The notes under the pieces are model-generated. The model was not told the DNA's origin and did no database searches. It saw only the letters and a program-made list of their open reading frames with translations. The position numbers and the translations under genes are program-made. Below are positions 1-64,000 of a stretch of DNA of 64,000 nt, in pieces. The DNA is taken from assembly GCF_008629695.1 (NCBI RefSeq), contig NZ_VWSH01000001.1, positions 399,990 to 463,989 of the forward strand. The letters run 5' to 3'. Origin of the DNA: Taibaiella lutea (GTDB lineage: Bacteria; Bacteroidota; Bacteroidia; Chitinophagales; Chitinophagaceae). Within the stretch, counting starts at the first letter, position 1; each line of letters opens with the position of its first letter.

Positions 1-100
1 CTGAAACTTTCCAGACATAAAAACAGAAAATGAGAACGGTTATAAGAATAATGCCTATAAACCAGGCAAAAAATCTGAGTATTTTCTTAAGAATGCGCAT
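1..100 (-). CDS. N-terminus of a membrane-anchored protein, cut by the window edge
   Basis: An ATG on the minus strand (bases 98-100) opens a frame that runs without a stop to the left edge, giving 33 residues. They begin MRILKKILRFF and continue into one long hydrophobic stretch (residues about 9-29), preceded by several Lys/Arg. This is the pattern of an inner-membrane anchor or uncleaved signal. Nothing beyond the first helix is visible, so the family cannot be named. Confidence 0.6.
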   Translation of the reverse strand, partial: MRILKKILRFFAWFIGIILITVLIFCFYVWKVS

Positions 101-273
101 GTGCGGCAAAGATAGGAAGCATGGAGGTAATTAAATGGTTAAATGGGTGGATTGGTGTATGGCCGGATGATTGAAAAAACTGCTGAACTAAAAGTTGCTG
201 TTATGGTGCCGGTCCCCAGCTTTTAAGATTTGTCAACTTTTGAAAGTTGACAATCTCTTTTTTACATCTGTAC

Positions 274-303
274 AAAAAAGCCGCGCAAAATTGCGCGGCT
301 CTA
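274..303 (-). terminator. Intrinsic terminator of frr
   Basis: Perfect 10-bp inverted repeat AGCCGCGCAA / TTGCGCGGCT (279-288 and 291-300). On the minus strand it is followed by a run of six T (273-279 region). It lies just downstream of the frr stop codon, in the orientation expected for a Rho-independent terminator of that gene. Confidence 0.85.
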
Positions 304-320
304 CAATATTTTAATAAAAA

Positions 321-884
321 TCAGATAGTCATGATTTCTTTCTCTTTGTCTTTGCAATGTTGGTCAACAGCAGCTATATTCTTGTCCGTAATACCCTGAA
401 TGCGTGTTTCCGCATCTTTTGCTTCATCTTCGCTCAAACCGTCTTTCTGTAGTTTCTTCACTTGTTCAATCATATCACGACGGATATTTCTCAATGCAAT
501 TTTGCCTTGCTCACCCTCAGCATTTACTCTTTTCACCAATTCCTTACGACGTTCTTCCGTTAATGGCGGTAAAAACAACCGAATCATGATACCATCATTC
601 TGCGGTGTAACACCCAGATTAGCTTGCATGATAGACCTTTCTATAGGCTGGATCATGCTTTTTTCCCAGGGCTGTAAAGTCAGTGTACGCGCATCGGCTA
701 CCGTTACGTTTGCAACCTGGTTTAAAGGCGTCGGAGAGCCATAATAGTCAACCATCAAACCTTCCAGCATTTGCGGGTTTGCTTTCCCCGCTCTTACTTT
801 CTGTAATTCGCCTTCCAAGTGAACAATGGCTTTGTTCATTAAATCACTTGTATTATGAATAATATTATCTACTTGTTCAGACAT
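321..884 (-). CDS. frr: Ribosome recycling factor
   Basis: 187 residues, the usual size of the family (about 185). The product, with EF-G, splits the post-termination ribosome. Visible hallmarks are the R-A-G-K-A-N-P stretch at residues 31-37 (conserved RTGRA/HP-type region of helix 1), the TLTLQPWEKSMIQPIERSI segment of the beta domain, and the C-terminal helices starting at EERRKELVK (about 110) with the basic RNIRRD motif near 133. The ATG start is well placed behind a strong Bacteroidota promoter. A clear terminator follows, so the gene appears to be monocistronic. No anomalies seen. Confidence 0.97.
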   Translation of the reverse strand: MSEQVDNIIHNTSDLMNKAIVHLEGELQKVRAGKANPQMLEGLMVDYYGSPTPLNQVANVTVADARTLTLQPWEKSMIQPIERSIMQANLGVTPQNDGIMIRLFLPPLTEERRKELVKRVNAEGEQGKIALRNIRRDMIEQVKKLQKDGLSEDEAKDAETRIQGITDKNIAAVDQHCKDKEKEIMTI

Positions 885-909
885 AATTTAATGTGTTTTT
901 CAAGGGTAG

Positions 910-941
910 CAAAAGTAACAAACAGGAATTCAAATGCCAAA
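910..941 (-). promoter_or_regulatory. Bacteroidota-type promoter of frr
   Basis: Read on the minus strand, 910-917 is TACTTTTG, a match to the Bacteroidota -7 consensus TAnnTTTG. TTTG at 938-941 supplies the -33 element with 20 bp between them. The box lies about 25 bp upstream of the frr ATG. The match is by eye; no start site is known. Confidence 0.65.
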
Positions 942-971
942 TTTTAGATTTGAGATGTTAGTGTCCGGGAT

Positions 972-1829
972 TCAGGATTTCCAAGCCATCAGCATCCGGT
1001 CATTTTCCTGCATGTCCTTTCTTAATGTTGTATGCCAGTTCCTGCTATTGTAAAAAGACTGCGTTTCCTTTGCAAAATCCCGGTGTAATTCCATGAAAAG
1101 AACGCCGCTCTGATGCATTTTTTCCTGGGCGAAACCTTCAATGGCTTTATAAAATTGCTGTGCATCATTATTTGTCACGAATAAAGCCTGATGCGGTTCA
1201 TATTGCAAAACATTCGGCAAAATAGTTTCTTTTTCCTGTAAAGTAATATAAGGAGGGTTACTCACTATAACATCAAATTCAGGGAGCAAGCCCCATGTTG
1301 CCTTGTCTAAAATATCGTTTTGCCTCCAGTCAATCTCCAGTCCGGTATCATTGGCATTCTTTTTAGCGATGTTCAATGCCCCTTCAGCAATATCAATAGC
1401 GGTTACTTTTGATTCCGGAATATGCTTTTTCAATGCCAGTGCGATGCAACCGCTACCTGTTCCGATATCTAAAATAGCAGGCTCTGTTATGTTTTGCGAT
1501 TGACAATATTTAATAATCCAGTCTACCAATTCTTCGGTTTCCGGCCTTGGAACCAAAACATTTTCATCCACAAACAATTTCATATCCATAAAATAACATT
1601 CGCCCAAAACATATTGCACAGGCCGGTGTTGCAGCAATTCATTGATATAACCCTCCAGTTCCGCTTGCTGCAAATCCGTCAGTTCCTGCTTTGCATTCAT
1701 TTTTTGTATCAGTCTGGTAAAGCCTGTAAGCGATTCCAAAACCCATACGGTTATGTTTTCTGCTTCTGAAACATCATATATTGTCTGTAATCTTTCGGTT
1801 AAATATTGATGCGCATCCTGAATTGTCAT
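972..1829 (-). CDS. prmC: Peptide chain release factor N5-glutamine methyltransferase (PrmC/HemK)
   Basis: 285 residues, the usual length. The enzyme methylates the glutamine of the GGQ motif in release factors RF1 and RF2 using S-adenosylmethionine. The N-terminal helical domain (about 1-90) is followed by the PRPETE signature (94-99), the SAM-binding loop LDIGTGSGCIA (120-130), and the family-diagnostic NPPY at 191-194 that holds the glutamine substrate. A possible -7 box (TATTTTTG on the minus strand, 1834-1841) lies directly upstream, but I see no good -33. Divergent from recN. Confidence 0.96.
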   Translation of the reverse strand: MTIQDAHQYLTERLQTIYDVSEAENITVWVLESLTGFTRLIQKMNAKQELTDLQQAELEGYINELLQHRPVQYVLGECYFMDMKLFVDENVLVPRPETEELVDWIIKYCQSQNITEPAILDIGTGSGCIALALKKHIPESKVTAIDIAEGALNIAKKNANDTGLEIDWRQNDILDKATWGLLPEFDVIVSNPPYITLQEKETILPNVLQYEPHQALFVTNNDAQQFYKAIEGFAQEKMHQSGVLFMELHRDFAKETQSFYNSRNWHTTLRKDMQENDRMLMAWKS

Positions 1830-1867
1830 GCGGCAAAAATAGATTTTAAACAGAAAATATTATCCAT

Positions 1868-1970
1868 AAAACCTTATAGGTTTTTGAAACCTATAAGGTT
1901 TAGGAGTTGAAACCTATAAGGTTTAGGAGTTGAAACCTATAAGGTTAAGTTTTGAAACCTGTAAGGTTTA
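1868..1970. repeat. Cluster of short palindrome-like repeats between prmC and recN
   Basis: Five copies of a 15-bp near-palindrome of the form AAACCTATAAGGTTT lie in about 100 bp. The first copy is inverted (AAACCTTATAGGTTT at 1868-1882). The next two are followed by the same spacer TAGGAGTTG, giving a 24-bp direct repeat. The last copy carries one change (CTGT for CTAT). The cluster fills the space between two divergent genes and has no coding potential. Copies can form small cruciforms or hairpins. Confidence 0.85.
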
Positions 1971-2014
1971 CCGCAGAAATAATTCAAAATGGCTTTTATT
2001 CCTGACACAACCAT

Positions 2015-2022
2015 TAAATTTG
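2015..2022 (+). promoter_or_regulatory. Possible -7 promoter box of recN
   Basis: TAAATTTG matches TAnnTTTG and ends 13 bp before the recN ATG, which would leave a very short leader. No convincing TTTG lies about 20 bp further upstream, so this is tentative. Confidence 0.35.
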
Positions 2023-2035
2023 CCATTGAATCATT

Positions 2036-3694
2036 ATGCTACAGAAATTATACATCCGCAATTACGTACTCATAGATAAACTTGAAATTACATTCGACCC
2101 TTACCTGAATGTAATAACAGGCGAAACCGGTGCCGGTAAGTCTATTATACTCGGCGCATTATCGTTGATTCTCGGCGAACGTGCCGACACTTCCGTGCTG
2201 ATAAACCGTGAAGATAAAAGTGTAGTGGAAGCCAGTTTCAAAACCGAAAAGAATATCTATTTCAATAGTCTGTTAAAGCGTGAAGAGTTAGACATCGAGC
2301 CTGTTACTATTATCCGCAGGGAAATAAGCGCAAGCGGTAAAAGCAGGGCTTTTGTAAATGATACGCCTGTAACGCTTACAACATTGAACGAGCTTACATC
2401 GGCATTGGTGGACATGCACAGGCAATTTGACAACCGCGCCTTGCAGGAGAATACTTTTATGTATGAAGTGATAGATGCTGTTGCGGAAAACCAGTCATTG
2501 TTGCAGGAATATAAACTACAATTCTCAGCCTATAAACAATTGCAACAGCAATATAAAAAATTGGCTGAAAGTCAGAGCCAGTGGCAGAAAGAAGCTGATT
2601 ACAAACAATTTCTTTTTGATGAACTGGAGCAGGCTGCGTTTAAGGAAAACGAGATAGAAGATGCAGAAATTCATTTAAAGCAACTGAGCCATGCGGAACA
2701 AATAAAAGCGACGTTGCAATTGGTTTACGGTTCATTGGAAGAAGGCGAACAGCCACTTAATAATGAATTAAAGCGCATGCTGCAACAACTGCAAACAATT
2801 GTAAATGTGCAGCCCGGCACCGAAGCATTAGTACAAAGAATGGAAAGTGCATTGCTGGAATTAAGAGATATAGCAGGTGAGCTGGATGACCTGCAAGGCA
2901 AAGTGGATTTGGATCCTGAACAATTAAGCTTTTTACAGGAACGCATTGATGCCGGCTACAGGTTATTTAAGAAACACGGCGTTTCGGCTACTGCAGAATT
3001 ATTAGCCATCTATGCGCAATTATCGTCTGAACTGGAAGCACAAAACAATTCAGACACAGCATTAAAACAATTAGAAGAACAAATAGCGCAATCGGAAAAA
3101 GAGCTGAATCATCAGGCTAAAGAATTGCATAACCGGAGAATTAAAACGGCTCCTGAATTTTCAAAGAAAGTAAACGAATTATTGAAACTGGTTGGCATGC
3201 CTAACGCCATTCTTCAGGTAGAAGTCAGTGATTCCAAAGCCTTGCATGAATTCGGAACCGACCATATTCAGTTTATGTTTGACGCCAACAAAAGCGGCAA
3301 ATTCTCCCCTGTCGAAAAAGCGGCATCAGGCGGTGAAATGAGCAGGATTATGCTTTGCATTAAAGCGCTGACTGCAAAAGCGCTGGCGTTGCCGACATTG
3401 ATTTTTGATGAAGTAGATTCAGGCATTTCGGGTGAAGCTGCGAAACAGGTAGGCATACTGCTGCGTTCTTTAAGCCAGTATCATCAGGTACTCTGCATTA
3501 CGCACCAGCCACAGGTTGCAGGTAAAGGCACCAGCCATTATTTTGTTTATAAAACTACAGGGACCGATGATAAAGTAAAAACAAATATCAGGCTGCTGGA
3601 TAATGATGAAAGAGTGCGTGCCATTGCCCAGATGATTGGTGGTGAAAAGCCTTCTGAAGCAGCAATGGAAAATGCCAAAGAATTGGTTGGATAA
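2036..3694 (+). CDS. recN: DNA repair protein RecN
   Basis: 552 residues; an SMC-like ATPase that organises DNA ends at double-strand breaks during recombination repair. Walker A is GETGAGKS (29-36). The N- and C-terminal ATPase halves are separated by an antiparallel coiled coil rich in Q, E, K and L (about 155-380). The signature SGGEMSRI lies near residue 431, followed by Walker B LIFDEVDSGISG (about 453-464) and the switch region CITHQPQVA. Start chosen because MLQKLYIRNYVLID is the canonical N-terminus. Followed by a strong hairpin. Standard core gene. Confidence 0.97.
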   Translation: MLQKLYIRNYVLIDKLEITFDPYLNVITGETGAGKSIILGALSLILGERADTSVLINREDKSVVEASFKTEKNIYFNSLLKREELDIEPVTIIRREISASGKSRAFVNDTPVTLTTLNELTSALVDMHRQFDNRALQENTFMYEVIDAVAENQSLLQEYKLQFSAYKQLQQQYKKLAESQSQWQKEADYKQFLFDELEQAAFKENEIEDAEIHLKQLSHAEQIKATLQLVYGSLEEGEQPLNNELKRMLQQLQTIVNVQPGTEALVQRMESALLELRDIAGELDDLQGKVDLDPEQLSFLQERIDAGYRLFKKHGVSATAELLAIYAQLSSELEAQNNSDTALKQLEEQIAQSEKELNHQAKELHNRRIKTAPEFSKKVNELLKLVGMPNAILQVEVSDSKALHEFGTDHIQFMFDANKSGKFSPVEKAASGGEMSRIMLCIKALTAKALALPTLIFDEVDSGISGEAAKQVGILLRSLSQYHQVLCITHQPQVAGKGTSHYFVYKTTGTDDKVKTNIRLLDNDERVRAIAQMIGGEKPSEAAMENAKELVG

Positions 3695-3715
3695 TAGCAT
3701 TTATAAAAAGACAAT

Positions 3716-3753
3716 AACTTAAATAGCCGCCTTTACAGGCGGCTATTTAAGTT
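3716..3753 (+). terminator. Long hairpin after recN
   Basis: Perfect 16-bp inverted repeat (3716-3731 and 3738-3753; core ATAGCCGCC / GGCGGCTAT) with a TTTACA loop, 22 bp after the recN stop. The 3' side is AT-rich rather than a clean T run. It is most likely the recN terminator. Confidence 0.7.
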
Positions 3754-3839
3754 CATAATCCTGAAAGAACAGCACAGAATAAATTTTCATCATGTCCGTA
3801 AGATGACAAAAAAGCACAAGATGAACATTTTTTCGTATC

Positions 3840-4343
3840 AATAAGTTCCAACTATTAAACAAATCTGTTACTATAATTAACTTATTTGGTAATCTAATTA
3901 ACTTATTTGTTACTATAATTAACTCATTTGTTAGTTTAATTAACTTATTTGGCAATTTAATTAATTTATTTGGTAATTAAATTAATCCACATGCCACTAT
4001 AATTCTCAAATAAGTTAATTTAATTCATCTTTATGAGAATAAAATTAACTCTGTTGACAATTAAATTTACATAAAAGTGAATTTAATTCACTTTTATGAG
4101 AATAAAATTAACTCCACTGACAATAAAATTTACATCTAAGTGAATTCATTTCATTTTTATGAGCATAAAACTATCTCTATTGACAATTAAGTTTACATTT
4201 AAGTGAATTAAATTCATTTATTTGGTAATTAATTTAACTTATTCGACAATTAATTTAACTTATTTAACAATTATACTTACAAATAAATGAATTTAATTCA
4301 TTTATTTGTTAATAATAGTATCAAAATACGTTCATTATTTGTC
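3840..4343. repeat. Array A: 24 degenerate units with exact 21-bp period
   Basis: Cutting the sequence every 21 bases from 3840 to 4343 gives 24 consecutive units with no insertion or deletion. Most follow a pattern such as TTATTTGGTAATnTAATTAA plus one base, with an AATT or TAATT core in the second half. There is a higher-order level: 4029-4091, 4092-4154 and 4155-4217 are three copies of a 63-bp block (first two about 84% alike by hand count). Some units are palindromic: 4280-4308 is a 29-bp odd palindrome with arms CAAATAAATGAATT. The minus strand of the left part reads open with a seven-residue period, which I take as a by-product of 21 = 3 x 7, not a gene. The array lies between the convergent recN and 4532-5560 genes. 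Confidence 0.9.
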
Positions 4344-4374
4344 AAAGGCTTGCTGCTTTCTTTCTACCAACCTA

Positions 4375-4426
4375 AAATGCCTGTGTGCCGTTCCTGTCAA
4401 CAGGAATAGGCATACAGGCATTTTTT
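4375..4426. terminator. Large bidirectional hairpin terminator
   Basis: Outer stem AAATGCCTGTGTGCC / GGCATACAGGCATTT and inner stem TTCCTGT / ACAGGAA form one long hairpin. It is followed by six T on the plus strand and four T on the minus strand. It lies about 105 bp beyond the stop of the minus-strand gene at 4532-5560 and separates it from the repeat array. Confidence 0.75.
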
Positions 4427-4531
4427 CAAATGAAATTGTGTTGAAGGGATAAGATAGAAGATTATAACATGGAGTGCAAACCCTGTTGTGTTAGTGATAA
4501 TTTCTCCCTGTCCCTCAATTATACAGTTGTC

Positions 4532-5560
4532 TTAGTTGTTAATTATCAAAGCCTCATGCTGCACGCCTTCATTACCATATATATTAATGCTGTAAGCACC
4601 GCTCATTAACATGGATGTAGGAATAAAAACATTATTGACACCCGTAGCATAATCTTTTCCCTTAATAGTTTGCACCACCCTGCCGCTCATGTCGGTAACA
4701 TTAATGCTTAAATAACTTGCCTTCGCTAAATCAAAAGATATATTAGCGCCATTTCTGCCTGCCGGATTGGGAAATAACTTAACTCCCTTAAGACCGGAAA
4801 TTTCAGCAATGCCGGTAGTTGGCAGAGATGCTTTTTTTGCATTAACTACTTTGTAGGTTGTTCCTTCCTTTTTATAGATAATAACATAAACTTCCAGTTT
4901 ATTCGCAACCCATCCCTGTGCAATATCCATTGTAAAAGCCTTTGTATATTCAGCATTGGCATTTACAGATCCATTCACCAAATTTTGTCCCCAGGGCGAC
5001 AAATCCGTATTCATCGACCCCCTTAAAATATGATGATGGCCTACCATTCCTGTTTGCCCGTTCTGAGTAGCCAATACGCTATCTTCAACCACATAAGCGG
5101 CTACATAATAATCGCCGGTAGTATTAGACCAGAATTTTGTTTTGGTATTTAAGGTAATCTTATTATTGGCGATAGTGTAAACACCTGCAGGACTTACAAC
5201 CGGGGCTGTTGTATATACAGGATTATACACATTTTGAACACTACTCAGAATAAACCCGCCGTCCGTATTATTCACCATAAAAGTAGGATACCCCGTTATC
5301 GGGAAATTACTTTCAAATGCATCGTAGCAATTTGCATCCATTGTTGCAGGCGTGCTGGAACCCATAACACCAATATAGTATCCTTTATCTCCTAAATCTC
5401 CGATAATATCTTCTGCTAATTCCCAGCCCCATTCACCACAAGGGCCGCACCATGTTTCTGTGAACTTGAAAACAACCGAACGGGATTTCATGTCCGGTAC
5501 CTGGGCAAAAAGTGTTGCTGACGCACTAACGCATAGTGCTGCAAGTAATAGCTTTTTCAT
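4532..5560 (-). CDS. Omp28-like secreted thioredoxin-fold protein with T9SS sorting domain
   Basis: 342 residues. A cleavable signal peptide (residues 1-20, ending ATLFAQ) is followed by a domain with the thioredoxin-type active site WCGPC (37-41) and the Omp28-related pattern (YPTFMVNN, HHHILRGS). The C-terminal ~85 residues, starting FPNPAGRNG, form a type A T9SS sorting domain ending GAYSINIYGN...IINN. The protein is therefore expected to cross the outer membrane through the Por machinery and be anchored or released at the surface. A CXXC redox motif on a T9SS cargo suggests thiol-disulfide chemistry outside the cell, but that is inference. Monocistronic by layout. Confidence 0.85.
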   Translation of the reverse strand: MKKLLLAALCVSASATLFAQVPDMKSRSVVFKFTETWCGPCGEWGWELAEDIIGDLGDKGYYIGVMGSSTPATMDANCYDAFESNFPITGYPTFMVNNTDGGFILSSVQNVYNPVYTTAPVVSPAGVYTIANNKITLNTKTKFWSNTTGDYYVAAYVVEDSVLATQNGQTGMVGHHHILRGSMNTDLSPWGQNLVNGSVNANAEYTKAFTMDIAQGWVANKLEVYVIIYKKEGTTYKVVNAKKASLPTTGIAEISGLKGVKLFPNPAGRNGANISFDLAKASYLSINVTDMSGRVVQTIKGKDYATGVNNVFIPTSMLMSGAYSINIYGNEGVQHEALIINN

Positions 5561-5723
5561 TTTTTCTTTGATTAAAATTGTGAGGCAATCATTTGGTCAA
5601 TGTAAATTTAAAAATTTAGAATACATTAACAAATATCAAGACACAACATATCCATGCGGTTATCAGCTATTTGTACACTATTGATAAGGAGAGGGTTCCT
5701 TTGAAACGGGGGGAAGATTACTG

Positions 5724-7664
5724 TTATCTGATGATTACAATCTTCATCAGTTCTTTTTCACGTTGCTTTAGCGCCTGGTGTGATTTTTGCAACATCATTA
5801 TTTTCTGAATGTCCTGCTCATGTTGCATCTGTTTCATGTTTTCATTCAGCAAACGGCGCAACAGCTTCAGTTCAAAGTAGGCAAAGGTGCTGTCTATTTC
5901 TTCAATATAGATTTGTTCGCCATGCAGCACTTCCACTTTATGCTTAATATGCCAGTTCTGGCTCGGCACATAATTGACATGTAATAAATCTGCCGTTTTC
6001 TGGCGTATTACTTTGTCAAGATGGCTTGTAAAGTGGCGATGGTCGGGTATTTGCTGTGTTTCATTCCACAGGTTATAATATTCCATAACCATGCGTTTTG
6101 CCAGCGGACTTTCAAGCAGCTCCAGATCTATGGTTTCAAAAAATATTTGAGCAACCGTTCCCTGCTCTTTATAATCTTTATTTCCGTACTCTAACAGAAT
6201 ACGCAATAATTGCCATTCTTCGTTGTATTCCTTCCGGCCAATCTCAACAATGATCGATTCACCGGTTTCTTCATCAAAATAAATTTCAGGTTCATCTTCC
6301 ACAGGTGCAGACTGTCCCTGCTTGCGCTCCTGTTGCCTCTGGTCCTGATTTAACCTGTCCCTGATGAATTTATTGACAAGATTGATCAGGCCGCTTTCAT
6401 CAATATCCAGTTGCCTTGCACTTTCCTTTATGTAATCGGCCTGAATGGAAAAATCTTCCGTTTTATTAATCTTCGAAATCGTTTCGGCAATTTCGTTTAC
6501 AAGATGCGATTTTTTCACAGGGTCATTCCCTATTTCCTTCAAACCCAGTCCCAGCCTGAACCTTATAACATCCTGCTTGTTTTCTTCAATAAATTTATTG
6601 AAAGCATCCGCTCCCTTTTTCTGAACAAAACTATCAGGATCTTCCCCGTCGGGAAGCAAAACAAGCTTCACATTAAAACTTTCAGACAAAGCCATATCCA
6701 AACCACGCATGGCAGCTTTAATACCTGCAGCATCGCCATCATAAAGAATGGTAAGGTTTTTGGTGAGATTACTAATAAGCTTTAATTGCCCTTCGGTAAG
6801 GGAAGTACCGCTGGAAGAAACGACATTGGTAACGCCGCCCTGGTGTAAAGAAATGACATCGGTATAGCCTTCAACCAAATAGCATTCATCCAGCTTACCA
6901 ATGCTTTGCCGCGACTGATAAAGACCGTAAAGCACTTTATTCTTTACGTACAATTCATTCTCGGGTGAATTGACATACTTAGGCGCATGTTCCGATTTTT
7001 TCAGGATACGTGCGCCAAAACCTAATATTCTTCCGGTATTGCTGAAGATGGGAAATATGACACGGCCTTTATAATTATCGTAAGCCCTGCCATCCCTGAC
7101 CTTTATCAGGCCCGCTTTTTCAAGCAATTCCTGTGTATGGCCTTTTGCCAAAGCCTCTGTAATAAATGCATCCCATTTATCCAGGCAATAACCCAATCTG
7201 AATTGCTCGATAATGTTGTTACGGAAACCACGTTCCTGAAAATAAGCGCCGCCAATCAATTGGCCTTCTTCATCATTGTGAAGGATATCTTCAAAATATT
7301 TAGCGGCAAATTCATTGACAATGCGAAGGCTTTCTTCAATCTGCTGTTGTTGCTTATATTCCTGCGGAGCCTCCGTTTCGTTAAGCTCTATCTGATAATA
7401 ATCTGCCAACCAGCGTATGGCTTCCACGAAAGAAAATTTCTCATATTCTTCCACAAAAGAAACTACATCACCACCCTTTCCGCAACCAAAACATTTATAA
7501 ATACCTTTGGAAGGATTGACATTAAAAGAAGGTGATTTTTCATTGTGAAAAGGACAATTGGCTATATAGCTTGCGCCACGTTTGCGCAGCTTCAAAAATT
7601 GTCCGATTACTTCTACTATATCGCTTCTGTTAATGACCTGTTGTATGGATTCCGGTGCTATCAT
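5724..7664 (-). CDS. dnaG: DNA primase
   Basis: 646 residues; makes RNA primers for replication. The N-terminal CHC2 zinc ribbon uses C37, H40, C58 and C61 (CPFH, then YKCFGCG). The TOPRIM core carries the catalytic glutamate in YLVEGYTDV (about 259-267), the SSSGTSLT loop and the DGD-type acidic motif LYDGDAAGIKA (about 306-316). The C-terminal part (from about 440, Q/E/R-rich linker) is the DnaB-helicase interaction domain, divergent as usual in this phylum. Start MIAPESIQQVINRSDIVEVI is canonical. No operon partner. Confidence 0.97.
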   Translation of the reverse strand: MIAPESIQQVINRSDIVEVIGQFLKLRKRGASYIANCPFHNEKSPSFNVNPSKGIYKCFGCGKGGDVVSFVEEYEKFSFVEAIRWLADYYQIELNETEAPQEYKQQQQIEESLRIVNEFAAKYFEDILHNDEEGQLIGGAYFQERGFRNNIIEQFRLGYCLDKWDAFITEALAKGHTQELLEKAGLIKVRDGRAYDNYKGRVIFPIFSNTGRILGFGARILKKSEHAPKYVNSPENELYVKNKVLYGLYQSRQSIGKLDECYLVEGYTDVISLHQGGVTNVVSSSGTSLTEGQLKLISNLTKNLTILYDGDAAGIKAAMRGLDMALSESFNVKLVLLPDGEDPDSFVQKKGADAFNKFIEENKQDVIRFRLGLGLKEIGNDPVKKSHLVNEIAETISKINKTEDFSIQADYIKESARQLDIDESGLINLVNKFIRDRLNQDQRQQERKQGQSAPVEDEPEIYFDEETGESIIVEIGRKEYNEEWQLLRILLEYGNKDYKEQGTVAQIFFETIDLELLESPLAKRMVMEYYNLWNETQQIPDHRHFTSHLDKVIRQKTADLLHVNYVPSQNWHIKHKVEVLHGEQIYIEEIDSTFAYFELKLLRRLLNENMKQMQHEQDIQKIMMLQKSHQALKQREKELMKIVIIR

Positions 7665-7869
7665 CTCGGTTGCGAAGTTAAATTAATTGTAGATAAACGT
7701 TGATGAAGGAACCGCACTATCTTAAAAAATATCAGCTATGGTTATAACACATTTATAATTAATAGCAATTACTCCACACATTATTCCAAAGTGTGCGAAT
7801 CATTATTCCAAAACAGCATAATTATTCATCTGACATTCATTGAAATCATGCGCGTGTTTTGTTTTTCGG

Positions 7870-7877
7870 TATTTTTG
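7870..7877 (+). promoter_or_regulatory. Possible -7 box for the 7908 gene
   Basis: TATTTTTG fits TAnnTTTG and lies 30 bp before the ATG of the following gene. The nearest TTG upstream is 27 bp away, outside the usual spacing, so only the -7 element is convincing. Confidence 0.35.
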
Positions 7878-7907
7878 AAACAGGATTACATCCAATTGTG
7901 AAATTTC

Positions 7908-9923
7908 ATGAGATATAAGATTCAACTGCGCCTGTTATTTTCATTACTGTTATTAGTCATCTATAGTGTTGCCGCAAGCGCTCAGATAATCCCTGTCAAC
8001 CATCCGCGCAATCCTCAAAAGCGTTATGAAATTGATGCAAAACGCACCGGAACAGATATTAACAGTAATGATGCCTTACCGCGGTCGAGAGAATTTTTGC
8101 GGATTGACAGCAGTTACTACATCGGGTGGATGTATGAAGGCATGTATAAAGTAAATCACGCCGCTGATTTTTTAGGTTATAAAAATGCCATCACGCCGCT
8201 GAAAAAAGCTATTTATCAGCTGGAACGCGATTATGCGCGTTTGTTAAGAATCCGTACATCAGACTTAATGACCTATTTTCCTGCTTACCGGTTTCACATG
8301 GATTATTCGGTTATAGCTTATAATCTGATGGAGTGCTATAACAATACCGATCAGCCGGAAGAAGCCATGAAGGTAATCCGCAGGACATTAAAATGGAATT
8401 TTGAGAATGAGGGATATATGCAGTCTTACGATTACCTTGCCTGGACAGTGCACCGCAATCGTTTTTATACTTCATCAAAGTATTCATTTCTAAAAGATAA
8501 CATTAATGAAAATGAAAAATTAGCGAATGCTTACCTGGATTCGGGCTTAAGGAAAATACATCTGGATAATGATTTGGTAAAGGGTTTCTTCCCTGGTTAC
8601 GAAGCGGCAGCCAGGCTTGGCGTCTATCATTATAAATCGCTTTTGTACAGTTATTCTTTAAAAATCGATTCTGCCAATAAATATTACAACTTACTAAAAG
8701 AAACGGCCGCATTTCCGCATAATAACTATGCTACTTTTCAGGCCATTCAGGGAAAATTCAGAACAGCCGAGAAAGAATATGAATTTGCCAGTATGCAGGA
8801 TGGAGCCGACAAACGCCTGCAGGAATGGGCTTATTACGGTTCTATAATAGACATTTATAAAGCACATCCGGAGCGGGCTACTGCCAGTATGAAAGACATG
8901 ATTAAGGCAGTCGGTTCCACGCCCGGTTTCGGATGGTACAATATAGCGCTGGCAAGGGCCTGCGCTTATAACGGCGACGAAAAGGAAAGCGAAAGATATA
9001 TCAATAAAGCAGAAGCATTCAAGGAAGTACATATAGGAACAACTTTGGGGCAAAGCCATTATGATTTCAGCATCAATATGGTGAAACTGATGAATAATAT
9101 TGAACGTATTCAACAAATAAAATTTGAAAACAAGGGCTGGTGGTATTCGCCCTCAAACCTTGCTGAGGTTGCAAAAGAGAATAGCCAGAAATATTTATTA
9201 CAATATTTAATCGTCAATCAATTTGCCAATAATCCCGAACGTGACCTGGTTATTTACAGGTTGTTTTCAACAGAAAGTACTGTAAGCTGGGATGAAATAT
9301 GGTTCCTGATGCGCGATTTCAGTACAAAATTTTTCATCTCAAAGTTTGAACAGCAGCTGAAGGATGACCAAAGGCCATTGGTAAAGAAGTATTTTAAACT
9401 GTTCATGGCAAAGCTGTATATGCAAAAGGGCAATTATACCGAAGCGCAAAAGCTTTTATATGACATTCTGAACAATGAAAAAACTGATATTGAATATGAG
9501 AAACTCTTTGCAGCCCGTGTGTATGAAGCTCTGGCATTGTGTGCCAAAGAGAAAGACAATGATCAGGAATACAACGAAAGCGTGAATTCTTTCTACATTA
9601 ATTTTCCGCAATTGCTTCCTTTCTCAGATGTAAAACCAAACCTGCGGTTGAGCATCATCGGAACGCCTGATGCAAAGGTGATAGAACGTCTGAAAGATTG
9701 TAATATCAACTGGATTACAAAAGGCGGCACCGACGCTCCGGAAGTAACTTTTCTTTTTGCCAATAACGGCAAAAAGAAAAGCGTTACTTATTACGTAATG
9801 GGCAATGGCGGCAGGGAATTGGTAAAGCGCAGTACTTATACTTACACCGATCCTGATGAAGCAGGGTTGACCCTGGCTTATAAACTGTTCAAAATTGAAA
9901 AGCCCGCAAAAGAGCATAAATAA
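7908..9923 (+). CDS. Secreted tetratricopeptide-like protein of unknown function
   Basis: 671 residues with an N-terminal signal peptide (residues 1-25, LLFSLLLLVIYSVAASAQ, cut after AQ). The rest is rich in paired amphipathic helices that read like degenerate TPR units, for example around AITPLKKAIYQLERDY (about 90), EEAMKVIRRTLKWNFE (about 155), RTAEKEYEFASMQ (about 290) and KLYMQKGNYTEAQKLLYDIL (about 505). The C-terminus (about 580-671) is more beta-like. I do not recognise a named family. The protein should be periplasmic or outer-membrane associated and may act as a scaffold. It stands alone on the plus strand. Confidence 0.75.
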   Translation: MRYKIQLRLLFSLLLLVIYSVAASAQIIPVNHPRNPQKRYEIDAKRTGTDINSNDALPRSREFLRIDSSYYIGWMYEGMYKVNHAADFLGYKNAITPLKKAIYQLERDYARLLRIRTSDLMTYFPAYRFHMDYSVIAYNLMECYNNTDQPEEAMKVIRRTLKWNFENEGYMQSYDYLAWTVHRNRFYTSSKYSFLKDNINENEKLANAYLDSGLRKIHLDNDLVKGFFPGYEAAARLGVYHYKSLLYSYSLKIDSANKYYNLLKETAAFPHNNYATFQAIQGKFRTAEKEYEFASMQDGADKRLQEWAYYGSIIDIYKAHPERATASMKDMIKAVGSTPGFGWYNIALARACAYNGDEKESERYINKAEAFKEVHIGTTLGQSHYDFSINMVKLMNNIERIQQIKFENKGWWYSPSNLAEVAKENSQKYLLQYLIVNQFANNPERDLVIYRLFSTESTVSWDEIWFLMRDFSTKFFISKFEQQLKDDQRPLVKKYFKLFMAKLYMQKGNYTEAQKLLYDILNNEKTDIEYEKLFAARVYEALALCAKEKDNDQEYNESVNSFYINFPQLLPFSDVKPNLRLSIIGTPDAKVIERLKDCNINWITKGGTDAPEVTFLFANNGKKKSVTYYVMGNGGRELVKRSTYTYTDPDEAGLTLAYKLFKIEKPAKEHK

Positions 9924-10059
9924 AGTTAATAACAAGTCAAATCCTGTATTATAATCAGCTGCCCGGCTTTCATAGCTTAGTTTTGCAATTATTTCCTTTC
10001 ATAAGGCTTGCTTTTAAGACTGCCAATCGGCAATTACTGCCGCCTAACCATTTTGCAAA

Positions 10060-11340
10060 ATGCGAAAAACTATAATCAGGTATAATTATTTTAAATTATT
10101 TCTCACCTCCCTTCTTGTCGGAATGCTGGCTACTATGATTGCCGACTCATTAAAAAGAATCACAGGTTATTTCCAGGAAAATATTTTCCACAAAGTAGAA
10201 CAACTACCGTGGCTTTTTATCATATTGCCATCTGTAGGTATTACTATTATTTATTTCCTCAGGAAATATGCCTTCAGGAAAAAACAAAACAAGGGCATTA
10301 AAGAAATTTACAAAACCATTGAAACGCGCAATGATAACCTGCCTTTGTTCAAAATCCCTTCACATTATATCAATGGTTTCCTTACTGTAATATTCGGCGG
10401 CTCTACCGGCATTGAAGTTTCTACTGTGGTTGCAACGGCTACTGTAGGTGCGGTAGCACATAAAAAAGGGAAAATAGCTTTTGCCTACAAAACCGAATTA
10501 ATATGCGCAGGGGTTGCAGCAGGTGTCGCTACTTTATTCGGAAGCCCCCTGGCCGGATTACTGTTTGCAATGGAAGTAATAGCGAGAAAAGTAAATAAAC
10601 CCATTTTGGTCAGCTGCATCAGCGCTACTTTTGTTTCATGGTTATATATGTACAAAATGAATAGCGGCAGTATATTCCATTTTGTTGTTTCCGGATGGAA
10701 AGGAAACGCAATCCCTTATTTCATATTGCTGAGCATTTTAGCCGGTCTGTTAGCCGTTTATTTCACCAAGTCTGTTATTTTTATTAAAGAAAGGTTTGCA
10801 CGGATTGACAATAATTTCTTAAGAGTCAATATAGGAGCTATTTTGGTGGGATTATCCATTTTCTTTCTGCCACAATTATATGGTGACAGTTATCATGGTA
10901 TTTCTGAACTGATACAACAAGCACAACAAAACAAGCCGACGTTTTCTTTTACACTTATATTGATTGCCATAATCTTAATAAAACCATTAGTGGCATCGCT
11001 TACATTGGGTGCAGGTGGCGATGGCGGTGTGTTTGCACCAAGTATAGTGACAGGGGCGGTATTGGGAATGCTGGTGGCTTATACATGCAATCATTTGTTC
11101 GGCCTGCATTTGATAATACTGAATTTCGCTTTGGTAGGCGCCGCATCTATGTTGAGCGCTGCTATTCATGCGCCGCTGACAGCTTTATTTCTTGCATGCA
11201 GCCTGGTGCCCGGCGGCTATATTATTTTCATCCCTATTCTGACAGGCTCTTTCATTGCAAAATATACAGCTCAATTTCTTTGCAGCTATAATGTTTATAC
11301 CTACAAAGAATCCAAACCTGCAAAGGTTTTAAAGGCATGA
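10060..11340 (+). CDS. ClC-family chloride channel / H+:Cl- antiporter
   Basis: 426 residues with about ten hydrophobic segments. Conserved ClC sequences are visible: GGSTGIEVS (about 112), in the position of the selectivity-filter motif that carries the external gating glutamate; SPLAGLLFAMEV (about 161), with the internal glutamate; and GAGGDGGVFAPSIVTGA (about 317), the third anion-site motif. E in STGIE replaces the usual GxEGP order, a variant form. No C-terminal CBS domains, so it is the short bacterial type. A -7-like TAGTTTTG lies at 9978-9985 without a clear -33. The stop is 2 bp from the stop of the convergent lipase gene. Confidence 0.88.
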   Translation: MRKTIIRYNYFKLFLTSLLVGMLATMIADSLKRITGYFQENIFHKVEQLPWLFIILPSVGITIIYFLRKYAFRKKQNKGIKEIYKTIETRNDNLPLFKIPSHYINGFLTVIFGGSTGIEVSTVVATATVGAVAHKKGKIAFAYKTELICAGVAAGVATLFGSPLAGLLFAMEVIARKVNKPILVSCISATFVSWLYMYKMNSGSIFHFVVSGWKGNAIPYFILLSILAGLLAVYFTKSVIFIKERFARIDNNFLRVNIGAILVGLSIFFLPQLYGDSYHGISELIQQAQQNKPTFSFTLILIAIILIKPLVASLTLGAGGDGGVFAPSIVTGAVLGMLVAYTCNHLFGLHLIILNFALVGAASMLSAAIHAPLTALFLACSLVPGGYIIFIPILTGSFIAKYTAQFLCSYNVYTYKESKPAKVLKA

Positions 11341-11342
11341 TG

Positions 11343-12437
11343 CTAATGGCTTTCAGGCAATTTTTCGCTCAGGTATAAATAAGCCTGAAACATGTGATGA
11401 ATGAAAACATTGCTTTCCGAATCGGGAAACCTTTTATAGTAAGTGCTGTCGGCATACAGTAATACATAATTACCTGTTCTGACGAAATCGGTGCTATGAT
11501 AATAATCCGGTATTATCAGGTCAGGCAATTGCTTCTGTACCTGCTTTGAAACATAACGTCCGAGATATTTTTCATAAACACGTTGCGCTTTCAGACCGGG
11601 TTTGCTTAAACGATTGAAAACATATTTACCTACCCAGTTCATCGGAAACTTTTGCTTCTTCATTAATTTGGGCGCAACAGCAAATACATTGGTTTTATTA
11701 AAATCATGTAATGTCTGAATGGTAATGGGTGTTTCCGGAACCCAATCCGCCGTATTGACCACGTTATACGCCCAGCCGCCATTGGTTATTTTTTCATAAT
11801 CGTAAGCAAAATAAAGATTGCCGGGTTTGGGCCCCGCGCTGCAATAAGTCTTGAATCTTATATCCTGTGGCAAAATGTTTTCCTGTTGGAGATTGTATAA
11901 ATAAGCAGTCATTAAATAGGTTATGGCCCCACCCTGACTATGTCCCATAATGATGAAATCTTTAATACCCGATTGGTATAAAGAATCTATTTTAGGAAGG
12001 ATTGTTTTGGAAAGATAAGCGGCACTTAGCAGCCAGCCTACATGTACGGCAGCTTTAGGATCATCTGCAAGATGGTAGGAAAAAGAATCCGTATTACTCA
12101 GATGCAATACCCCAACGGCAGGCACCATAGCGGAATAGAAATTTGCCATCCAGCTTTCTTTACTTGCGGTAGTGCCTCTTATACTGATAATTGCAACTTT
12201 ATCTTTCCTTATATATAAATCCCAGCGATTCTCCAGGCCCACTACGGGTGAGCGATACAGGAAAGTGCTATTGGCAGGAAGCGGAATATTAGCACGAAAT
12301 GCGCTATCGCCAAACATGGAGTTAACTTTCAGCAATTCAATATATTCCTGCTTATCAAAACCGGGTTTGAGATGTTGTGACCATCCGTTCAAAAATAAAA
12401 AGACACATGCAAACAGACACAGGATAGCACTTTTCAT
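11343..12437 (-). CDS. Secreted lipase, class 3 alpha/beta-hydrolase family
   Basis: 364 residues with signal peptide (1-20, ending NGWSQ). The nucleophile elbow GHSQGG lies at about 165-170, preceded by a segment typical of lipase class 3 (KVAIISIRGTTASKESWMANF, near 75-95) that supplies the oxyanion region. YCSAGPKPGN and NTADWVPETP (about 200-240) match the loop carrying the catalytic Asp. The HS of YYHSTDF, near 320, may hold the His. It likely hydrolyses acylglycerols or other esters in the periplasm or outside the cell. The substrate cannot be read from sequence. Confidence 0.82.
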   Translation of the reverse strand: MKSAILCLFACVFLFLNGWSQHLKPGFDKQEYIELLKVNSMFGDSAFRANIPLPANSTFLYRSPVVGLENRWDLYIRKDKVAIISIRGTTASKESWMANFYSAMVPAVGVLHLSNTDSFSYHLADDPKAAVHVGWLLSAAYLSKTILPKIDSLYQSGIKDFIIMGHSQGGAITYLMTAYLYNLQQENILPQDIRFKTYCSAGPKPGNLYFAYDYEKITNGGWAYNVVNTADWVPETPITIQTLHDFNKTNVFAVAPKLMKKQKFPMNWVGKYVFNRLSKPGLKAQRVYEKYLGRYVSKQVQKQLPDLIIPDYYHSTDFVRTGNYVLLYADSTYYKRFPDSESNVFIHHMFQAYLYLSEKLPESH

Positions 12438-12527
12438 AATGATGGTATTTATCTCCTTTCTCCAATATACGGATATGAAATATTTATTGAAATGAGCAGG
12501 AACATTTCCGGAAAGAATACATCTATA

Positions 12528-13757
12528 CTACTCTTCTTTATTGCCGCCGGCATCATCCCATTCCATATTGGAATGTTCTCCGGTATTTTTTACAATATTA
12601 TAAACCGGTTTTGCCTGACGGTAAATAGCAGTGCTGTATTTATTGCCTAATACAATAATGGTAAAATTGTCTTTGATAAAACGATAAAAGACAGTGTTGT
12701 TGCCGTGCCACCATCCGTTATGATAAATAATTTTATAACCGTCATTAAATTGCAGCATACGCCATCCGAAACCATAATTCTTCACACCGGGCCTTTCATT
12801 GGAATAACCTGTGTATGCCATGTTCTGCACTTTTTCACTTAGCAAGGTATGATTGTAAAAAGATTGGTCCCAGCGGTACATGTCTTCAACGGTACTGTAA
12901 ATCCCTTTATCGCCATACACACCGTCTTCGGGTGTTTCTTTATAAACAGACCAATTGTATTGATAGCTTTGCGTAACAAAATCATTGATATTGCTGCGGT
13001 CAGCAGGATCATAAACGAAAGTATGTTTCATGCCCAAAGGTTCAAAAATGAATTCTTTCATGAATTTTTTATAAGGCATTTTTGCAACTTCTTCAACAAT
13101 CCTGGCGAGCATGGCAAAATTGGTATTGCTGTATTCAAATCTTGTATTAGGCCTGGAGTTCAATCTGGGTTTGAATTTTGCAAGCAGCTGCAATAAATCT
13201 TCATTATACATAAACGCACTGCTCTTCCAGTAAGTGTTGCCCATTTTTGTATAGTCCGGCAAACCGCTGCGCTGGCTCAACAACATTGAAACCGTAATTT
13301 CCGGATAAGGAAAATCTTTCAGGTATTTCTGAACAGGCGCATCAATATTCAAGTATTTATTCTGATATAGCCATAGTATTGCTGTCGCCGTAAACGGCTT
13401 TGAAGTAGAGGCTAACTGACTTGATATATTGCGGCCTAATTTAGCTCCTGTTGCTCTGTTGCTGTAACCAAAATAACGTTCGTAAAGAATTTTTCCTTTA
13501 TAGCCCACAAGGACACTGCCGTTAAATCCGTGTGCTGTTTCCCTTCCGTAAAAAGAATCCAACCTTTTAATAATGGCCTGACCCTCTGCCGAATTGGTAT
13601 CGGCAAAACTAAGCTTAATGGAAGAATAGGTAGTGTTATCGGGACGCGGCACCGGCGGGCTTGCCAGCGCATTTTGTTCCGAAACCGTCTGGCAGGCAAC
13701 AAAAAATACTATAAAAGTTAAAAGGAAAAAAGATATCTTGAAGTTTGGGTTAAACAT
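12528..13757 (-). CDS. Serine hydrolase of the beta-lactamase class C / esterase fold, lipoprotein
   Basis: 409 residues. The N-terminus ends in a lipobox-like FFVACQ (Cys about 22), so it is probably a lipoprotein. All three motifs of the family are present: S-T-S-K with the nucleophile at about 117, Y-S-N at about 209, and H-N-G in place of K-T-G at about 345. H-N-G is more common in esterases and D-aminopeptidase-like enzymes than in true beta-lactamases, so antibiotic hydrolysis should not be assumed. The gap to the lipase gene downstream is 90 bp, so the two may be cotranscribed. Confidence 0.85.
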   Translation of the reverse strand: MFNPNFKISFFLLTFIVFFVACQTVSEQNALASPPVPRPDNTTYSSIKLSFADTNSAEGQAIIKRLDSFYGRETAHGFNGSVLVGYKGKILYERYFGYSNRATGAKLGRNISSQLASTSKPFTATAILWLYQNKYLNIDAPVQKYLKDFPYPEITVSMLLSQRSGLPDYTKMGNTYWKSSAFMYNEDLLQLLAKFKPRLNSRPNTRFEYSNTNFAMLARIVEEVAKMPYKKFMKEFIFEPLGMKHTFVYDPADRSNINDFVTQSYQYNWSVYKETPEDGVYGDKGIYSTVEDMYRWDQSFYNHTLLSEKVQNMAYTGYSNERPGVKNYGFGWRMLQFNDGYKIIYHNGWWHGNNTVFYRFIKDNFTIIVLGNKYSTAIYRQAKPVYNIVKNTGEHSNMEWDDAGGNKEE

Positions 13758-13896
13758 ATTGGTTAATGTAATAAAAGCCTATGAATATTAATTATACATG
13801 ATTTGCAAATTAAATCAAGATAGCTTTAACATCCAACAAATTAAAAAAATAAAAAGTTCAGGGTTGTGCTGACAAAGTTAAGCGCTTGGGTTCTTG

Positions 13897-14487
13897 TCAG
13901 ATGTTGTTTAACTCATTTTTGACATATTTGCTGACGTCGTCTATAAAATCGAAATAATATTGGTTCAGTTCATAATAATGTCCCACTAAAATTTCATAGG
14001 CTTTGTCGCTGCTGTCAAGGTATTTTGCACGTCTCACAAGTCCGTCAAAAGAATTTTTCATGCCTTTTAACGTCCGGTAATTATACAGCCAGTTACTGCT
14101 TACCATATATGGCAACATCTTTTGAAATTGTTCCGGCAGCCATTCCCTTTGTTTATCCAAATCTGCATAAACCTTTTGAGAAAAATCAAACAGGCTCTTT
14201 TCGGCAGGAAAGAAGTGAGGATCGTTGGCAAGGAAATGGTCGTAAAGGCTGTCCACAAAAGCGCCGGCATACAATCGGTAATCAGGCCTGAACAGATTTT
14301 TGGCTTTCAGGCTTGCCGGATGTTGATCTGCAAAGGCATCAATTTTTCGATGCAATTGAATCCCTTTTTTTATATTTTCCGGAAAGGAATCTAAAATAAC
14401 GGAACCTTTCACATAATCGCCTATCATATTACCGGCAAGGGTTTCTGGGTTGCCAAATGATAAAACAGCGTGTCCGAGATAATTCAA
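13897..14487 (-). CDS. ACP phosphodiesterase-like protein (AcpH family)
   Basis: 196 residues, close to the E. coli AcpH length. AcpH removes the 4'-phosphopantetheine arm from acyl carrier protein. The HD-like family pattern is visible: MNYLGHAVLS at the N-terminus, GNMIGDYVKG (19-28), IQLHRKIDAFADQHP (about 43-57), and Y-AGAFVDSLYDHFLA (about 72-86) with the DxxYDHFL signature. The frame opens with TTG (minus strand 14485-14487). I keep this start because the family begins exactly there and no in-frame ATG is near. Last gene of the 16213-to-13897 run. Confidence 0.85.
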   Translation of the reverse strand: MNYLGHAVLSFGNPETLAGNMIGDYVKGSVILDSFPENIKKGIQLHRKIDAFADQHPASLKAKNLFRPDYRLYAGAFVDSLYDHFLANDPHFFPAEKSLFDFSQKVYADLDKQREWLPEQFQKMLPYMVSSNWLYNYRTLKGMKNSFDGLVRRAKYLDSSDKAYEILVGHYYELNQYYFDFIDDVSKYVKNELNNI

Positions 14488-14541
14488 AATGTATAAATTA
14501 AAGGATAAGAAAAAGCCGATGGAACAGGAATGACAATATAA

Positions 14542-14967
14542 TTATTCTTGAGATTCAGCTACTTGCTTCAATGATTGTAAGATAGCATTCTCTGCTCCTT
14601 GCGGGTCTTCCTGAACTGCGCCGGGCCTGTTGTCATGCTGAACGATAGTAAGCATTGTACCATTATCTTTTGGTTCCAGGAGATAACTCATTTCAAAATA
14701 ATTTTCCGGCTTGTCCTCCAGGTCCGGTCTCGGTGCAAATAAACTATACCTTATACTTTCATAAGGATGAACTTCTATAACTTTCCCCCATTGCTCAAAA
14801 ACCTTATCTTCCCATGCTGTCCTGAATTTGATAGGACTACCGGCTTCCCAGTTTGTAATAAGCTCGCTTCCGAACTGCCATAGCTTTACAAGTTCAGGCT
14901 GCGTTAACGCATTCCAGACATTTTCCTGCGTTGTATTGATAATTATGCTCGATATATTCCTTGCCAT
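14542..14967 (-). CDS. SRPBCC / AHSA1-like domain protein
   Basis: 141 residues forming a single START-like helix-grip domain. The opening ISSIIINTTQENVWNALTQPELVKLW is the typical AHSA1 (Aha1-like) start, where the protein first meets a ligand pocket. The middle has the expected beta strands (GKVIEVHPYESIRYSLF), and the C-terminal helix ends in LKQVAESQE. Such proteins bind hydrophobic ligands or help chaperones; the ligand is unknown. Lies 32 bp after the 15000-15401 gene in the same direction. Confidence 0.8.
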   Translation of the reverse strand: MARNISSIIINTTQENVWNALTQPELVKLWQFGSELITNWEAGSPIKFRTAWEDKVFEQWGKVIEVHPYESIRYSLFAPRPDLEDKPENYFEMSYLLEPKDNGTMLTIVQHDNRPGAVQEDPQGAENAILQSLKQVAESQE

Positions 14968-14999
14968 TATTGGTTGTTGATTTTTGGAAATATAAATGG

Positions 15000-15401
15000 T
15001 TAGTATTTTCTTGTGTATAACGTACCATTTTGTTCGTAACCTATCGGAAGCTTTAAGGTGTCTTTATTCAAAAAAAGAAGCTTTAAAGGTTTGGGATGTT
15101 CTTTTCTGCCTTCCTTTACAGAGCTTATTATTAATAGAGAATCATTAACAACTTTGAAAGAACCCATGTCTTCATATTCAACAGCACCGTCATCAATACT
15201 TCTTCCTAATTTCCAATTGTATTCGTTGGTAAATAACAGTTCTATTACAGTCTCATGTCCAAATGTACTATCCACCTCTTTCCAAATCCAGGTGCCCGCT
15301 AAAAACGGCGGAAGATTTCTTTTGGATACACTCTTTTTTTGAGCAAATAAAGTGACTGAGACTAACAATAAAACAACAGAGCAATAAAACAATTTCTTCA
15401 C
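15000..15401 (-). CDS. Small secreted lipocalin-like hypothetical protein
   Basis: 133 residues with a signal peptide (1-20, LLLVSVTLFAQ). The mature part starts with KKSVSKRNLP and then LAGTWIWKEVD, a GxW pattern followed by alternating beta strands (TVIELLFTNEYNWKLG, DMGSFKVVNDSLLIIS), resembling lipocalin-like small beta barrels of Bacteroidota. The start codon is GTG (minus strand 15399-15401). It begins 2 bp after the stop of the RDD gene, so translation is probably coupled. Function unknown. Confidence 0.7.
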   Translation of the reverse strand: MKKLFYCSVVLLLVSVTLFAQKKSVSKRNLPPFLAGTWIWKEVDSTFGHETVIELLFTNEYNWKLGRSIDDGAVEYEDMGSFKVVNDSLLIISSVKEGRKEHPKPLKLLFLNKDTLKLPIGYEQNGTLYTRKY

Positions 15402-15403
15402 AA

Positions 15404-16213
15404 TTATTTGTTTTGCGTCAGATAATTGTAATCTTTCAGTAAGGTCTGCAGGAAAAAAACGGGTTCTCCGTTCATTTTTATGTTTAACACTTCTTCAATT
15501 CTGTAAGCCACCCGCATCATATAGTTTTCCGTATCCGTATTCAATTTACCGGCCAGTAAATTCCGTATGCCGTTAATGTCCCTGTCTGTCAGTTTCAAGA
15601 CTTCAGGATAAACCGGTTGATAGGTCTGCCCTTGTAAATCCATAAAAATCGTTTCATGAATGTCCATTTTATATCTGGTGTCTACAACCACAGTACCTGC
15701 AGCCAAATCACCAAACCGTTGCGAATGTTTGGTTACGGCGATACAGATAATATCAGGCAATGAAACCACTCCCATGAAGAATGCAATTGTAAATAAGTAA
15801 ATCGGGCTTGTGATAAATATCACTACGATAAGGAAATAATTGGCCAGACACAAAATCCATCTTAAAAGCAATTGAGAAATGGTAGCTGAAGCCCCTTCCA
15901 TATTAATTACTTTAATGCCCATGAAAAATTTGCCGGGGCTTCTGCCGTTCATAAATATCTCGAACAATAAATGATAGAGCATTACCGGCACAAGAACGGT
16001 GCCAATCAGCAAAAGCAAGGAGAGATTGTCTTTTGTTATAGCATTCCATCTGTTTTCGTCAATCACATTCTGATAGACAAAAAACAACATGATATAACAA
16101 TAAATAAAAACCACTAAAAGGTCGATGAGCCAGGCAAACATGCGCTTATAAAACGCTGCCAGCGAAAACTCAAGGTCAATATTAAAAGGTGTATTTATAG
16201 TGATTAATGCCAT
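15404..16213 (-). CDS. RDD family membrane protein
   Basis: 269 residues. The first ~190 residues contain the RDD domain: FYKRMFAWLIDLLVVF (22-37) with the Arg and Asp of the first helix, a second helix pair near 62-82, GRSPGKFFMGIKVI (about 90-103), and two more helices near 110-150. The sequence FGDLAAGTVVVDTRYK follows. The remainder is a soluble tail. Function of the family is unclear; some members take part in ion exchange. First gene of a likely four-gene operon with the lipocalin-like, SRPBCC and AcpH-like genes. Confidence 0.88.
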   Translation of the reverse strand: MALITINTPFNIDLEFSLAAFYKRMFAWLIDLLVVFIYCYIMLFFVYQNVIDENRWNAITKDNLSLLLLIGTVLVPVMLYHLLFEIFMNGRSPGKFFMGIKVINMEGASATISQLLLRWILCLANYFLIVVIFITSPIYLFTIAFFMGVVSLPDIICIAVTKHSQRFGDLAAGTVVVDTRYKMDIHETIFMDLQGQTYQPVYPEVLKLTDRDINGIRNLLAGKLNTDTENYMMRVAYRIEEVLNIKMNGEPVFFLQTLLKDYNYLTQNK

Positions 16214-16233
16214 TTTATGAGTCGATAGTTGAT

Positions 16234-16330
16234 AGTGGTTAGTTGTTAGTGATTAGTCGATAGTAGTAGGTTCATATCAGAATCTGAAGTAGCTTCTAAT
16301 TTTGTGACTAACGACTATCAACTAACCACT
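16234..16330. repeat. TAGT-rich inverted repeat, copy 1
   Basis: Arms AGTGGTTAGTTG plus 13 more bases (16234-16258) and its inverted partner (16306-16330) pair over 25 bp with three mismatches around a 47-base loop. The surrounding sequence is made of TAGT, GATAGT and GTTAGT words. It separates the malic-enzyme gene from the RDD gene. A second element with the same vocabulary lies at 32734-32866. Confidence 0.8.
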
Positions 16331-16334
16331 AAAT

Positions 16335-18611
16335 TTATTTACATTTAACCTGCGCATCCATTACGGCCATAGCAACCATATTGCAAATCTGCCTTACAGA
16401 GCTTCCCAACTGAAGAATATGTACCGGCTTTTTCAGTCCCAGCAAAACAGGCCCGATAACTTCAAACCCGCCTACTTCCATCAATAGATTATAAGCAATA
16501 TTACCTGCTGCAAGATTCGGAAAAATCAAAGTGTTTACTTCTCCGTCTATCAGCGGTGAATTAGGATAGCTGTCTTTTAAAACTTCTTTATTAAAGGCCA
16601 GTGATGCCTGTATTTCGCCATCTACTATTAAACCTGGTTCTTTTTTCTTTACCATTTCATAAGCCTGCGCCACCATTCTTGCTTCGGGTGTGGTACTGCT
16701 TCCGAAATTGGAATAAGAAAGCATCGCTATTCTCGGTTCAATATTGAACTGGCGCACCTCTTTGGCTGTCAATAGTGTAATATCAGCCAGTTCTTCCGCA
16801 GTCGGATTCAGGTTGACTGTAGTGTCTGCCAGGAACAACGGACCCTGCGGACGTAAGATGATATACATACCCGCCACTTTCTTTACGCTTTCTTCCATGC
16901 CGATGATTTCCAGTGCAGGGCGAATAGTGTCGGGATAATTCCTTGTAAGGCCTGATATCAATGCATCAGCTTCTCCGGTTTCTACCATCATGCAACCGAA
17001 GTAATTTCTTTCACGCATGATTTTTTTAGCTTCATACATGTTGAAACCCTTGCGCTGTCTCTTTTCAAAAAACAATTCACCAAAACGGTTGCGTGTTTCC
17101 GTCATATCTTCACTTCTCGGATCAATGATGACGGCATCCTTCAAATCTATTTTATTATCTTTTAAAAGCTGGTTGATCTTGCGTTCATCACCTAAAAGAA
17201 TCGGATGTGCAATACCTTCATCCTTCACTATCTGTGCGGCTTTCAGCACTTTTACATTATCAGCTTCGGCAAATACAACTTTGCGTGGTTCTTTACGAGC
17301 TTTATTGTACAACACCCTTACAATATAATTATCCAGTCCAAGCCTTGCCTGCAATTCGTGGTCATACTTTTCCCAATCAGTAATAGGCTGACGGGCGACG
17401 CCACTTTCCATCGCGGCTTTGGCAACTGCAGGTGCAACAGTAGTCAGCAATCGTGGATCCAATGGTTTGGGAATGATATATTGCGGACCGAAAGAAAGAT
17501 TCTTTTCTCCGTAGGCCAACATAACCATATCAGGAACAGGCTCTTTGGCCATTGCAGCCAATGCCCTTACGGCAGCCATTTTCATGGCTTCGTTAATAGT
17601 AGTGGCACGAACATCCAAAGCGCCTCTGAAGATAAAGGGGAACCCGAGAACATTATTTACCTGATTAGGATAATCTGAACGGCCTGTTGCCATAATGACC
17701 TCCGGACGTGCAGCAATCGCGTCTTCCCAGGTAATTTCAGGATCAGGATTAGCCATCGCAAATACAATCGGTTTATCCGCCATGCTCTTGACCATATCGG
17801 CGTTTAACACACCTGCTTTGCTTAACCCGATAAACACATCAGCATTTACTAATGCTTCTTCCAAAGTATTTAATGGCGTATCAATAATAAATTCCTGCTT
17901 CATTTCATCAAGGCCGGAACGGGAAGTATTGATAATGCCTTTGCTATCGAGCATCAGTATATTGGCTTTGGAAGCGCCCAATTCAATATACAACTTTGCA
18001 CAGGCAATAGCTGCAGCGCCTGCACCATTCACCACTATCCTTACTTCTTCTATTTTCTTATCTACCAGCTCCAATGCATTTATCAATGCCGCAGCAGAGA
18101 TAATAGCCGTACCATGCTGATCGTCGTGCATCACCGGAATCTTCAATTCTGCTTTGAGCCTTTTTTCGATTTCAAAACATTCCGGCGCTTTGATATCTTC
18201 GAGGTTAATGCCGCCGAAAGTAGGCTCCAAAGCCTTTACAACAGTGATAAATTCCTCTACGCCTTTTGCATTCAGCTCGATGTCAAACACGTCGATGTCG
18301 GCAAATATTTTAAAAAGCACACCCTTTCCTTCCATTACAGGTTTCCCTGCCTCGGGTCCTATATCTCCCAGGCCCAAAACTGCGGTGCCATTGCTGATAA
18401 CTGCTACCAGGTTGCCTTTGGCTGTATATTTATAAACATCTTCAGGATTGTCTTTGATAGCTAAACATGGTTCTGCAACGCCAGGAGAATAGGCTAAGGA
18501 TAAATCACGCTGTGTTTTTGTATTTTTTGTAGGAACAACTTTTATTTTTCCCGGACGTCCCTGACTGTGGTAATCAAGTGCGTCTTGCTTATTAATCTTT
18601 CTGTTATTCAT
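16335..18611 (-). CDS. maeB: NADP-dependent malic enzyme with phosphotransacetylase-like C-terminal domain
   Basis: About 758 residues. The N-terminal half (1-430) is malic enzyme: [15 protein letters not shown] (malate site), [15 protein letters not shown], the metal-binding region [27 protein letters not shown], and a Rossmann segment [15 protein letters not shown] for NADP. The C-terminal half (430-758) is homologous to phosphate acetyltransferase ([15 protein letters not shown] to the final VMDAQVKCK) and usually acts as a regulatory or oligomerising domain sensing acetyl-CoA. An upstream TTG at 18618-18620 is in frame, but I prefer the ATG at 18611 ([15 protein letters not shown]). It converts malate to pyruvate with NADPH. 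A TAAATTTG box overlaps 18618-18625. Confidence 0.95.
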
Positions 18612-18726
18612 AGTTGACAAATTTAATCATTTAGCTGACATGGAGCGGCAAAATGATTCTGCAAATTTTGAAGCTTTTACTACACCGAATCTACCTGAAA
18701 GAATGCTTTCAAAGGATTGAATTTTA

Positions 18727-19410
18727 TTAAATTAAATCAAACGCCAGCGCAAATTTATTCAATTGATAGTTTGAAGTAATGTTCAGCTTTTTTCGTAGGT
18801 TTTTACGATGTGTCTCTACCGTATGTGAAGATATTACAAGCTCCCGGGCAATTTCCTTTGCAGATTTTGAAAGCGCAAGCAGCCTTAAAATTTCTTTTTC
18901 CCGGACAGTGAGGTTGAGGAACAATTTTCTGTTTTTACGGAAGAAAATATATTCTTCCAATAAGCGTTCCAGTTTGGAATTGACATGCTGCTCTGCATCA
19001 ACAGGTAATGAAATGGTAATACTCAAAAGCGGGTTTCCGTCAGGGCTTTGCATCAGAATTTTTGAAGTGCTGAAATGCCAGGACCATGGCATGGTTTCAT
19101 CCCTCCTTACCTGCTGAAAATAAGAAACGGATTCATTTAGCTTATTTCCGTCAAACAATGCTTTTACCTTTGGCAAATAATCATCCAGATCTTCCTTATT
19201 GAAATAATTATAATAAACGGGTCCTGACATTTTAATTTCATCTAATGTGCGACCCAGGTATGCCTGTCCTCTTTTTGAAATATACTGAACAGAAAGGTCT
19301 TCAATTAAATGGATAATCACCACACCGGGAATATCATCAGCTATACCGTCTATTTCATTTATCTTCTGTATAATCATGCTCCTGACCTTTTCAGGTAAGC
19401 TTTTCATCAT
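18727..19410 (-). CDS. PAS-LuxR type transcriptional regulator
   Basis: About 227 residues. The N-terminal ~150 residues look like a PAS sensor fold (IEDLSVQYISKRGQAYLGRTLDEI, then SYFQQVRRDETMPWSWHFSTSKIL). The C-terminal 65 residues are a LuxR/GerE helix-turn-helix: LTVREKEILRLLALSKSAKEIA, then ELVISSHTVETHRKNL with the recognition helix, ending NITSNYQLNKFA. Start set at ATG 19410 rather than the in-frame TTG six bases upstream. This organisation is common in Bacteroidota single-protein regulators. No receiver domain, so the input is probably a small ligand or a protein contact; target genes unknown. Confidence 0.88.
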   Translation of the reverse strand: MMKSLPEKVRSMIIQKINEIDGIADDIPGVVIIHLIEDLSVQYISKRGQAYLGRTLDEIKMSGPVYYNYFNKEDLDDYLPKVKALFDGNKLNESVSYFQQVRRDETMPWSWHFSTSKILMQSPDGNPLLSITISLPVDAEQHVNSKLERLLEEYIFFRKNRKLFLNLTVREKEILRLLALSKSAKEIARELVISSHTVETHRKNLRKKLNITSNYQLNKFALAFDLI

Positions 19411-19613
19411 CGTCAATTGCTACCGGTATTGATTTGTTGGTTAAATATTTATTCAAATGAGATATTTTATCAATATTCATTTTACTACAAATATACCTTG
19501 ATACGGGTATATAAGCAACACTTCCGTTCATCTATCTTTGTTATTGTTTGAAAGCCCCTTTGAACCATCCCTGATCATCAATGCAAAGGTTTTTTCTTTT
19601 GCTTTAAAAAGAG

Positions 19614-19650
19614 AAACGCTGACAAGGAATCAACCTTTGTCAGCGTATTA
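19614..19650 (-). terminator. Terminator of the ABC-F gene
   Basis: Inverted repeat ACGCTGACAAGG / CCTTTGTCAGCGT with one bulge and a short loop. On the minus strand it is followed by T-rich sequence (TTTCTCTTTTT). Lies about 60 bp beyond the stop of the 19708-21645 gene. Confidence 0.7.
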
Positions 19651-19707
19651 GTTTTATAAACAATCTGCCTTTACAGGTTCAGATTTCCATTCAACATTCA
19701 ACCATTT

Positions 19708-21645
19708 TTAAGCCTCCAGCTCAATCATTTTTTCAAAAACAGTATCATACTCTTTCTGAACTTTTTCCAGATGGCTCACACAAAGCTTGTATTCAGCTTC
19801 TGTTTTCTGAAACTTTTCTTTGTCGGCATAAATTTCAGGATTACCCATATCCTGTTCCAGCTTTGCTTTCGCAGCTTCGGCTTTACCTAATTCCACCTCA
19901 ATCTTTTCAAATGCCTTTTGCTGCTTTTGAAGTTCCTTCTTCTTGTCGTTCTGCTCTTTACTGTCAACAGGTTTCACTTCTTTCTTCACTTCCGCCACTT
20001 TCTTTGGTTCCTGCTTGGCAATACCTAATTGTTTCAGACGTTCCGCTTTTTCTTCTTTCCAATCGTGCCATTCATCATAGGTTCCCGGGAAGGCATTTAC
20101 TTTACCATCTTCTATTTCCCAGTATTTATTTGCTGTACGGCTGACAAAGTAACGATCATGCGAAATAAGGATATAAGTGCCCTGGTATTTATTCAATGCT
20201 TCAATCAGTAATTCCACCGATTGAATATCAAGGTGGTTGGTAGGCTCATCGAGCAACAGGAAATTAGCTTTACCTGCAATAACTTTTGCAAGTGCAACAC
20301 GGGCTTTTTCACCACCTGACAATACTTTTATTTTCTTGAAAACATCATCGCCTGCAAATAAGAAGCAACCTAATAGCTGACGTAATTCCAGCTCGGTCTT
20401 ACCACTGCCGCAATTCTTCATTTCTTCCAGCAAAGTATTTTCCAGATGCAAGGATTCGAGTTGGTGTTGTGCATAGAAGCTTGCCTTAACATTATGCCAG
20501 CCGCTACGTTCGCCTTCAAATGATTCCATATCCGCTATGATACGCATCAGTGTTGACTTTCCTTTACCGTTTGCTCCGACTAATGCAATTTTATCGCCAC
20601 GGTCAATTTCAGCATTCGCATGTTTCAATATATTTACATCGCCATAGCTTTTGGAAACATTCTTTAAATCAACAATAATCTTACCAGGCTGCTTTTCTAC
20701 ATCAAAACTGATATTCATCCTCGGTCCTGAACCTCCGGGCATTTCAATACGTTCAATCTTATCCAGTTTCTTTACAAGGCTTTGTGCCTGTTTCGCTTTA
20801 CTGGCCTTGGCTTTAAAACGTTCTATAAAACGTTCCTGCTGATCAATATATTTCTGCTGATTCTCATACTCACGTTCCAGAAACTCCATACGTGTGGCCT
20901 TCTCCACTTCGTAAAAGGAATAATTACCGCTATAGCTGATAAGGTCTTGCTGGAATAGCTCTACAATGCGCGTCACCATTCTGTCCAGAAAATAACGATC
21001 ATGCGAAACAATAATAACGGTGCCCGGATAGCTGGTAAGATAGCGTTCCAACCATTCAATGGACGGTAGATCCAGGTGGTTGGTAGGTTCATCCAGCATA
21101 AGGATATCTGGCTGTTGCAACATTAATTTTGCAAGCAGTACACGCATTCTCCATCCACCGCTAAAATTATTATAGGGTCTTTGTAAATCTTTTGTCGAGA
21201 AACCTAAGCCTTCCAGAACTTCAGCAGTACGATGTTCCATTTCGTAGCCGCCTGCCATTTCAAAATCATGCAAAGCCTCAGAGTAAGCCAATAGCAAATC
21301 TTCGTCATCGCCATTGGTTTCCAGATCCTTCATAATGCTTTCCATAGTTTTTTCAATGGCAACTGCTTTTTCAAAAGCAGTCATACCAACAGAAAGAATG
21401 GAGTTATCTGTAGAAAAGCTCAATAGATCCTGGTTAAAGAATCCGATTGTGGTATCATTGGCACGTTGGATATTGCCGCCGTCAATCGAATATTCACCCA
21501 TTATCAAACGCAGCAAAGTAGATTTGCCTGCGCCGTTGGGCCCAATCAATCCAATGCGTTCGTTCTCTCCTATCTGCCAGTTTGCTTCGGTAAGCATAGG
21601 CCGTGCGCCGAAGGAAAATGAGACATTATTTAATGCTAATAACAT
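19708..21645 (-). CDS. ABC-F family ATPase (ribosome-associated type)
   Basis: 645 residues, two ABC modules and no membrane segments. Module 1: Walker A GPNGAGKST (35-43), signature FSGGWRMR, Walker B DILMLDEPTNHLD. An ABC-F linker rich in charged helices follows (about 225-310, EYENQQKYIDQQERFIERFKA pattern). Module 2: GANGKGKST (about 354), signature LSGGEKAR, LLLDEPTNHLD. A charged C-terminal coiled coil (about 545-645) resembles the Uup/YheS extension. ABC-F proteins act at the ribosomal E site or on branched DNA. Which subgroup this is cannot be fixed by eye, and a role in antibiotic protection is not implied. Confidence 0.93.
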   Translation of the reverse strand: MLLALNNVSFSFGARPMLTEANWQIGENERIGLIGPNGAGKSTLLRLIMGEYSIDGGNIQRANDTTIGFFNQDLLSFSTDNSILSVGMTAFEKAVAIEKTMESIMKDLETNGDDEDLLLAYSEALHDFEMAGGYEMEHRTAEVLEGLGFSTKDLQRPYNNFSGGWRMRVLLAKLMLQQPDILMLDEPTNHLDLPSIEWLERYLTSYPGTVIIVSHDRYFLDRMVTRIVELFQQDLISYSGNYSFYEVEKATRMEFLEREYENQQKYIDQQERFIERFKAKASKAKQAQSLVKKLDKIERIEMPGGSGPRMNISFDVEKQPGKIIVDLKNVSKSYGDVNILKHANAEIDRGDKIALVGANGKGKSTLMRIIADMESFEGERSGWHNVKASFYAQHQLESLHLENTLLEEMKNCGSGKTELELRQLLGCFLFAGDDVFKKIKVLSGGEKARVALAKVIAGKANFLLLDEPTNHLDIQSVELLIEALNKYQGTYILISHDRYFVSRTANKYWEIEDGKVNAFPGTYDEWHDWKEEKAERLKQLGIAKQEPKKVAEVKKEVKPVDSKEQNDKKKELQKQQKAFEKIEVELGKAEAAKAKLEQDMGNPEIYADKEKFQKTEAEYKLCVSHLEKVQKEYDTVFEKMIELEA

Positions 21646-22072
21646 ATATATGCTAATGGCATCAGAAGATGCCTGTTTTTTTATTTGAGGTGCGAAATTA
21701 AGCTATTTATACGGAGCGGAGCTAAAAAACGGGAACATTGTTTGCCGCAACTAAGCCTTTTTATTAATCTTTCAGCTATAAGGAACCGGATTTGCAGCAG
21801 CTGAAGAAATTATCAAAAGCTGCAGAACTTCCGGGTTCTCCATTTCATATTACAGGTTGATTTCACAAGCATCTTCCGGCTATATAACACAATATATGTT
21901 TAAGCCTGTAATGGAAAGATTATGACTTCTTTATTTTACGGTTAATATGACAATAATTTTAAAATCAGGTGATTATACCTATTATAATCACAAGCGGACA
22001 TTTTAATTTTGACCTCAGATTATTACTAACACCGATAAAGTTATATCTATCTGCAAACTTAATTTTTTTATC
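21646..22072. other. Intergenic region without recognisable feature
   Basis: 427 bp between the divergent ABC-F and small HTH-like genes. AT-rich with no long open frame, no clear hairpin and no period-21 structure. Both promoters must lie here, but I do not see a full TTTG / TAnnTTTG pair. Confidence 0.5.
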
Positions 22073-22273
22073 ATGAGAAAATTACTGAAACCTAATGCTA
22101 TATCGCCGGAAGTCATAGAAGCTGTTAAAAAAGACAGGATGTCACATGCTTTAAATGAATTGGTGTTCAAGTACAATATATCTTATCAGAACATTTCTAT
22201 GATATGTAAAGGTATTGACAGGCAAAAAACAGTGATAAATTACAGACAGGAAAACATATATAGTCAGGGCTGA
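22073..22273 (+). CDS. Small HTH-like protein, copy 1 of a tandem pair
   Basis: 66 residues. Residues 8-48 can be aligned without gaps to the next small gene: the pattern is A/P-x-x-I/L-x-P/A-E-V-I-E-x-(V/I)-K-K-D-R, then DEL/NEL-V/M-F-K-Y-N-(I/V)-S, then N-I-S-x-I-C-K-G-I. The FKYN(I/V)S..NIS.ICKGI stretch reads like a helix-turn-helix (turn at YNIS, recognition helix NISMICKG). The likely role is a small DNA-binding regulator, but no family could be named. Ends at a TGA after a short polar tail (NYRQENIYSQG) not shared with its neighbour. Confidence 0.65.
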   Translation: MRKLLKPNAISPEVIEAVKKDRMSHALNELVFKYNISYQNISMICKGIDRQKTVINYRQENIYSQG

Positions 22274-22375
22274 ATCTCTTTTCCTGTTTGCAAACTCAGG
22301 TTATCGTTCTACCCTGTGAAGCAAACTATTCAGTGACCAGATTGTTATTAGCAGTATCTAACTGTACTATGGTCA

Positions 22376-22546
22376 ATGAAACATTTAAAGCTTGAGTCCC
22401 TGCCGGCTGAGGTTATTGAATCCATAAAAAAAGACAGAAAGACGCTATCAATTGATGAACTTATGTTTAAGTATAATGTGTCTTCTGCCAATATCTCAAA
22501 AATCTGCAAAGGAATAGTAAGACAACGAAAAAAAAGGACTCATTAA
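22376..22546 (+). CDS. Small HTH-like protein, copy 2 of a tandem pair
   Basis: 56 residues, ATG at 22376, TAA at 22544-22546. It starts MKHLKLESLPAEVIESIKKD and ends in a basic tail RQRKKRTH, which would suit DNA contact. The central DELMFKYNVSSANISKICKGI is the counterpart of copy 1. The two genes are 102 bp apart in the same orientation, so tandem duplication and divergence is the simplest history. A strong terminator follows immediately (22548-22584), which supports a real transcription unit. Function not known. Confidence 0.65.
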   Translation: MKHLKLESLPAEVIESIKKDRKTLSIDELMFKYNVSSANISKICKGIVRQRKKRTH

Positions 22547-22547
22547 A

Positions 22548-22584
22548 ACAATAAACACCCGGCTTATGGCCGGGTGTTTATTGT
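22548..22584 (+). terminator. Strong hairpin after the small HTH-like gene
   Basis: Perfect 15-bp inverted repeat ACAATAAACACCCGG / CCGGGTGTTTATTGT with a CTTATGG loop, starting one base after the stop codon of the preceding gene. Confidence 0.85.
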
Positions 22585-22718
22585 TACTAAAGCAACATCC
22601 TGTAGTGCAGTAATACGCAGGAAATCCAAATGTTCTGTAAATATCCGGAACAGGTGAACCAAAACATAACGTTATTGTTACTATATCATCAAAGAATATT
22701 AACCAAACAAAATACGTT

Positions 22719-23003
22719 ATGAAAAAGCTCCTCATTGCCTTAATGGCTTTTATATTTATGGCCCCTGTCTCTTTTGGACAACAAACTACAACAACAAAGA
22801 AAAAGACCAGAGCCAAAACACATACCACTGCGCGCAGAACAAAAAAGCAGCCGGTAAAACCTGCTGATACCAGTACCAGCGCTGCAATGAGAACACCCAA
22901 ATCGGGCATGTTAACTAATGGAGCCGGTAAGACTGCTAAAATACAAACCACTACAAAGGAAAAAACCGACAACCTGAATGATATGGATGAATCAAGGAAT
23001 TAG
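22719..23003 (+). CDS. Small secreted Lys/Thr-rich protein
   Basis: 94 residues. The signal peptide (1-21, ALMAFIFMAPVSFGQ) is clear; the mature protein is basic and low-complexity (QQTTTTKKKTRAKTHTTARR, then further K, T and P, then a more acidic C-terminus NDMDESRN). Such short, disordered, exported cationic proteins are common in this phylum and are not assigned a function. Followed by a hairpin terminator. Confidence 0.65.
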   Translation: MKKLLIALMAFIFMAPVSFGQQTTTTKKKTRAKTHTTARRTKKQPVKPADTSTSAAMRTPKSGMLTNGAGKTAKIQTTTKEKTDNLNDMDESRN

Positions 23004-23042
23004 TCCTTTTTATGTTAATTCTACAGTTCATGTCAAAATATG

Positions 23043-23100
23043 AGGCATCCTGATTGCTCTTTTTACATTGCAACCGGGATGCTTCTTTTCTTTACATAGC
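23043..23100 (+). terminator. Terminator after the Lys/Thr-rich protein gene
   Basis: AGGCATCCTGATTGC pairs with GCAACCGGGATGCTT, allowing two G-U pairs and one mismatch, with a T-rich loop. TTCTTTTCTTT follows on the plus strand. Confidence 0.65.
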
Positions 23101-23117
23101 AGACACCAGACGTGTTT

Positions 23118-23501
23118 CTATTTTCCCATACTGCTTTGATAAAGACCAAATACATTGCCGGCCGGATCGCTGAACTTTGCGGTCTTTTCTTTTGATTGCA
23201 TATCAACTGAAATGATATTGCCGCCATACCGTGTAATTAAGTCAATTGTAGCAGGAATGTTTTCTACCATAATGGAAATAAGCATGCTGCCTTTTTCCGT
23301 AGCGGGTTTGAGATGGGTAAGCCATGTGCCGCTCACCTCTCCTACTCCATCATTGAAAGCAACGCTGCCGTCATCTCTGCGTCTGATTTCCCAACCGAAA
23401 ACAGCTTCATAAAAATCTGCCGATACATTGACATCAAGAGACGGCATTTCTATATAACATATTTTACCGTTGCCGTAAGTAGGATGTTTGTTATCATTCA
23501 T
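23118..23501 (-). CDS. VOC (glyoxalase-like) family protein
   Basis: 127 residues, one bleomycin-resistance/glyoxalase fold. Typical features: GKICYIEMPSLDVNVSADFYEAVFGWEI at the N-terminus, GSMLISIMVENIPATIDLITRYGG in the middle, and the C-terminal KFSDPAGNVFGLYQS. Metal-binding side chains (E/H at strand ends) are partly present, so either an enzyme or a binding protein is possible. Starts 15 bp after the stop of the upstream alpha/beta-hydrolase gene, so the two form an operon. Confidence 0.85.
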   Translation of the reverse strand: MNDNKHPTYGNGKICYIEMPSLDVNVSADFYEAVFGWEIRRRDDGSVAFNDGVGEVSGTWLTHLKPATEKGSMLISIMVENIPATIDLITRYGGNIISVDMQSKEKTAKFSDPAGNVFGLYQSSMGK

Positions 23502-23516
23502 TGTCTGATATTTTTT

Positions 23517-24302
23517 TCAGGCTTTATCAAGAAAGGTTTCAATTAATGGTGCAGCATTGAATGCTGGCAATTTACCGTCATCCACTGATTCTATGGCTCC
23601 TAAATAAGTGCCATGTCCACCGGGGAATACCGCTAATTCACTATAGGAAATATTGCGACATATTTCAACGGCATGTTCCAGGCTTCCGACATCTTGATTA
23701 CCATTGATAACGAGTGTTGGCATTGCAATAGATTGCATTTGTTCATCGGTCCAGCCTTTAAAGTTTTTCATCCGCTGCACATCCCTGTTAAACATATTCA
23801 GCAACCCCGCTTCGTCATTATTTGCTTTTAAATAACCTTCTTTTAAAACCTGTGGCAGCTGTTCCACTGTTACGCCGTCAAAGCCATTCCAAAACTGCGG
23901 ATGAACAGCGCTTCTTTTATAAAATATGGAAGCCAATATCATTTTTCGGATCAGATGCGGATGGCGAAGCGCCATAGCTATCATGGTTTGCCCTCCGTTG
24001 CTGAAGCCTAAAAAGTCGGCATGTTCTATTTTAAGATGATGTAAAAGCGCGGCAACATCATATGCATCCTGTTCAAATGACAAACCTGTATCACGGTCAT
24101 TAGTATGTCCGTGTGCCTGTAATTCCATTGCTATTACTTGCCTGTTCTTTGCAAGCAGCGGAATAATCCTGCCAAAGGTCGTTTCGATGGTTGATCCGCC
24201 GCCATGAATCAGCACAAGAGGCTTGCCTTGTCCATGAATTTCATAGTACATATTCAGTCCGTTGATTGCGGCATAGCTGCTTTTGAAATGGTTTTCCGTC
24301 AT
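23517..24302 (-). CDS. Alpha/beta hydrolase
   Basis: 261 residues, cytoplasmic (no signal). Oxyanion motif HGGGS (about 34-38), nucleophile elbow GFSNGG (about 99-104), acid in the VINGNQDVGSLEHA segment (about 205-218), and the catalytic His in PGGHGTYLG (about 232-240). Substrate unknown; the arrangement resembles haloalkane-dehalogenase/proline-iminopeptidase relatives. First gene of a two-gene operon with the VOC gene. Confidence 0.87.
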   Translation of the reverse strand: MTENHFKSSYAAINGLNMYYEIHGQGKPLVLIHGGGSTIETTFGRIIPLLAKNRQVIAMELQAHGHTNDRDTGLSFEQDAYDVAALLHHLKIEHADFLGFSNGGQTMIAMALRHPHLIRKMILASIFYKRSAVHPQFWNGFDGVTVEQLPQVLKEGYLKANNDEAGLLNMFNRDVQRMKNFKGWTDEQMQSIAMPTLVINGNQDVGSLEHAVEICRNISYSELAVFPGGHGTYLGAIESVDDGKLPAFNAAPLIETFLDKA

Positions 24303-24432
24303 TGCTGGTTATTGTTATTGGGTTCAGGCAAATAAAATTACAGCATAATCCGATATTGTTATTCTTCTTTTTGATTAACCTTTTTTAACCTTATTTGGGG
24401 CATTGTTAACCCATGCATGCTTGTTGCCGGAT

Positions 24433-24440
24433 TACTTTTG
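24433..24440 (+). promoter_or_regulatory. Possible -7 box for the protease gene
   Basis: TACTTTTG fits TAnnTTTG and lies 54 bp upstream of the ATG at 24495. The nearest TTG upstream gives 27-bp spacing, so the -33 part is not convincing. Confidence 0.35.
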
Positions 24441-24494
24441 AACTATGCAAACCCGATACAGGTTTGTTATTATTCATAAGATAAAATTAAACTA

Positions 24495-26312
24495 ATGAAA
24501 AGATTGTCGTTAACCGCGTCGTTGTTTATATCGGCATCATTAAGCTTTGCCCAGATAAGCAGCGGTGGATTTCCTTTAAGCATCAAAGAAAAACTAAATC
24601 CGGTACAGGCTGCCATACATAGCTATGAAGTGCCTGACTGGCAAAAAGCAATACGTGAAAACAAACTAAAAGCAGACAAAGGACTGGTAACGCCTTATGT
24701 CATCGGTCTTTTTACAAATACAGATATCGGCTTTCCGGAATCAGGAAGCTTCACTTATTTGCCTGACGGCAAAAAAATATGGAAGGCTGACATTAATATT
24801 GATGGCGCTCCCGGCATTGGTTTATACTATGACAGGTTTCACCTGCCTGAAGGCGTAAAATATTATATCAGCAATGAGAGCGGCAAACAGGTTCTGGGCG
24901 CTTACACCAAAGCTAATAACCAGGACGGTGCATTTGCCAATGAAGCTATACAAGGGCATATTGCACATCTGGAGCTGGATATTGATGCGGATGTGGCAAT
25001 GGATGATATTAACTTGCATATTGAAAAAGCGTTGGTATATTATGCTTCGATTGACTATTTAAGCCGGTATGAAAACACAGCAGCAAAGCCTACTGACGGC
25101 GACCCGGACCCTTATAATCTGGAAGGACACAGCTCTACATGCGAAATCAATGCAACCTGCCCACAAGGAGCAAACTATGCCATACAACGCAAAGCTACTG
25201 TCCAGCTTATCATTCCTTTAGATTCGTCGGGACAAGCCGGTGTTTGTTCCGGAGCGCTTATTAATAATACAGGCAATACGCCTGCAAGTTGCACGCCTTA
25301 CATACTCACGGCCACACACTGCGATTTGGCCAACAATAGCAATGTCGATGCTATTCCATTCAGATATATGCTGATTCGTTTCAATTTTGAAAAGGAATCC
25401 TGTAACAGTACTGTTCCGGCAACTGTCAGTACTTTGAATGGCGTTAACCTTGTAGCACGTGCCAATTATGTAAATGGCGCGGAGCCTCATATAAATGGCG
25501 ACTTTATGTTGCTGAAGCCTAAAGCAGCAATTCCTGATTCCTGGGATGCTTATCTAAACGGATGGAACCGTTCGGCCACAATGCCTGCGCACCTTAACCC
25601 GCCTCAGAAATATATCGGTTTTCACCATGCCGCTGCTGACATTAAAAAACTGTACACAGATCAGGACATAGATCCTGATGGAGAGGCCGGTGGTTCTGAT
25701 GGGCCCGGCACACATTGGGCAATTACTTCCATAGATACGGGAGGCATTGAACAAGGTTCGTCAGGTTCTTCTTTGTTTGACAAAGACGGTTATACTATCG
25801 GCATTGCTTCTGTAGCAGGCGATCCCGACAACAATTGTGCCATCAACTCAAAAGGCGGCCAGGCTTTTTATATGAAGTATGCCGCTTTCAGCAAAATAAG
25901 CTATGACTGGGATTACAGCATAGATGGCGATTCGGCTTACCGTAAATTAAAACCCTGGCTCGACCCGGTCAACACAGGTGCGATAACACTGAATCCGGTG
26001 AAGGCCAACTGTAATGTACCGGCAACAGGAGTCACGCAGGCTAAAGGAAAAGATTTAAACGGAAGCATTAATATCTATCCTAATCCAAATACAACGGGCA
26101 TAGTAAACATTGCATTTAATTTTGCAGAGCAACGGAATATTCAACTGGAGATTTATAGTATAACGGGTACTTTGCTTAAGAAGATACAACTAAGCCATGT
26201 AGCAAAAGATAATTATTTCATTGATCTCAGCGCTTTCAGCAATGGTATGTATCTTTTAAAATTCAGTGACGGCAATACATCCGACACACAAAAGATTATG
26301 TTGAACCGCTAA
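24495..26312 (+). CDS. Secreted trypsin-like serine endopeptidase with T9SS sorting domain
   Basis: 605 residues. Signal peptide 1-20 (SASLSFAQ). A pro-region precedes a trypsin-fold domain with a lysyl-endopeptidase-like pattern: catalytic His in LTATHC (about 272), Asp in NGDFMLLK (about 335), Ser in QGSSGSSLF (about 421), plus several Cys for disulfides. The last ~85 residues from YPNPNTTGIVN form the T9SS domain ending KIMLNR. It should be secreted and surface-attached or released. The sequence does not establish a Lys preference. Confidence 0.85.
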   Translation: MKRLSLTASLFISASLSFAQISSGGFPLSIKEKLNPVQAAIHSYEVPDWQKAIRENKLKADKGLVTPYVIGLFTNTDIGFPESGSFTYLPDGKKIWKADINIDGAPGIGLYYDRFHLPEGVKYYISNESGKQVLGAYTKANNQDGAFANEAIQGHIAHLELDIDADVAMDDINLHIEKALVYYASIDYLSRYENTAAKPTDGDPDPYNLEGHSSTCEINATCPQGANYAIQRKATVQLIIPLDSSGQAGVCSGALINNTGNTPASCTPYILTATHCDLANNSNVDAIPFRYMLIRFNFEKESCNSTVPATVSTLNGVNLVARANYVNGAEPHINGDFMLLKPKAAIPDSWDAYLNGWNRSATMPAHLNPPQKYIGFHHAAADIKKLYTDQDIDPDGEAGGSDGPGTHWAITSIDTGGIEQGSSGSSLFDKDGYTIGIASVAGDPDNNCAINSKGGQAFYMKYAAFSKISYDWDYSIDGDSAYRKLKPWLDPVNTGAITLNPVKANCNVPATGVTQAKGKDLNGSINIYPNPNTTGIVNIAFNFAEQRNIQLEIYSITGTLLKKIQLSHVAKDNYFIDLSAFSNGMYLLKFSDGNTSDTQKIMLNR

Positions 26313-26332
26313 AAGACAGATATTTATAAGCA

Positions 26333-26365
26333 ATTAAAGGGCTGGCATTAATGTCGCCCTTTAAT
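26333..26365. terminator. Bidirectional hairpin between convergent genes
   Basis: ATTAAAGGGC (26333-26342) pairs with GCCCTTTAAT (26356-26365) around a 13-base loop. It lies between the protease stop and the stop of the convergent 26361-27140 gene and overlaps the end of the latter. Confidence 0.6.
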
Positions 26366-27140
26366 CATTTAAAAAGCCAATTACATAATCCGTTATTTCC
26401 TTGCGTTGCTGTTCGGTGGCATCGTCGTCCATATCATTATGAATGGTATTGGGCAGCTTTATAATTTTTATATCAAATTCCTTTTGTTCTTTCTCTGTTG
26501 GCAACACACCTTCATCTGCAGGCTGGTCGCTCGAACGCAGGGAATACACTTTCGGATGTTTTGTCCTCGGCAAAGCCATTCTTCTGTTATCCAGTGTAAT
26601 AATCTTATCAGCAATACCGGGATATTTTTGCGGGAATAATGCGGTCATATCGCCACCATTGGAATGTCCGATAAGCGTTATGTGTTTAAAATCAAGATTT
26701 GGATGGCTTTTCTTTAATTCATTAATTACAAATAAGATGTTGTCTGCACCACGATCCCAGAACGGCCTTCTTACGATTTGAGGAATACCTTCCGAAGGTA
26801 TTAAACTGTCTGTCGGTAGTTCGTGCTGAATACTTACTACAAAGAAGTCTTTTGCAGCCAGGTAGGCTGACAGATAGGAATAACTTAAATAACTGCCGCC
26901 ATAGTTCTGCCCGTATCCATGATTGACAATAACCACTCTTTGCTTTTTGTTTATACCGGCGGCTTTGGAAGCATAGAATGCAACAGGAATTTGCCTGTTC
27001 CGCGCTTTATCAAACAACGTCAATGTATCTAAAGACGTTTCGGCGGTCACCTCTTTTCCATTAGTAACATTATTCTTTGCGGTTGAACAGCTTGTCAAAA
27101 ACGGGATGACAAGGATTAAGCAATACATCAGGGTTCTCAT
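26361..27140 (-). CDS. Alpha/beta-hydrolase lipoprotein
   Basis: About 259 residues from the ATG at 27140. This start gives MRTLMYCLILVIPFLTSCSTAKN, a lipobox with Cys about 18, and overlaps the trmO stop as ATGA. A longer reading with eleven extra residues is less likely. A dienelactone-hydrolase-like core has NHGYGQNYGG (about 70), the nucleophile GHSNGGDM (about 157), and a His in LPNTIHNDMDDD near the C-terminus. Exported and lipid-anchored; substrate unknown. Translationally coupled to trmO. Confidence 0.82.
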   Translation of the reverse strand: MRTLMYCLILVIPFLTSCSTAKNNVTNGKEVTAETSLDTLTLFDKARNRQIPVAFYASKAAGINKKQRVVIVNHGYGQNYGGSYLSYSYLSAYLAAKDFFVVSIQHELPTDSLIPSEGIPQIVRRPFWDRGADNILFVINELKKSHPNLDFKHITLIGHSNGGDMTALFPQKYPGIADKIITLDNRRMALPRTKHPKVYSLRSSDQPADEGVLPTEKEQKEFDIKIIKLPNTIHNDMDDDATEQQRKEITDYVIGFLND

Positions 27141-27595
27141 TGCCAGTAATTTTTCATCAGGTCTGCAACCCATTCCGGTTGTTTAATTTCTCCTTCAGGT
27201 TGAAACTCTTTAAAAACGGGTTTTATATCCAGTATGGGCGTACCATCTATTGCATCAAGGTTTCGCACTTTGATGGTTCTGCCGCTATGTTCTAAAAGCT
27301 CAACAGTGCACAAGCCTATCTTGTTAGGCCTGTCTTTTTTTCTTTGTGCTAAAATACCGGCCAAAGGATAATCGGGGTTTCCTCTCGGCCGTCCTGAAAA
27401 AACAATGCTGCTATCGACTACTTTATCAAAATAAAAGATGATTTCAAGATGTGAGAAATCGGCTATGTTGTTGAAAGCTTCTGTGGGGATATGGTCTTCA
27501 AGTTCAATTACAGAAATGATTTCGGACCAATGATCATCAACGGGTGTGGTTCTTGAATTTGTAACGGTTGCAATCGGCAGGAGATTAATGCTCAT
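27137..27595 (-). CDS. trmO: tRNA (N6-threonylcarbamoyl-A37) methyltransferase TrmO-like (YaeB family)
   Basis: 152 residues from ATG 27595 (MSINLLPIATVTN); an in-frame TTG 30 bases upstream is not preferred. Family signatures are LEDHIPTEAFNNIADFSHLEI, FSGRPRGNPDYPLAGILAQR (the SAM-binding RP.GNP..P.G.. stretch) and RNLDAIDGTPILDIKPV. It methylates t6A37 in tRNA-Thr in E. coli. It is shorter than E. coli TrmO (about 235), lacking the C-terminal extension, as many bacterial members do. The ATGA overlap with the lipoprotein hydrolase is unusual functionally. Confidence 0.8.
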   Translation of the reverse strand: MSINLLPIATVTNSRTTPVDDHWSEIISVIELEDHIPTEAFNNIADFSHLEIIFYFDKVVDSSIVFSGRPRGNPDYPLAGILAQRKKDRPNKIGLCTVELLEHSGRTIKVRNLDAIDGTPILDIKPVFKEFQPEGEIKQPEWVADLMKNYWQ

Positions 27596-27747
27596 GTGTA
27601 TGAATATGTATTTTACATGCCTCAAATTACGGCATTCTGTTTATTCGGTCAACAGATTCATTCAATTTTTAATTTTGCATTCAATACCATTGGTTCAAAA
27701 AACATTTAACCTTTCATGGTATATTTTTTTCTATCCAGATGATATAA

Positions 27748-28200
27748 CTATTTTGATGAAACTTTTCTGTTCATCCAATCGTCAAAGGTCATTTCAAATT
27801 TCAGCTCATTTTTTCCGTGCATTCCTATAACTTTCCATCCGGCATTTTTATAGAACGTTTCGGCTCTTGTATCGGGCGAGGTACCTAACCATACCTTGTT
27901 TTTTGTTTGTGTAAAATACCAGTCAAGCATGGTATCATGAAGCTTTTTACCTATTCCCTTGCCTTCACATTCCGGGCGTAAAAACAAAGCCCAGATATTG
28001 TTTTCTTTCAGATCTGCAATAGCAAAACCTGCTATCCTGTTATCCATCTCACAAACCCATCCTTTCCCTCTTTCAGTTATAAATACTTCGCAGTCCTTGT
28101 CAGTTACAAGGTTTGGATCTGATAATGCATTTTCAGTAACTGCATTTCTTACTTCCTGCATCTGTTTGATATCGCTTATTACAGCTTCCCTGATTATCAT
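27748..28200 (-). CDS. GNAT family N-acetyltransferase
   Basis: About 150 residues from ATG 28200 (MIIREAVISDIKQMQEVRNAVTEN). The acetyl-CoA loop ECEGKGIGKKLHD (Q/R-x-x-G-x-G/A type) lies near residue 85-95. Strand-helix order matches GNAT (I-R-x-A, then VCEMDNRIAGFAIADL, then IWALFLRPE). It probably acetylates a small amine or peptide N-terminus; substrate unknown. Stands alone. Confidence 0.85.
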   Translation of the reverse strand: MIIREAVISDIKQMQEVRNAVTENALSDPNLVTDKDCEVFITERGKGWVCEMDNRIAGFAIADLKENNIWALFLRPECEGKGIGKKLHDTMLDWYFTQTKNKVWLGTSPDTRAETFYKNAGWKVIGMHGKNELKFEMTFDDWMNRKVSSK

Positions 28201-28357
28201 TTGTGAGTGTTTATGTTTGCGCAATTAAAGGGTAAAAATAATATACAAGATGCTTTCTTTGTCAGCATGAGAATGTGATTGAGGCAACTGTATTTTGTTT
28301 TCATATTTTATATTATTTGCTAACTTGGCAATAAATAAATGATTGCTTTTAACAAGC

Positions 28358-28711
28358 CTACTCCTCAATCTCTTTCTTCAAAACATCCGAAATATCATTC
28401 AATTTCTTGTAAGGCACCTTCGACATCATTTTTCTGAAATTCTTTTCCTTGTCACCCGTATGCAGTAACGGCCGCAGCGGATGATCCGCCGGTACTTTGG
28501 TAACGTCTGCCGGTTCCCACAGCAACAAATCATGAGGTTCGCACCAAAGCAAAGTACACAGCCGTTCCAGATATTTAAAATTGATACCTTGCTGTTTACC
28601 TGCAATCAACAGGTTAGCAATATTATGTGTAAACCCGTTATGTGTCAAAAAGTAATAGGGCCGTTCTATGCCCCTTGCAGTAAATACGGGATCCAGATTT
28701 AGTCTTATCAT
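28358..28711 (-). CDS. XRE-type helix-turn-helix protein
   Basis: 117 residues. The N-terminal ~65 residues have the Cro/CI pattern: MIRLNLDPVFTARGI at the start, NGFTHNIANLLIAG (turn and recognition helix), NFKYLERLCTLLWCEPHDLL (helices 4-5). The C-terminal half is charged and likely helical (PYKKLNDISDVLKKEIEE). It may be a small repressor. Array B (28803-29117) begins about 90 bp upstream of its start, so the array could lie in its control region. Confidence 0.85.
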   Translation of the reverse strand: MIRLNLDPVFTARGIERPYYFLTHNGFTHNIANLLIAGKQQGINFKYLERLCTLLWCEPHDLLLWEPADVTKVPADHPLRPLLHTGDKEKNFRKMMSKVPYKKLNDISDVLKKEIEE

Positions 28712-28802
28712 ATCCTGATTTTAAATTTATTAAGACGATACTGATATACTATCAAAAATCATTCCAATTTTGGAGGAATGTGGCTATAATTTTAAAAATC
28801 CC

Positions 28803-29117
28803 GTTTATTTGGCAAATACTGAGTTTAATAATTCAACTTTCCATTCATTTATGCAAACTTTTATTTCATTTATATAAACTTCTTTTTCATTTATTTAAAC
28901 CTCCATTGCCATTATTTTATCTTACGTTTCAATTATTAAAACTTTTTTCTTCGTTTTTTAAACCTGTAATTCTATTTATTAAACTTAAAATTTCATTATT
29001 GAAACTTTATTCTTCATTATTAAAACCTCCTTTTTAATTATGGAATCTTCTGTTTCAATTATTTTAACCCCCGACCTGATTATTCAAAAACCACTCCCGA
29101 TTATTCGTAATCCGCGT
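28803..29117. repeat. Array B: 15 degenerate units with exact 21-bp period
   Basis: Fifteen consecutive 21-base windows from 28803 keep the same register without insertion. Typical units are TCATTTATATAAACTTCTTT plus one base, or TTCATTATTAAAACCTCCTT plus one base. The most constant part is TTAAACCT / TTAAACTT in the middle, with a TTCATTT head. A plus-strand open frame over the array shows a seven-residue period (L/H-F-K pattern), a by-product of the length. The array runs from the 5' side of the XRE gene to just before the terminator of the RsmF-like gene. The last three or four units are more GC-rich and weaker. Confidence 0.88.
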
Positions 29118-29130
29118 TTCATAAAAAATA

Positions 29131-29161
29131 AATGCCCCCAAAGTATCTAAACTTCAGGGGC
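29131..29161 (-). terminator. Terminator of the RsmF-like gene
   Basis: TGCCCCCAAAGT / ACTTCAGGGGCA stem (two non-pairing positions) with a six-base loop. On the minus strand it is followed by TTTATTTTTTATG. Lies about 60 bp beyond the stop codon of the 29223-30620 gene. Confidence 0.75.
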
Positions 29162-29222
29162 AATAACGCAACGATAAAATTACATATTCCAATTTCTGAC
29201 AACTAAAAGCTAAAGTCAATAG

Positions 29223-30620
29223 CTACCTCAGCTCCATCCTTATCCTCCAGTTCTTCGGAAAATAGTTATTCATCCTGTTGGGCAGCCATTTTCCCCAACC
29301 CAGACCTAATCCTTCATAAGTCAGCAATTGCCAGCCTTTCACCGGATTGTCTTTCAGTACTTCTTCTTTCTTTAAAAACAACAAAGCCGTTTCCTTATCG
29401 GCCGCTACCCTTTTCACATCTCCCGACAGATGAATGCTCAACGCCAGTTCATGATCAGGTATGATGTCCTTACCTGCGATTTTTCCTAATGCAGTACCTG
29501 TTTTCTTTATCCTTAATAAAGGTTGCAGCAATTCATAGTCCTTTTTATGCGCGGCATGTATGCCATACCATTCTTCATTCTTTTCTATCAATGCAAAATC
29601 ATTGTTCAGCCAGGCTTTCCAACGTTGTGTTTCATCTTTCGCCTTAGGATTGCCGCCTTTCTGCTGCTGTTTCTTTTGTTTACGTGCAGGTTCTTCCTGT
29701 TCTGCGGCCTCTTTCTTTCTGAAAGCAGCCAGAAAGAAACCTTCCCCATTCAGTTGCCAGGGGTAAAAACGGTAACCGGCCGCATGGTGTTTTTCTGAAA
29801 CGGTTTCGGTTATGTTCCATGCTGTTTCTACAGGAATTTTCAATGATTCCATGCCCATGTTTTCACAAATCCAGTCGCATACCATTTCATTTTCTTCGGC
29901 GGAATAAGAACAGGTAGCGTATAACAATACGCCGTCCTGTTTCAATGCAGGCAAGGCGTCGGCTAATATTCTTTTCTGCCTTTCGCTGCAAAGCTTTACA
30001 TGATCCCGCGACCATTCGTCAAGCGCATCTGCATCTTTGCGCCATAAACCGGAACCGGTACAAGGCGCGTCTATCAGCATTACATCAAAATATTCCGGCA
30101 GTTTTGCAAAATCCTTCGGGTCGTTATTACTGACCCAGGTATTCATTTGTCCCCAGCGGGTAAGGTTTTCGGCCAATACGGATGCACGCGTTTGTATCAC
30201 TTCGTTGGATATCAGTAAATCTTCCTCATGAAGCAAGGAAGCCAGCAAGGTGCTTTTCCCTCCCGGCGCAGCACAAAGATCCAATACGCGCAAAGGCACT
30301 TCGCCACGCTGAACGGTATTTTTAAAAGCATGTTCCACAAACATCGATGAAGCTTCCTGCACATAATAAGCACCGGCATGGAACAATGGATCTAATGTAA
30401 ATACAGGCCGTTCTGTAAGATAAACTCCGTAACTACTCCAGGGTACTGCCGGTAATTCTGGCTGGGAAAAATTAAGCTTGCAGGGATTATATCGTATGGA
30501 AGTAAGCGGAACCTGCTGATGCGCTGCTATAACAGCTGCTTCCGGAAGATGTCCCAATCCCGGCACAGCACTTATCTGTGGTATAATAGCCGATAACTTT
30601 GCCAATGCTGCTTGTTCCAT
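29223..30620 (-). CDS. rRNA cytosine-C5 methyltransferase, RsmF / NOL1-NOP2-Sun family
   Basis: 465 residues. SAM-binding motif LDLCAAPGGKSTLL (about 112-125), motif with the releasing Cys DAPCTGSG (about 183-190), and the second catalytic Cys in LYATCSYSAEENE (about 231-243). A Q/K-rich linker (about 310-335) leads to the RsmF-type C-terminal domain (about 350-465, LALSIHLSGDVKRVAADKE). It uses two cysteines to transfer a methyl group to a cytosine in rRNA. E. coli RsmF acts on 16S C1407; whether the same base is the target here is not known. Confidence 0.9.
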   Translation of the reverse strand: MEQAALAKLSAIIPQISAVPGLGHLPEAAVIAAHQQVPLTSIRYNPCKLNFSQPELPAVPWSSYGVYLTERPVFTLDPLFHAGAYYVQEASSMFVEHAFKNTVQRGEVPLRVLDLCAAPGGKSTLLASLLHEEDLLISNEVIQTRASVLAENLTRWGQMNTWVSNNDPKDFAKLPEYFDVMLIDAPCTGSGLWRKDADALDEWSRDHVKLCSERQKRILADALPALKQDGVLLYATCSYSAEENEMVCDWICENMGMESLKIPVETAWNITETVSEKHHAAGYRFYPWQLNGEGFFLAAFRKKEAAEQEEPARKQKKQQQKGGNPKAKDETQRWKAWLNNDFALIEKNEEWYGIHAAHKKDYELLQPLLRIKKTGTALGKIAGKDIIPDHELALSIHLSGDVKRVAADKETALLFLKKEEVLKDNPVKGWQLLTYEGLGLGWGKWLPNRMNNYFPKNWRIRMELR

Positions 30621-30801
30621 GATGATACTTTGTAAGAGGTCTGTTTGTTTAGGAGCGTTAAGAGTTCCTTCGTTCCTCAGAATGACAATGTGATTGTGCT
30701 AAAAACATTTTTGAAACACCTATTATACTCCTCCTTATCATATCCCGGAATGAAGTATTTCTAATATGCTTTTGTACTATATTATTTACAGTATAAATCT
30801 A

Positions 30802-31926
30802 TTAAAATCCAACCCCGATGCCCATTTCAAAAAACTCGGCAGTAGCGGCATGTGTTTTTAATAGGGCTGTAAAAAAAAGTTCCTTTAATGGCCCTTTCTC
30901 TTTTTGCACTAAATAAAAATTGCCTCCGAGCTTTTCGTAGATATTATCTGTCTGTTCATCCATCTTATGCAGATAATAACCTGCCTGAAACAAAATACCG
31001 AGTCGGCCAATCAGGAATTCGTTACCGAGGAATACGGCGGCCTGCGTCGATTCTTTGTATTCCTGTCCCTGAAAGTGTTCGATGCTTTTCAACTTGGCAT
31101 ATTTCGCCGAGTTATAAGTATAATCCACACCACCATATACTTTATTCTTGCTCCAATATCTTTTACTTACAAAAAGGGCACCTGTATATACGGGATTAAG
31201 AGGCCCGTCTGCCGGACTGCTTTCTATAAAAGCCATACTGTAACGTGCCTGTAACAACCACCTGTTCTTTAAAGGCTGTAAAGTACGTTTGATCAGTTCC
31301 GGTTTTGATGTAACAGGAAAATAACGCAGGCCAAAATGTGCGCCATACATATTGATACCAAGATTCGGCTGCTGAAAAGCTGCATTGGATACATGCGAAA
31401 AACATACTCCTGCCTGTAAATCCCAATGTTCGTTTACCTTCCAACGTATATCGGTTGAGAAAGGGCTTATGTTATTCCAGTGCCCGCCAATGGCAACATT
31501 TTCAAGGTTCGGGTTGGGTTCGCGTTCATAAGGTCTGGTATCGTAACCTACGCCCATGCCTGCTCTTACCGTCCATTCAAAATGGTCTCCTTTTATAATA
31601 TTCAGCTGTATGTTGGGAAAAATACCGAATGCCTGTCCGTAAACATCGGGCATGTTATAATTATTGTAGTAAAAACCAATTCCAATCTGCGGGTAATGCC
31701 TCCGTTGCTGCCAGTCTTTCTGTCCGTAAGTTTTCTTTATCAGGTTGAGTTCAAAAGAGTAACTATGGTCGGGAATAGGCCCTGTGAATTTAGGCGTATG
31801 CTTAATCATTTTCCCGATGGTGAAATTTGTTTCTATGCCAAAACCTTTCCAGCCACCGTTTTCCTGCGCTACGGCATTATATTGAAAACAACATGTAACA
31901 AGAAAGGTAAGCAGCCAACGGTTCAT
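30802..31926 (-). CDS. PagL-like acyloxyacyl hydrolase (lipid A 3-O-deacylase family)
   Basis: 374 residues with signal peptide (1-20). Alternating aromatic strands point to an outer-membrane beta-barrel. The family motif with the catalytic His and Ser is in CFSHVSNAAFQQPNLGINMYG (H about 176, S about 178). PagL removes the 3-O acyl chain of lipid A; this protein is about twice the PagL barrel length, as are other Bacteroidota members. The two halves may be a barrel plus an accessory region. Lies next to a family 2 glycosyltransferase, 21 bp upstream in the same direction, so envelope modification is plausible. Confidence 0.82.
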   Translation of the reverse strand: MNRWLLTFLVTCCFQYNAVAQENGGWKGFGIETNFTIGKMIKHTPKFTGPIPDHSYSFELNLIKKTYGQKDWQQRRHYPQIGIGFYYNNYNMPDVYGQAFGIFPNIQLNIIKGDHFEWTVRAGMGVGYDTRPYEREPNPNLENVAIGGHWNNISPFSTDIRWKVNEHWDLQAGVCFSHVSNAAFQQPNLGINMYGAHFGLRYFPVTSKPELIKRTLQPLKNRWLLQARYSMAFIESSPADGPLNPVYTGALFVSKRYWSKNKVYGGVDYTYNSAKYAKLKSIEHFQGQEYKESTQAAVFLGNEFLIGRLGILFQAGYYLHKMDEQTDNIYEKLGGNFYLVQKEKGPLKELFFTALLKTHAATAEFFEMGIGVGF

Positions 31927-31947
31927 GGAAATTTGCTGTTTGATAGC

Positions 31948-32688
31948 TTATTGATAGATTTTGTATTTAGCCAGTTTCCATTTATGCAAACGGTGTTGCA
32001 ACGAAACCCGCAATACGCCCATGCCATATTTTGCGCTTCTGCTGAAGTTAATGCTGGAGGCTTCCTCAAAGTATTTGGTAGGGCAAGTAATTTCTGCAAT
32101 CTCATATCCTTTCATGAATATCTGGGAAAGCATTTCATTATCAAAAACAAAGTCATCGTTATTAGCCATGAAATTAATATTGCGCAAAACTTCACCGGAG
32201 AATGCCCTGTATCCCGTATGGTATTCGCTTAACTTCTGGCCTATCAGTATGTTTTCAAATAAGGTAAGGCAACGGTTAAAAATATATTTATACATGGGCA
32301 TGCCGCCGTTTAATGCACCTTTGCCCAATATTCTGGAACCTAATACCACAGGATATAATTCATTGGCAATGATATAGCACATGGAAGGAATCAGCTTGGG
32401 TGTGTATTGGTAATCGGGATGCAGCATAATTACGATATCGGCACCCAATTCCATTGCTTTGGTATAGCATGATTTCTGGTTGCCACCGTAACCTTTATTT
32501 TTTTCATGTCTTACAATATGCTTAATGCCCAGTCTGCGCCCTACTTCAGAAGTCTCATCCCTGCTATGGTCGTCCACCAACACAACTTCATCCACTATAT
32601 CAAAAGGAATTTCGTTATAGGTTCTTTCCAGAGTTAAAGCTGCATTATAAGCGGGCAACACCACCACTACTTTTTTACCGTTAAGCAT
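31948..32688 (-). CDS. Family 2 glycosyltransferase (DPM1/polyprenyl-phosphate type)
   Basis: 246 residues, GT-A fold. VVVVLPAYNAALTL at the N-terminus, DEVVLVDDHSRDET (about 33-46) holds the nucleotide-binding Asp residues, and HEKNKGYGGNQKSCYTKAMELGADIVIMLHPDYQYTP carries the second acidic motif as HPD rather than DGD/DAD. No C-terminal membrane helices, as in soluble members of the dolichol-phosphate mannosyltransferase group. The donor and acceptor are unknown. Operon with the PagL-like gene. Confidence 0.87.
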   Translation of the reverse strand: MLNGKKVVVVLPAYNAALTLERTYNEIPFDIVDEVVLVDDHSRDETSEVGRRLGIKHIVRHEKNKGYGGNQKSCYTKAMELGADIVIMLHPDYQYTPKLIPSMCYIIANELYPVVLGSRILGKGALNGGMPMYKYIFNRCLTLFENILIGQKLSEYHTGYRAFSGEVLRNINFMANNDDFVFDNEMLSQIFMKGYEIAEITCPTKYFEEASSINFSRSAKYGMGVLRVSLQHRLHKWKLAKYKIYQ

Positions 32689-32733
32689 AGATTAAATAAA
32701 AAGTAAAAATTTAAAAGTAAAAATCCGGAGTTT

Positions 32734-32866
32734 TTAGTCGTTAGTTGATAGTCGATAGTATTGAAACTATTCTCTGACCACTAATTACTATTCTCCATTC
32801 ATGATCCATCCGCCACTACTACCGATTTACTAACCACTGACAACTAATCACTATCGACTAACACTA
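32734..32866. repeat. TAGT-rich inverted repeat, copy 2
   Basis: TAGTCGTTAGTTGATAGTCG on the left and a right arm starting TAACCACTGACAACTAATCA (32829 onward) are inverted, imperfect partners made of the same words as the element at 16234-16330. It separates the glycosyltransferase gene from the thioesterase gene. Confidence 0.75.
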
Positions 32867-33310
32867 CCCCACCGGTTTTATCTTCATTCCGGTTGAAACA
32901 AGATTACTTGTTGCCTTGGAAAGCAATATACCGCTTTCATTATATACATGTACTTCAGAATTGATAATCTTTTTGCCATGCCTGATGATTTCGGCTTTTG
33001 CAGTAATGCGCTCGCCTTCTGCTGCGGCGTATAAGAAATCGATATTCAATGAAATACTGGTATAATGTCCTTCCGCCTCAAGGGAAACAATGGCCCAGCC
33101 TATCGCTTCGTCTATAACCAGAGACATCATGCCGCCATGAATATTGCCAAAGGGATTACACATTTCCTTCCTGATTAAAACGGAAATCTCTATTTTTCCT
33201 TTCTCTGCGGCTTCCAGTCTTGGCTTCATCCAGTTACCTGCCGGGGAGCGCGAATTATCCACTTCTCTTCCAATCCAGCCCTTAATTATCTCCAAAGCGT
33301 TCGTAACCAT
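32864..33310 (-). CDS. PaaI-like hotdog-fold thioesterase
   Basis: About 148 residues from ATG 33310 (MVTNALEIIKGWIG); an upstream Met is less likely as it reaches into the oxyR promoter. Hotdog motif NPFGNIHGGMMSLVIDEAIGWAI (about 55-77) with the H-G-G-M-M-S and acidic helix, then SISLNIDFLYAAAEGERITAKAEIIRHGKKI. Probably hydrolyses acyl-CoA thioesters; which acyl group is unknown. Divergent from oxyR with a 75-bp gap. Confidence 0.85.
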   Translation of the reverse strand: MVTNALEIIKGWIGREVDNSRSPAGNWMKPRLEAAEKGKIEISVLIRKEMCNPFGNIHGGMMSLVIDEAIGWAIVSLEAEGHYTSISLNIDFLYAAAEGERITAKAEIIRHGKKIINSEVHVYNESGILLSKATSNLVSTGMKIKPVG

Positions 33311-33353
33311 TATTATTCCTGTAAATTTTAAACCGTGCAAAGCTACAATCTAT

Positions 33354-33361
33354 TATCTTTG
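33354..33361 (+). promoter_or_regulatory. Possible -7 box of oxyR
   Basis: TATCTTTG fits TAnnTTTG and lies 24 bp before the ATG at 33386. No TTTG lies at the expected -33 position; the TTTT at 33326-33329 is the closest. Confidence 0.4.
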
Positions 33362-33385
33362 TTTCCACGAAAAAATCAAGATATT

Positions 33386-34342
33386 ATGACCATAACCCAA
33401 TTAGAATATGTTGTATCTGTTGCGACGTACAAAAGTTTCGTTGCAGCGGCAGAGAAAAGTTTTGTGACACAACCCACTTTAAGCATGCAGATACACAAGC
33501 TGGAAGAGGAATTGAATGTCAGGCTTTTCGACCGCAATAAACATCCGATTGCAACTACAGAGGTTGGTGAGGAAATCGTAAAGCAGGCAAAGGTTATCCT
33601 TGCCGAAGCTGCCAAAATACAGGAGCTGATTCAACACAGGCAAGGAACTGTGGCAGGTAGTTTCAGAGTGGGTATTATTCCTACACTGGCTCCTTTTATA
33701 TTGCCGCAACTGTTGGAAAACCATGCCAAAGCCCATCCGGAGCTGAAACTGGTGGTAACGGAATTGCAGACAAAAGACATCATCCGCAAACTGAAAGATG
33801 ATGAAATTGACTGTGGTTTATTAAGTACGCCATTGGAAGAAAACCATATCAAGGAATATCCTTTATTCTACGAATCACTGGTGGCTTACTTCGGAAAGGA
33901 TGAAAAGGCGTTGAAAAAACGTACTGTTTTGCCTGAAGATATAGATTTAAAACGCATCTGGATGCTGAACGAAGGCAACTGCTTACGTAATCAGATTATG
34001 AATCTTTGCAGTGAACATGTAGAGAAGCTGCAACAAGACCGTCCTTATCAATACGAATCGGGTAATGTAGAGACATTGCGCAAGATGGTGGATAAAAACG
34101 GCGGCGTAACGATTCTTCCGGAACTGGCAACCTTTGAATTCAATGAAGATCAGGCCGACAATGTCCGTTATTTTGATGGGGAAGAGCCTGTCCGCGAGAT
34201 TTCACTGGTAACGAACGATCATTTTGTAAGGCTTACGGTATTACAAACCCTGATGGATGAAATACTGAAACTGGTGCCTGAAAAAATGCGTGTTCAAAAG
34301 AAGAATAGGAAGATTTTAAGAATACAAGCTGCGAAATTGTAA
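33386..34342 (+). CDS. oxyR: LysR-family peroxide sensor OxyR
   Basis: 318 residues from ATG 33386 (MTITQLEYVVSVATYKSF). N-terminal winged HTH: SFVAAAEKSFVTQPTLSMQIHKLEEELNVRLFDR. The regulatory domain carries CLRNQIMNLC, which matches the redox motif CLRDQAMGFC of E. coli OxyR; in this numbering the two Cys fall at 199 and 208, the same positions as in E. coli. That agreement supports both the start and the function as H2O2 sensor via a disulfide. Divergent from the thioesterase gene; a terminator follows. Targets not visible from here. Confidence 0.92.
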   Translation: MTITQLEYVVSVATYKSFVAAAEKSFVTQPTLSMQIHKLEEELNVRLFDRNKHPIATTEVGEEIVKQAKVILAEAAKIQELIQHRQGTVAGSFRVGIIPTLAPFILPQLLENHAKAHPELKLVVTELQTKDIIRKLKDDEIDCGLLSTPLEENHIKEYPLFYESLVAYFGKDEKALKKRTVLPEDIDLKRIWMLNEGNCLRNQIMNLCSEHVEKLQQDRPYQYESGNVETLRKMVDKNGGVTILPELATFEFNEDQADNVRYFDGEEPVREISLVTNDHFVRLTVLQTLMDEILKLVPEKMRVQKKNRKILRIQAAKL

Positions 34343-34349
34343 TAATTCT

Positions 34350-34383
34350 AATCGTTTGGTGTAAAAGCCAAACGATTTTTTTG
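34350..34383 (+). terminator. Terminator of oxyR
   Basis: AATCGTTTGG / CCAAACGATT perfect 10-bp stem, eight-base loop, followed by TTTTTTG. Begins 7 bp after the oxyR stop codon. Confidence 0.9.
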
Positions 34384-34421
34384 TTTTATTAATAAATCCT
34401 TTAATTACCTGACAATACATA

Positions 34422-34958
34422 ATGAATTTTGATAATTACACCGTAAGATTATTGACCAACGATGATTTGCATCCTTATTTCCGGATGATTGAAAGAAACA
34501 GACACCGGCTGATGGATTACTTTGCGGGAACAACTTCTAAAACACATACATTGGAAGATACTGCTACCTTTCTTAGTGAGAACGTCCAAAAAGCAGCAGA
34601 CAGAACTTATTTTCCTTATATTATAATTGACAATACGGACAATTCCTTCATTGGTTATATAGATCTGAAAAGGATTTCCTGGAACATTCCGAAAGCGGAA
34701 TTAGGCTGTTTCTTTGATGAAAACTATGCAGGTAAAGGCATTGCAACAAAAGCGCTGCAATTGGCAACCGATTATTTCTTCCATGAATTCGGTATAAAGA
34801 AATTATTCCTTCGTACACATCCAAGTAATGCTTCTGCAAGGAGAATTGCAGAGAAATGCGGCTTTGAGGTGGAAGGACTTATCCGCTGCGACCATATTAC
34901 AACTGCTGGTGAAATTGTGGATTTGTTGTATTACGGGAAGGTGAATGAAAGTAAATAG
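34422..34958 (+). CDS. RimJ/RimL-type GNAT acetyltransferase
   Basis: 178 residues. The opening YTVRLLTNDDLHPYFRMIERNR and the acetyl-CoA loop ENYAGKGIATKALQLATDYFFHEFGIKKLFLRTHPSNASARRIAEKCGF (about 105-155) are typical of the RimL/Rim-like branch that acetylates protein N-termini or small amines. Actual substrate unknown. A 149-residue gene of unknown function starts 12 bp downstream. Confidence 0.88.
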   Translation: MNFDNYTVRLLTNDDLHPYFRMIERNRHRLMDYFAGTTSKTHTLEDTATFLSENVQKAADRTYFPYIIIDNTDNSFIGYIDLKRISWNIPKAELGCFFDENYAGKGIATKALQLATDYFFHEFGIKKLFLRTHPSNASARRIAEKCGFEVEGLIRCDHITTAGEIVDLLYYGKVNESK

Positions 34959-34970
34959 TGACGACATAGA

Positions 34971-35420
34971 ATGGATAATATTCAACTATATATTGACAGC
35001 GGGAATGTTTTAAGACTGCAATTTCATGATGCCGTTCACCCCGAATTAGTTCCTATAAAAGCAGACCATTGGAATGCCATTTATAAAATTTATCACCATC
35101 AAACTTTGTTTGATCACGGGCTTTTTAGCAATAACTATTTTATTTGCAAACAACGAAAGCTTTTAATAATTGAAGAATATAACAGAACAATTTTGGATAA
35201 GGATAGTATTAAAACAGATGATGATGTAATTAAGAATTTAAGACTGTTTGATTTTAAAAGCAATAAAACCTGCAGGTTCTCTAAATTAACCGGTGGTTCG
35301 TTTTTATTGCAAAAATTTGTTGACAATAACTTTATATTTAGCAAGCAATATTCCGGTAAAATTTCAGAATTTGAAATTGATATAACAAGTACAATTCTTG
35401 TTGACTTCGGTAAACTTTAA
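34971..35420 (+). CDS. Hypothetical protein downstream of the GNAT gene
   Basis: 149 residues, no signal and no membrane segment. The sequence opens MDNIQLYIDSGNVLRLQFHD and alternates short beta segments with a lysine- and aspartate-rich middle (YNRTILDKDSIKTDDDVIKN), ending ITSTILVDFGKL. It follows the GNAT gene by 12 bp, so it is probably cotranscribed. I do not recognise a family. Confidence 0.6.
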   Translation: MDNIQLYIDSGNVLRLQFHDAVHPELVPIKADHWNAIYKIYHHQTLFDHGLFSNNYFICKQRKLLIIEEYNRTILDKDSIKTDDDVIKNLRLFDFKSNKTCRFSKLTGGSFLLQKFVDNNFIFSKQYSGKISEFEIDITSTILVDFGKL

Positions 35421-35497
35421 TTACATGAGATTTTAACCGGACAATAAATCCATTTCCACATTTTATGAAACACTATAGCGCAAAAAACAATAAAACC

Positions 35498-35526
35498 TTT
35501 GCTCGCATTTAGTTTTTGTACCTTTG
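35498..35526 (+). promoter_or_regulatory. Bacteroidota-type promoter of the DEAD-box helicase gene
   Basis: TTTG at 35498-35501 and TACCTTTG at 35519-35526 form a -33/-7 pair with 17 bp between. The -7 box matches TAnnTTTG in full. It lies 59 bp upstream of the start codon. Confidence 0.65.
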
Positions 35527-35585
35527 ACCACAATAAAACAGGTTGCAATAAAGCAATCCTTATTAAAAACAATATTTAGTTTACA

Positions 35586-36848
35586 TTGATATTCGACGAT
35601 TTTAATTTAGATGATGATGTGTTAGATGGCATTCATGCCATGGGTTACAAAACACCGACTCCTATTCAGGAACAAGCTATTCCGCTTATTTTAGAAAATA
35701 AAGATTTGATTGCCTGTGCACAAACCGGCACGGGAAAGACGGCCGCATTCATGCTGCCTTTGTTGCATAAAATCATGAACATGCCTGCAGACGGCATCAA
35801 TACGCTTATTCTGGTTCCTACACGCGAACTGGCTATTCAGATAGACCAACAGGTGGAAGCTATGGGTTATTACCTGAATGTAAAATCCATTGCGGTTTAT
35901 GGCGGCGGCAGCGGCCATAGCTGGGTGCAGCAAAAACAGGCTCTTACCAAAGGAACAGATATCATTATTGCAACGCCGGGAAGATTGATAGCTCAAATGC
36001 AGATGGGTGGCATGGATTTTTCGCATATAAAACACCTTGTGCTGGATGAGGCCGATCGCATGCTGGACATGGGTTTTTATGACGATATCATTAAAATAGT
36101 AACCGCCCTTCCAAAAGACAGGCAGACATTGTGTTTCAGCGCCACTATGCCACCCCGCATACGTAAGCTGACAGCACAGATACAGAATAAACCCGAGGAA
36201 ATCACTATTGCTATATCCAAACCTGCAGCAGGTATCAGGCAATTGATATATTTAGCGCATAATGAACAGAAGCATAAACTTGTACTTGAAATTTTAAAGA
36301 CGGGCAATTATAAATCTGTTATTATTTTTTCTTCAAGCAAGGAGAATGTAAAGCGGCTGGAAGGCGAATTACGCCGTTCCAAAATCAATGCCAAAGCCTT
36401 TCACTCCGATTTGGTTCAAGAAGAAAGAGAAGCTTTGATGCTTGATTTCAAGAATCAGAAAATCAATGTGCTTGTAGGGACGGATGTCTTGTCAAGAGGT
36501 ATTCATGTAGAAGGTATTGATCTGGTATTGAATTATGATGTCCCACCCGACCCTGAAGACTATGTGCATCGCATCGGTCGTACTGCCAGAGCGGAAAACA
36601 CGGGAACGGCCATTACTTTTGTGAATGAAAAAGACATGCGCCGTTTTTCTGCTATTGAGAAATTAATTGAACGCCAACTGGAGCAGGTGCCTTTGCCGGA
36701 AGGTTTTGGAGAAGGCCCTGTTTATAAAGTCATTAGTTCGGGCGGACATAAGCATCATCCTACCAATAAGAATAAGTTTAAAGGTAAGAAGCCCGGCAAT
36801 CATCAGAACAAAACACATATCCACAAGAAGGGAGATGCTCCCAAATAA
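35586..36848 (+). CDS. DEAD-box ATP-dependent RNA helicase
   Basis: 420 residues. Starts with TTG (35586-35588); I keep this because F-x-x-F-N-L then GYKTPTPIQEQAIP is the usual N-terminus. All motifs are present: Q motif (PTPIQEQ), I AQTGTGKT, Ia PTRELAIQ, II VLDEADRMLDMGF, III SAT, IV-VI through HRIGRTARAENTG. The C-terminal ~35 residues are basic (GHKHHPTNKNKFKGKKPGN), as in RNA-binding tails of cold-adapted RhlE/CsdA-like helicases. It remodels RNA duplexes or ribosome intermediates. A long leader separates promoter and start. Confidence 0.92.
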   Translation: MIFDDFNLDDDVLDGIHAMGYKTPTPIQEQAIPLILENKDLIACAQTGTGKTAAFMLPLLHKIMNMPADGINTLILVPTRELAIQIDQQVEAMGYYLNVKSIAVYGGGSGHSWVQQKQALTKGTDIIIATPGRLIAQMQMGGMDFSHIKHLVLDEADRMLDMGFYDDIIKIVTALPKDRQTLCFSATMPPRIRKLTAQIQNKPEEITIAISKPAAGIRQLIYLAHNEQKHKLVLEILKTGNYKSVIIFSSSKENVKRLEGELRRSKINAKAFHSDLVQEEREALMLDFKNQKINVLVGTDVLSRGIHVEGIDLVLNYDVPPDPEDYVHRIGRTARAENTGTAITFVNEKDMRRFSAIEKLIERQLEQVPLPEGFGEGPVYKVISSGGHKHHPTNKNKFKGKKPGNHQNKTHIHKKGDAPK

Positions 36849-36880
36849 AAATTCCGCTCCTATCGAGCGGAATTTTGTTT
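36848..36880. terminator. Bidirectional terminator after the helicase gene
   Basis: AAAATTCCGCTC / GAGCGGAATTTT stem with a CTATC loop. It overlaps the last base of the helicase stop region and also suits the convergent universal stress gene, whose stop is 40 bp away. Confidence 0.85.
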
Positions 36881-36919
36881 AAAAGATTTTCTCCAATCTC
36901 AAAAATCTATTTCATCGGA

Positions 36920-37741
36920 TCACTCCTTTAGTGTAACAATTGGAAGATTGTTTATCCGTGTCAATCTTTTGGTATGCCTTTGATTGAATATGCTGTACCA
37001 CATGCCATGCGTACGTGGAATGACAAGCAATAACTGAATGTCGTGTTCCCTTACGTAATTTATAATGGTGGCGACTACATCTGAATTTTCAATAGATACA
37101 TAAATCGGAGTGTATTCGGCAAGGTCCTGTTCCAGTTGTTGTTTGTGCAACAGCCTTTGATGTTCGTTCTTTTTATTGGGGATGTTGACGTGAATAATAT
37201 GCAATTGTATATTTTCATTCTGCATCAGGTTCTTTATAAAATCCAGTTGTGAAGATGTCAGCGGACTGAAATAATCACAGGCGAAACCCATATTTGTTAT
37301 AGCCGTATAAGAAACGGTTTTGGGTATAATTAAGGCAGGAATAGGAATCAGATGGAGAATATCTATAAAACTATCGTTCCAACCCCAGAATTCACCCTGG
37401 CTTTCAGGTGCGCCTGTAATCAAAAACTCCGGGCTGTATTCTTCCATCAGGTCCTTTATTGCATTTTCCTTTGTGCCGTAAGTCAGCCGATGTATAATGG
37501 AGATTTCAGGATAATTATCTGTAGCCCATTTCTTTTCTGCAACAAGTTTTTCTTCTGTGTTCTGTATGTTTTCTTCAATGCTTCCAAATGCCAGTGCATC
37601 GGCAGCATAATTAAGCGGCGCATCAAAATTGTGGATAAGGACAATTGCGTAATTTCTTTCGGAGCATAATGCACATGCGTATTGCAATGCATTTCTTGAA
37701 GTGTCTGTAAAGGCGGTATAAACTAATATTTCAGATTTCAT
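36920..37741 (-). CDS. Tandem-domain universal stress protein
   Basis: 273 residues made of two Usp (adenine-nucleotide alpha-hydrolase fold) halves. Half 1 (1-~140): EILVYTAFTDTSRNALQYACAL, ending in TGAPESQGEFWGWNDS, the region of the ATP loop. Half 2 (~140-273): TNMGFACDYFSPLTSSQLDFIKNL, LLLVIPRTHGMWYS. The G-2x-G-9x-G ATP-binding motif is only partly kept, so nucleotide binding is uncertain. Bacteroidota often carry several such double Usps. Nothing in the neighbourhood points to a particular stress. Confidence 0.82.
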   Translation of the reverse strand: MKSEILVYTAFTDTSRNALQYACALCSERNYAIVLIHNFDAPLNYAADALAFGSIEENIQNTEEKLVAEKKWATDNYPEISIIHRLTYGTKENAIKDLMEEYSPEFLITGAPESQGEFWGWNDSFIDILHLIPIPALIIPKTVSYTAITNMGFACDYFSPLTSSQLDFIKNLMQNENIQLHIIHVNIPNKKNEHQRLLHKQQLEQDLAEYTPIYVSIENSDVVATIINYVREHDIQLLLVIPRTHGMWYSIFNQRHTKRLTRINNLPIVTLKE

Positions 37742-37894
37742 TTCAAAATGGTTTTAGAAATATTCGGAGATGGGTATTATCAAAAAGGCTTTATTAAAAA
37801 CGCCTGATTGTCTCTTACAAATTTACCACTTTTTTACCTCATTACGACATGGATATAAGTCAATTAATGCCTCTGTGTTATCTGTCTTACACAA

Positions 37895-37925
37895 AGAAAG
37901 CCGGGCTGTAAAAGCCCGGCTTTCT
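37895..37925 (-). terminator. Hairpin after the RN-rich secreted protein gene
   Basis: AGAAAGCCGGGCT / AGCCCGGCTTTCT perfect 13-bp stem with a five-base loop. On the minus strand it lies 19 bp beyond the stop of the 37944-38477 gene and is followed by TTTG. Confidence 0.8.
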
Positions 37926-37943
37926 GTTACCATTTACCCATTC

Positions 37944-38477
37944 TTAGTGTCTTCCGTGTCCGCGACCATGATCATCACGGTCATTTCTGTTGTTCCAATC
38001 GTTTCTGTTATTTCTGTCTCCTCTGTTATTATCATGTCTGTCATTATTCGCATATCCATTGTGGTTGCCGTTATTGCCTCTGCCATAATTCCTGTAGTTA
38101 TTCCAGTCTCTGTTCATTGGCTGACTGTATACATTGCGGTATCTGCCGTACATGGCAATGTCGTTCCTGTTTTGCATAAATGGATTTGGACGGTTGACCA
38201 CTACTTTATAAGATCTGTACAAATCAAAGTTGCGGTATCTCGGAGGTAATTGCGCGCCATAAATCCAACGGTTGCCATTCATATAAACATATTGATTGCG
38301 CATGACGTCGTAATAAACGTTTATAGATGGGATGTAATAAAAGTCTGCATGATTATAGCCGCTTGGTCCCCATGCAGGTTGGTTTCCTATATTGATACTT
38401 ACACTTAACTGAGCATTTGCTTGTTGGCTGAAAGCCAGGCCTGTAAATAAAAACAGGGCGATCATTACTTTTTTCAT
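37944..38477 (-). CDS. Secreted Asn/Arg/Asp-rich protein
   Basis: 177 residues. Signal peptide 1-22 (FLFTGLAFSQQANA). Residues 25-100 have an ordered look with many aromatics (DFYYIPSINVYYDVMRNQYVYMN). The last ~75 residues are low-complexity, rich in N, R, D, G and Y, ending DDHGRGHGRH. His/Asp clusters could bind metal or polyanions. Similar exported proteins with a Y-rich head and basic tail are frequent in this phylum without known function. Confidence 0.7.
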   Translation of the reverse strand: MKKVMIALFLFTGLAFSQQANAQLSVSINIGNQPAWGPSGYNHADFYYIPSINVYYDVMRNQYVYMNGNRWIYGAQLPPRYRNFDLYRSYKVVVNRPNPFMQNRNDIAMYGRYRNVYSQPMNRDWNNYRNYGRGNNGNHNGYANNDRHDNNRGDRNNRNDWNNRNDRDDHGRGHGRH

Positions 38478-38849
38478 CTGTCTAAAAATTTAAGATTAAT
38501 AATCCAGGATTCTCTTTTCCCTTTTGCTGATACTATGACTGAACACTTGTTCATTAGTTTACACGAAGGCTGAAAATCTGCTGCCGTTATCAATTCATTA
38601 GGAAATGGATTAGTCGTATATTTTTGAGTTGCCGGACATCTTTGAGATGTACGACAACTCAAAAATTGATGATGGATTAAAACCCCGAAGCTTTTGAATT
38701 TATGTCAGTCAAATTAAAAAATACTGCAAAACATTCACGAAGCATGTGAATTATAAGGCAAAAAATGCCAATTTGGCAACTATAATGAGTTTGGAATAAC
38801 CTTTGTTCATTAGTAAGAGATAGTTCAAACATTAAAACTCAGAAACCTT
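38478..38849. other. Intergenic region between the RN-rich protein gene and htpG
   Basis: 372 bp between divergent genes. It contains a 45-base hairpin at 38621-38665 with outer stem TTTTTGAGTTG / CAACTCAAAAA and inner stem ACATCT / AGATGT. The position (not downstream of any gene) argues against a simple terminator. A TTTG at 38772-38775 and a near -7 TAACCTTTG at about 38796 (one base longer than the TAnnTTTG consensus) may be the htpG promoter. No CIRCE element was found. Confidence 0.55.
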
Positions 38850-40745
38850 ATGCAAGAAAAAGGAAATATATCCATACACACGGAAAACATCTTTCCGATT
38901 ATTAAAAAGTTTTTATACTCCGACCACGAAATTTTCCTTCGTGAACTGGTTTCCAATGCTGTTGATGCCACTCAAAAGGTGAAACGCCTTTCTTCTCTGG
39001 GTGAATTTAAAGGAGAATTGGGTGATTTAATGGTAGAAGTTTCTTTCGATAAAGAAAAGAAGACTTTAACCATCAGCGACCACGGTATCGGTATGACTGC
39101 TGAAGAAATCAAGAAGTACATCAACCAGGTAGCTTTTTCAGGAGCAACTGAGTTCATGGAAAAATTCAAGGAAGCAAAAGATGCCAATGAAATCATAGGT
39201 AAGTTTGGTTTGGGCTTCTATTCTGCGTTCATGGTTGCCCATAAAGTAGAACTGAATACATTGTCTTATCAGGAAGGTGCGCAACCTGCACGCTGGACTT
39301 GCGACGGCAGTACGGAATTCGAAATTACGGACGGCGACCGTACAACAAGAGGTACTGATATTATCCTGCATATCAATGAGGATTCAGAAGAATTTTTAGA
39401 TGAACACAAATTGCGTGGCATCCTGGATAAATATTGCCGTTTCCTTCCTGTGCCTATTAAATTCGGCACGAAGACAGAAAGAGAGCCTGACGGAGAAGAT
39501 GAAGAAGGAAAACCAAAATACAAAGAGATTACGGTTGACGATATCATCAACAACACAACGCCTATCTGGACGAAATCGCCGTCTGAACTGACAGATGAAG
39601 ATTATCTTAACTTCTACCGCGAACTATATCCGATGAGCGAAGAGCCGTTGTTCTGGATTCATCTGAATGTGGATTATCCGTTTAATCTGACGGGCGTATT
39701 GTATTTCCCGAAAGTTAAAAATGAGTTTGAAATACAACGCAATAAAATCAAATTGTTCAGCCGTCAGGTATTTATTACAGATGAGGTAAAAGACATCGTT
39801 CCTGAATTCCTGATGTTATTGCATGGTGTGATTGACAGTCCTGATATTCCGCTAAACGTTTCCCGCAGCTTCCTGCAGGCCGATGGCAATGTGAAGAAAA
39901 TCAACAATTACATTACGAAAAAAGTAGGCGACAAATTAAGCGAATTATTCAAAGCTGACAGAAAGGCTTATGAAGAGAAATGGCCTGATATCGGTTTGTT
40001 TGTGAAATACGGTATGATTACCGAAGAGAAATTTCACGACAAAGCAAAGGATTTTGTCTTGCTGCCAAATGTAAAAAAGGAATATTTCACTTTGAATGAG
40101 TATAAAGACAAGGTAGGCGAATTGCAGACGGATAAAGACGGGAACGTTATTTATCTGTACAGCAACGACGCAGCGAAGCAACATACTTTTATTGCAGCCG
40201 CTGAACGTAAGGATTATGATGTTCTGGAAATGAATCATCCGATTGATACACACTTTATTGCCCAGCTGGAACAGAAACTGGAAAAGACGCAATTAAAACG
40301 CGTGGATGCCGATATTATAGATAACCTGATTCCGAAGGAAATTACGGTTGAAAGTGTATTAAGCGAGGACCAAAGCAAAGAGGTGAAGGAATTGTTTGAA
40401 AAGGCCATCAACAAAACTACCATGAATGTAGATGTGATTGGTCTGAATCCGGAAGAGTTACCGGTAACTGTTACCATGGACGAGTTTATGCGCCGTATGA
40501 AAGATATGGCTAAAACCGGCGGTGGCGGTATGATGAGCTTTTACGGCAATCTTCCTGATAATTATAAAGTATCTGTAAATGGCAACCATAAACTGATTCG
40601 CAGAATGCTGGAAGAAAGCGATGCTGCTAAAAAGGAAAGCCTTGCGCGTCAGGCATTTGACCTTGCATTGTTATCTCAGGGAATGCTTACGGGCGCTGAT
40701 TTAACGGACTTTGTAAACAGAAGCGTTGATTTGATAGGAGCTTAA
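38850..40745 (+). CDS. htpG: Molecular chaperone HtpG (Hsp90)
   Basis: 631 residues. N-terminal GHKL ATPase: ELVSNAVDAT (the E/N Mg-ATP residues), DHGIGMT, and GKFGLGFYSAFMVA. The middle domain follows with the FDLFE-type region replaced by NKIKLFSRQVFI and the catalytic Arg loop in GVIDSPDIPLNVSRSFLQ. The C-terminal dimerisation part runs to the end and has no MEEVD tail, as expected in bacteria. Acts as a general ATP-dependent chaperone in the cytoplasm. Monocistronic, with its own terminator. Confidence 0.97.
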   Translation: MQEKGNISIHTENIFPIIKKFLYSDHEIFLRELVSNAVDATQKVKRLSSLGEFKGELGDLMVEVSFDKEKKTLTISDHGIGMTAEEIKKYINQVAFSGATEFMEKFKEAKDANEIIGKFGLGFYSAFMVAHKVELNTLSYQEGAQPARWTCDGSTEFEITDGDRTTRGTDIILHINEDSEEFLDEHKLRGILDKYCRFLPVPIKFGTKTEREPDGEDEEGKPKYKEITVDDIINNTTPIWTKSPSELTDEDYLNFYRELYPMSEEPLFWIHLNVDYPFNLTGVLYFPKVKNEFEIQRNKIKLFSRQVFITDEVKDIVPEFLMLLHGVIDSPDIPLNVSRSFLQADGNVKKINNYITKKVGDKLSELFKADRKAYEEKWPDIGLFVKYGMITEEKFHDKAKDFVLLPNVKKEYFTLNEYKDKVGELQTDKDGNVIYLYSNDAAKQHTFIAAAERKDYDVLEMNHPIDTHFIAQLEQKLEKTQLKRVDADIIDNLIPKEITVESVLSEDQSKEVKELFEKAINKTTMNVDVIGLNPEELPVTVTMDEFMRRMKDMAKTGGGGMMSFYGNLPDNYKVSVNGNHKLIRRMLEESDAAKKESLARQAFDLALLSQGMLTGADLTDFVNRSVDLIGA

Positions 40746-40765
40746 TACTGTAATTTAATACAGAC

Positions 40766-40803
40766 AATTGCCGGTGGGATTATGCTCTCACCGGCAATTT
40801 TTT
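40766..40803 (+). terminator. Terminator of htpG
   Basis: AATTGCCGGTG / CACCGGCAATT 11-bp stem followed by TTTT on the plus strand, 21 bp after the htpG stop. Confidence 0.9.
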
Positions 40804-40860
40804 ATTGAAATGTAAAGCTTGAGGTAGTATTGTTTCGGTACGTTTCATTATAATTTTTGA

Positions 40861-41175
40861 ATAATTGAGCTAAAACCGGAAGCATTGTCAGCCGACGAGG
40901 GAAGCATAGCGGTATGAAGCGGAAACATAAAGCCTGAAAGGCAAGACAAAGCATCCGGAAAGCGGAACACAAACAACAAATACCTGTACAAAACAGGTAA
41001 GACGCATACAAACAGACATTAGAGACAAACAAAGCGCTCCGGCTTAAAAGCATAACGGTTAATTTTGAATACAAACAGACCGGAGCCTGAAACATTGTCA
41101 GCTGAAACGAAAACATACTGTTTGAAAAGCAGTACATACTACCTGAAAAGCGATACAAAGTGCGGAAATCAGAAA
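40861..41175. repeat. Array C: 15 degenerate units with 21-bp period
   Basis: Fifteen 21-base windows in constant register between the htpG terminator and the RHS gene. Well-matching units include 41092, 41113 and 41134 (ACATACTGTTTGAAAAGCAG plus one base, ACATACTACCTGAAAAGCGA plus one base), 41071 and 41008 (ACAAACAG start) and 41029 (ACAAAGCGC). A typical pattern is ACAnAC...CCTGAAAAGC. GC content is higher than in arrays A and B. The minus strand reads open through it with a seven-residue period (M/L/C at the first position of each heptad). Flanking windows at 40840 and 41176 are weaker. Confidence 0.85.
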
Positions 41176-41637
41176 CATGCTATGGTATTTAAAAGCAAAC
41201 CATATAAAACGTTGAGATTTTTTTTTGCTTCTGAATGGAGCTGCATATTTCAAATAAAAAAATTAACTACCTGCTACAAAGAGCAAAAAAAATTTCATCT
41301 ATAGAAATATATTATTACCTTTATTGCTGATAATATATAACCATTGTGTTTGTTTATCGCAACCCAAAAGAATGAATGCCTGTCACCTTTCTTCTCCGGG
41401 TCTCCTGACCAATATTCCAAGGCTGTTTTTTAGTATCGGGAGCTGACCACGCCCGATAAACTGTTTTTTTAACGGGCTGTAAAGCCCTTTAACAAGGTTT
41501 CTGTGTATGCGTATAGGATACAAAAATATTTTCCGCCTCCATGCTGCCTGCCGTTACCGGCCGGAGCCGGACCGCATTTTTACAAGCTCCGCGACCTCAG
41601 TTCTGCAACTTCAAACAAGCATAAAATCAGTATGATT
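41176..41637. other. Leader region of the RHS gene
   Basis: About 460 bp between array C and the RHS start. A first reading frame could open at 41503, but the real start is the signal-peptide Met at 41638, so this part is non-coding. It contains an inverted repeat ATCGGG / CCCGAT (about 41436-41456) and a small GGGCT..AGCCC hairpin (about 41475). I see no clear -33/-7 pair. Confidence 0.5.
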
Positions 41638-44600
41638 ATGAAGAAACTTTTTCGATTTACCTGTCGCATAGCAGTCTTATGCTGCCTTGCCTTCTTACTC
41701 GGGATACAGGCGCAGGCGCAGACTGTGGCGCCTACGTTAAACAAGCCTGACGGCAGTACTCTTCCCACGGGCGCCGTTACTTACCCGGGCATACATGACC
41801 TTAACAACAACAATGACCAGTATAATTATATACGGACTATTGTACCCGACCAGCCTGTACAGTCGCTGACGGGTTCTTTTTACCGCAGGCAAAGCACCGA
41901 TTACTTTGACGGGTTGGGCAGGCCTTTACAAACCGTAGTGAAACGGGGCCATGCCAAGGGCAACGACCTTGTAAACGTGCATGTGTATGACAGCCTGGGC
42001 CGCGAGACCTACCAATACCTGCCTTATGCCGCACCGACAGCAGGTACGCTCGTGTTCGGCTATGTGCCGGGCAACATCAAGCTGAAAGACAGCACGCAGA
42101 TGCGAGGCTTCTATGAACAGGCAGGGGCTGACGAGCAGCCTTACGGCATGACGCAATTTGACAACTCACCGCTGAACAGGGTGGTAAAGCAAATGGCCCC
42201 CGGCAAAAGCTGGGTGGGCGGCAGCCGTGGCGTAACTTATGACTACAGGACCAATGCAGACGGCACCTATCTGCTGGGCTCTTTTTATTATGTTGCCAAA
42301 GGCGCTTTCCCCCGTTTTACCATCGGCAATAATATGGGCGACCTGCCGCAATACGTAGGCAATTATGCGGAAGGGGAACTGTATATAACGGCAGTAACAG
42401 ACGAAGACGGAAAGGTAACGGAGGAGATAAAGGACAAGCAGGGCAAGGTCATCATAAAGCGCAGCCTTTATACCAAACAGACTGCTCCGCCTTATGTACC
42501 ATCGGCCCCTGCAAACATGTTCCCCAACAATTATACCTATACCATTTATGTGTATGACGACCTGGGCAGGCAAAGGGTGGTGATGCCGCCGGAGGCCTGC
42601 AAGCCTTCGATGGCCTATAATATATCCGGCAGTACAAGAACTTTTACCTATACCTGGAGCGTAAGCGCAGCACAGCTGTCGGGGCTCTGCTACCAGTACC
42701 TTTATGACGGGCGCAGCCGCCTGGTAGAAAAGAAGATACCCGGCAAAGAAGTAGAGTATTATGTATATGACAAAAGGGACCGGCAGGTATTCTATCAGGA
42801 TGGTAATTTAAGGGGTCAACATTACTGGGCTTTTACCTTTTATGACGCATTGGACAGGCCTACAGCTACCGGAACTGCCGAATTTGACGCACCGAGGACA
42901 CAAATGGTAGCTATCATAGAGCAGGATGGCAGCGTATTCCAGAATAATTCCATTTTTTACTATAGCTGCAACTATGGCCTTTTTCATGTTTATCCCCCAT
43001 CCAACCTTCCTTATTGCAAATTATTGACCTATACTTATTACGACGATTATATGCAGGGCGATTTATCCAATTTTGCTTATGACAATGCACAATTTGCAGG
43101 CATTATCCTGCCTGCCAACAATACGGTGGTGGCAGCACCTGACAATGCATCGCTTGTGACAAGGGGGCTGCCAACGGGCAGCAAGGTACGCATCATGGAC
43201 CCTGCGGACCCGAACGGGGACAACTGGCTGGTATCGGTCAACTATTATGATGACAAGAACAGGCTTATACAGACCCAGAGCCAGAACCTGCAGGGCGGCC
43301 TTGACATCAGCAGCAATATCTACTTCTTCCAGGGCATGCTGTACAAGAACATATTGAGGCACCAGAACCCCAATGCAGTGGCTATACCTGCAGGCGGGGC
43401 GATAGACCTGCTTACCGACTACAGGCTGGAAAATACCTTTGAGCGGAACCTCGGCGCTGCCGGCGGCAATGACCAGGTATGGAAGCATACCCAGAAGATA
43501 AACAACGGCATAGACTACGAGCTTGCTTTTTACGACTACGACCACCTGGGCCGGAATGTGGTAAAGCAGACCACGGCAGGGCTCAACCTGAATGCCTACA
43601 ACATACGAGGCTTCCTGAACTATACCGCCTTCCGCAATTATAATACCGATACCCTCTTTGACGAAGCCCTTTATTATGACAAGGGCTTTGCAAGCAAACT
43701 TTACAATGGCAATATAGCCGGCATTACCTGGTGCGGCAGCGAAAGGAACAAGCGCAGGGCTTACGGCTACAGCTATGACAACCTGAACCGGCTGAACCAT
43801 GCGGAGTTCAACCAGTATGACGGCAGCGGCTGGAGCAAAACACAGGGCTATGACTATACAGCTTCCAATATTGCCTATGACCTTAACGGCAATATCCAGT
43901 CGATGAACCAGATGGTAACGCCTGCCATAGGCGGCTCCGGTTCTTTAATGATGGATCAGCTGACGTATAACTATGAAGCCAACAGCAATAAATTAATAAA
44001 AGTAACGGATGGCGTGGCAGCCGCAACTACTACGGGATGGGGCCTGCCTGACTTTAAGGATGGGGCCAATGCTGCGGTGGAGTACCATTATGATGCCAAC
44101 GGCAATATGGTAACGGACGACAACAAGCATATCACTTCCATTACCTATAACTACCTGAACAAGCCGGAGGTTATTACCGTTGACAGCGGCCAGATTACCT
44201 ATGTGTATGATGCGGCAGGCAACAGGCTGCAGAAAAGGGTGCTTGCCACCGGGCCCAGCAATATCCCTCCGGGACAGACCGTTCCACCCTCTTCACTGGA
44301 AACATGGGACTACACCAGTGGCTTTGTATATAAGGACAATGAATTGCAGTACGTACTCAACGAAGAAGGCAGGGCAAGGCCGGCGGCGGTTGCCGTTCAG
44401 GATGCCAATGGCAACCAGACAGGAGATTACCTGACCAAATTTGTTTATGATTATTTTGTAAAAGACCACCTGGGCAATGTAAGGAGCACCATTACCTCCA
44501 AACCGATTGATGCGGATTACCTTGCGGCTTATGAGCTGGTATCGGCCAATGTGGAAGAACTGATATTTGACAATGTTGCAAGCGTGCGCGATATCAAGGG

Positions 44601-46179
44601 AGGCAGCACCTCGCCGGACGATAAGTATGCGGCAAGGCTGAACGGCGGCGAGGAAGAGCACCGCGTAGGCACTGCCATTGTATTGCAGACCCGGGCGGGC
44701 GACAAGTTCCGCATGAATGTGAGCGCCTTTTATGAGGGCGACTATACGCAAAGCGATGAAACAGGGACAAGTGCGCTTATAGAATCGCTGGCAGCTACCT
44801 TGATGGGCGGCGCTACGCCTTCGGGTGAGGTATTCGGCGAAACCCGGAATGCGTCTTTGATGCAGCAGGCACTGGGCAATCCCAACCTTGCATCGCAGCT
44901 GGCAACTTTAACGGGCAGCAACAACGATGTTGATGCGCCGAAAGCGCATTTGAACTATCTTTGGTTTAACGACAAGCTGGAGCTGGACATGGCGCACAGC
45001 GGCAGCTTTCAGGTGGCGAAAAATGTAAACGGTATTAACCAGTGGGTGAATATAGGCACAGGCGGCAGCAATACCGTTGACCTGAGCGGCCAGACGGGCA
45101 TTTCCGATGGTGGTGTTACGATGCCGGGTAATGGATTCCTGCTGGTGTACATCGACAACCAGAGCATAGGCAAGGATGTATGGTTTGATAACCTGAATGT
45201 GGAGAATTATCAAAGCGAAGTATTGGAAGAGGATCATTATTATCCGTACGGGTTGACGCTGAATACAACGCCAAATAACTTGCTGACAGGACAACCGTAT
45301 AAGTACAATACAAAGGAATTAGAAAAACATTTTGGTTTGGAAATGTATGATTATGGTGCGAGAATGCAAGATCCCCAATTAGGAGTTTGGCATCAAATAG
45401 ATGCGTTTGCGGAACAAGCGCACAGAGAATCGCCATACTGTTATGCCGGTAATAATCCGGTAAAATATATAGACGTTCAGGGTAATTTTAAGTTCAGCAA
45501 AGCTACTTTAGATTATATTAAGCAACATTATCCGACAGCCTATAAATACCTTACACAAACGGACATTACTAAGGGTGGTAATATTATGGAGGTTGTCGCA
45601 AGCGACAGAAATTTAAATGCGATGGTTAACAACACTACATATGCCAATATCCCCTATAGCAAATACAATGCGAGAAATATGAAACTTACTAAAGGGGAAA
45701 TCAAAAATGCATTTTCTTTTGGTAATGGGCCTGAAATTGTACTTAATATGGCACCCGGAAGATCAGGAAATGGAGATCCTGGAGACGGCGAACTGAATTT
45801 TGGTTATAATGAAAACGATGATGGAACGTCATACAGAACGCCTATTCAATTGAATGAAAGACTTTTTATGGCTTTAGAAAATGCTAAAAGCCCCCTTGCA
45901 AAAAAGGTAGCATTGGTAAATCTAGTTAGTATCTTGATTAATGAATATATGGAAGACTTTGGGCCTGACGATGAGCCAGCTTTGGATGCAAACGGGAAAG
46001 AAACGGAAAAAAGATATGGTAATCAACACGCCCAAAAGGAAATCTTTAACGGATTTATACCAGAACCCGGTAAAACCGATGCGTATTTCTGGATTCAACA
46101 AATCATGATTGATGTGCAAAATCAAAACAAATTCGACATTAAAGTTCCTGATTCACCAGACCCTAGTATTAAAGGATAG
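41638..46179 (+). CDS. Exported RHS/YD-repeat polymorphic toxin with variable C-terminal tip
   Basis: About 1513 residues. Signal peptide at the chosen start (MKKLFRFTCRIAVLCCLAF, ending IQAQAQ). A DUF6443-like opening (PVQSLTGSFYRRQSTDYFDGLGRPLQTVVKRG) is followed by many YD repeats such as YDDLGRQR, YDYDHLGRN and YDANGNMV. The RHS core near residues 1200-1280 includes EEDHYYPYGLTLNTTPNN, LEMYDYGARMQDPQLGVWHQID and YCYAGNNPVKYID. The ~225-residue tip after that is the likely toxin. Codons become visibly AT-rich from about 45,290, just before the tip, a sign that the tip was exchanged. A second in-frame ATG is at 41632. Confidence 0.9.
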   Translation: MKKLFRFTCRIAVLCCLAFLLGIQAQAQTVAPTLNKPDGSTLPTGAVTYPGIHDLNNNNDQYNYIRTIVPDQPVQSLTGSFYRRQSTDYFDGLGRPLQTVVKRGHAKGNDLVNVHVYDSLGRETYQYLPYAAPTAGTLVFGYVPGNIKLKDSTQMRGFYEQAGADEQPYGMTQFDNSPLNRVVKQMAPGKSWVGGSRGVTYDYRTNADGTYLLGSFYYVAKGAFPRFTIGNNMGDLPQYVGNYAEGELYITAVTDEDGKVTEEIKDKQGKVIIKRSLYTKQTAPPYVPSAPANMFPNNYTYTIYVYDDLGRQRVVMPPEACKPSMAYNISGSTRTFTYTWSVSAAQLSGLCYQYLYDGRSRLVEKKIPGKEVEYYVYDKRDRQVFYQDGNLRGQHYWAFTFYDALDRPTATGTAEFDAPRTQMVAIIEQDGSVFQNNSIFYYSCNYGLFHVYPPSNLPYCKLLTYTYYDDYMQGDLSNFAYDNAQFAGIILPANNTVVAAPDNASLVTRGLPTGSKVRIMDPADPNGDNWLVSVNYYDDKNRLIQTQSQNLQGGLDISSNIYFFQGMLYKNILRHQNPNAVAIPAGGAIDLLTDYRLENTFERNLGAAGGNDQVWKHTQKINNGIDYELAFYDYDHLGRNVVKQTTAGLNLNAYNIRGFLNYTAFRNYNTDTLFDEALYYDKGFASKLYNGNIAGITWCGSERNKRRAYGYSYDNLNRLNHAEFNQYDGSGWSKTQGYDYTASNIAYDLNGNIQSMNQMVTPAIGGSGSLMMDQLTYNYEANSNKLIKVTDGVAAATTTGWGLPDFKDGANAAVEYHYDANGNMVTDDNKHITSITYNYLNKPEVITVDSGQITYVYDAAGNRLQKRVLATGPSNIPPGQTVPPSSLETWDYTSGFVYKDNELQYVLNEEGRARPAAVAVQDANGNQTGDYLTKFVYDYFVKDHLGNVRSTITSKPIDADYLAAYELVSANVEELIFDNVASVRDIKGGSTSPDDKYAARLNGGEEEHRVGTAIVLQTRAGDKFRMNVSAFYEGDYTQSDETGTSALIESLAATLMGGATPSGEVFGETRNASLMQQALGNPNLASQLATLTGSNNDVDAPKAHLNYLWFNDKLELDMAHSGSFQVAKNVNGINQWVNIGTGGSNTVDLSGQTGISDGGVTMPGNGFLLVYIDNQSIGKDVWFDNLNVENYQSEVLEEDHYYPYGLTLNTTPNNLLTGQPYKYNTKELEKHFGLEMYDYGARMQDPQLGVWHQIDAFAEQAHRESPYCYAGNNPVKYIDVQGNFKFSKATLDYIKQHYPTAYKYLTQTDITKGGNIMEVVASDRNLNAMVNNTTYANIPYSKYNARNMKLTKGEIKNAFSFGNGPEIVLNMAPGRSGNGDPGDGELNFGYNENDDGTSYRTPIQLNERLFMALENAKSPLAKKVALVNLVSILINEYMEDFGPDDEPALDANGKETEKRYGNQHAQKEIFNGFIPEPGKTDAYFWIQQIMIDVQNQNKFDIKVPDSPDPSIKG

Positions 46180-46183
46180 TATT

Positions 46184-46798
46184 ATGAAACATTTATTGAT
46201 TGTTCTTTTAACTGTAACGGCCATTTTTGCAAATGCACAAGATGACAAATGTATTAGCGTGTTTCCAAATGGACACTTTCTAAAATTTTTCCCGTATACA
46301 TTTTATTTCGAAAATCCTGATTCAATATTGATGACGTATAACGATGCTCCTCTTCAACGGTATGGAGATGGATTTGTATTTTATGAAAGAAAGAATTCTT
46401 TTGGAATGCTAAAAGCGTATAATGTAACTCAAAAAGACACAGCCTTATTTTTTGAAAAGAAACTAAGATTTGTGGATCCTACCTTTACTATTGAATTCGC
46501 GGGACATCAGAGTGGTGATACAATAAGTAGAGATGAATTTAAAAATAAGTGGTTTTCAGTTTATCTACTTAATAATGAGATGTCATTTAGTATTCCGATT
46601 GAAGAGGCCTATTTATTATACCCAGAAAATGGGGAACTTAAAAAAGTTAAATTAGGAACTCCGACAGAATACGACCTTCCTTATGATTTTATTAGGTATG
46701 TAGTCGATTCCAATTCAAGTTTCTTTATACTGGATGTCACCATTAAGTTTGGATGGATTAACCATTTGCCGCCTGTTGTTTTTTATGTAAACGATTAA
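46184..46798 (+). CDS. Secreted protein next to the RHS tip; candidate immunity protein 1
   Basis: 204 residues from ATG 46184, only 4 bp after the RHS stop. Signal peptide 1-18 (LLIVLLTVTAIFANA). The mature domain has CISVFPNG, FPYTFYFENPDSILMTYND, KKLRFVDPTFTIEF and the ending FILDVTIKFGWINHLPPVVFYVND. It is a full-length homologue of the next gene. The position directly behind a toxin tip is typical of immunity genes, and an exported immunity protein would fit a toxin acting in the periplasm. This role is inferred from context only. Confidence 0.6.
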   Translation: MKHLLIVLLTVTAIFANAQDDKCISVFPNGHFLKFFPYTFYFENPDSILMTYNDAPLQRYGDGFVFYERKNSFGMLKAYNVTQKDTALFFEKKLRFVDPTFTIEFAGHQSGDTISRDEFKNKWFSVYLLNNEMSFSIPIEEAYLLYPENGELKKVKLGTPTEYDLPYDFIRYVVDSNSSFFILDVTIKFGWINHLPPVVFYVND

Positions 46799-46899
46799 CT
46801 ATTTACAATCGTTTATTATTTCTAAAGCCAACCATGCCGAAGTTGACTTAAAAGTAGTAGCTGATATGATCTTGCCAGAACTAATATATAGGTTAACAT

Positions 46900-47511
46900 A
46901 TGAAATACTTCTTATTTTTATTGTTATGTGCAACGTATAGTATTGTCGACGCACAAAATATAAAGTGCACCAATGTATTTGCAAATGGCCAATATTTAAA
47001 GTGTTTCCCTTATACTTTCCAGTATGAGAATTCTGATACGATATTAATGACGTATAATGATATCCCATTGCATAAAAACGACAATGATTTTACATTGTAT
47101 GAGTACAAGAATCCTTTTGGAATATTGAAAGCATATAAAGTAATCGGAAAAGATACAGGTTTGATTTTTGAAAAGAAACTTAGGTTTGTAGATCCTACTT
47201 TTACTGTTGAATTTGGCACCAAGGAAAGTGGTGACACATTGAATAGGAGTGAACTCAAGAACCGATGGTTTTCTGTTAATTTATACAACACTGAATTATC
47301 TTTAGGAATTCCAATTGTAGAAGCAAATATTTTATACCTTGATGACGGAGATCTCAAAAAGTTTAAAATAGCGTTGCCAAAAGAAGATGAGATCCCTGAT
47401 GACTTGAGTAAATATATATTTGGTTCTTCAAATTTTTTCATATTAGACATTACGATCAAACTTGGAAGAATATATCATCTGCCTCCAGCAATTTTTTACT
47501 TGAAAGACTAA
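46900..47511 (+). CDS. Secreted protein, paralogue of 46184-46798
   Basis: 203 residues. Signal peptide 1-18 (YFLFLLLCATYSIVDA). Colinear with the previous gene: CTNVFANG, CFPYTFQYENSDTILMTYND, EKKLRFVDPTFTVEF, ILDITIKLGRIYHLPPAIFYLKD. Roughly half of the positions look the same by eye. A gap of 101 bp separates the two. Either a second immunity variant kept after a tip exchange or a tandem duplication. Confidence 0.6.
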   Translation: MKYFLFLLLCATYSIVDAQNIKCTNVFANGQYLKCFPYTFQYENSDTILMTYNDIPLHKNDNDFTLYEYKNPFGILKAYKVIGKDTGLIFEKKLRFVDPTFTVEFGTKESGDTLNRSELKNRWFSVNLYNTELSLGIPIVEANILYLDDGDLKKFKIALPKEDEIPDDLSKYIFGSSNFFILDITIKLGRIYHLPPAIFYLKD

Positions 47512-47651
47512 ATTATCATGTAATGCTTCACATTAAGGTTACTTAAAAATGGTATCATAAAATCCTTATTTTCAATACTACCAAAGTAACTTCACAAATA
47601 AAAAAACGGATATAATTATTCATCCCATCCGGTAACCTTCAGCGTTTGTTT

Positions 47652-47814
47652 TAACAAAAAGCAGCCGGACATTTTTGTAATGTTCGGTTGTTTAAATATT
47701 TGCCGATGTGCATCGACAACCAGAGCATAGGCAAGGATGTATGATTTTACAACCTGAATGTAGAGAATTATCAAAGCGAAGTGTTGGAGGAGGATCATCA
47801 TTATCCGTTCGGGC
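47652..47814 (+). repeat. Direct repeat, copy 1: hairpin plus RHS-core start
   Basis: About 163 bp that recur at 50476-50638 with two differences that I noticed (A/G at 47743, G/A at 47807). The unit starts with a hairpin (CAGCCGGACAT / ATGTTCGGTTG with G-U pairs and a T-rich tail) and runs into RHS core sequence from MCIDNQSIGKDV. A shorter shared word (GTTACTTAAAAATGGTATCA) precedes both copies, at 47538 and 50424. Confidence 0.85.
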
Positions 47815-48646
47815 TGACGATGAATATGACTCCCATGCAGACAGGTATTAGTCTGAATGATTTTAAATTCCAGAACCAAAGACATGAAGATGATTTTGGG
47901 ATTAACATATACAGCTTTAAGTATAGGAACATGATCCGCAGATTGGAAGATTTTGGCAGATAGATCCTCTTTCTGAAAAATATGTTTACAACAGTACGTA
48001 TGCTTTTAGTGAAAATAAGGTTGTTAATGCAGTAGAGTTGGAAGGGCTAGAAGCGCAACTTATTAATGATGCAGCATGGAGAGAGGTAAAAGCTAGTTTT
48101 CAAAGCTTGGCCAACTCAATTGATAATCTTCTTACTTTTAGTGCTGAGACAGAGGTCAAAACAGATATTGGACCTAATACATCAACAGTTGCAACTTTCA
48201 CCAAAACGGTACGGCCCAACTTTGGGGAAACGATTAACTTTATCATGACGGGTAATACCAATCAAGGGAACACGGCGCCACTTTTTACTACGAAAACAGA
48301 GTCCGAGGCGGCTGTTGTAACACAAGTCGAAGTGAAAACGTCCTTGGGAACCGGAAGCATATCAACATCGGTTAATCAGGAAGGAACGACGACTGTTAGC
48401 GCTGAAGGCTCCGTGAATACTCGTGGAGGAATTGTTGTCGGAGGGAATCTTTCTACAAGTTCAGATGGAAAAACGGAAGTAGGGGTAAGTGCTTCTGCAG
48501 GGACAAAGACAACAACTGTAAATGCAACGGCAACAGCTACTTCGGATGGAAAAAACGTAGGTTTTCAAATGGGGATGGGAATAGAATATACACAAGGAAA
48601 GCAAAGTATTACTAACTCCGTATTTGTAAACTTTGGACAACAATAA
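47705..48646 (+). pseudogene. Broken RHS core and orphan C-terminal tip
   Basis: Frame 1 starts MCIDNQSIGKDV, then a TGA at 47741-47743 replaces the Trp codon seen in the intact gene; it continues YNLNVENYQSEVLEEDHHYPFGLT to a TAG near 47961. The same DNA in another frame reads RFWQIDPLSEKY, so a frameshift lies near 47930-47950. From about 47960 the frame is open to 48646: AFSENKVVNAVELEGLEAQL, followed by a Thr/Gly/Ser-rich tip with beta-repeat character (TSLGTGSISTSVNQEGTTTV). A displaced tip module. Next to a small membrane protein. Confidence 0.75.
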
Positions 48647-48659
48647 TATTTATAGCAAT

Positions 48660-49013
48660 ATGGATAAAAGAAAGTTTTTAGCACTAACGCCGTTTGTGGC
48701 AATTGGTGTCATTTTGGTATGTTCTTGGTATGAAATGTTAAGTGTTTATCATTATGCATCGACTATTAAATATATAGCCTTGGCATTTGGAATAAACATG
48801 ATTGTTTATTTTCTAAAATTCAGATATGGGATAATATTGACAGGTATTTTCCTAGTACTTGCCACAATTAATCTTACTCCATTATTTGTCACTACAGTTA
48901 ACTCAAGCGTGAAAATAGCAGGAATTGTACTTCCACCGGTTGATTGGCGAGTTTTTTTATTGTTGATTTACTATTTTATTATTAATAGGTCATATTGGAA
49001 ATGGCGGAAATAA
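48660..49013 (+). CDS. Small multi-spanning membrane protein; candidate immunity protein 2
   Basis: 117 residues from ATG 48660, 13 bp after the broken RHS tip. Four hydrophobic stretches (about 5-20, 35-50, 58-75, 92-112) with short loops and the ending YFIINRSYWKWRK, consistent with an inner-membrane protein. Immunity proteins against membrane-active toxins often have this shape, and the preceding tip is beta-rich. The pairing is inference. Confidence 0.6.
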   Translation: MDKRKFLALTPFVAIGVILVCSWYEMLSVYHYASTIKYIALAFGINMIVYFLKFRYGIILTGIFLVLATINLTPLFVTTVNSSVKIAGIVLPPVDWRVFLLLIYYFIINRSYWKWRK

Positions 49014-49053
49014 ACGGATTTCAATCTTGCCGCTCATTAAAAAAAATATACCA

Positions 49054-49713
49054 ATGAAAAGAATAGCTTTAGTAGTTTCAATATCAATTTTGAGTTCAAC
49101 TTCTTTTGGACAAACTGACAAAGAAAAAGATTCTTTAGTGAGCGAAATATGCAAAACAGTCAAGAAAACAAAGAAAATGTCTGATTCTGCAATCATAGTT
49201 TTTGTTTATCAAAAACATCTAACCCCCTTTCTATCCAACTATCCAAGTGACAAACGAGAAGGAATATCTGATGCCATTTATTTTAGACTTCAAAGAAACT
49301 GTTGGGAATTTAAAGATATCATCAATAGAAGATATTCTCCTAAGGGCGATTGGCAAGAAGTTGCAGAAAAGCCTAAAACTAAGTTGGGCAAGAAAGCTTG
49401 TATCCATTTTCTTGACTATAAAAAATATCAGTACATAGAAGCAAGTGGAGATACTGTTAACCTCTCTATTGAAAATGGATTTTGGATTGACAAATTTAAA
49501 GATGGCTCTTATTCAAAATTGAAATTTAATTGGGTAACCGACTGCGAGTTTGATATAGAGTTTATCGAAAGTAATAATGTTACGAGAAAAGGCTATAGCA
49601 AACCCGGAGATAAATACAGGTATCAGATACTTGAAAAGGCAGAACATTATTATTTGATATCGGTTGAAATTTCAGGCACGAATAGATACATGACATTCAA
49701 GATGTATTATTAG
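49054..49713 (+). CDS. Secreted protein of unknown function in the RHS island
   Basis: 219 residues from ATG 49054 (MKRIALVVSISIL, signal peptide to about SFGQ). The first part of the mature protein is helical and charged (DKEKDSLVSEICKTVKKTKK), the second beta-rich with KFNWVTDCEFDIEF and the ending GTNRYMTFKMYY. No known family. A second candidate immunity protein or an orphan effector; it is AT-rich like its neighbours. Confidence 0.6.
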   Translation: MKRIALVVSISILSSTSFGQTDKEKDSLVSEICKTVKKTKKMSDSAIIVFVYQKHLTPFLSNYPSDKREGISDAIYFRLQRNCWEFKDIINRRYSPKGDWQEVAEKPKTKLGKKACIHFLDYKKYQYIEASGDTVNLSIENGFWIDKFKDGSYSKLKFNWVTDCEFDIEFIESNNVTRKGYSKPGDKYRYQILEKAEHYYLISVEISGTNRYMTFKMYY

Positions 49714-49718
49714 TCCAA

Positions 49719-49946
49719 ATGTTGTATAATGAGGATCATTATTATCCGTATGGACTATGTTTAAACACCACGCCCAATAATTTGCTGACAAGACAACCGT
49801 ACAAGTATCAGGGTATTGAATTGGAGAAACATTTTGGGCTGGAACAATATGAAAATACACAAGGCTGTATCAAAGCAGGAAGCACATGTACCATGAGGTG
49901 CATGCCAAGTAAATCCACCTCAACGCGATTATTAATATATAATTAA
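49719..49946 (+). pseudogene. RHS core fragment
   Basis: Reads NEDHYYPYGLCLNTTPNNLLTRQPYKYQ, then ELEKHFGLEQYE, matching the intact gene's segment near 45230-45340. Homology stops after that and a short unrelated tail follows to a stop. No start of its own, so this is a broken remnant. Confidence 0.8.
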
Positions 49947-49948
49947 TA

Positions 49949-50320
49949 ATGGAATTACAAACTTATCTACAACGATTAATTGGCAAGACTGTAACAAATA
50001 CTGTGATAACGACAAGTACTGTTATTGCAAGAAAAATAGATAAAGATGACCCCGATAATATAAAAACTGAATTAACATTTCAATTATATATTGATGATTA
50101 TACTTTAAACATTTATAATCCAATTACAATATTGCCATCTGAAAAGGATTTTGCCGATGTAAAGGGCTTAAAAATTGTTGCCGTGGAAGAAAGCGATGAA
50201 AAAGCAGAGCTAATTTTTGACAATAGTTATAATCTAATTGTAGATATGCGAGATGAAGCTTATGATGGACCAGAAGCTTTATACTTAACTGGCCCCAATC
50301 ATTTTTGGGTTGCGTGGTGA
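49949..50320 (+). CDS. Small cytosolic protein; candidate immunity protein 3
   Basis: 123 residues, ATG 49949, no signal. Beta-rich and acidic: KTELTFQLYIDDYTLNIYNP, FADVKGLKIVAVEESDEKAELIFD, and the ending DGPEALYLTGPNHFWVAW. Small acidic proteins with a conserved G-P-E-A-x-x-L-x-G ending occur as immunity proteins of polymorphic toxins in this phylum, but I cannot name the family. Starts 2 bp after the broken RHS core fragment. Confidence 0.6.
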   Translation: MELQTYLQRLIGKTVTNTVITTSTVIARKIDKDDPDNIKTELTFQLYIDDYTLNIYNPITILPSEKDFADVKGLKIVAVEESDEKAELIFDNSYNLIVDMRDEAYDGPEALYLTGPNHFWVAW

Positions 50321-50475
50321 GTTTTCCTGTACTTAGAGTACGATATCAAACATAACTGTCCCCCGCTTGTGCGAGCGTTCCGGCCGTTCAATATTGTGTA
50401 ATGAGTAATGTTTCAGAATTGACGTTACTTAAAAATGGTATCATAAATCCGGCAGAACGTTCACAGAATTTATTA

Positions 50476-50638
50476 TAACAAAAAGCAGCCGGACATTTTT
50501 GTAATGTTCGGTTGTTTAAATATTTGCCGATGTGCATCGACAACCAGAGCATAGGCAAGGATGTATGGTTTTACAACCTGAATGTAGAGAATTATCAAAG
50601 CGAAGTGTTGGAGGAGGATCATCATTATCCATTCGGGT
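50476..50638 (+). repeat. Direct repeat, copy 2: hairpin plus RHS-core start
   Basis: Second copy of the 163-bp unit described at 47652-47814. Here the Trp codon is intact (KDVWFYNLNVENYQ), so this copy is closer to the ancestral sequence. Confidence 0.85.
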
Positions 50639-50862
50639 TAACGTTGAATACAACGCCGGTGCAGAATGGAGCCAATCCGCAACCATATAAGCTTACTACT
50701 AAAGAACTGGAATCTAACTTTGATTTGAATGTGTATGATTTTGGAGCGAGGAACTTTAATATGACAATCGGAAGGTGGAATTCAATTGACCAGTTGGCAG
50801 AAAAGTATTACAGTATTCCTTCTATAAAAAGTTACTATCATTATAAATTCCTAAAAAATTAA
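50530..50862 (+). pseudogene. Truncated RHS core fragment without a tip
   Basis: Reads MCIDNQSIGKDVWFYNLNV, EEDHHYPFGLTLNTTPV, LNVYDFGARNFNMTIGRW, then NSIDQLAEKYYSIP and stops after YYHYKFLKN. The core is open in one frame, but the toxin tip is missing; the usual A-G-N-N-P-V is replaced by a premature stop. No start codon or signal in frame. Confidence 0.75.
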
Positions 50863-50867
50863 GAAAC

Positions 50868-51524
50868 GTGAAAAATCAAATAATTCTGATTTCTGTATTT
50901 ATTATTTTATCTTTTGGCTGTAATAATACAAGCGAAATTCGACATAGCTCACCTAAGGATAGTTTAGCAAACAATAACGAATCTAAAATACCTATAAAAA
51001 ATGACAATCTAATTGACAGAGAGTCTCTTTTCAGACATGATGGTAATTTGTCATTTTCCCCTACAGGTGGGAATCCTGAAAATTTAGTTCTTGTCTTTTA
51101 TAAGTTTGGAAATAATAGTGATACCAGTTGGAGCTTAGCTGCCTACAAATGTGATAGCACAATATTTATTAAGATAAATGAAATTACCCCTAAAAATATT
51201 GCAGAGAGTTTTAGCATGAACTATGACACGTTTGCCTTCAAAAAATACGATGGTTATTCTTGCAAATTGTCAACAAGCTTTTGGGGAAATTTAATTAATA
51301 AAATAGGTTTGGATTCATATCAAGTTAAGAGTTCAAGAAGGCGCGAGGTCGTAGGAGGAAGATCATATTCGTTGTATTATAAGTCCAAAGTAATTGTTGA
51401 CAGCGATGATGATATGCCTTATTTAAAAAGAGTGGATAGCATATTTACAAAGAATATTATTAACAAAATAAATTATAGAGCAGCTCATCCACCATCTAAG
51501 TATGATGGGGATGCAACGCATTAA
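50868..51524 (+). CDS. Lipoprotein in the RHS island
   Basis: 218 residues starting with GTG (50868). Lipobox at about 15-18 (LSFGC), so the protein should be lipid-anchored. The mature part is polar (SSPKDSLANNNESKIPIKND) and then beta-rich (NLVLVFYKFGNNSDTSWSLAAYKCD), ending IINKINYRAAHPPSKYDGD. Family not recognised. Its place behind a toxin-core fragment suggests an immunity or accessory role. Confidence 0.6.
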   Translation: MKNQIILISVFIILSFGCNNTSEIRHSSPKDSLANNNESKIPIKNDNLIDRESLFRHDGNLSFSPTGGNPENLVLVFYKFGNNSDTSWSLAAYKCDSTIFIKINEITPKNIAESFSMNYDTFAFKKYDGYSCKLSTSFWGNLINKIGLDSYQVKSSRRREVVGGRSYSLYYKSKVIVDSDDDMPYLKRVDSIFTKNIINKINYRAAHPPSKYDGDATH

Positions 51525-51529
51525 TTTTT

Positions 51530-51725
51530 CCTGTTCAATGCCATTATTATCTGTACGGGTTAACGCTGAATACAACGCCCATGCAGAATGGAACCAACAA
51601 GCTGACGACTAAGGAACAGGAATCTAATTTTGATTTGAATGTGTATGATTTTGGGGCGAGGGCTTATGCCCCTACTGCACCGCATTGGTAGCAGATAGAT
51701 CCACTTGCTGAAAAACGTTTCTTTA
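51530..51725 (+). pseudogene. RHS core fragment with internal stop
   Basis: Reads HYYLYGLTLNTTPMQNGTN, KLTTKEQESNFDLNVYDFGARAYAP, then a TAG in place of the Trp/Gln of the core, then QIDPLAEK. Another degenerate copy; nothing after it looks coding. Confidence 0.75.
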
Positions 51726-51870
51726 TAATGTCAGCTTCCACCAAAGTAGTACCATGAATAATTAGGCAAAAAATGTTTAATTTAAAAACTAAAAAGACTT
51801 GAAATCTAAAAGCTATATCAATCTTAATTTTTATGTTTGGACGAAATGCTGAGATTTCAAATGACCACAA

Positions 51871-51906
51871 AAATAAAGCTCACACTATTGCGTGAGCTTT
51901 ATTTCA
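51871..51906 (-). terminator. Terminator of the beta-helix protein gene
   Basis: AAATAAAGCTCAC / GTGAGCTTTATTT 13-bp stem with an eight-base loop, followed on the minus strand by TTTTTG. Confidence 0.85.
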
Positions 51907-51942
51907 TTTTGAGGAAAGGCTTCAGGTATATTCAAAACGACC

Positions 51943-54900
51943 TTACTTATTCTTAATAAACTTTGCCACTTGTTTGTTTCCCAAATAGTTTGGTATAGAA
52001 ACTATATAAACACCGGCGGAAAGCGAACTTATATCTAAGGTAATAATGCCTTTATCAAATTCAAGATGTGATTTTAGTACTGTGGTACCAACTATATCGG
52101 TAACCACCATTTCATGGATGCCACCTTCAAGCAGGTCAAACTTGACATTTAACTGGTCTGTTGCCGGATTAGGATATACTTGTATGTTTCTGTTAGCAGA
52201 TGCAACAGGCCTGTCCAGAATATGAGTAGTAATATCCGGATGCCTGAAATACAGGTCGGGCGCTAAGTTATTAGACACCAATATACCTTGCAGCAGGTTT
52301 ATCCATTTGTCGTCTTTGGTAAATTGCTGTGCAAGGCTTTGCAACTCTGCTTTTGAAACAGTGATGCCCTTCAGACGATCCAGTTTTATTTTCTCTGTAA
52401 CAGCCCATATTTTTTCGTTATTGCCAGAGGGATTGAAACTTTGGAGTACTGCTGCCGCACCTGTAATATTGCCTGTTGCACGGGCATAGGTATAATCCAC
52501 CATAAGCTTTTCATTATCGCTTAGTGTTCCCATGCCGCGATAGCTATTATATGCTTTTTGTATTTCCTCTTGTCTGCCTGAACCTGCAACAGCGTTGATG
52601 GCATTGATGGCTGTAAGTACATTACCCTGTATCTTGTAGTCGCTGTTTGCATGGATGCCCATGGAACCGTCGCTAAGCAGGTATAAAGGATACAACAATG
52701 AATCGTAGTTATTACATACCAGCTTCGGATCAGCCACGTACTGGCTCAGGTCGGTCTGTTTGGCGCAGGAAGCGGTGGAATGGTAATTGCCGCCGTGTGA
52801 AATGACATTTACATTATTGGTGGCATTGTAGTTATCATAAATATCAATAGCCAACGCATCGCTGTAGACATCAATAGCGCTGTTGAAATTCCGGTAGAAG
52901 GTATTCAACCCTTTTTCTGTTGGAGAACCAATAGTGGAACCGGAATAACCGAAACAACTAATCCCTGCATCTTCGTAATTGAAAAGAAAATTATTACGGA
53001 TAACAGGTAATGATAAAGGGCTCCAATAATAGAATTCCATAGCTGTTCTCGTATCCAGTATGCAATTGCTGTGTATGGTGCTGCTGTTATCAATAGCATG
53101 AGCATAAATGCCATAGTTGGTTCCGGGATAATAATTGTCAAAATCGAGGTCAATTTCATTGCAGTTAATATTCAGGTTATAACAGTAAGCATTGTATATG
53201 CCCATATACCTTGAGTCTATGATATTGTTTTCTGCAACAATAGAATTGTTCACATAATCTAAACTTATGCCGTCGTCAAAACCTTTGATCGTATTGTTCC
53301 TGACATTTAAATATTGTTGGCTTTCGGCATAAATTGCTGCAAATGCATAATGGCTATATGAAAGATTATTTGCCAGGTCGCTTATTTCATTGTTGAATAT
53401 AGTAACAGGCGCATAGCCGTTTGAAACGGCTATCTGCGCATCTGAACCGTAGGTTTGTTCATTTACCTCCATTTTATTATTCTCAATATCGCAAACACCC
53501 GTATTGGCAACCACATCAATTGACCTATACATATTGGTAAAAGTATTGGCGGTGATGTTAGCATAAGAATTTTCAAGATAAATACCCCTGTAAGTACTGT
53601 ATGGAGGCGTATTGGGGTTATTAATATTACTGGATACAAAGCTGTTCTGGGATATATTTTCAAGATGGGAAGAATTGATACTTTCTATGCCGATAAGGTT
53701 TCTGTAATAATAATTTGAATCACAGGTGCTAAACACAGGTGTATCGCGATCTATCACAAACCTGTTGCCGGTAATGGCATAAGGGTAATTATATACACCT
53801 TCTATCCGTATGCCTTTATTGTCATTCAGGAACAGGTTATTATGAATCTTGGCAGTTCCCGTATCGGTTAGCTCCAATGCAACAAGCGCATTTTTAAAAG
53901 TACATTCTTCCACAATATTTCCATCCGTCTTTATGTTTACACCTAACCATGCATTGTTAATGATACATGGCCTGAAAACAGAATTGTTTGCCCTTAATAA
54001 AGCGCCATTCCTTATTTCGAGGCCGGAACATTCGTCAAATACAACATCGGAATTAGTTGCATCCAATATGGTATTATTACCTTCTACAATAAGGTTACCT
54101 CCCGTAACAAAAACCTTGCTGCCCCATACCTGACTTGAACTGATAATGGTAGAAGAAGCATCTATTACGGTGTATCCCGAACCTGGATCTGCAAGGTGGC
54201 AGCCTACGGTACTGTCTGTACAATCGCAACTGGTATAGCCCGGTTTCAAAAAAGCATTGTTTGTAGAGGAAAGAGTACCGCGCAGGTGAAAGCCATGCGG
54301 ATTGGGGTTAGGACTTGGAAAGTCGTGTACGGTAACCTGTATGGCATATGTACCCGGTGGCATTGAAAGGAGTGATATACCTGTTATAGAACTCCAGTTG
54401 GTCCAGGAGGACGGAATAGTGACAGGAGGATCATCAGGAGCCAGCGTATGGACTATTGCAGAGGGTTTTAATACGATACGAAAATCGGATATATAGTTAT
54501 CACGCGCCCAGTCGAGCGGGTTTATAATAAGGGTGGTGCTGTCACAAAGAACGAATTCCCGTTCCAGCGTAAACCAGTAAACGCCGCCTGAATCGGGAGT
54601 GTACCAGGTAGTAGGATTATAAAAGGTGATCCACTCGCTGGGAATTGAATTATTGGGTGGCGGAGCGGACTGAATATTCCAGGTATTGGTGTTAACAACG
54701 GCAGGGGTAGGTGTCGGACCCAATGATGGTACTGCAATATTCAGGTCCGGTGAACGGTCTATTACCTTCCAGGCCGGATCCGGACTGCCGCCGGGAAGCG
54801 CGGCTCCTGTAGCGGGATCTATACCTGTGCTGATATTAATAGTATTGGTATGGCAGTTTTGAGCAGAGGCGAATGTAGCAGAGGCGATAATAAGCGCAAT

Positions 54901-54957
54901 TGAGGTAAATGCTTTTTGAATAAAAGCAGCAAAGGCCGGTTTGTAATGGCGTTTCAT
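51943..54957 (-). CDS. Large T9SS-secreted parallel beta-helix protein
   Basis: 1004 residues with signal peptide (about 1-32, ATFASAQN). After an N-terminal domain with several Cys, residues about 260-700 contain parallel beta-helix (PbH1/NosD-like) repeats: NNTILDATNSDVVFDECSGL, IHNNLFLNDNKGIRIEG, VRNNTIKGFDDGISLDYVN, VAENNIIDSRYMGIYN. The C-terminus from YPNPATDQLNVKFDLLEGG is a T9SS sorting domain ending KQVAKFIKNK. Such proteins bind or cut polysaccharides or act as surface scaffolds; no lyase motif is visible to me. Confidence 0.85.
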   Translation of the reverse strand: MKRHYKPAFAAFIQKAFTSIALIIASATFASAQNCHTNTINISTGIDPATGAALPGGSPDPAWKVIDRSPDLNIAVPSLGPTPTPAVVNTNTWNIQSAPPPNNSIPSEWITFYNPTTWYTPDSGGVYWFTLEREFVLCDSTTLIINPLDWARDNYISDFRIVLKPSAIVHTLAPDDPPVTIPSSWTNWSSITGISLLSMPPGTYAIQVTVHDFPSPNPNPHGFHLRGTLSSTNNAFLKPGYTSCDCTDSTVGCHLADPGSGYTVIDASSTIISSSQVWGSKVFVTGGNLIVEGNNTILDATNSDVVFDECSGLEIRNGALLRANNSVFRPCIINNAWLGVNIKTDGNIVEECTFKNALVALELTDTGTAKIHNNLFLNDNKGIRIEGVYNYPYAITGNRFVIDRDTPVFSTCDSNYYYRNLIGIESINSSHLENISQNSFVSSNINNPNTPPYSTYRGIYLENSYANITANTFTNMYRSIDVVANTGVCDIENNKMEVNEQTYGSDAQIAVSNGYAPVTIFNNEISDLANNLSYSHYAFAAIYAESQQYLNVRNNTIKGFDDGISLDYVNNSIVAENNIIDSRYMGIYNAYCYNLNINCNEIDLDFDNYYPGTNYGIYAHAIDNSSTIHSNCILDTRTAMEFYYWSPLSLPVIRNNFLFNYEDAGISCFGYSGSTIGSPTEKGLNTFYRNFNSAIDVYSDALAIDIYDNYNATNNVNVISHGGNYHSTASCAKQTDLSQYVADPKLVCNNYDSLLYPLYLLSDGSMGIHANSDYKIQGNVLTAINAINAVAGSGRQEEIQKAYNSYRGMGTLSDNEKLMVDYTYARATGNITGAAAVLQSFNPSGNNEKIWAVTEKIKLDRLKGITVSKAELQSLAQQFTKDDKWINLLQGILVSNNLAPDLYFRHPDITTHILDRPVASANRNIQVYPNPATDQLNVKFDLLEGGIHEMVVTDIVGTTVLKSHLEFDKGIITLDISSLSAGVYIVSIPNYLGNKQVAKFIKNK

Positions 54958-55214
54958 AATAAAAGGTTTGGTTTAGAATGTTTATAGAAAAATGAATTGA
55001 TTTACATCAGCATTAGTTTTATGTTCTATGAATAAATATTATCAAATATCATAGTCATATATAAACTTATAGTTATGCTAAACAAAATATTATGTTAATT
55101 CATATAAGAAAACATCCTCCGCAAACCTTCCTGATTAGGTTGATATCAGGTCTTAAAATTTTATTTAATTAATTATCAATTATTTATAAAAAAGCAGAAA
55201 TTTCTGGCACGGTA
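54958..55214. other. AT-rich intergenic region upstream of the 51943-54957 gene
   Basis: About 257 bp, strongly AT-rich with scattered TATA-type words and no open frame. Together with 55215-55266 it makes the divergent gap between two genes. I see no complete -33/-7 pair and no period-21 structure. Confidence 0.45.
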
Positions 55215-55247
55215 TTTGATATATATCAAACAGGTGAAATTTTCACC
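55215..55247 (+). promoter_or_regulatory. Two adjacent palindromes, the first matching the FNR/CRP consensus
   Basis: 55215-55230 is a perfect 16-bp palindrome TTTGATATATATCAAA that contains TTGATNNNNATCAA, the consensus of FNR. Two bases further, 55233-55247 is GGTGAAATTTTCACC, a palindrome around one base. Both lie within 52 bp of the start at 55267, the region where an operator or activator site would act. Confidence 0.6.
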
Positions 55248-55266
55248 AATTAAAATAAACTTAACT

Positions 55267-55959
55267 ATGTCAAAAAAATTAGAAAATGACGTAAGGATGG
55301 CAAAGACCTTCCACGAGGTATTGAATACTTATCGGCATTTATGGGGCGATAACAAAGGATTCAAGCAGGAGGTCAACGAAAGCGTTGAGCTGATGGAACA
55401 AATGAAGCAGAGCAGAGTACTTGCTCAACAAAGAAGCCAGGGCTCAACAAAAACCAAGGCTGACCTGAAGGAAAAGGTCGTTGCCTTATGTATGAGCATT
55501 TCAGGATGCGCACTCGTGTATGCCAAAAAGAAAAATGATCTGGAGCTGGAGCAACAACTGGATTACAGCGCAACCAGGCTAAAAAGAATGGCAGGGAATA
55601 AACTTGCCGCTAAGCTTCAATATGTGTATGATGTTTTCAAAAAGTCAGGAGATTCGCTCAATGACTATGATGTGACTCCGGAACAGATAGAACTGTTCGG
55701 TGAGATGATAGAGGCTTACGCGGCCATGATACCGAAACCCCGAACTGTTCAGGTAGCAGTAAAGAACCAGCATCGCAGTACAAAGGAGCTGATGGAACTG
55801 ATAAAGAAAAGCTTCTATAACATGGACAGACTGATGGCAAATATTAACAACAAGGATTTTGAGAGTGAATATAAAAGTGCGAGGATCATTATCGGGCTGG
55901 GCAGCAGGCATGAAAAACCGAAAGAAGAAAACGATAATAATAAGGAGCAGGAAGCATAG
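55267..55959 (+). CDS. Helical protein of unknown function
   Basis: 230 residues from ATG 55267; the longer frame from 55216 would run through the palindromes and is not used. No signal or membrane segment; very helix-rich and charged: MSKKLENDVRMAKTFHEVLN, YSATRLKRMAGNKLAAKLQY, ELMELIKKSFYNMDRLMANI, then a disordered acidic tail (EENDNNKEQEA). Possibly coiled-coil oligomer. I do not recognise the family. Preceded by an FNR-like site, so redox or oxygen control is possible. Confidence 0.7.
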   Translation: MSKKLENDVRMAKTFHEVLNTYRHLWGDNKGFKQEVNESVELMEQMKQSRVLAQQRSQGSTKTKADLKEKVVALCMSISGCALVYAKKKNDLELEQQLDYSATRLKRMAGNKLAAKLQYVYDVFKKSGDSLNDYDVTPEQIELFGEMIEAYAAMIPKPRTVQVAVKNQHRSTKELMELIKKSFYNMDRLMANINNKDFESEYKSARIIIGLGSRHEKPKEENDNNKEQEA

Positions 55960-56030
55960 ATGACACTGCTGCTTCACTCAGCAATTTATGTTCAACAATA
56001 ATTAAAAATTGTTTAAGGTAATCGCATAAC

Positions 56031-56060
56031 AAAAGCGGCTGTTCTATTGAACAGCCACTT
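56031..56060. terminator. Hairpin between the helical protein gene and the SprB-repeat gene
   Basis: GGCTGTTC / GAACAGCC stem (56037-56044, 56049-56056) with a TATT loop and further A/T pairs. TTTATTATTTTC follows on the plus strand. It suits both convergent genes. Confidence 0.75.
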
Positions 56061-56086
56061 TATTATTTTCAAATTACCGGGGAGGA

Positions 56087-59000
56087 TTAATTCCTGATAA
56101 CTTTTGATGTATAAACCATGCCTGAGTTGCTGATGATGGTCATATTGTAAATACCCTGGCCAAGACCTGACATATCCATAACGGTTTTATTGAAACCTTT
56201 CTGAAGATTCATTTCCTGAGTCAAGACTACTTTACCCATTACATCTGTAACGCGTATGTTCATCACTTCGTCTTTAGCAGAGTTGTATTCAACTGTCAGT
56301 TGAGACTTAACCGGATTAGGATAACAATTGAAGTCTGATTTTCCATCAAAATTAAGTGTGCGAATGTCAGAATAAACAATATTGCCTTTTTTGTCTTTTT
56401 CTGCCAGGCGATAGAAATTCATTCCGTTAAACGGCACTTTATCATAATAGTTATAGGACAACACAGATTGGCTATTACCATTAACAGCTTTAGAGGCTAT
56501 AGAACCTATAGTCTGATAAGTTTTGCCATCCATGCTTCTCTGAATATCGAAACCTACATTCTCCATCTCACTTTGAGTAGTCCAATACAAACCAGCTACA
56601 CCATTTTCTTTCCTTACATTGAAAGAACCGATGTTTACATATAACGGCGTGCCTAATGTATTGTTGGTATGAACATAGAACTGGCTGAAAGAAGGTATTG
56701 TCAATGAAACAGTCCAGAAATGCAATGAAGGGTTCCATTTTACACTGTCCGGGTGAATTAAAGTTCGTGTACCCGTACCTGCAACCAGGTCTCCTCCACT
56801 TACTTTTGTAACTACCAATGAATCAATACCTACCTGATCGGTAGGGTTCTGAGGCAATTTAGGGAAGCTATGGGCAGTAGCATAAACGTTGTAATCGTCA
56901 AAATCCTGCTGTGTGAAATATAAATTTACACTTCCTGCTCCATTGTTCTGCGGCGTAATCTGATACCAACGGGAAACAAACGGCCTACCCTGATAAACAG
57001 GAACAGAATCAACTACCGTTACATAACCCAACAAAGCACCTAAAGAGGCATTTTGCTTTACGGAAGCCAGCGTCTTACACTCATCATTATACATATAAGT
57101 CAGGCCGCCTATTACTACGTTGGTGCTGCTTGTATCGGCACCGTCAACAGAAACCGTATTTGTTTGATTTGACTGAGCCAATACACCGCCTACAGAAACT
57201 GTAACGGTATCTTTCTTAGTACAACTGTTGACATCTGTTGCTGTAACTATATAATTGGTAGTAACCGTAGGGCTTACAGATTGTGTTCCGCCACTTAAAT
57301 TGCCCGGGGTCCAGTTGTAAGTATATCCGCCTGATCCACCTGTTGCAGTTGCATTTATGCTAATTGTGCTTGGTACGCAGATATTTGTATCAGCCGAAAC
57401 CGTAAGATTCAATACTGTAGGTTGCGTAATATTAACTGTCTGTAGTTTGGTACAGCTATTGGCATCTGTAATAGTACAAGTCCAAACACCTACTGACAAT
57501 CCTGTTACTGAAACGGTACCATCACCTGCAGGGTTACCTGGAGTCCAGTTATAAGTCAATGCGCCGGTACCGCCGCTTGCAGAAATCGTCGCAGCTCCAT
57601 TGCTGCCACCGTTACAACTTATGTTTGTCTGAGAGGTAACACTTGAAGTAATAGCCGTAGGCTGTGAAATATTTACAGTCTGTAATTTGGTACAGCTGTT
57701 CGCATCCGTAATAGTACAAGTCCATACTTGAGCACTCAGACCAGACACCGAAACGGTACCATCACCTGTAGGGTTACCCGGAGTCCAGTTATAAGTAAGT
57801 GTGCCGGTACCACCGCTTGCAGAAATCGTCGCAGCTCCATTGGTACCACCATTACAGCTTACGTTTGTCTGGGAAGTAACACTTGAAGTAATAGCTGTAG
57901 GCTGTGAAATGTTTACAGTCTGTAATTTGGTACAGCTGTTCGCATCCGTAATAGTTACTGTGTAAACCTGAGCAGAAAGGCCTGTCGCTGATGCAGCTGT
58001 ACCACCGCTTGGAGCCCAGCTGTAAGTCAATGTACCTGTACCACCACTTGCCGTAACAGTTGCGGAACCATTGGTACCACCGTTACAGCTTACGTTTGTC
58101 TGAGAGGTAACACTTGAAGTAATAGCTGTAGGCTGTGAAATGTTTACAGTCTGTAATTTGGCACAGCTGTTCGCATCCGTAATAGTTACTGTGTAAACCT
58201 GAGCAGAAAGGCCTGTCGCTGATGCAGCTGTACCACCGCTTGGAGCCCAGCTGTAAGTCAATGTACCTGTACCACCACTTGCCGTAACAGTTGCGGAACC
58301 ATTGGTACCACCGTTACAGCTTACGTTTGTCTGAGAGGTAACACTTGAAGTAATAGCAGTAGGCTGTGAAATGTTTACAGTCTGTAATTTGGTACAGCTG
58401 TTCGCATCCGTAATAGTTACCGTGTAAACCTGAGCAGAAAGGCCTGTCGCTGCTGCTGCAGTACCACCGCTTGGAGCCCAGCTGTAAGTCAATGTACCCG
58501 TACCCCCACTTGCCGTAACAGTTGCGGAACCATTGGTACCACCGTTACAGCTTACGTTTGTCTGGGAAGTAACACTTGAAGTAATAGCTGTAGGCTGTGA
58601 AATATTTACAGTCTGTAATTTGGTACAGCTGTTCGCATCCGTAATAGTTACTGTGTAAACCTGAGCAGAAAGGCCTGTCGCTGCTGCTGCAGTACCACCG
58701 CTTGGGGCCCAGCTGTAAGTCAATGTACCTGTACCCCCACTTGCCGTAACAGTTGCGGAACCATTGGTACCACCGTTACAGCTTACGTTTGTCTGAGAGG
58801 TAACACTTGAAGTAATAGCCGTAGGCTGTGAAATGTTTACAGTCTGTAATTTGGTACAGCTGTTCGCATCCGTAATAGTTACCGTATATACCTGAGCAGA
58901 AAGGCCTGTCGCTGCTGCTGCAGTACCACCGCTTGGAGCCCAGCTGTAAGTCAATGTACCCGTACCGCCACTTGCTGTGACAGTTGCGGAACCATTGGTA

Positions 59001-60412
59001 CCACCGTTACAGCTTACGTTTGTCTGAGAGGTAACACTTGAAGTAATAGCAGTAGGCTGTGAAATATTTACAGTCTGTAATTTGGTACAGCTGTTCGCAT
59101 CCGTAATAGTACAAGTCCATACTTGAGAAGTCAGACCAGACACCGAAACGGTACCATCACCCGTAGGGTTACCCGGAGTCCAGTTATAAGTAAGTGTGCC
59201 CGTACCGCCGCTTGCAGAAATCGTCGCAGCTCCATTGGTGCCACCATTACAGCTTACATTAGTCTGAGAGGTAACAGAAGATGTAATACTGGTAACGGTT
59301 AACGTTGCAGTATTGGAAGAAGTATTACAGGATGTACCATTATTGTAAGCAATAACTTTATACTGGTAGCCTGACATACCGGCCGTTGCACCTGTTATAG
59401 AAAGTGTATTAGTAGCAGATCCCGAGTAAGTGGCATCATCTGTTATATCTGTAAAGCCACTGCCTGTATTCACCTGCCATTTATAAGATGTAACAGGAGA
59501 AGCCGTGGCAGTAAAGCTTGTGTTGGCCCCCGCGCAGATAGTACCGCTGGACGGTTGCGCCGAAAACACCGGAGTGGTACAGGTGGAAATGTAAGTACAA
59601 CCTGAAGGCGCTCCTAAAAATGCAGAAGAGCTGGTACTCATCGTCCATTTGCTCGCATCCATCACTGCTGTGCGCAAAGCTGCTACATTGGCAAAAGGTG
59701 CGCCATTCGAACAGTTAAAGCGGCCTGACAGATAAATACCTGCTCCCGGGTTACCGGTCCAGAAAGCATTTGTACCGCCTGTCAATCCCGGTGGCATAGC
59801 GCTACCGTTGACGCTGCTTGCACATGCTGACCCATCCCAGCCGGCAATGGTGGTATTATTACCTGCATTGGTACAGTAAAAATAATGAATTCCGGCAATC
59901 AACGTAACACCGGAATTCGAGACTACTCCGCTACCTCCCTGGAAAGCTATGATCTGATCACCTACATTGGAAAGATTGAAGCCATTGCTGGCCATGGTAC
60001 CATCTGTACGTGCAACGGTTCCATTTACTGTTTTGACTCCCGTGCTGGGATTAATAGTAAAAGCAGTAGCACTCGTGCCGCCACCACCAATAGTAACTTC
60101 TGTTCCGACTGGCAATGCACTTCCCGATGTCCAGGTTAATGCTCCTTCAGAAGTGCCTGCTGCAACCCAGCCACTGCCGGTATAACCTCTGTCGGTAAAT
60201 GAAATTTGAGTATTTGAGGAAATAGGTACCAGCAAAACAAACGAAACGGTATCGCCGATAGTTGCACCTGCATTACTACTGAATGCAGTAAAAATAATAC
60301 CGCCTGCCGAGAGCGTCGTTTGGGCCTTCGCTGAAGACCCGTTCAAAACAAATCCCAATAGCATGACTGCTGCAAGGAATGCTTTAAAAAGTGGGTGTAG
60401 GAATCGTTTCAT
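56087..60412 (-). CDS. Giant SprB-repeat adhesin with T9SS sorting domain
   Basis: 1441 residues. Signal peptide 1-30 (LLGFVLNGSSAKAQ). An N-terminal lamin-tail/TSP-like domain (about 35-270) and an Ig-like segment (CTTPVFSAQPSSGTICAGA, about 280-370) precede eight tandem ~77-residue SprB-type units (374-996), each with SQTNVSCNGGTNG, ASGGTGTLTY and TITDANSC. A further Ig-like unit and a 250-residue domain follow. The C-terminus, from CYPNPVKSQLTVEYN to TSKVIRN, is the T9SS domain. Likely a gliding or surface adhesin. Its ATG overlaps the stop of the formyltransferase-like gene (ATGA), an unusual partner for an adhesin. Confidence 0.9.
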   Translation of the reverse strand: MKRFLHPLFKAFLAAVMLLGFVLNGSSAKAQTTLSAGGIIFTAFSSNAGATIGDTVSFVLLVPISSNTQISFTDRGYTGSGWVAAGTSEGALTWTSGSALPVGTEVTIGGGGTSATAFTINPSTGVKTVNGTVARTDGTMASNGFNLSNVGDQIIAFQGGSGVVSNSGVTLIAGIHYFYCTNAGNNTTIAGWDGSACASSVNGSAMPPGLTGGTNAFWTGNPGAGIYLSGRFNCSNGAPFANVAALRTAVMDASKWTMSTSSSAFLGAPSGCTYISTCTTPVFSAQPSSGTICAGANTSFTATASPVTSYKWQVNTGSGFTDITDDATYSGSATNTLSITGATAGMSGYQYKVIAYNNGTSCNTSSNTATLTVTSITSSVTSQTNVSCNGGTNGAATISASGGTGTLTYNWTPGNPTGDGTVSVSGLTSQVWTCTITDANSCTKLQTVNISQPTAITSSVTSQTNVSCNGGTNGSATVTASGGTGTLTYSWAPSGGTAAAATGLSAQVYTVTITDANSCTKLQTVNISQPTAITSSVTSQTNVSCNGGTNGSATVTASGGTGTLTYSWAPSGGTAAAATGLSAQVYTVTITDANSCTKLQTVNISQPTAITSSVTSQTNVSCNGGTNGSATVTASGGTGTLTYSWAPSGGTAAAATGLSAQVYTVTITDANSCTKLQTVNISQPTAITSSVTSQTNVSCNGGTNGSATVTASGGTGTLTYSWAPSGGTAASATGLSAQVYTVTITDANSCAKLQTVNISQPTAITSSVTSQTNVSCNGGTNGSATVTASGGTGTLTYSWAPSGGTAASATGLSAQVYTVTITDANSCTKLQTVNISQPTAITSSVTSQTNVSCNGGTNGAATISASGGTGTLTYNWTPGNPTGDGTVSVSGLSAQVWTCTITDANSCTKLQTVNISQPTAITSSVTSQTNISCNGGSNGAATISASGGTGALTYNWTPGNPAGDGTVSVTGLSVGVWTCTITDANSCTKLQTVNITQPTVLNLTVSADTNICVPSTISINATATGGSGGYTYNWTPGNLSGGTQSVSPTVTTNYIVTATDVNSCTKKDTVTVSVGGVLAQSNQTNTVSVDGADTSSTNVVIGGLTYMYNDECKTLASVKQNASLGALLGYVTVVDSVPVYQGRPFVSRWYQITPQNNGAGSVNLYFTQQDFDDYNVYATAHSFPKLPQNPTDQVGIDSLVVTKVSGGDLVAGTGTRTLIHPDSVKWNPSLHFWTVSLTIPSFSQFYVHTNNTLGTPLYVNIGSFNVRKENGVAGLYWTTQSEMENVGFDIQRSMDGKTYQTIGSIASKAVNGNSQSVLSYNYYDKVPFNGMNFYRLAEKDKKGNIVYSDIRTLNFDGKSDFNCYPNPVKSQLTVEYNSAKDEVMNIRVTDVMGKVVLTQEMNLQKGFNKTVMDMSGLGQGIYNMTIISNSGMVYTSKVIRN
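57420..59292 (-). repeat. Eight tandem ~231-bp units inside the adhesin gene
   Basis: The eight units are of two kinds. Type A (NGAATISASGGTG, then NWTPGNP.GDGTVSV) is the first, seventh and eighth in reading order; type B (NGSATVTASGGTG, then SWAPSGGTAA) fills positions two to six. The five B units are almost identical in DNA; two carry AASATG and three AAAATG. This suggests recent unequal exchange. The ordering A-B5-A2 brackets the homogenised core. Confidence 0.9.
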
Positions 60413-61377
60413 ACATTGATTGGTTTTTGGTTTGTTTGTAAATTGGTAAAAATCTGTCCTTTCTTTATGCCGAAGGATTCGAGCCGGTAACCACTCATAA
60501 ATCCTTCATCTGTATAAATGATATTAACTTTTAATTGCGTGTTGTCTTTACATTGAATGATAAGCCCATTCATAGCGTCGATTGCGAGAACAGTACCCGG
60601 AGTAGTAGATACATCCGGCAGAGCCTCTGTGTTTACTGATGCTTCCACAATGCGGATATGCCATCCATTCCATTGCGAATAAGCTCCTTTATTCCATGGG
60701 TTACAGGCATTGACCAGAGCTTTAACAGATGAAGCATCCTGCGCGTTCCAATTAATGCAGACTTCCGACGGGCCGGGGCGCCTGTAATAATTTGCCATGG
60801 CTTCATTTTGGTCAGTACCTGATAATCCGGCCTGTAACACACCTATGAGCTGCGGCAAAATGCGCGCAGCCAGATATGAAAGATGTGTACAGAGTAATCC
60901 ATGAGTAGTATCAGATTCTAAAGGCAATGACTGCTTCAGTATTATGGCTCCTTTGTCAATCCCACCATTAACAGTATGTATTGTAATGCCGGTTTCCCGT
61001 TTTTGCTGACGAATAGATTCAAATACCGGATCGGCACCGCGCATTTCAGGCAACAAACCATAATGAAAATTATAGAATTTGCCCGGATGGCTTTGCCAGG
61101 TCACTTCAGGCACCTTCCATGGGAAAGTCATTGTAAACACAAAATCAGGTGATTTCTTTTTAAGCCAATCTCCCAATTGTGCGTTAAGATTTTCCTTTCG
61201 CAACAGCATAAGCGGAATACCGGTCTGAGCTGATAACGACTTACAGAAATCCAGAACATCCGTATTATTCTCGGGTACGCCTAAAGCACAAAGCTTCCCC
61301 ATATTATATAAAGCCTGAATAGCAGGTATAGCCATACGGTTATTGCACAATACGGCTATATGAGACGTATTACTCAT
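60409..61377 (-). CDS. Formyltransferase-like protein (Fmt/ArnA-N family)
   Basis: 322 residues. The fold and active-site triad of formyl transferases are visible: Asn and His in FYNFHYGLLPEMRGADPVF (about 103-121) and the Asp in HTVNGGIDKGAIIL (about 135-148). The C-terminal ~100 residues resemble the Fmt C-terminal domain (VCINWNAQDASSVKALVNACNPWNKGAYS). The N-terminus lacks the typical MRIVFMGTP start, and the protein is not in a def/fmt neighbourhood, so methionyl-tRNA is doubtful as substrate. A small molecule or sugar amine is an alternative. Overlaps genes on both sides by ATGA. Confidence 0.75.
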   Translation of the reverse strand: MSNTSHIAVLCNNRMAIPAIQALYNMGKLCALGVPENNTDVLDFCKSLSAQTGIPLMLLRKENLNAQLGDWLKKKSPDFVFTMTFPWKVPEVTWQSHPGKFYNFHYGLLPEMRGADPVFESIRQQKRETGITIHTVNGGIDKGAIILKQSLPLESDTTHGLLCTHLSYLAARILPQLIGVLQAGLSGTDQNEAMANYYRRPGPSEVCINWNAQDASSVKALVNACNPWNKGAYSQWNGWHIRIVEASVNTEALPDVSTTPGTVLAIDAMNGLIIQCKDNTQLKVNIIYTDEGFMSGYRLESFGIKKGQIFTNLQTNQKPINV

Positions 61378-62516
61378 GAATCTAAGCAGGCATATGAATT
61401 TAACCAGGAATTTGCTGTTTCGTCCAGCATTGCCAGTATGTTTTTGTCCATAGCCTTACGGTCTTCTTCCAGTCCTTCCACTTCAATAACGTCCACCTGG
61501 CAACCATTACCGGTTGCCACATCTTTAGTAACTGTAGCATAATAAACAGGCGCTTCGGTAAAGCGGTTTGAAGGATTTATATATACAGCACCTCTTGGAG
61601 ATTTATATGAATATCCATCGGCAATATCTTCCGAAAGGTTTTGGGTGCCAACAATGACCTGGGCAGCTTCCCAGCCCAATAAGGAAAATAAGTTCGCCTT
61701 TGGACCATGCCCGGTTTTTCCAAGCATTGCAACAAATTCATTATTTTCCGGTGTATCTAATTTTAATGACCAGGGTACGGCGGAATACCAATCATTGCCT
61801 GAATGAGGAATTTTGGAAATCCATCCTTCATCAGCCATAAATCCGGTGCCATAAACACTGTGCCTTGCAAAAAGCCCGTATCGCTGACCTTCACGAAAGA
61901 AATCTTCTGTCATATCGCCACAGTAACTGGTTAAAAGAGCTGTCACTTCATTGTTATCCAAATATTCTGCCAACGGCTGCAATGTAAATTCTGCTTTTTT
62001 AAGCGGCCCCACATGATTAAACAAGATATTGGCACCTTGTTCTGCTACTGACATAGCATAAGAATAAGGAATGCGGTATCCGGCATCATAAAATGAACAG
62101 GCAAAAGCAAAATCCTTATGCCCTTGCGCTGTTGCCTTGCGCGTAATTGCGCGGCTGCAAAGGTTTCCCTGGAGTGAAATAAAGTACGCGTTGTCTAATT
62201 TTCCTGCAAACGGAGGGAAATGATATCCGCTGTCGAGCACTAACAATTTACGGCCCGAAGTTTCAAATAAAGGATGGATGAACTGAGCTGCAATCGGATT
62301 AATGTAACCAACCACAATATCAACTCCATCCAACAGCATCTGTTCACATTTGGCATATATTTCCTCATGTTTTGCGCCCACTCCTATATTGACACTTACT
62401 ATCTGGTAATTCGCTTCCAGCCCCTCTTTCTTCAAATAAGCCCTGAACCCGTCGTGCAGGTCAAAAGCTATAGATGGGTATAATACGGAGCGGGGTAAAA
62501 GTAAACCTATTTTCAT
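61374..62516 (-). CDS. Type 1 periplasmic-binding-fold protein without signal peptide
   Basis: 380 residues. Reads like a LivJ/LivK (branched-chain amino-acid/amide) substrate-binding protein: IGLLLPRSVLYPSIAFDLHDGFRAYL, DGVDIVVGYINPIAAQFIHPLF, TALLTSYCGDMTEDFF, SLLGWEAAQVIVGTQ. The protein starts MKIGLLLP directly, with no signal or lipobox, so it should stay in the cytoplasm. No ABC permease or ATPase gene is near. It may sense a ligand and act on its neighbours. The stop overlaps the formyltransferase-like start (ATGA). Confidence 0.75.
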   Translation of the reverse strand: MKIGLLLPRSVLYPSIAFDLHDGFRAYLKKEGLEANYQIVSVNIGVGAKHEEIYAKCEQMLLDGVDIVVGYINPIAAQFIHPLFETSGRKLLVLDSGYHFPPFAGKLDNAYFISLQGNLCSRAITRKATAQGHKDFAFACSFYDAGYRIPYSYAMSVAEQGANILFNHVGPLKKAEFTLQPLAEYLDNNEVTALLTSYCGDMTEDFFREGQRYGLFARHSVYGTGFMADEGWISKIPHSGNDWYSAVPWSLKLDTPENNEFVAMLGKTGHGPKANLFSLLGWEAAQVIVGTQNLSEDIADGYSYKSPRGAVYINPSNRFTEAPVYYATVTKDVATGNGCQVDVIEVEGLEEDRKAMDKNILAMLDETANSWLNSYACLDS

Positions 62517-62538
62517 ACAAGTGATTAATGCGGGAAAT

Positions 62539-62565
62539 CCCTAACGGCCTGTACAGCCATTAGGG
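62539..62565 (-). promoter_or_regulatory. Intergenic hairpin inside the operon
   Basis: CCCTAACGGC / GCCATTAGGG, ten positions with one mismatch around a seven-base loop. It sits in the 76-bp gap between the third collar gene and the binding-protein gene, without a T run. Could be an attenuator or an RNA processing site that sets the ratio of the two parts. Confidence 0.4.
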
Positions 62566-62592
62566 AACCCGGAAGTCTGATTATAAACAATT

Positions 62593-63135
62593 TTAGTTCC
62601 TTGACGGGAAAATCCCGTATATACATATAACGTAATTCATTCCTATATATGGCTGCGAAATTTGCATGGGTTGACTCGCTCCTGCGACGCCAAGATTAGC
62701 TGCAACCGTAATAGATCTCAAAGCAGAATCAGGTGTATCTGAGGAGTACAAACCGGCCAGGGATGCAAGGTTATTGCCACCGGGCGCACCCGTACTTCCA
62801 CCATCACCCACGGCGCTGATGGTAAGCTTGTTACTTGCTGCCCCATGGGTGTGAGCAGGTAGATTCAATAGACTAAGTGTAACTTGTTCCGCTCCGTCTA
62901 CCTGTCCCAATTGATATGTGGTAATTCCCGCTGCAGTGCCGGTACCTACCGGTACACGACTACGCAAATCAGGCAAGCAAAAAGTTGTGACGCCATTGCC
63001 GCCATAGGTTGTTCCCAGGAGGCTGAAAAGTGCCTGATTCGTATTAATAGCCAAAGTCTGGCCCTGGCAATAAAACCATGATTTAGGTTGAAAGTCTCCC
63101 GCAAACATGCGGATTTCTGACATAGTACCTTCCAT
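62593..63135 (-). CDS. Tail-collar domain protein, copy 3 (microcystin-dependent-protein type)
   Basis: 180 residues from ATG 63135 (MEGTMSEIRMFAGDF); the longer frame from 63201 runs through the neighbour's end. N-terminal collar: FYCQGQTLAINTNQALFSLLGTTYGGNGVTTFCLPDLRSRVPVGTG, then LPAHTHG with the His pair that binds a metal or ligand in tail fibres. The C-terminus MQISQPYIGMNYVICIYGIFPSRN is shared with copy 2. Copy 2 ends 32 bp upstream. In phage this domain sits in tail fibres; chromosomal triplets like this are seen in many bacteria with unknown role. Confidence 0.85.
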   Translation of the reverse strand: MEGTMSEIRMFAGDFQPKSWFYCQGQTLAINTNQALFSLLGTTYGGNGVTTFCLPDLRSRVPVGTGTAAGITTYQLGQVDGAEQVTLSLLNLPAHTHGAASNKLTISAVGDGGSTGAPGGNNLASLAGLYSSDTPDSALRSITVAANLGVAGASQPMQISQPYIGMNYVICIYGIFPSRN

Positions 63136-63167
63136 ATAGATTTGGATAATTAGGTTAATAAATAGGG

Positions 63168-63707
63168 TTAATTTCTGCTTGGATAAATACCTTCCAGACA
63201 AACAATGTAATTCAAAGCCATAATAGGTTGTATTATGCTAAAGGGCTGCCCGCCACCTGCTACTCCTACAGTCGGCACAACAGTCTGCCCACCTAAAGGA
63301 GAATCGGATGGGTCAGAAGAGTATGCTCCTGCCAACCCCGCCAATACATTGCCCGAAGGAGAACCTGTGGTTCCGGCGTCAGCCACAGTCGGAACCGAAA
63401 GATTTAACGATGCAGCATGGCTATGTGCAGGCATTTGGGTAGACAACATCGTAGCTGTTTCATGACCGCCCATTTCGCCCAGTTCTATATTACTTAAACC
63501 CTGGCCCTGGCCCGTACCAACAACCATACGTCCCAAGCAATTAGGTAAGGCGAATGTGGTCTGGCCATCGCCGCCATATGTAGTTCCTATTATTGAATAA
63601 GCAGCAGTATATACTGCAATACTCATTAAAGATCCGTCACAAAAGGCCCAACCCAAGGGAGCAAAATTTCCGGCAAAAATCCGGATTTCTCCTATATTAC
63701 CTTCCAT
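63168..63707 (-). CDS. Tail-collar domain protein, copy 2
   Basis: 179 residues. EIRIFAGNFAPLGWAFCDGSLMSI, IGTTYGGDGQTTFALPNCLGRMVVGTG, MPAHSHA and the ending SIIQPIMALNYIVCLEGIYPSRN. No signal peptide. Colinear with copies 1 and 3 and evidently from the same ancestor. Its stop is 32 bp before the copy 3 start and its start 58 bp after the copy 1 stop, so all are on one transcript. Confidence 0.87.
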   Translation of the reverse strand: MEGNIGEIRIFAGNFAPLGWAFCDGSLMSIAVYTAAYSIIGTTYGGDGQTTFALPNCLGRMVVGTGQGQGLSNIELGEMGGHETATMLSTQMPAHSHAASLNLSVPTVADAGTTGSPSGNVLAGLAGAYSSDPSDSPLGGQTVVPTVGVAGGGQPFSIIQPIMALNYIVCLEGIYPSRN

Positions 63708-63765
63708 ATATAATATTTTTTTATTAAAGTGATTAAATTTAAAAAATGAATTGCGTTACCGGGTG

Positions 63766-64000
63766 TTAACCTCTTGCCGGGAATACTCCTGTCAGACAAA
63801 TGATATAGTTCATACCAAGCACCGGTTCCATAATAGAAAGAGGTTGATTGGAACCAGATACCTGTACTTGTAAGGTATAATTTGCCGGCTTAAGGGGTGT
63901 ATCCGGCGGATCGGAAGAATACATTCCTGACAAAGCAGCCAGGATATTATTGCTTGGCGAAGGAGAGTTGCCTTCATCTCCGTAAGCTGGGATGGAAATA
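63766..64000 (-). CDS. Tail-collar domain protein, copy 1 (3' part; cut by window edge)
   Basis: About 77 C-terminal codons up to the TAA at 63766-63768 are visible: GDEGNSPSPSNNILAALSG, MYSSDPPDTPLKP, SIMEPVLGMNYIICLTGVFPARG. The sequence keeps the family ending. The start lies outside the window, so the number of further genes upstream is unknown. Confidence 0.85.
   Translation of the reverse strand, partial: ISIPAYGDEGNSPSPSNNILAALSGMYSSDPPDTPLKPANYTLQVQVSGSNQPLSIMEPVLGMNYIICLTGVFPARG

Follow-up and report, generated by a model that had tools for sequence, protein, structure and literature searches.

Intergenic 21-bp tandem arrays of Taibaiella lutea share a period across mostly unrelated unit sequences

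What can hold the period of a tandem repeat constant while its sequence is left free to change? This question is raised by a window of 64,000 nucleotides from the genome of Taibaiella lutea (4.27 Mb, 5 contigs), in which a sequence-only reading had described three non-coding arrays, A, B and C, as each keeping one exact 21-base register with unrelated unit words, and had suggested that the period rather than the sequence is conserved.

Three 21-bp arrays in the window

Array A (3849..4345 with its conserved ends) is composed of about 22 AT-rich units of 21 bp and sits in the gap of convergent RecN-like and Omp28-like genes, the RecN-like gene on its left (2036..3694, + strand) encoding a 552-aa protein of the SMC_N/AAA family. 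Array B (28829..29069; about 11 AT-rich units of 21 bp) occupies the gap between a small HTH gene on its left flank (28358-28711) and an RsmF-like 16S rRNA methyltransferase gene on its right (rsmF, 29223-30620, − strand). Array C (40861..41182) displays a degenerate 21-bp periodicity, the clear part of which is 41027-41182, and separates the Hsp90 gene htpG on its left (38850..40745, + strand), whose best named match is that of Taibaiella chishuiensis (82% identical), from the gene directly after it, which encodes a DUF6443 protein of 1,558 aa (41503-46179) that we take to be Rhs/YD-like.

Each of the three arrays has autocorrelation peaks at lags 21, 42 and 63, with lag-21 identities of 0.60 for A, 0.62 for B and 0.43 for C. 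Over the whole intergenic segments the combined 21/42/63 score reached 18.7, 14.0 and 4.85, respectively. The null was built from 500 dinucleotide shuffles per segment, retaining the best score at any lag from 8 to 45, and no shuffle out of 500 attained the observed score of its array (maxima 3.90 for A, 3.54 for B and 4.36 for C). The lag-21 peak is consequently far beyond the shuffled control in A and B and weakly beyond it in C, the weakest of the three, whose score is close to its shuffle maximum.

Profile extension bounded A at 3858-4315, which is its core, B at 28835-29069 and C at only 41027-41168; A was stretched to about 3849-4345 by homology with a paralogous element, and it also has a higher-order period of 63. 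Tandem Repeats Finder (TRF) delimits 4.5 copies in C (41090-41182) with 19 mismatches and 3 indel events. The single register of 315 bp attributed to C was thus an overstatement, its clear part being shorter and broken by indels. In agreement with unrelated unit words, none of the pairs A-B, A-C and B-C appears among the 16 pairs listed as most similar by consensus. Altogether, the observation of 21-bp arrays in the window is confirmed.

The window also contains, at 1884-1970, a 23-bp unit, TTGAAACCTATAAGGTTTAGGAG, in 3.8 copies that each hold a dyad, with divergent genes on either side, and, at 57539-59110, 6.8 copies of a 231-bp repeat (92% match) within an ORF of 1,441 aa (56087-60412, − strand) whose product is a large repeat protein.

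Occurrence and period of the arrays in the genome and its relatives

The window and a further 762.5 kb of the T. lutea genome (826.5 kb altogether) were searched with TRF for non-coding arrays with a minimum length of 90 bp and a minimum of 3 copies. The search retrieved 23 non-coding tandem arrays, 14 of them with a period of exactly 21, so that the genome-wide class surmised from the window does exist; the other nine have periods of 7, 8, 16, 18, 20, 22, 23, 41 and 42, once each. Six of the sampled stretches had been chosen for their match to array A; without these six and the window, 6 period-21 arrays occur in 642.5 kb, from which about 40 would be extrapolated for the whole genome. Arrays with more than half of their length inside ORFs of 150 aa or longer were excluded from the TRF tables, which removed the arrays of L093 and L097 and those of L098 around 17000-18000; the arrays of L093 and L097 go uncounted solely because open frames cross them.

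About ten unit families can be distinguished in T. lutea. The A-type family is dispersed, being present in the window and at loci L094 and L105 and, reversed, at L102 and L106. The L089 and L092 units have 20 of 21 consensus letters in common, those of L101 and L178 have 19 of 21, and the L104 unit recurs at a second place on contig 3; B, C, L093, L095, L097 and L176 represent families with a single member. Some of these families may share an ancestor, because 8 of 75 consensus pairs across different families reach p<0.05. Words are kept within a family and not between families, and no word or dyad common to all arrays was found; GC content ranges from 14 to 56%. The genes around 16 arrays are oriented −+ (6 cases), −− (4), +− (3) or ++ (3), without clear bias. 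Related non-coding stretches also recur in one 20-kb piece of the genome (L178, 12375-19714), where ordinary indels are many.

The distribution among relatives is patchy. No 21-bp array was detected by TRF in 386.6 kb from three congeners, where 3.6 would be expected by scaling from the T. lutea rate (Poisson probability of zero 0.027), nor in 562.6 kb from 19 other genomes of the family or order, the genome G022 apart (5.3 expected by the same scaling, P 0.005), and another 83.4 kb, taken from five genomes, contained no non-coding array. A lag scan gave a lag-21 signal in the congener stretch L142, which TRF resolves into heptamers with a 14-bp unit. In 753.6 kb around htpG (80 named loci), two weak 21-bp arrays were present (scores 76 and 56). 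Furthermore, a 63-bp array (TRF) with a lag-21 peak lies upstream in the htpG locus of Pedobacter petrophilus (L078, 1311-1516) and may represent the class beyond the family.

G022, which belongs to the same family and to another genus, is richer in such arrays than T. lutea: 477 kb contain 26 arrays, including 11 of period 21, ten of 41-43 and one of 61. Unit consensus pairs between the two genomes reach p<0.05 in 1 of 104 cases. In one G022 locus (L238, 11304-11429), six identical 21-bp units end a contig; long young arrays may break assemblies in this manner, so that array counts may be low. The sequence-only reading had made its proposal dependent on the arrays not being absent from all relatives. 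They are absent from the sampled congeners, but this absence does not extend to the family, because G022 is rich in 21/42-bp arrays.

The idea that the arrays keep syntenic positions while their units drift finds no support. Indeed, no periodic array was found at the orthologous rsmF sites of the three congeners (G001, G002 and G003), none outside coding DNA at their orthologous recN sites, and no lag-21 array at the htpG site of T. chishuiensis (L009), where the next ORF follows after about 84 bp. With the best candidates per genome scored, array A has no long counterpart among 58 relatives, four of which match it over 28-45 bases (E about 1e-4), and, scored likewise, the L104 unit has no match in 146 other genomes of the family.

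With a TRF score of at least 100, T. lutea and G022 together contain 36 non-coding arrays, 21 with period 21, 12 with periods of 41-43, one with 61 and two with 7, while the eight arrays of the other sampled genomes have periods of 7, 7, 14, 40, 62, 63, 73 and 79. Spacing in whole helical turns, as in iterons, is found here, lengths of 21 and 41-43 bp predominating. Among the five period-42 arrays examined, L218 is a clear dimer of 21 (z 9.7 at shift 21), L215 (z 3.0) and L214 (z 2.2) lean to such a dimer, and L249 and L186 are unclear. Six 41-bp arrays showed no half-unit repeat, and the 61-bp array peaks at shift 20-21 and, by eye, divides into 20+21+20. On these readings the period quantum corresponds to roughly two turns of the helix, holding exactly for 21 and more loosely for the multiples; the 41-bp arrays and the 20+21+20 array speak against an exact 10.5 rule, 41 bp making up four turns only if a turn takes 10.25 bp. 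The period is exactly 41, not 42, at L098 (17123-17460), L185 (11065-11286), L214 (16901-17178) and L250 (15700-15932), which belong to T. lutea and G022.

As 21 and 42 are multiples of 7, the arrays could instead belong to a class generated by heptamer slippage, as in repeats of cyanobacteria, Beggiatoaceae and some Bacteroidetes. Heptamer arrays are present in T. lutea (L095, 13951-14114, TAGTGAA), with other words in congeners (L142, 853-958; L148, 1-303; L152), and in others, one of them being made of 43 copies at the start of a contig. According to PMC4679880, the long simple repeats of most genomes are most often heptamers, a preference for which a proposal cited there holds polymerase contact length responsible. 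The heptanucleotide direct repeats (TAACTGA) described in PMC4679880 resemble our arrays in being intergenic, patchy over phyla including Bacteroidetes and of one favoured unit length, but they keep one word and thus conserve sequence, whereas here the length is conserved, the sequence diverges and there is no 7-bp subperiod. Indeed, no lag-7 signal exists within the 21-bp units (mean lag-7 column correlation −0.08 over 18 arrays), and no 28- or 35-bp array occurs in the T. lutea or G022 sample, yet 41, 43 and 61 do. Heptamer slippage is an improbable origin.

Coding potential, curvature and RNA structure

Since 21 bp equal seven codons, the arrays might be coding heptad repeats or their remnants. 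At least one frame is open in 10 of 21 arrays, and in the window an 85-aa ORF (28780-29037, + strand) covers most of array B and a 118-aa ORF (40802-41158, − strand) most of array C. However, no frame spans the whole of A, B or C, several frames are open simultaneously in six arrays (three in L093, four in L097), a Pfam search with the 85-aa and 118-aa ORFs matched no family, and 41 bp is not a multiple of 3. Column variability had no codon phase in the 21 arrays (smallest p 0.2), and the pairing of one open frame with codon-phase variation that marks a repeat-protein gene was not seen. A coding origin is exceedingly unlikely, and the description of A, B and C as non-coding stands, apart from the partial ORFs in B and C.

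Phased intrinsic bends, which would make the arrays curved-DNA elements, had been put forward as one explanation of the period. Any two-turn repeat sums its bends coherently, and predicted curvature, obtained with wedge parameters, exceeds that of full shuffles in 18 of 21 arrays. However, the predicted curvature of the 21 arrays does not exceed that of versions whose columns were permuted at unchanged period (mean z 0.23), and the 10.5-bp AA/TT harmonic has a mean rank of 4.5 of 10 against 5.5 expected, so that neither a harmonic nor a curvature beyond the matched control points to phased A-tract DNA. This suggestion is accordingly not upheld, and bends are a very unlikely cause. According to PMC3940949, the A-tract periodicity of about 10.5 bp, which is tied to DNA curvature, conserves phase. 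Our arrays have in common with it a helical-turn period, but they differ by tandem two-turn units, a GC content of up to 56% and the lack of curvature beyond the period's own.

The arrays could also encode a structured RNA with one hairpin per unit. Dyads are visible by eye in some units, and RNA folds of A and C are more stable than column-permuted controls on the + strand (z −3.6 and −4.0), as are those of L094 and one G022 array on one strand; C also has a z of −2.2 on the − strand, and most arrays are unlike C. Against this, mean fold z over 21 arrays is −0.5 and −0.7, no within-unit covariation was detected (126 tests on each array gave best z values of 2-3), and an Rfam search of the window returned no match, which leaves this explanation highly unlikely. 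The hairpins or dyads that are striking by eye in the units of A, C and L104 were rejected as a feature, within-unit pairing being no greater than between-unit pairing, and a strand skew was judged to be explained by the few independent columns per unit.

Reverse transcriptase (PF00078) was found in none of five genomes, T. lutea and G022 included, and this does not point to products of reverse transcription. The printed units are continuous and degenerate, without the spacers of a CRISPR. HU-family genes number 3-4 in genomes with and without arrays.

Register, drift and spacing

The register was assessed by counting indels against substitutions. Mismatches to the unit consensus and indel events were counted in 24 TRF-bounded 21-bp arrays (13 of T. 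lutea, 11 of G022), with an ORF cover limit of 60%, a TRF score of at least 70 and a 21-letter consensus, criteria by which L089 was left out; L098 and L185 were dropped from the 21-bp statistics. There are 1,102 mismatches for 17 indel events (ratio 0.015), mismatches common to higher-order repeats and to the five A-type paralogues being counted more than once. Ordinary non-coding DNA of named Bacteroidota loci has 1,345 mismatches for 184 gap openings (ratio 0.137) in 49 non-overlapping pairwise BLAST alignments of 70-95% identity, the aligner thus differing from that of the array count. Relative to mismatches, indels are about nine times less frequent in the arrays (Fisher p 4e-28). A count of 1,372 mismatches for 4 indels was discarded in favour of the TRF-bounded one, as bounds extended in register bias it.

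Simulated arrays with a true indel ratio of 0 were detected in 82 of 90 cases (11 events per 4,531 mismatches), those with a ratio of 0.03 in 80 of 90 (143 per 3,988) and those with 0.1 in 77 of 90 (302 per 3,585). As indel-bearing arrays are still detected, the search would have picked up most real arrays that carry indels. These results support the view that the register resists indels while the sequence drifts. Unit families that are mostly unrelated have the period in common, a hint that the spacing counts for more than the unit sequence.

Ten tandem arrays of other periods served as controls. In the six with a period of at least 24, 193 mismatches and 17 indels were counted, but 15 of these indels come from two adjacent arrays of the congener locus L143 and one more from L078, whose 63-bp unit itself peaks at lag 21; the Fisher p of 2.5e-6 against these six was set aside because it rests on the two L143 arrays, and ordinary DNA was used as the control instead. 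Without the L143 arrays and L078 the count is 120 to 1, indistinguishable from that of the 21-bp arrays (Fisher p 1.0), so that few indels may be a property of tandem arrays in general. The other four, of period 7 or 14 and kept outside the Fisher test, have 63 mismatches and 1 indel. Indels are likely kept out of the 21-bp arrays, and both possibilities, a feature special to 21 bp and one general to tandem arrays, have to be considered.

Comparison of paralogues adds to this picture. A and L094 are 79% identical over 455 bases with gaps solely of 21, 21, −21 and −21, and their copy content differs by whole units. The other nine of the ten A-type pairs have other gap sizes too, of which many, though not every one, fall at the ends of the elements. 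Real indels do occur, with two one-base insertions in L106 and two indels in L176. In most arrays the identity of two units does not fall the further apart they lie; in C it does.

We tentatively prefer, at somewhat less than an even chance, the reading that these arrays are intergenic satellites specific to their lineage, in which a spacing of two turns is upheld, probably so that a protein can bind them on one face. A unit would be amplified in a burst and the units would then drift independently by substitution, which would suit the flat identity with distance in most arrays. Indels that shift the frame would be removed by selection, because 21 bp correspond to two helical turns and a reader would have to meet each unit on the same face of the DNA. 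Such a reader would most likely be an oligomerising DNA-binding or nucleoid protein, requiring helical phase and only loose sequence.

About as likely is the alternative that the arrays are neutral minisatellites, in which duplication or slippage prefers about 21 bp, units are gained and lost in 21s, and the tandem context lets few indels survive, with no reader at all. They do consist of head-to-tail units in non-coding DNA. Their patchy, lineage-specific occurrence, the lack of syntenic conservation at congener sites and the lack of a clear orientation bias around 16 arrays are consistent with this alternative, as is the indel-poor state of the other-period arrays apart from L143 and L078; the 8 of 75 between-family pairs at p<0.05 indicate, in addition, that the shared period may be partly due to descent. 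Against it stand an indel ratio about nine times under that of ordinary Bacteroidota non-coding DNA and below that of the 0.03 simulations, and the occurrence of one period in two genera with unrelated units. Bacterial intergenic minisatellites, or VNTRs, resemble the arrays in being tandem, non-coding, lineage-specific and homogenised in higher-order repeats; they differ from the many loci seen here, with mostly unrelated units of one period and with so few indels per mismatch.

A wider form of the spacing reading, less probable than the first, would be that the arrays are dispersed satellites in which selection holds the helical phase (21, 41-43 or 61-63 bp) and leaves the unit sequence to drift and be replaced, forming a platform for a protein that reads phase and is loose about sequence, a bacterial analogue of satellite chromatin. 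Iterons and other direct-repeat protein-binding arrays likewise present direct repeats at whole-helical-turn spacing, but the present arrays occur at many loci and no binding word is conserved across their families. In searches of the open-access full-text literature, no listed title or abstract dealt with sequence-free 21-bp arrays.

If the spacing reading is true, selection on helical spacing with free sequence would constitute functional non-coding DNA that is invisible to methods based on sequence similarity. The indel-to-substitution ratio in tandem arrays would provide a simple genome-scale test for selection on spacing, and the two-turn quantum would allow a direct biochemical test.
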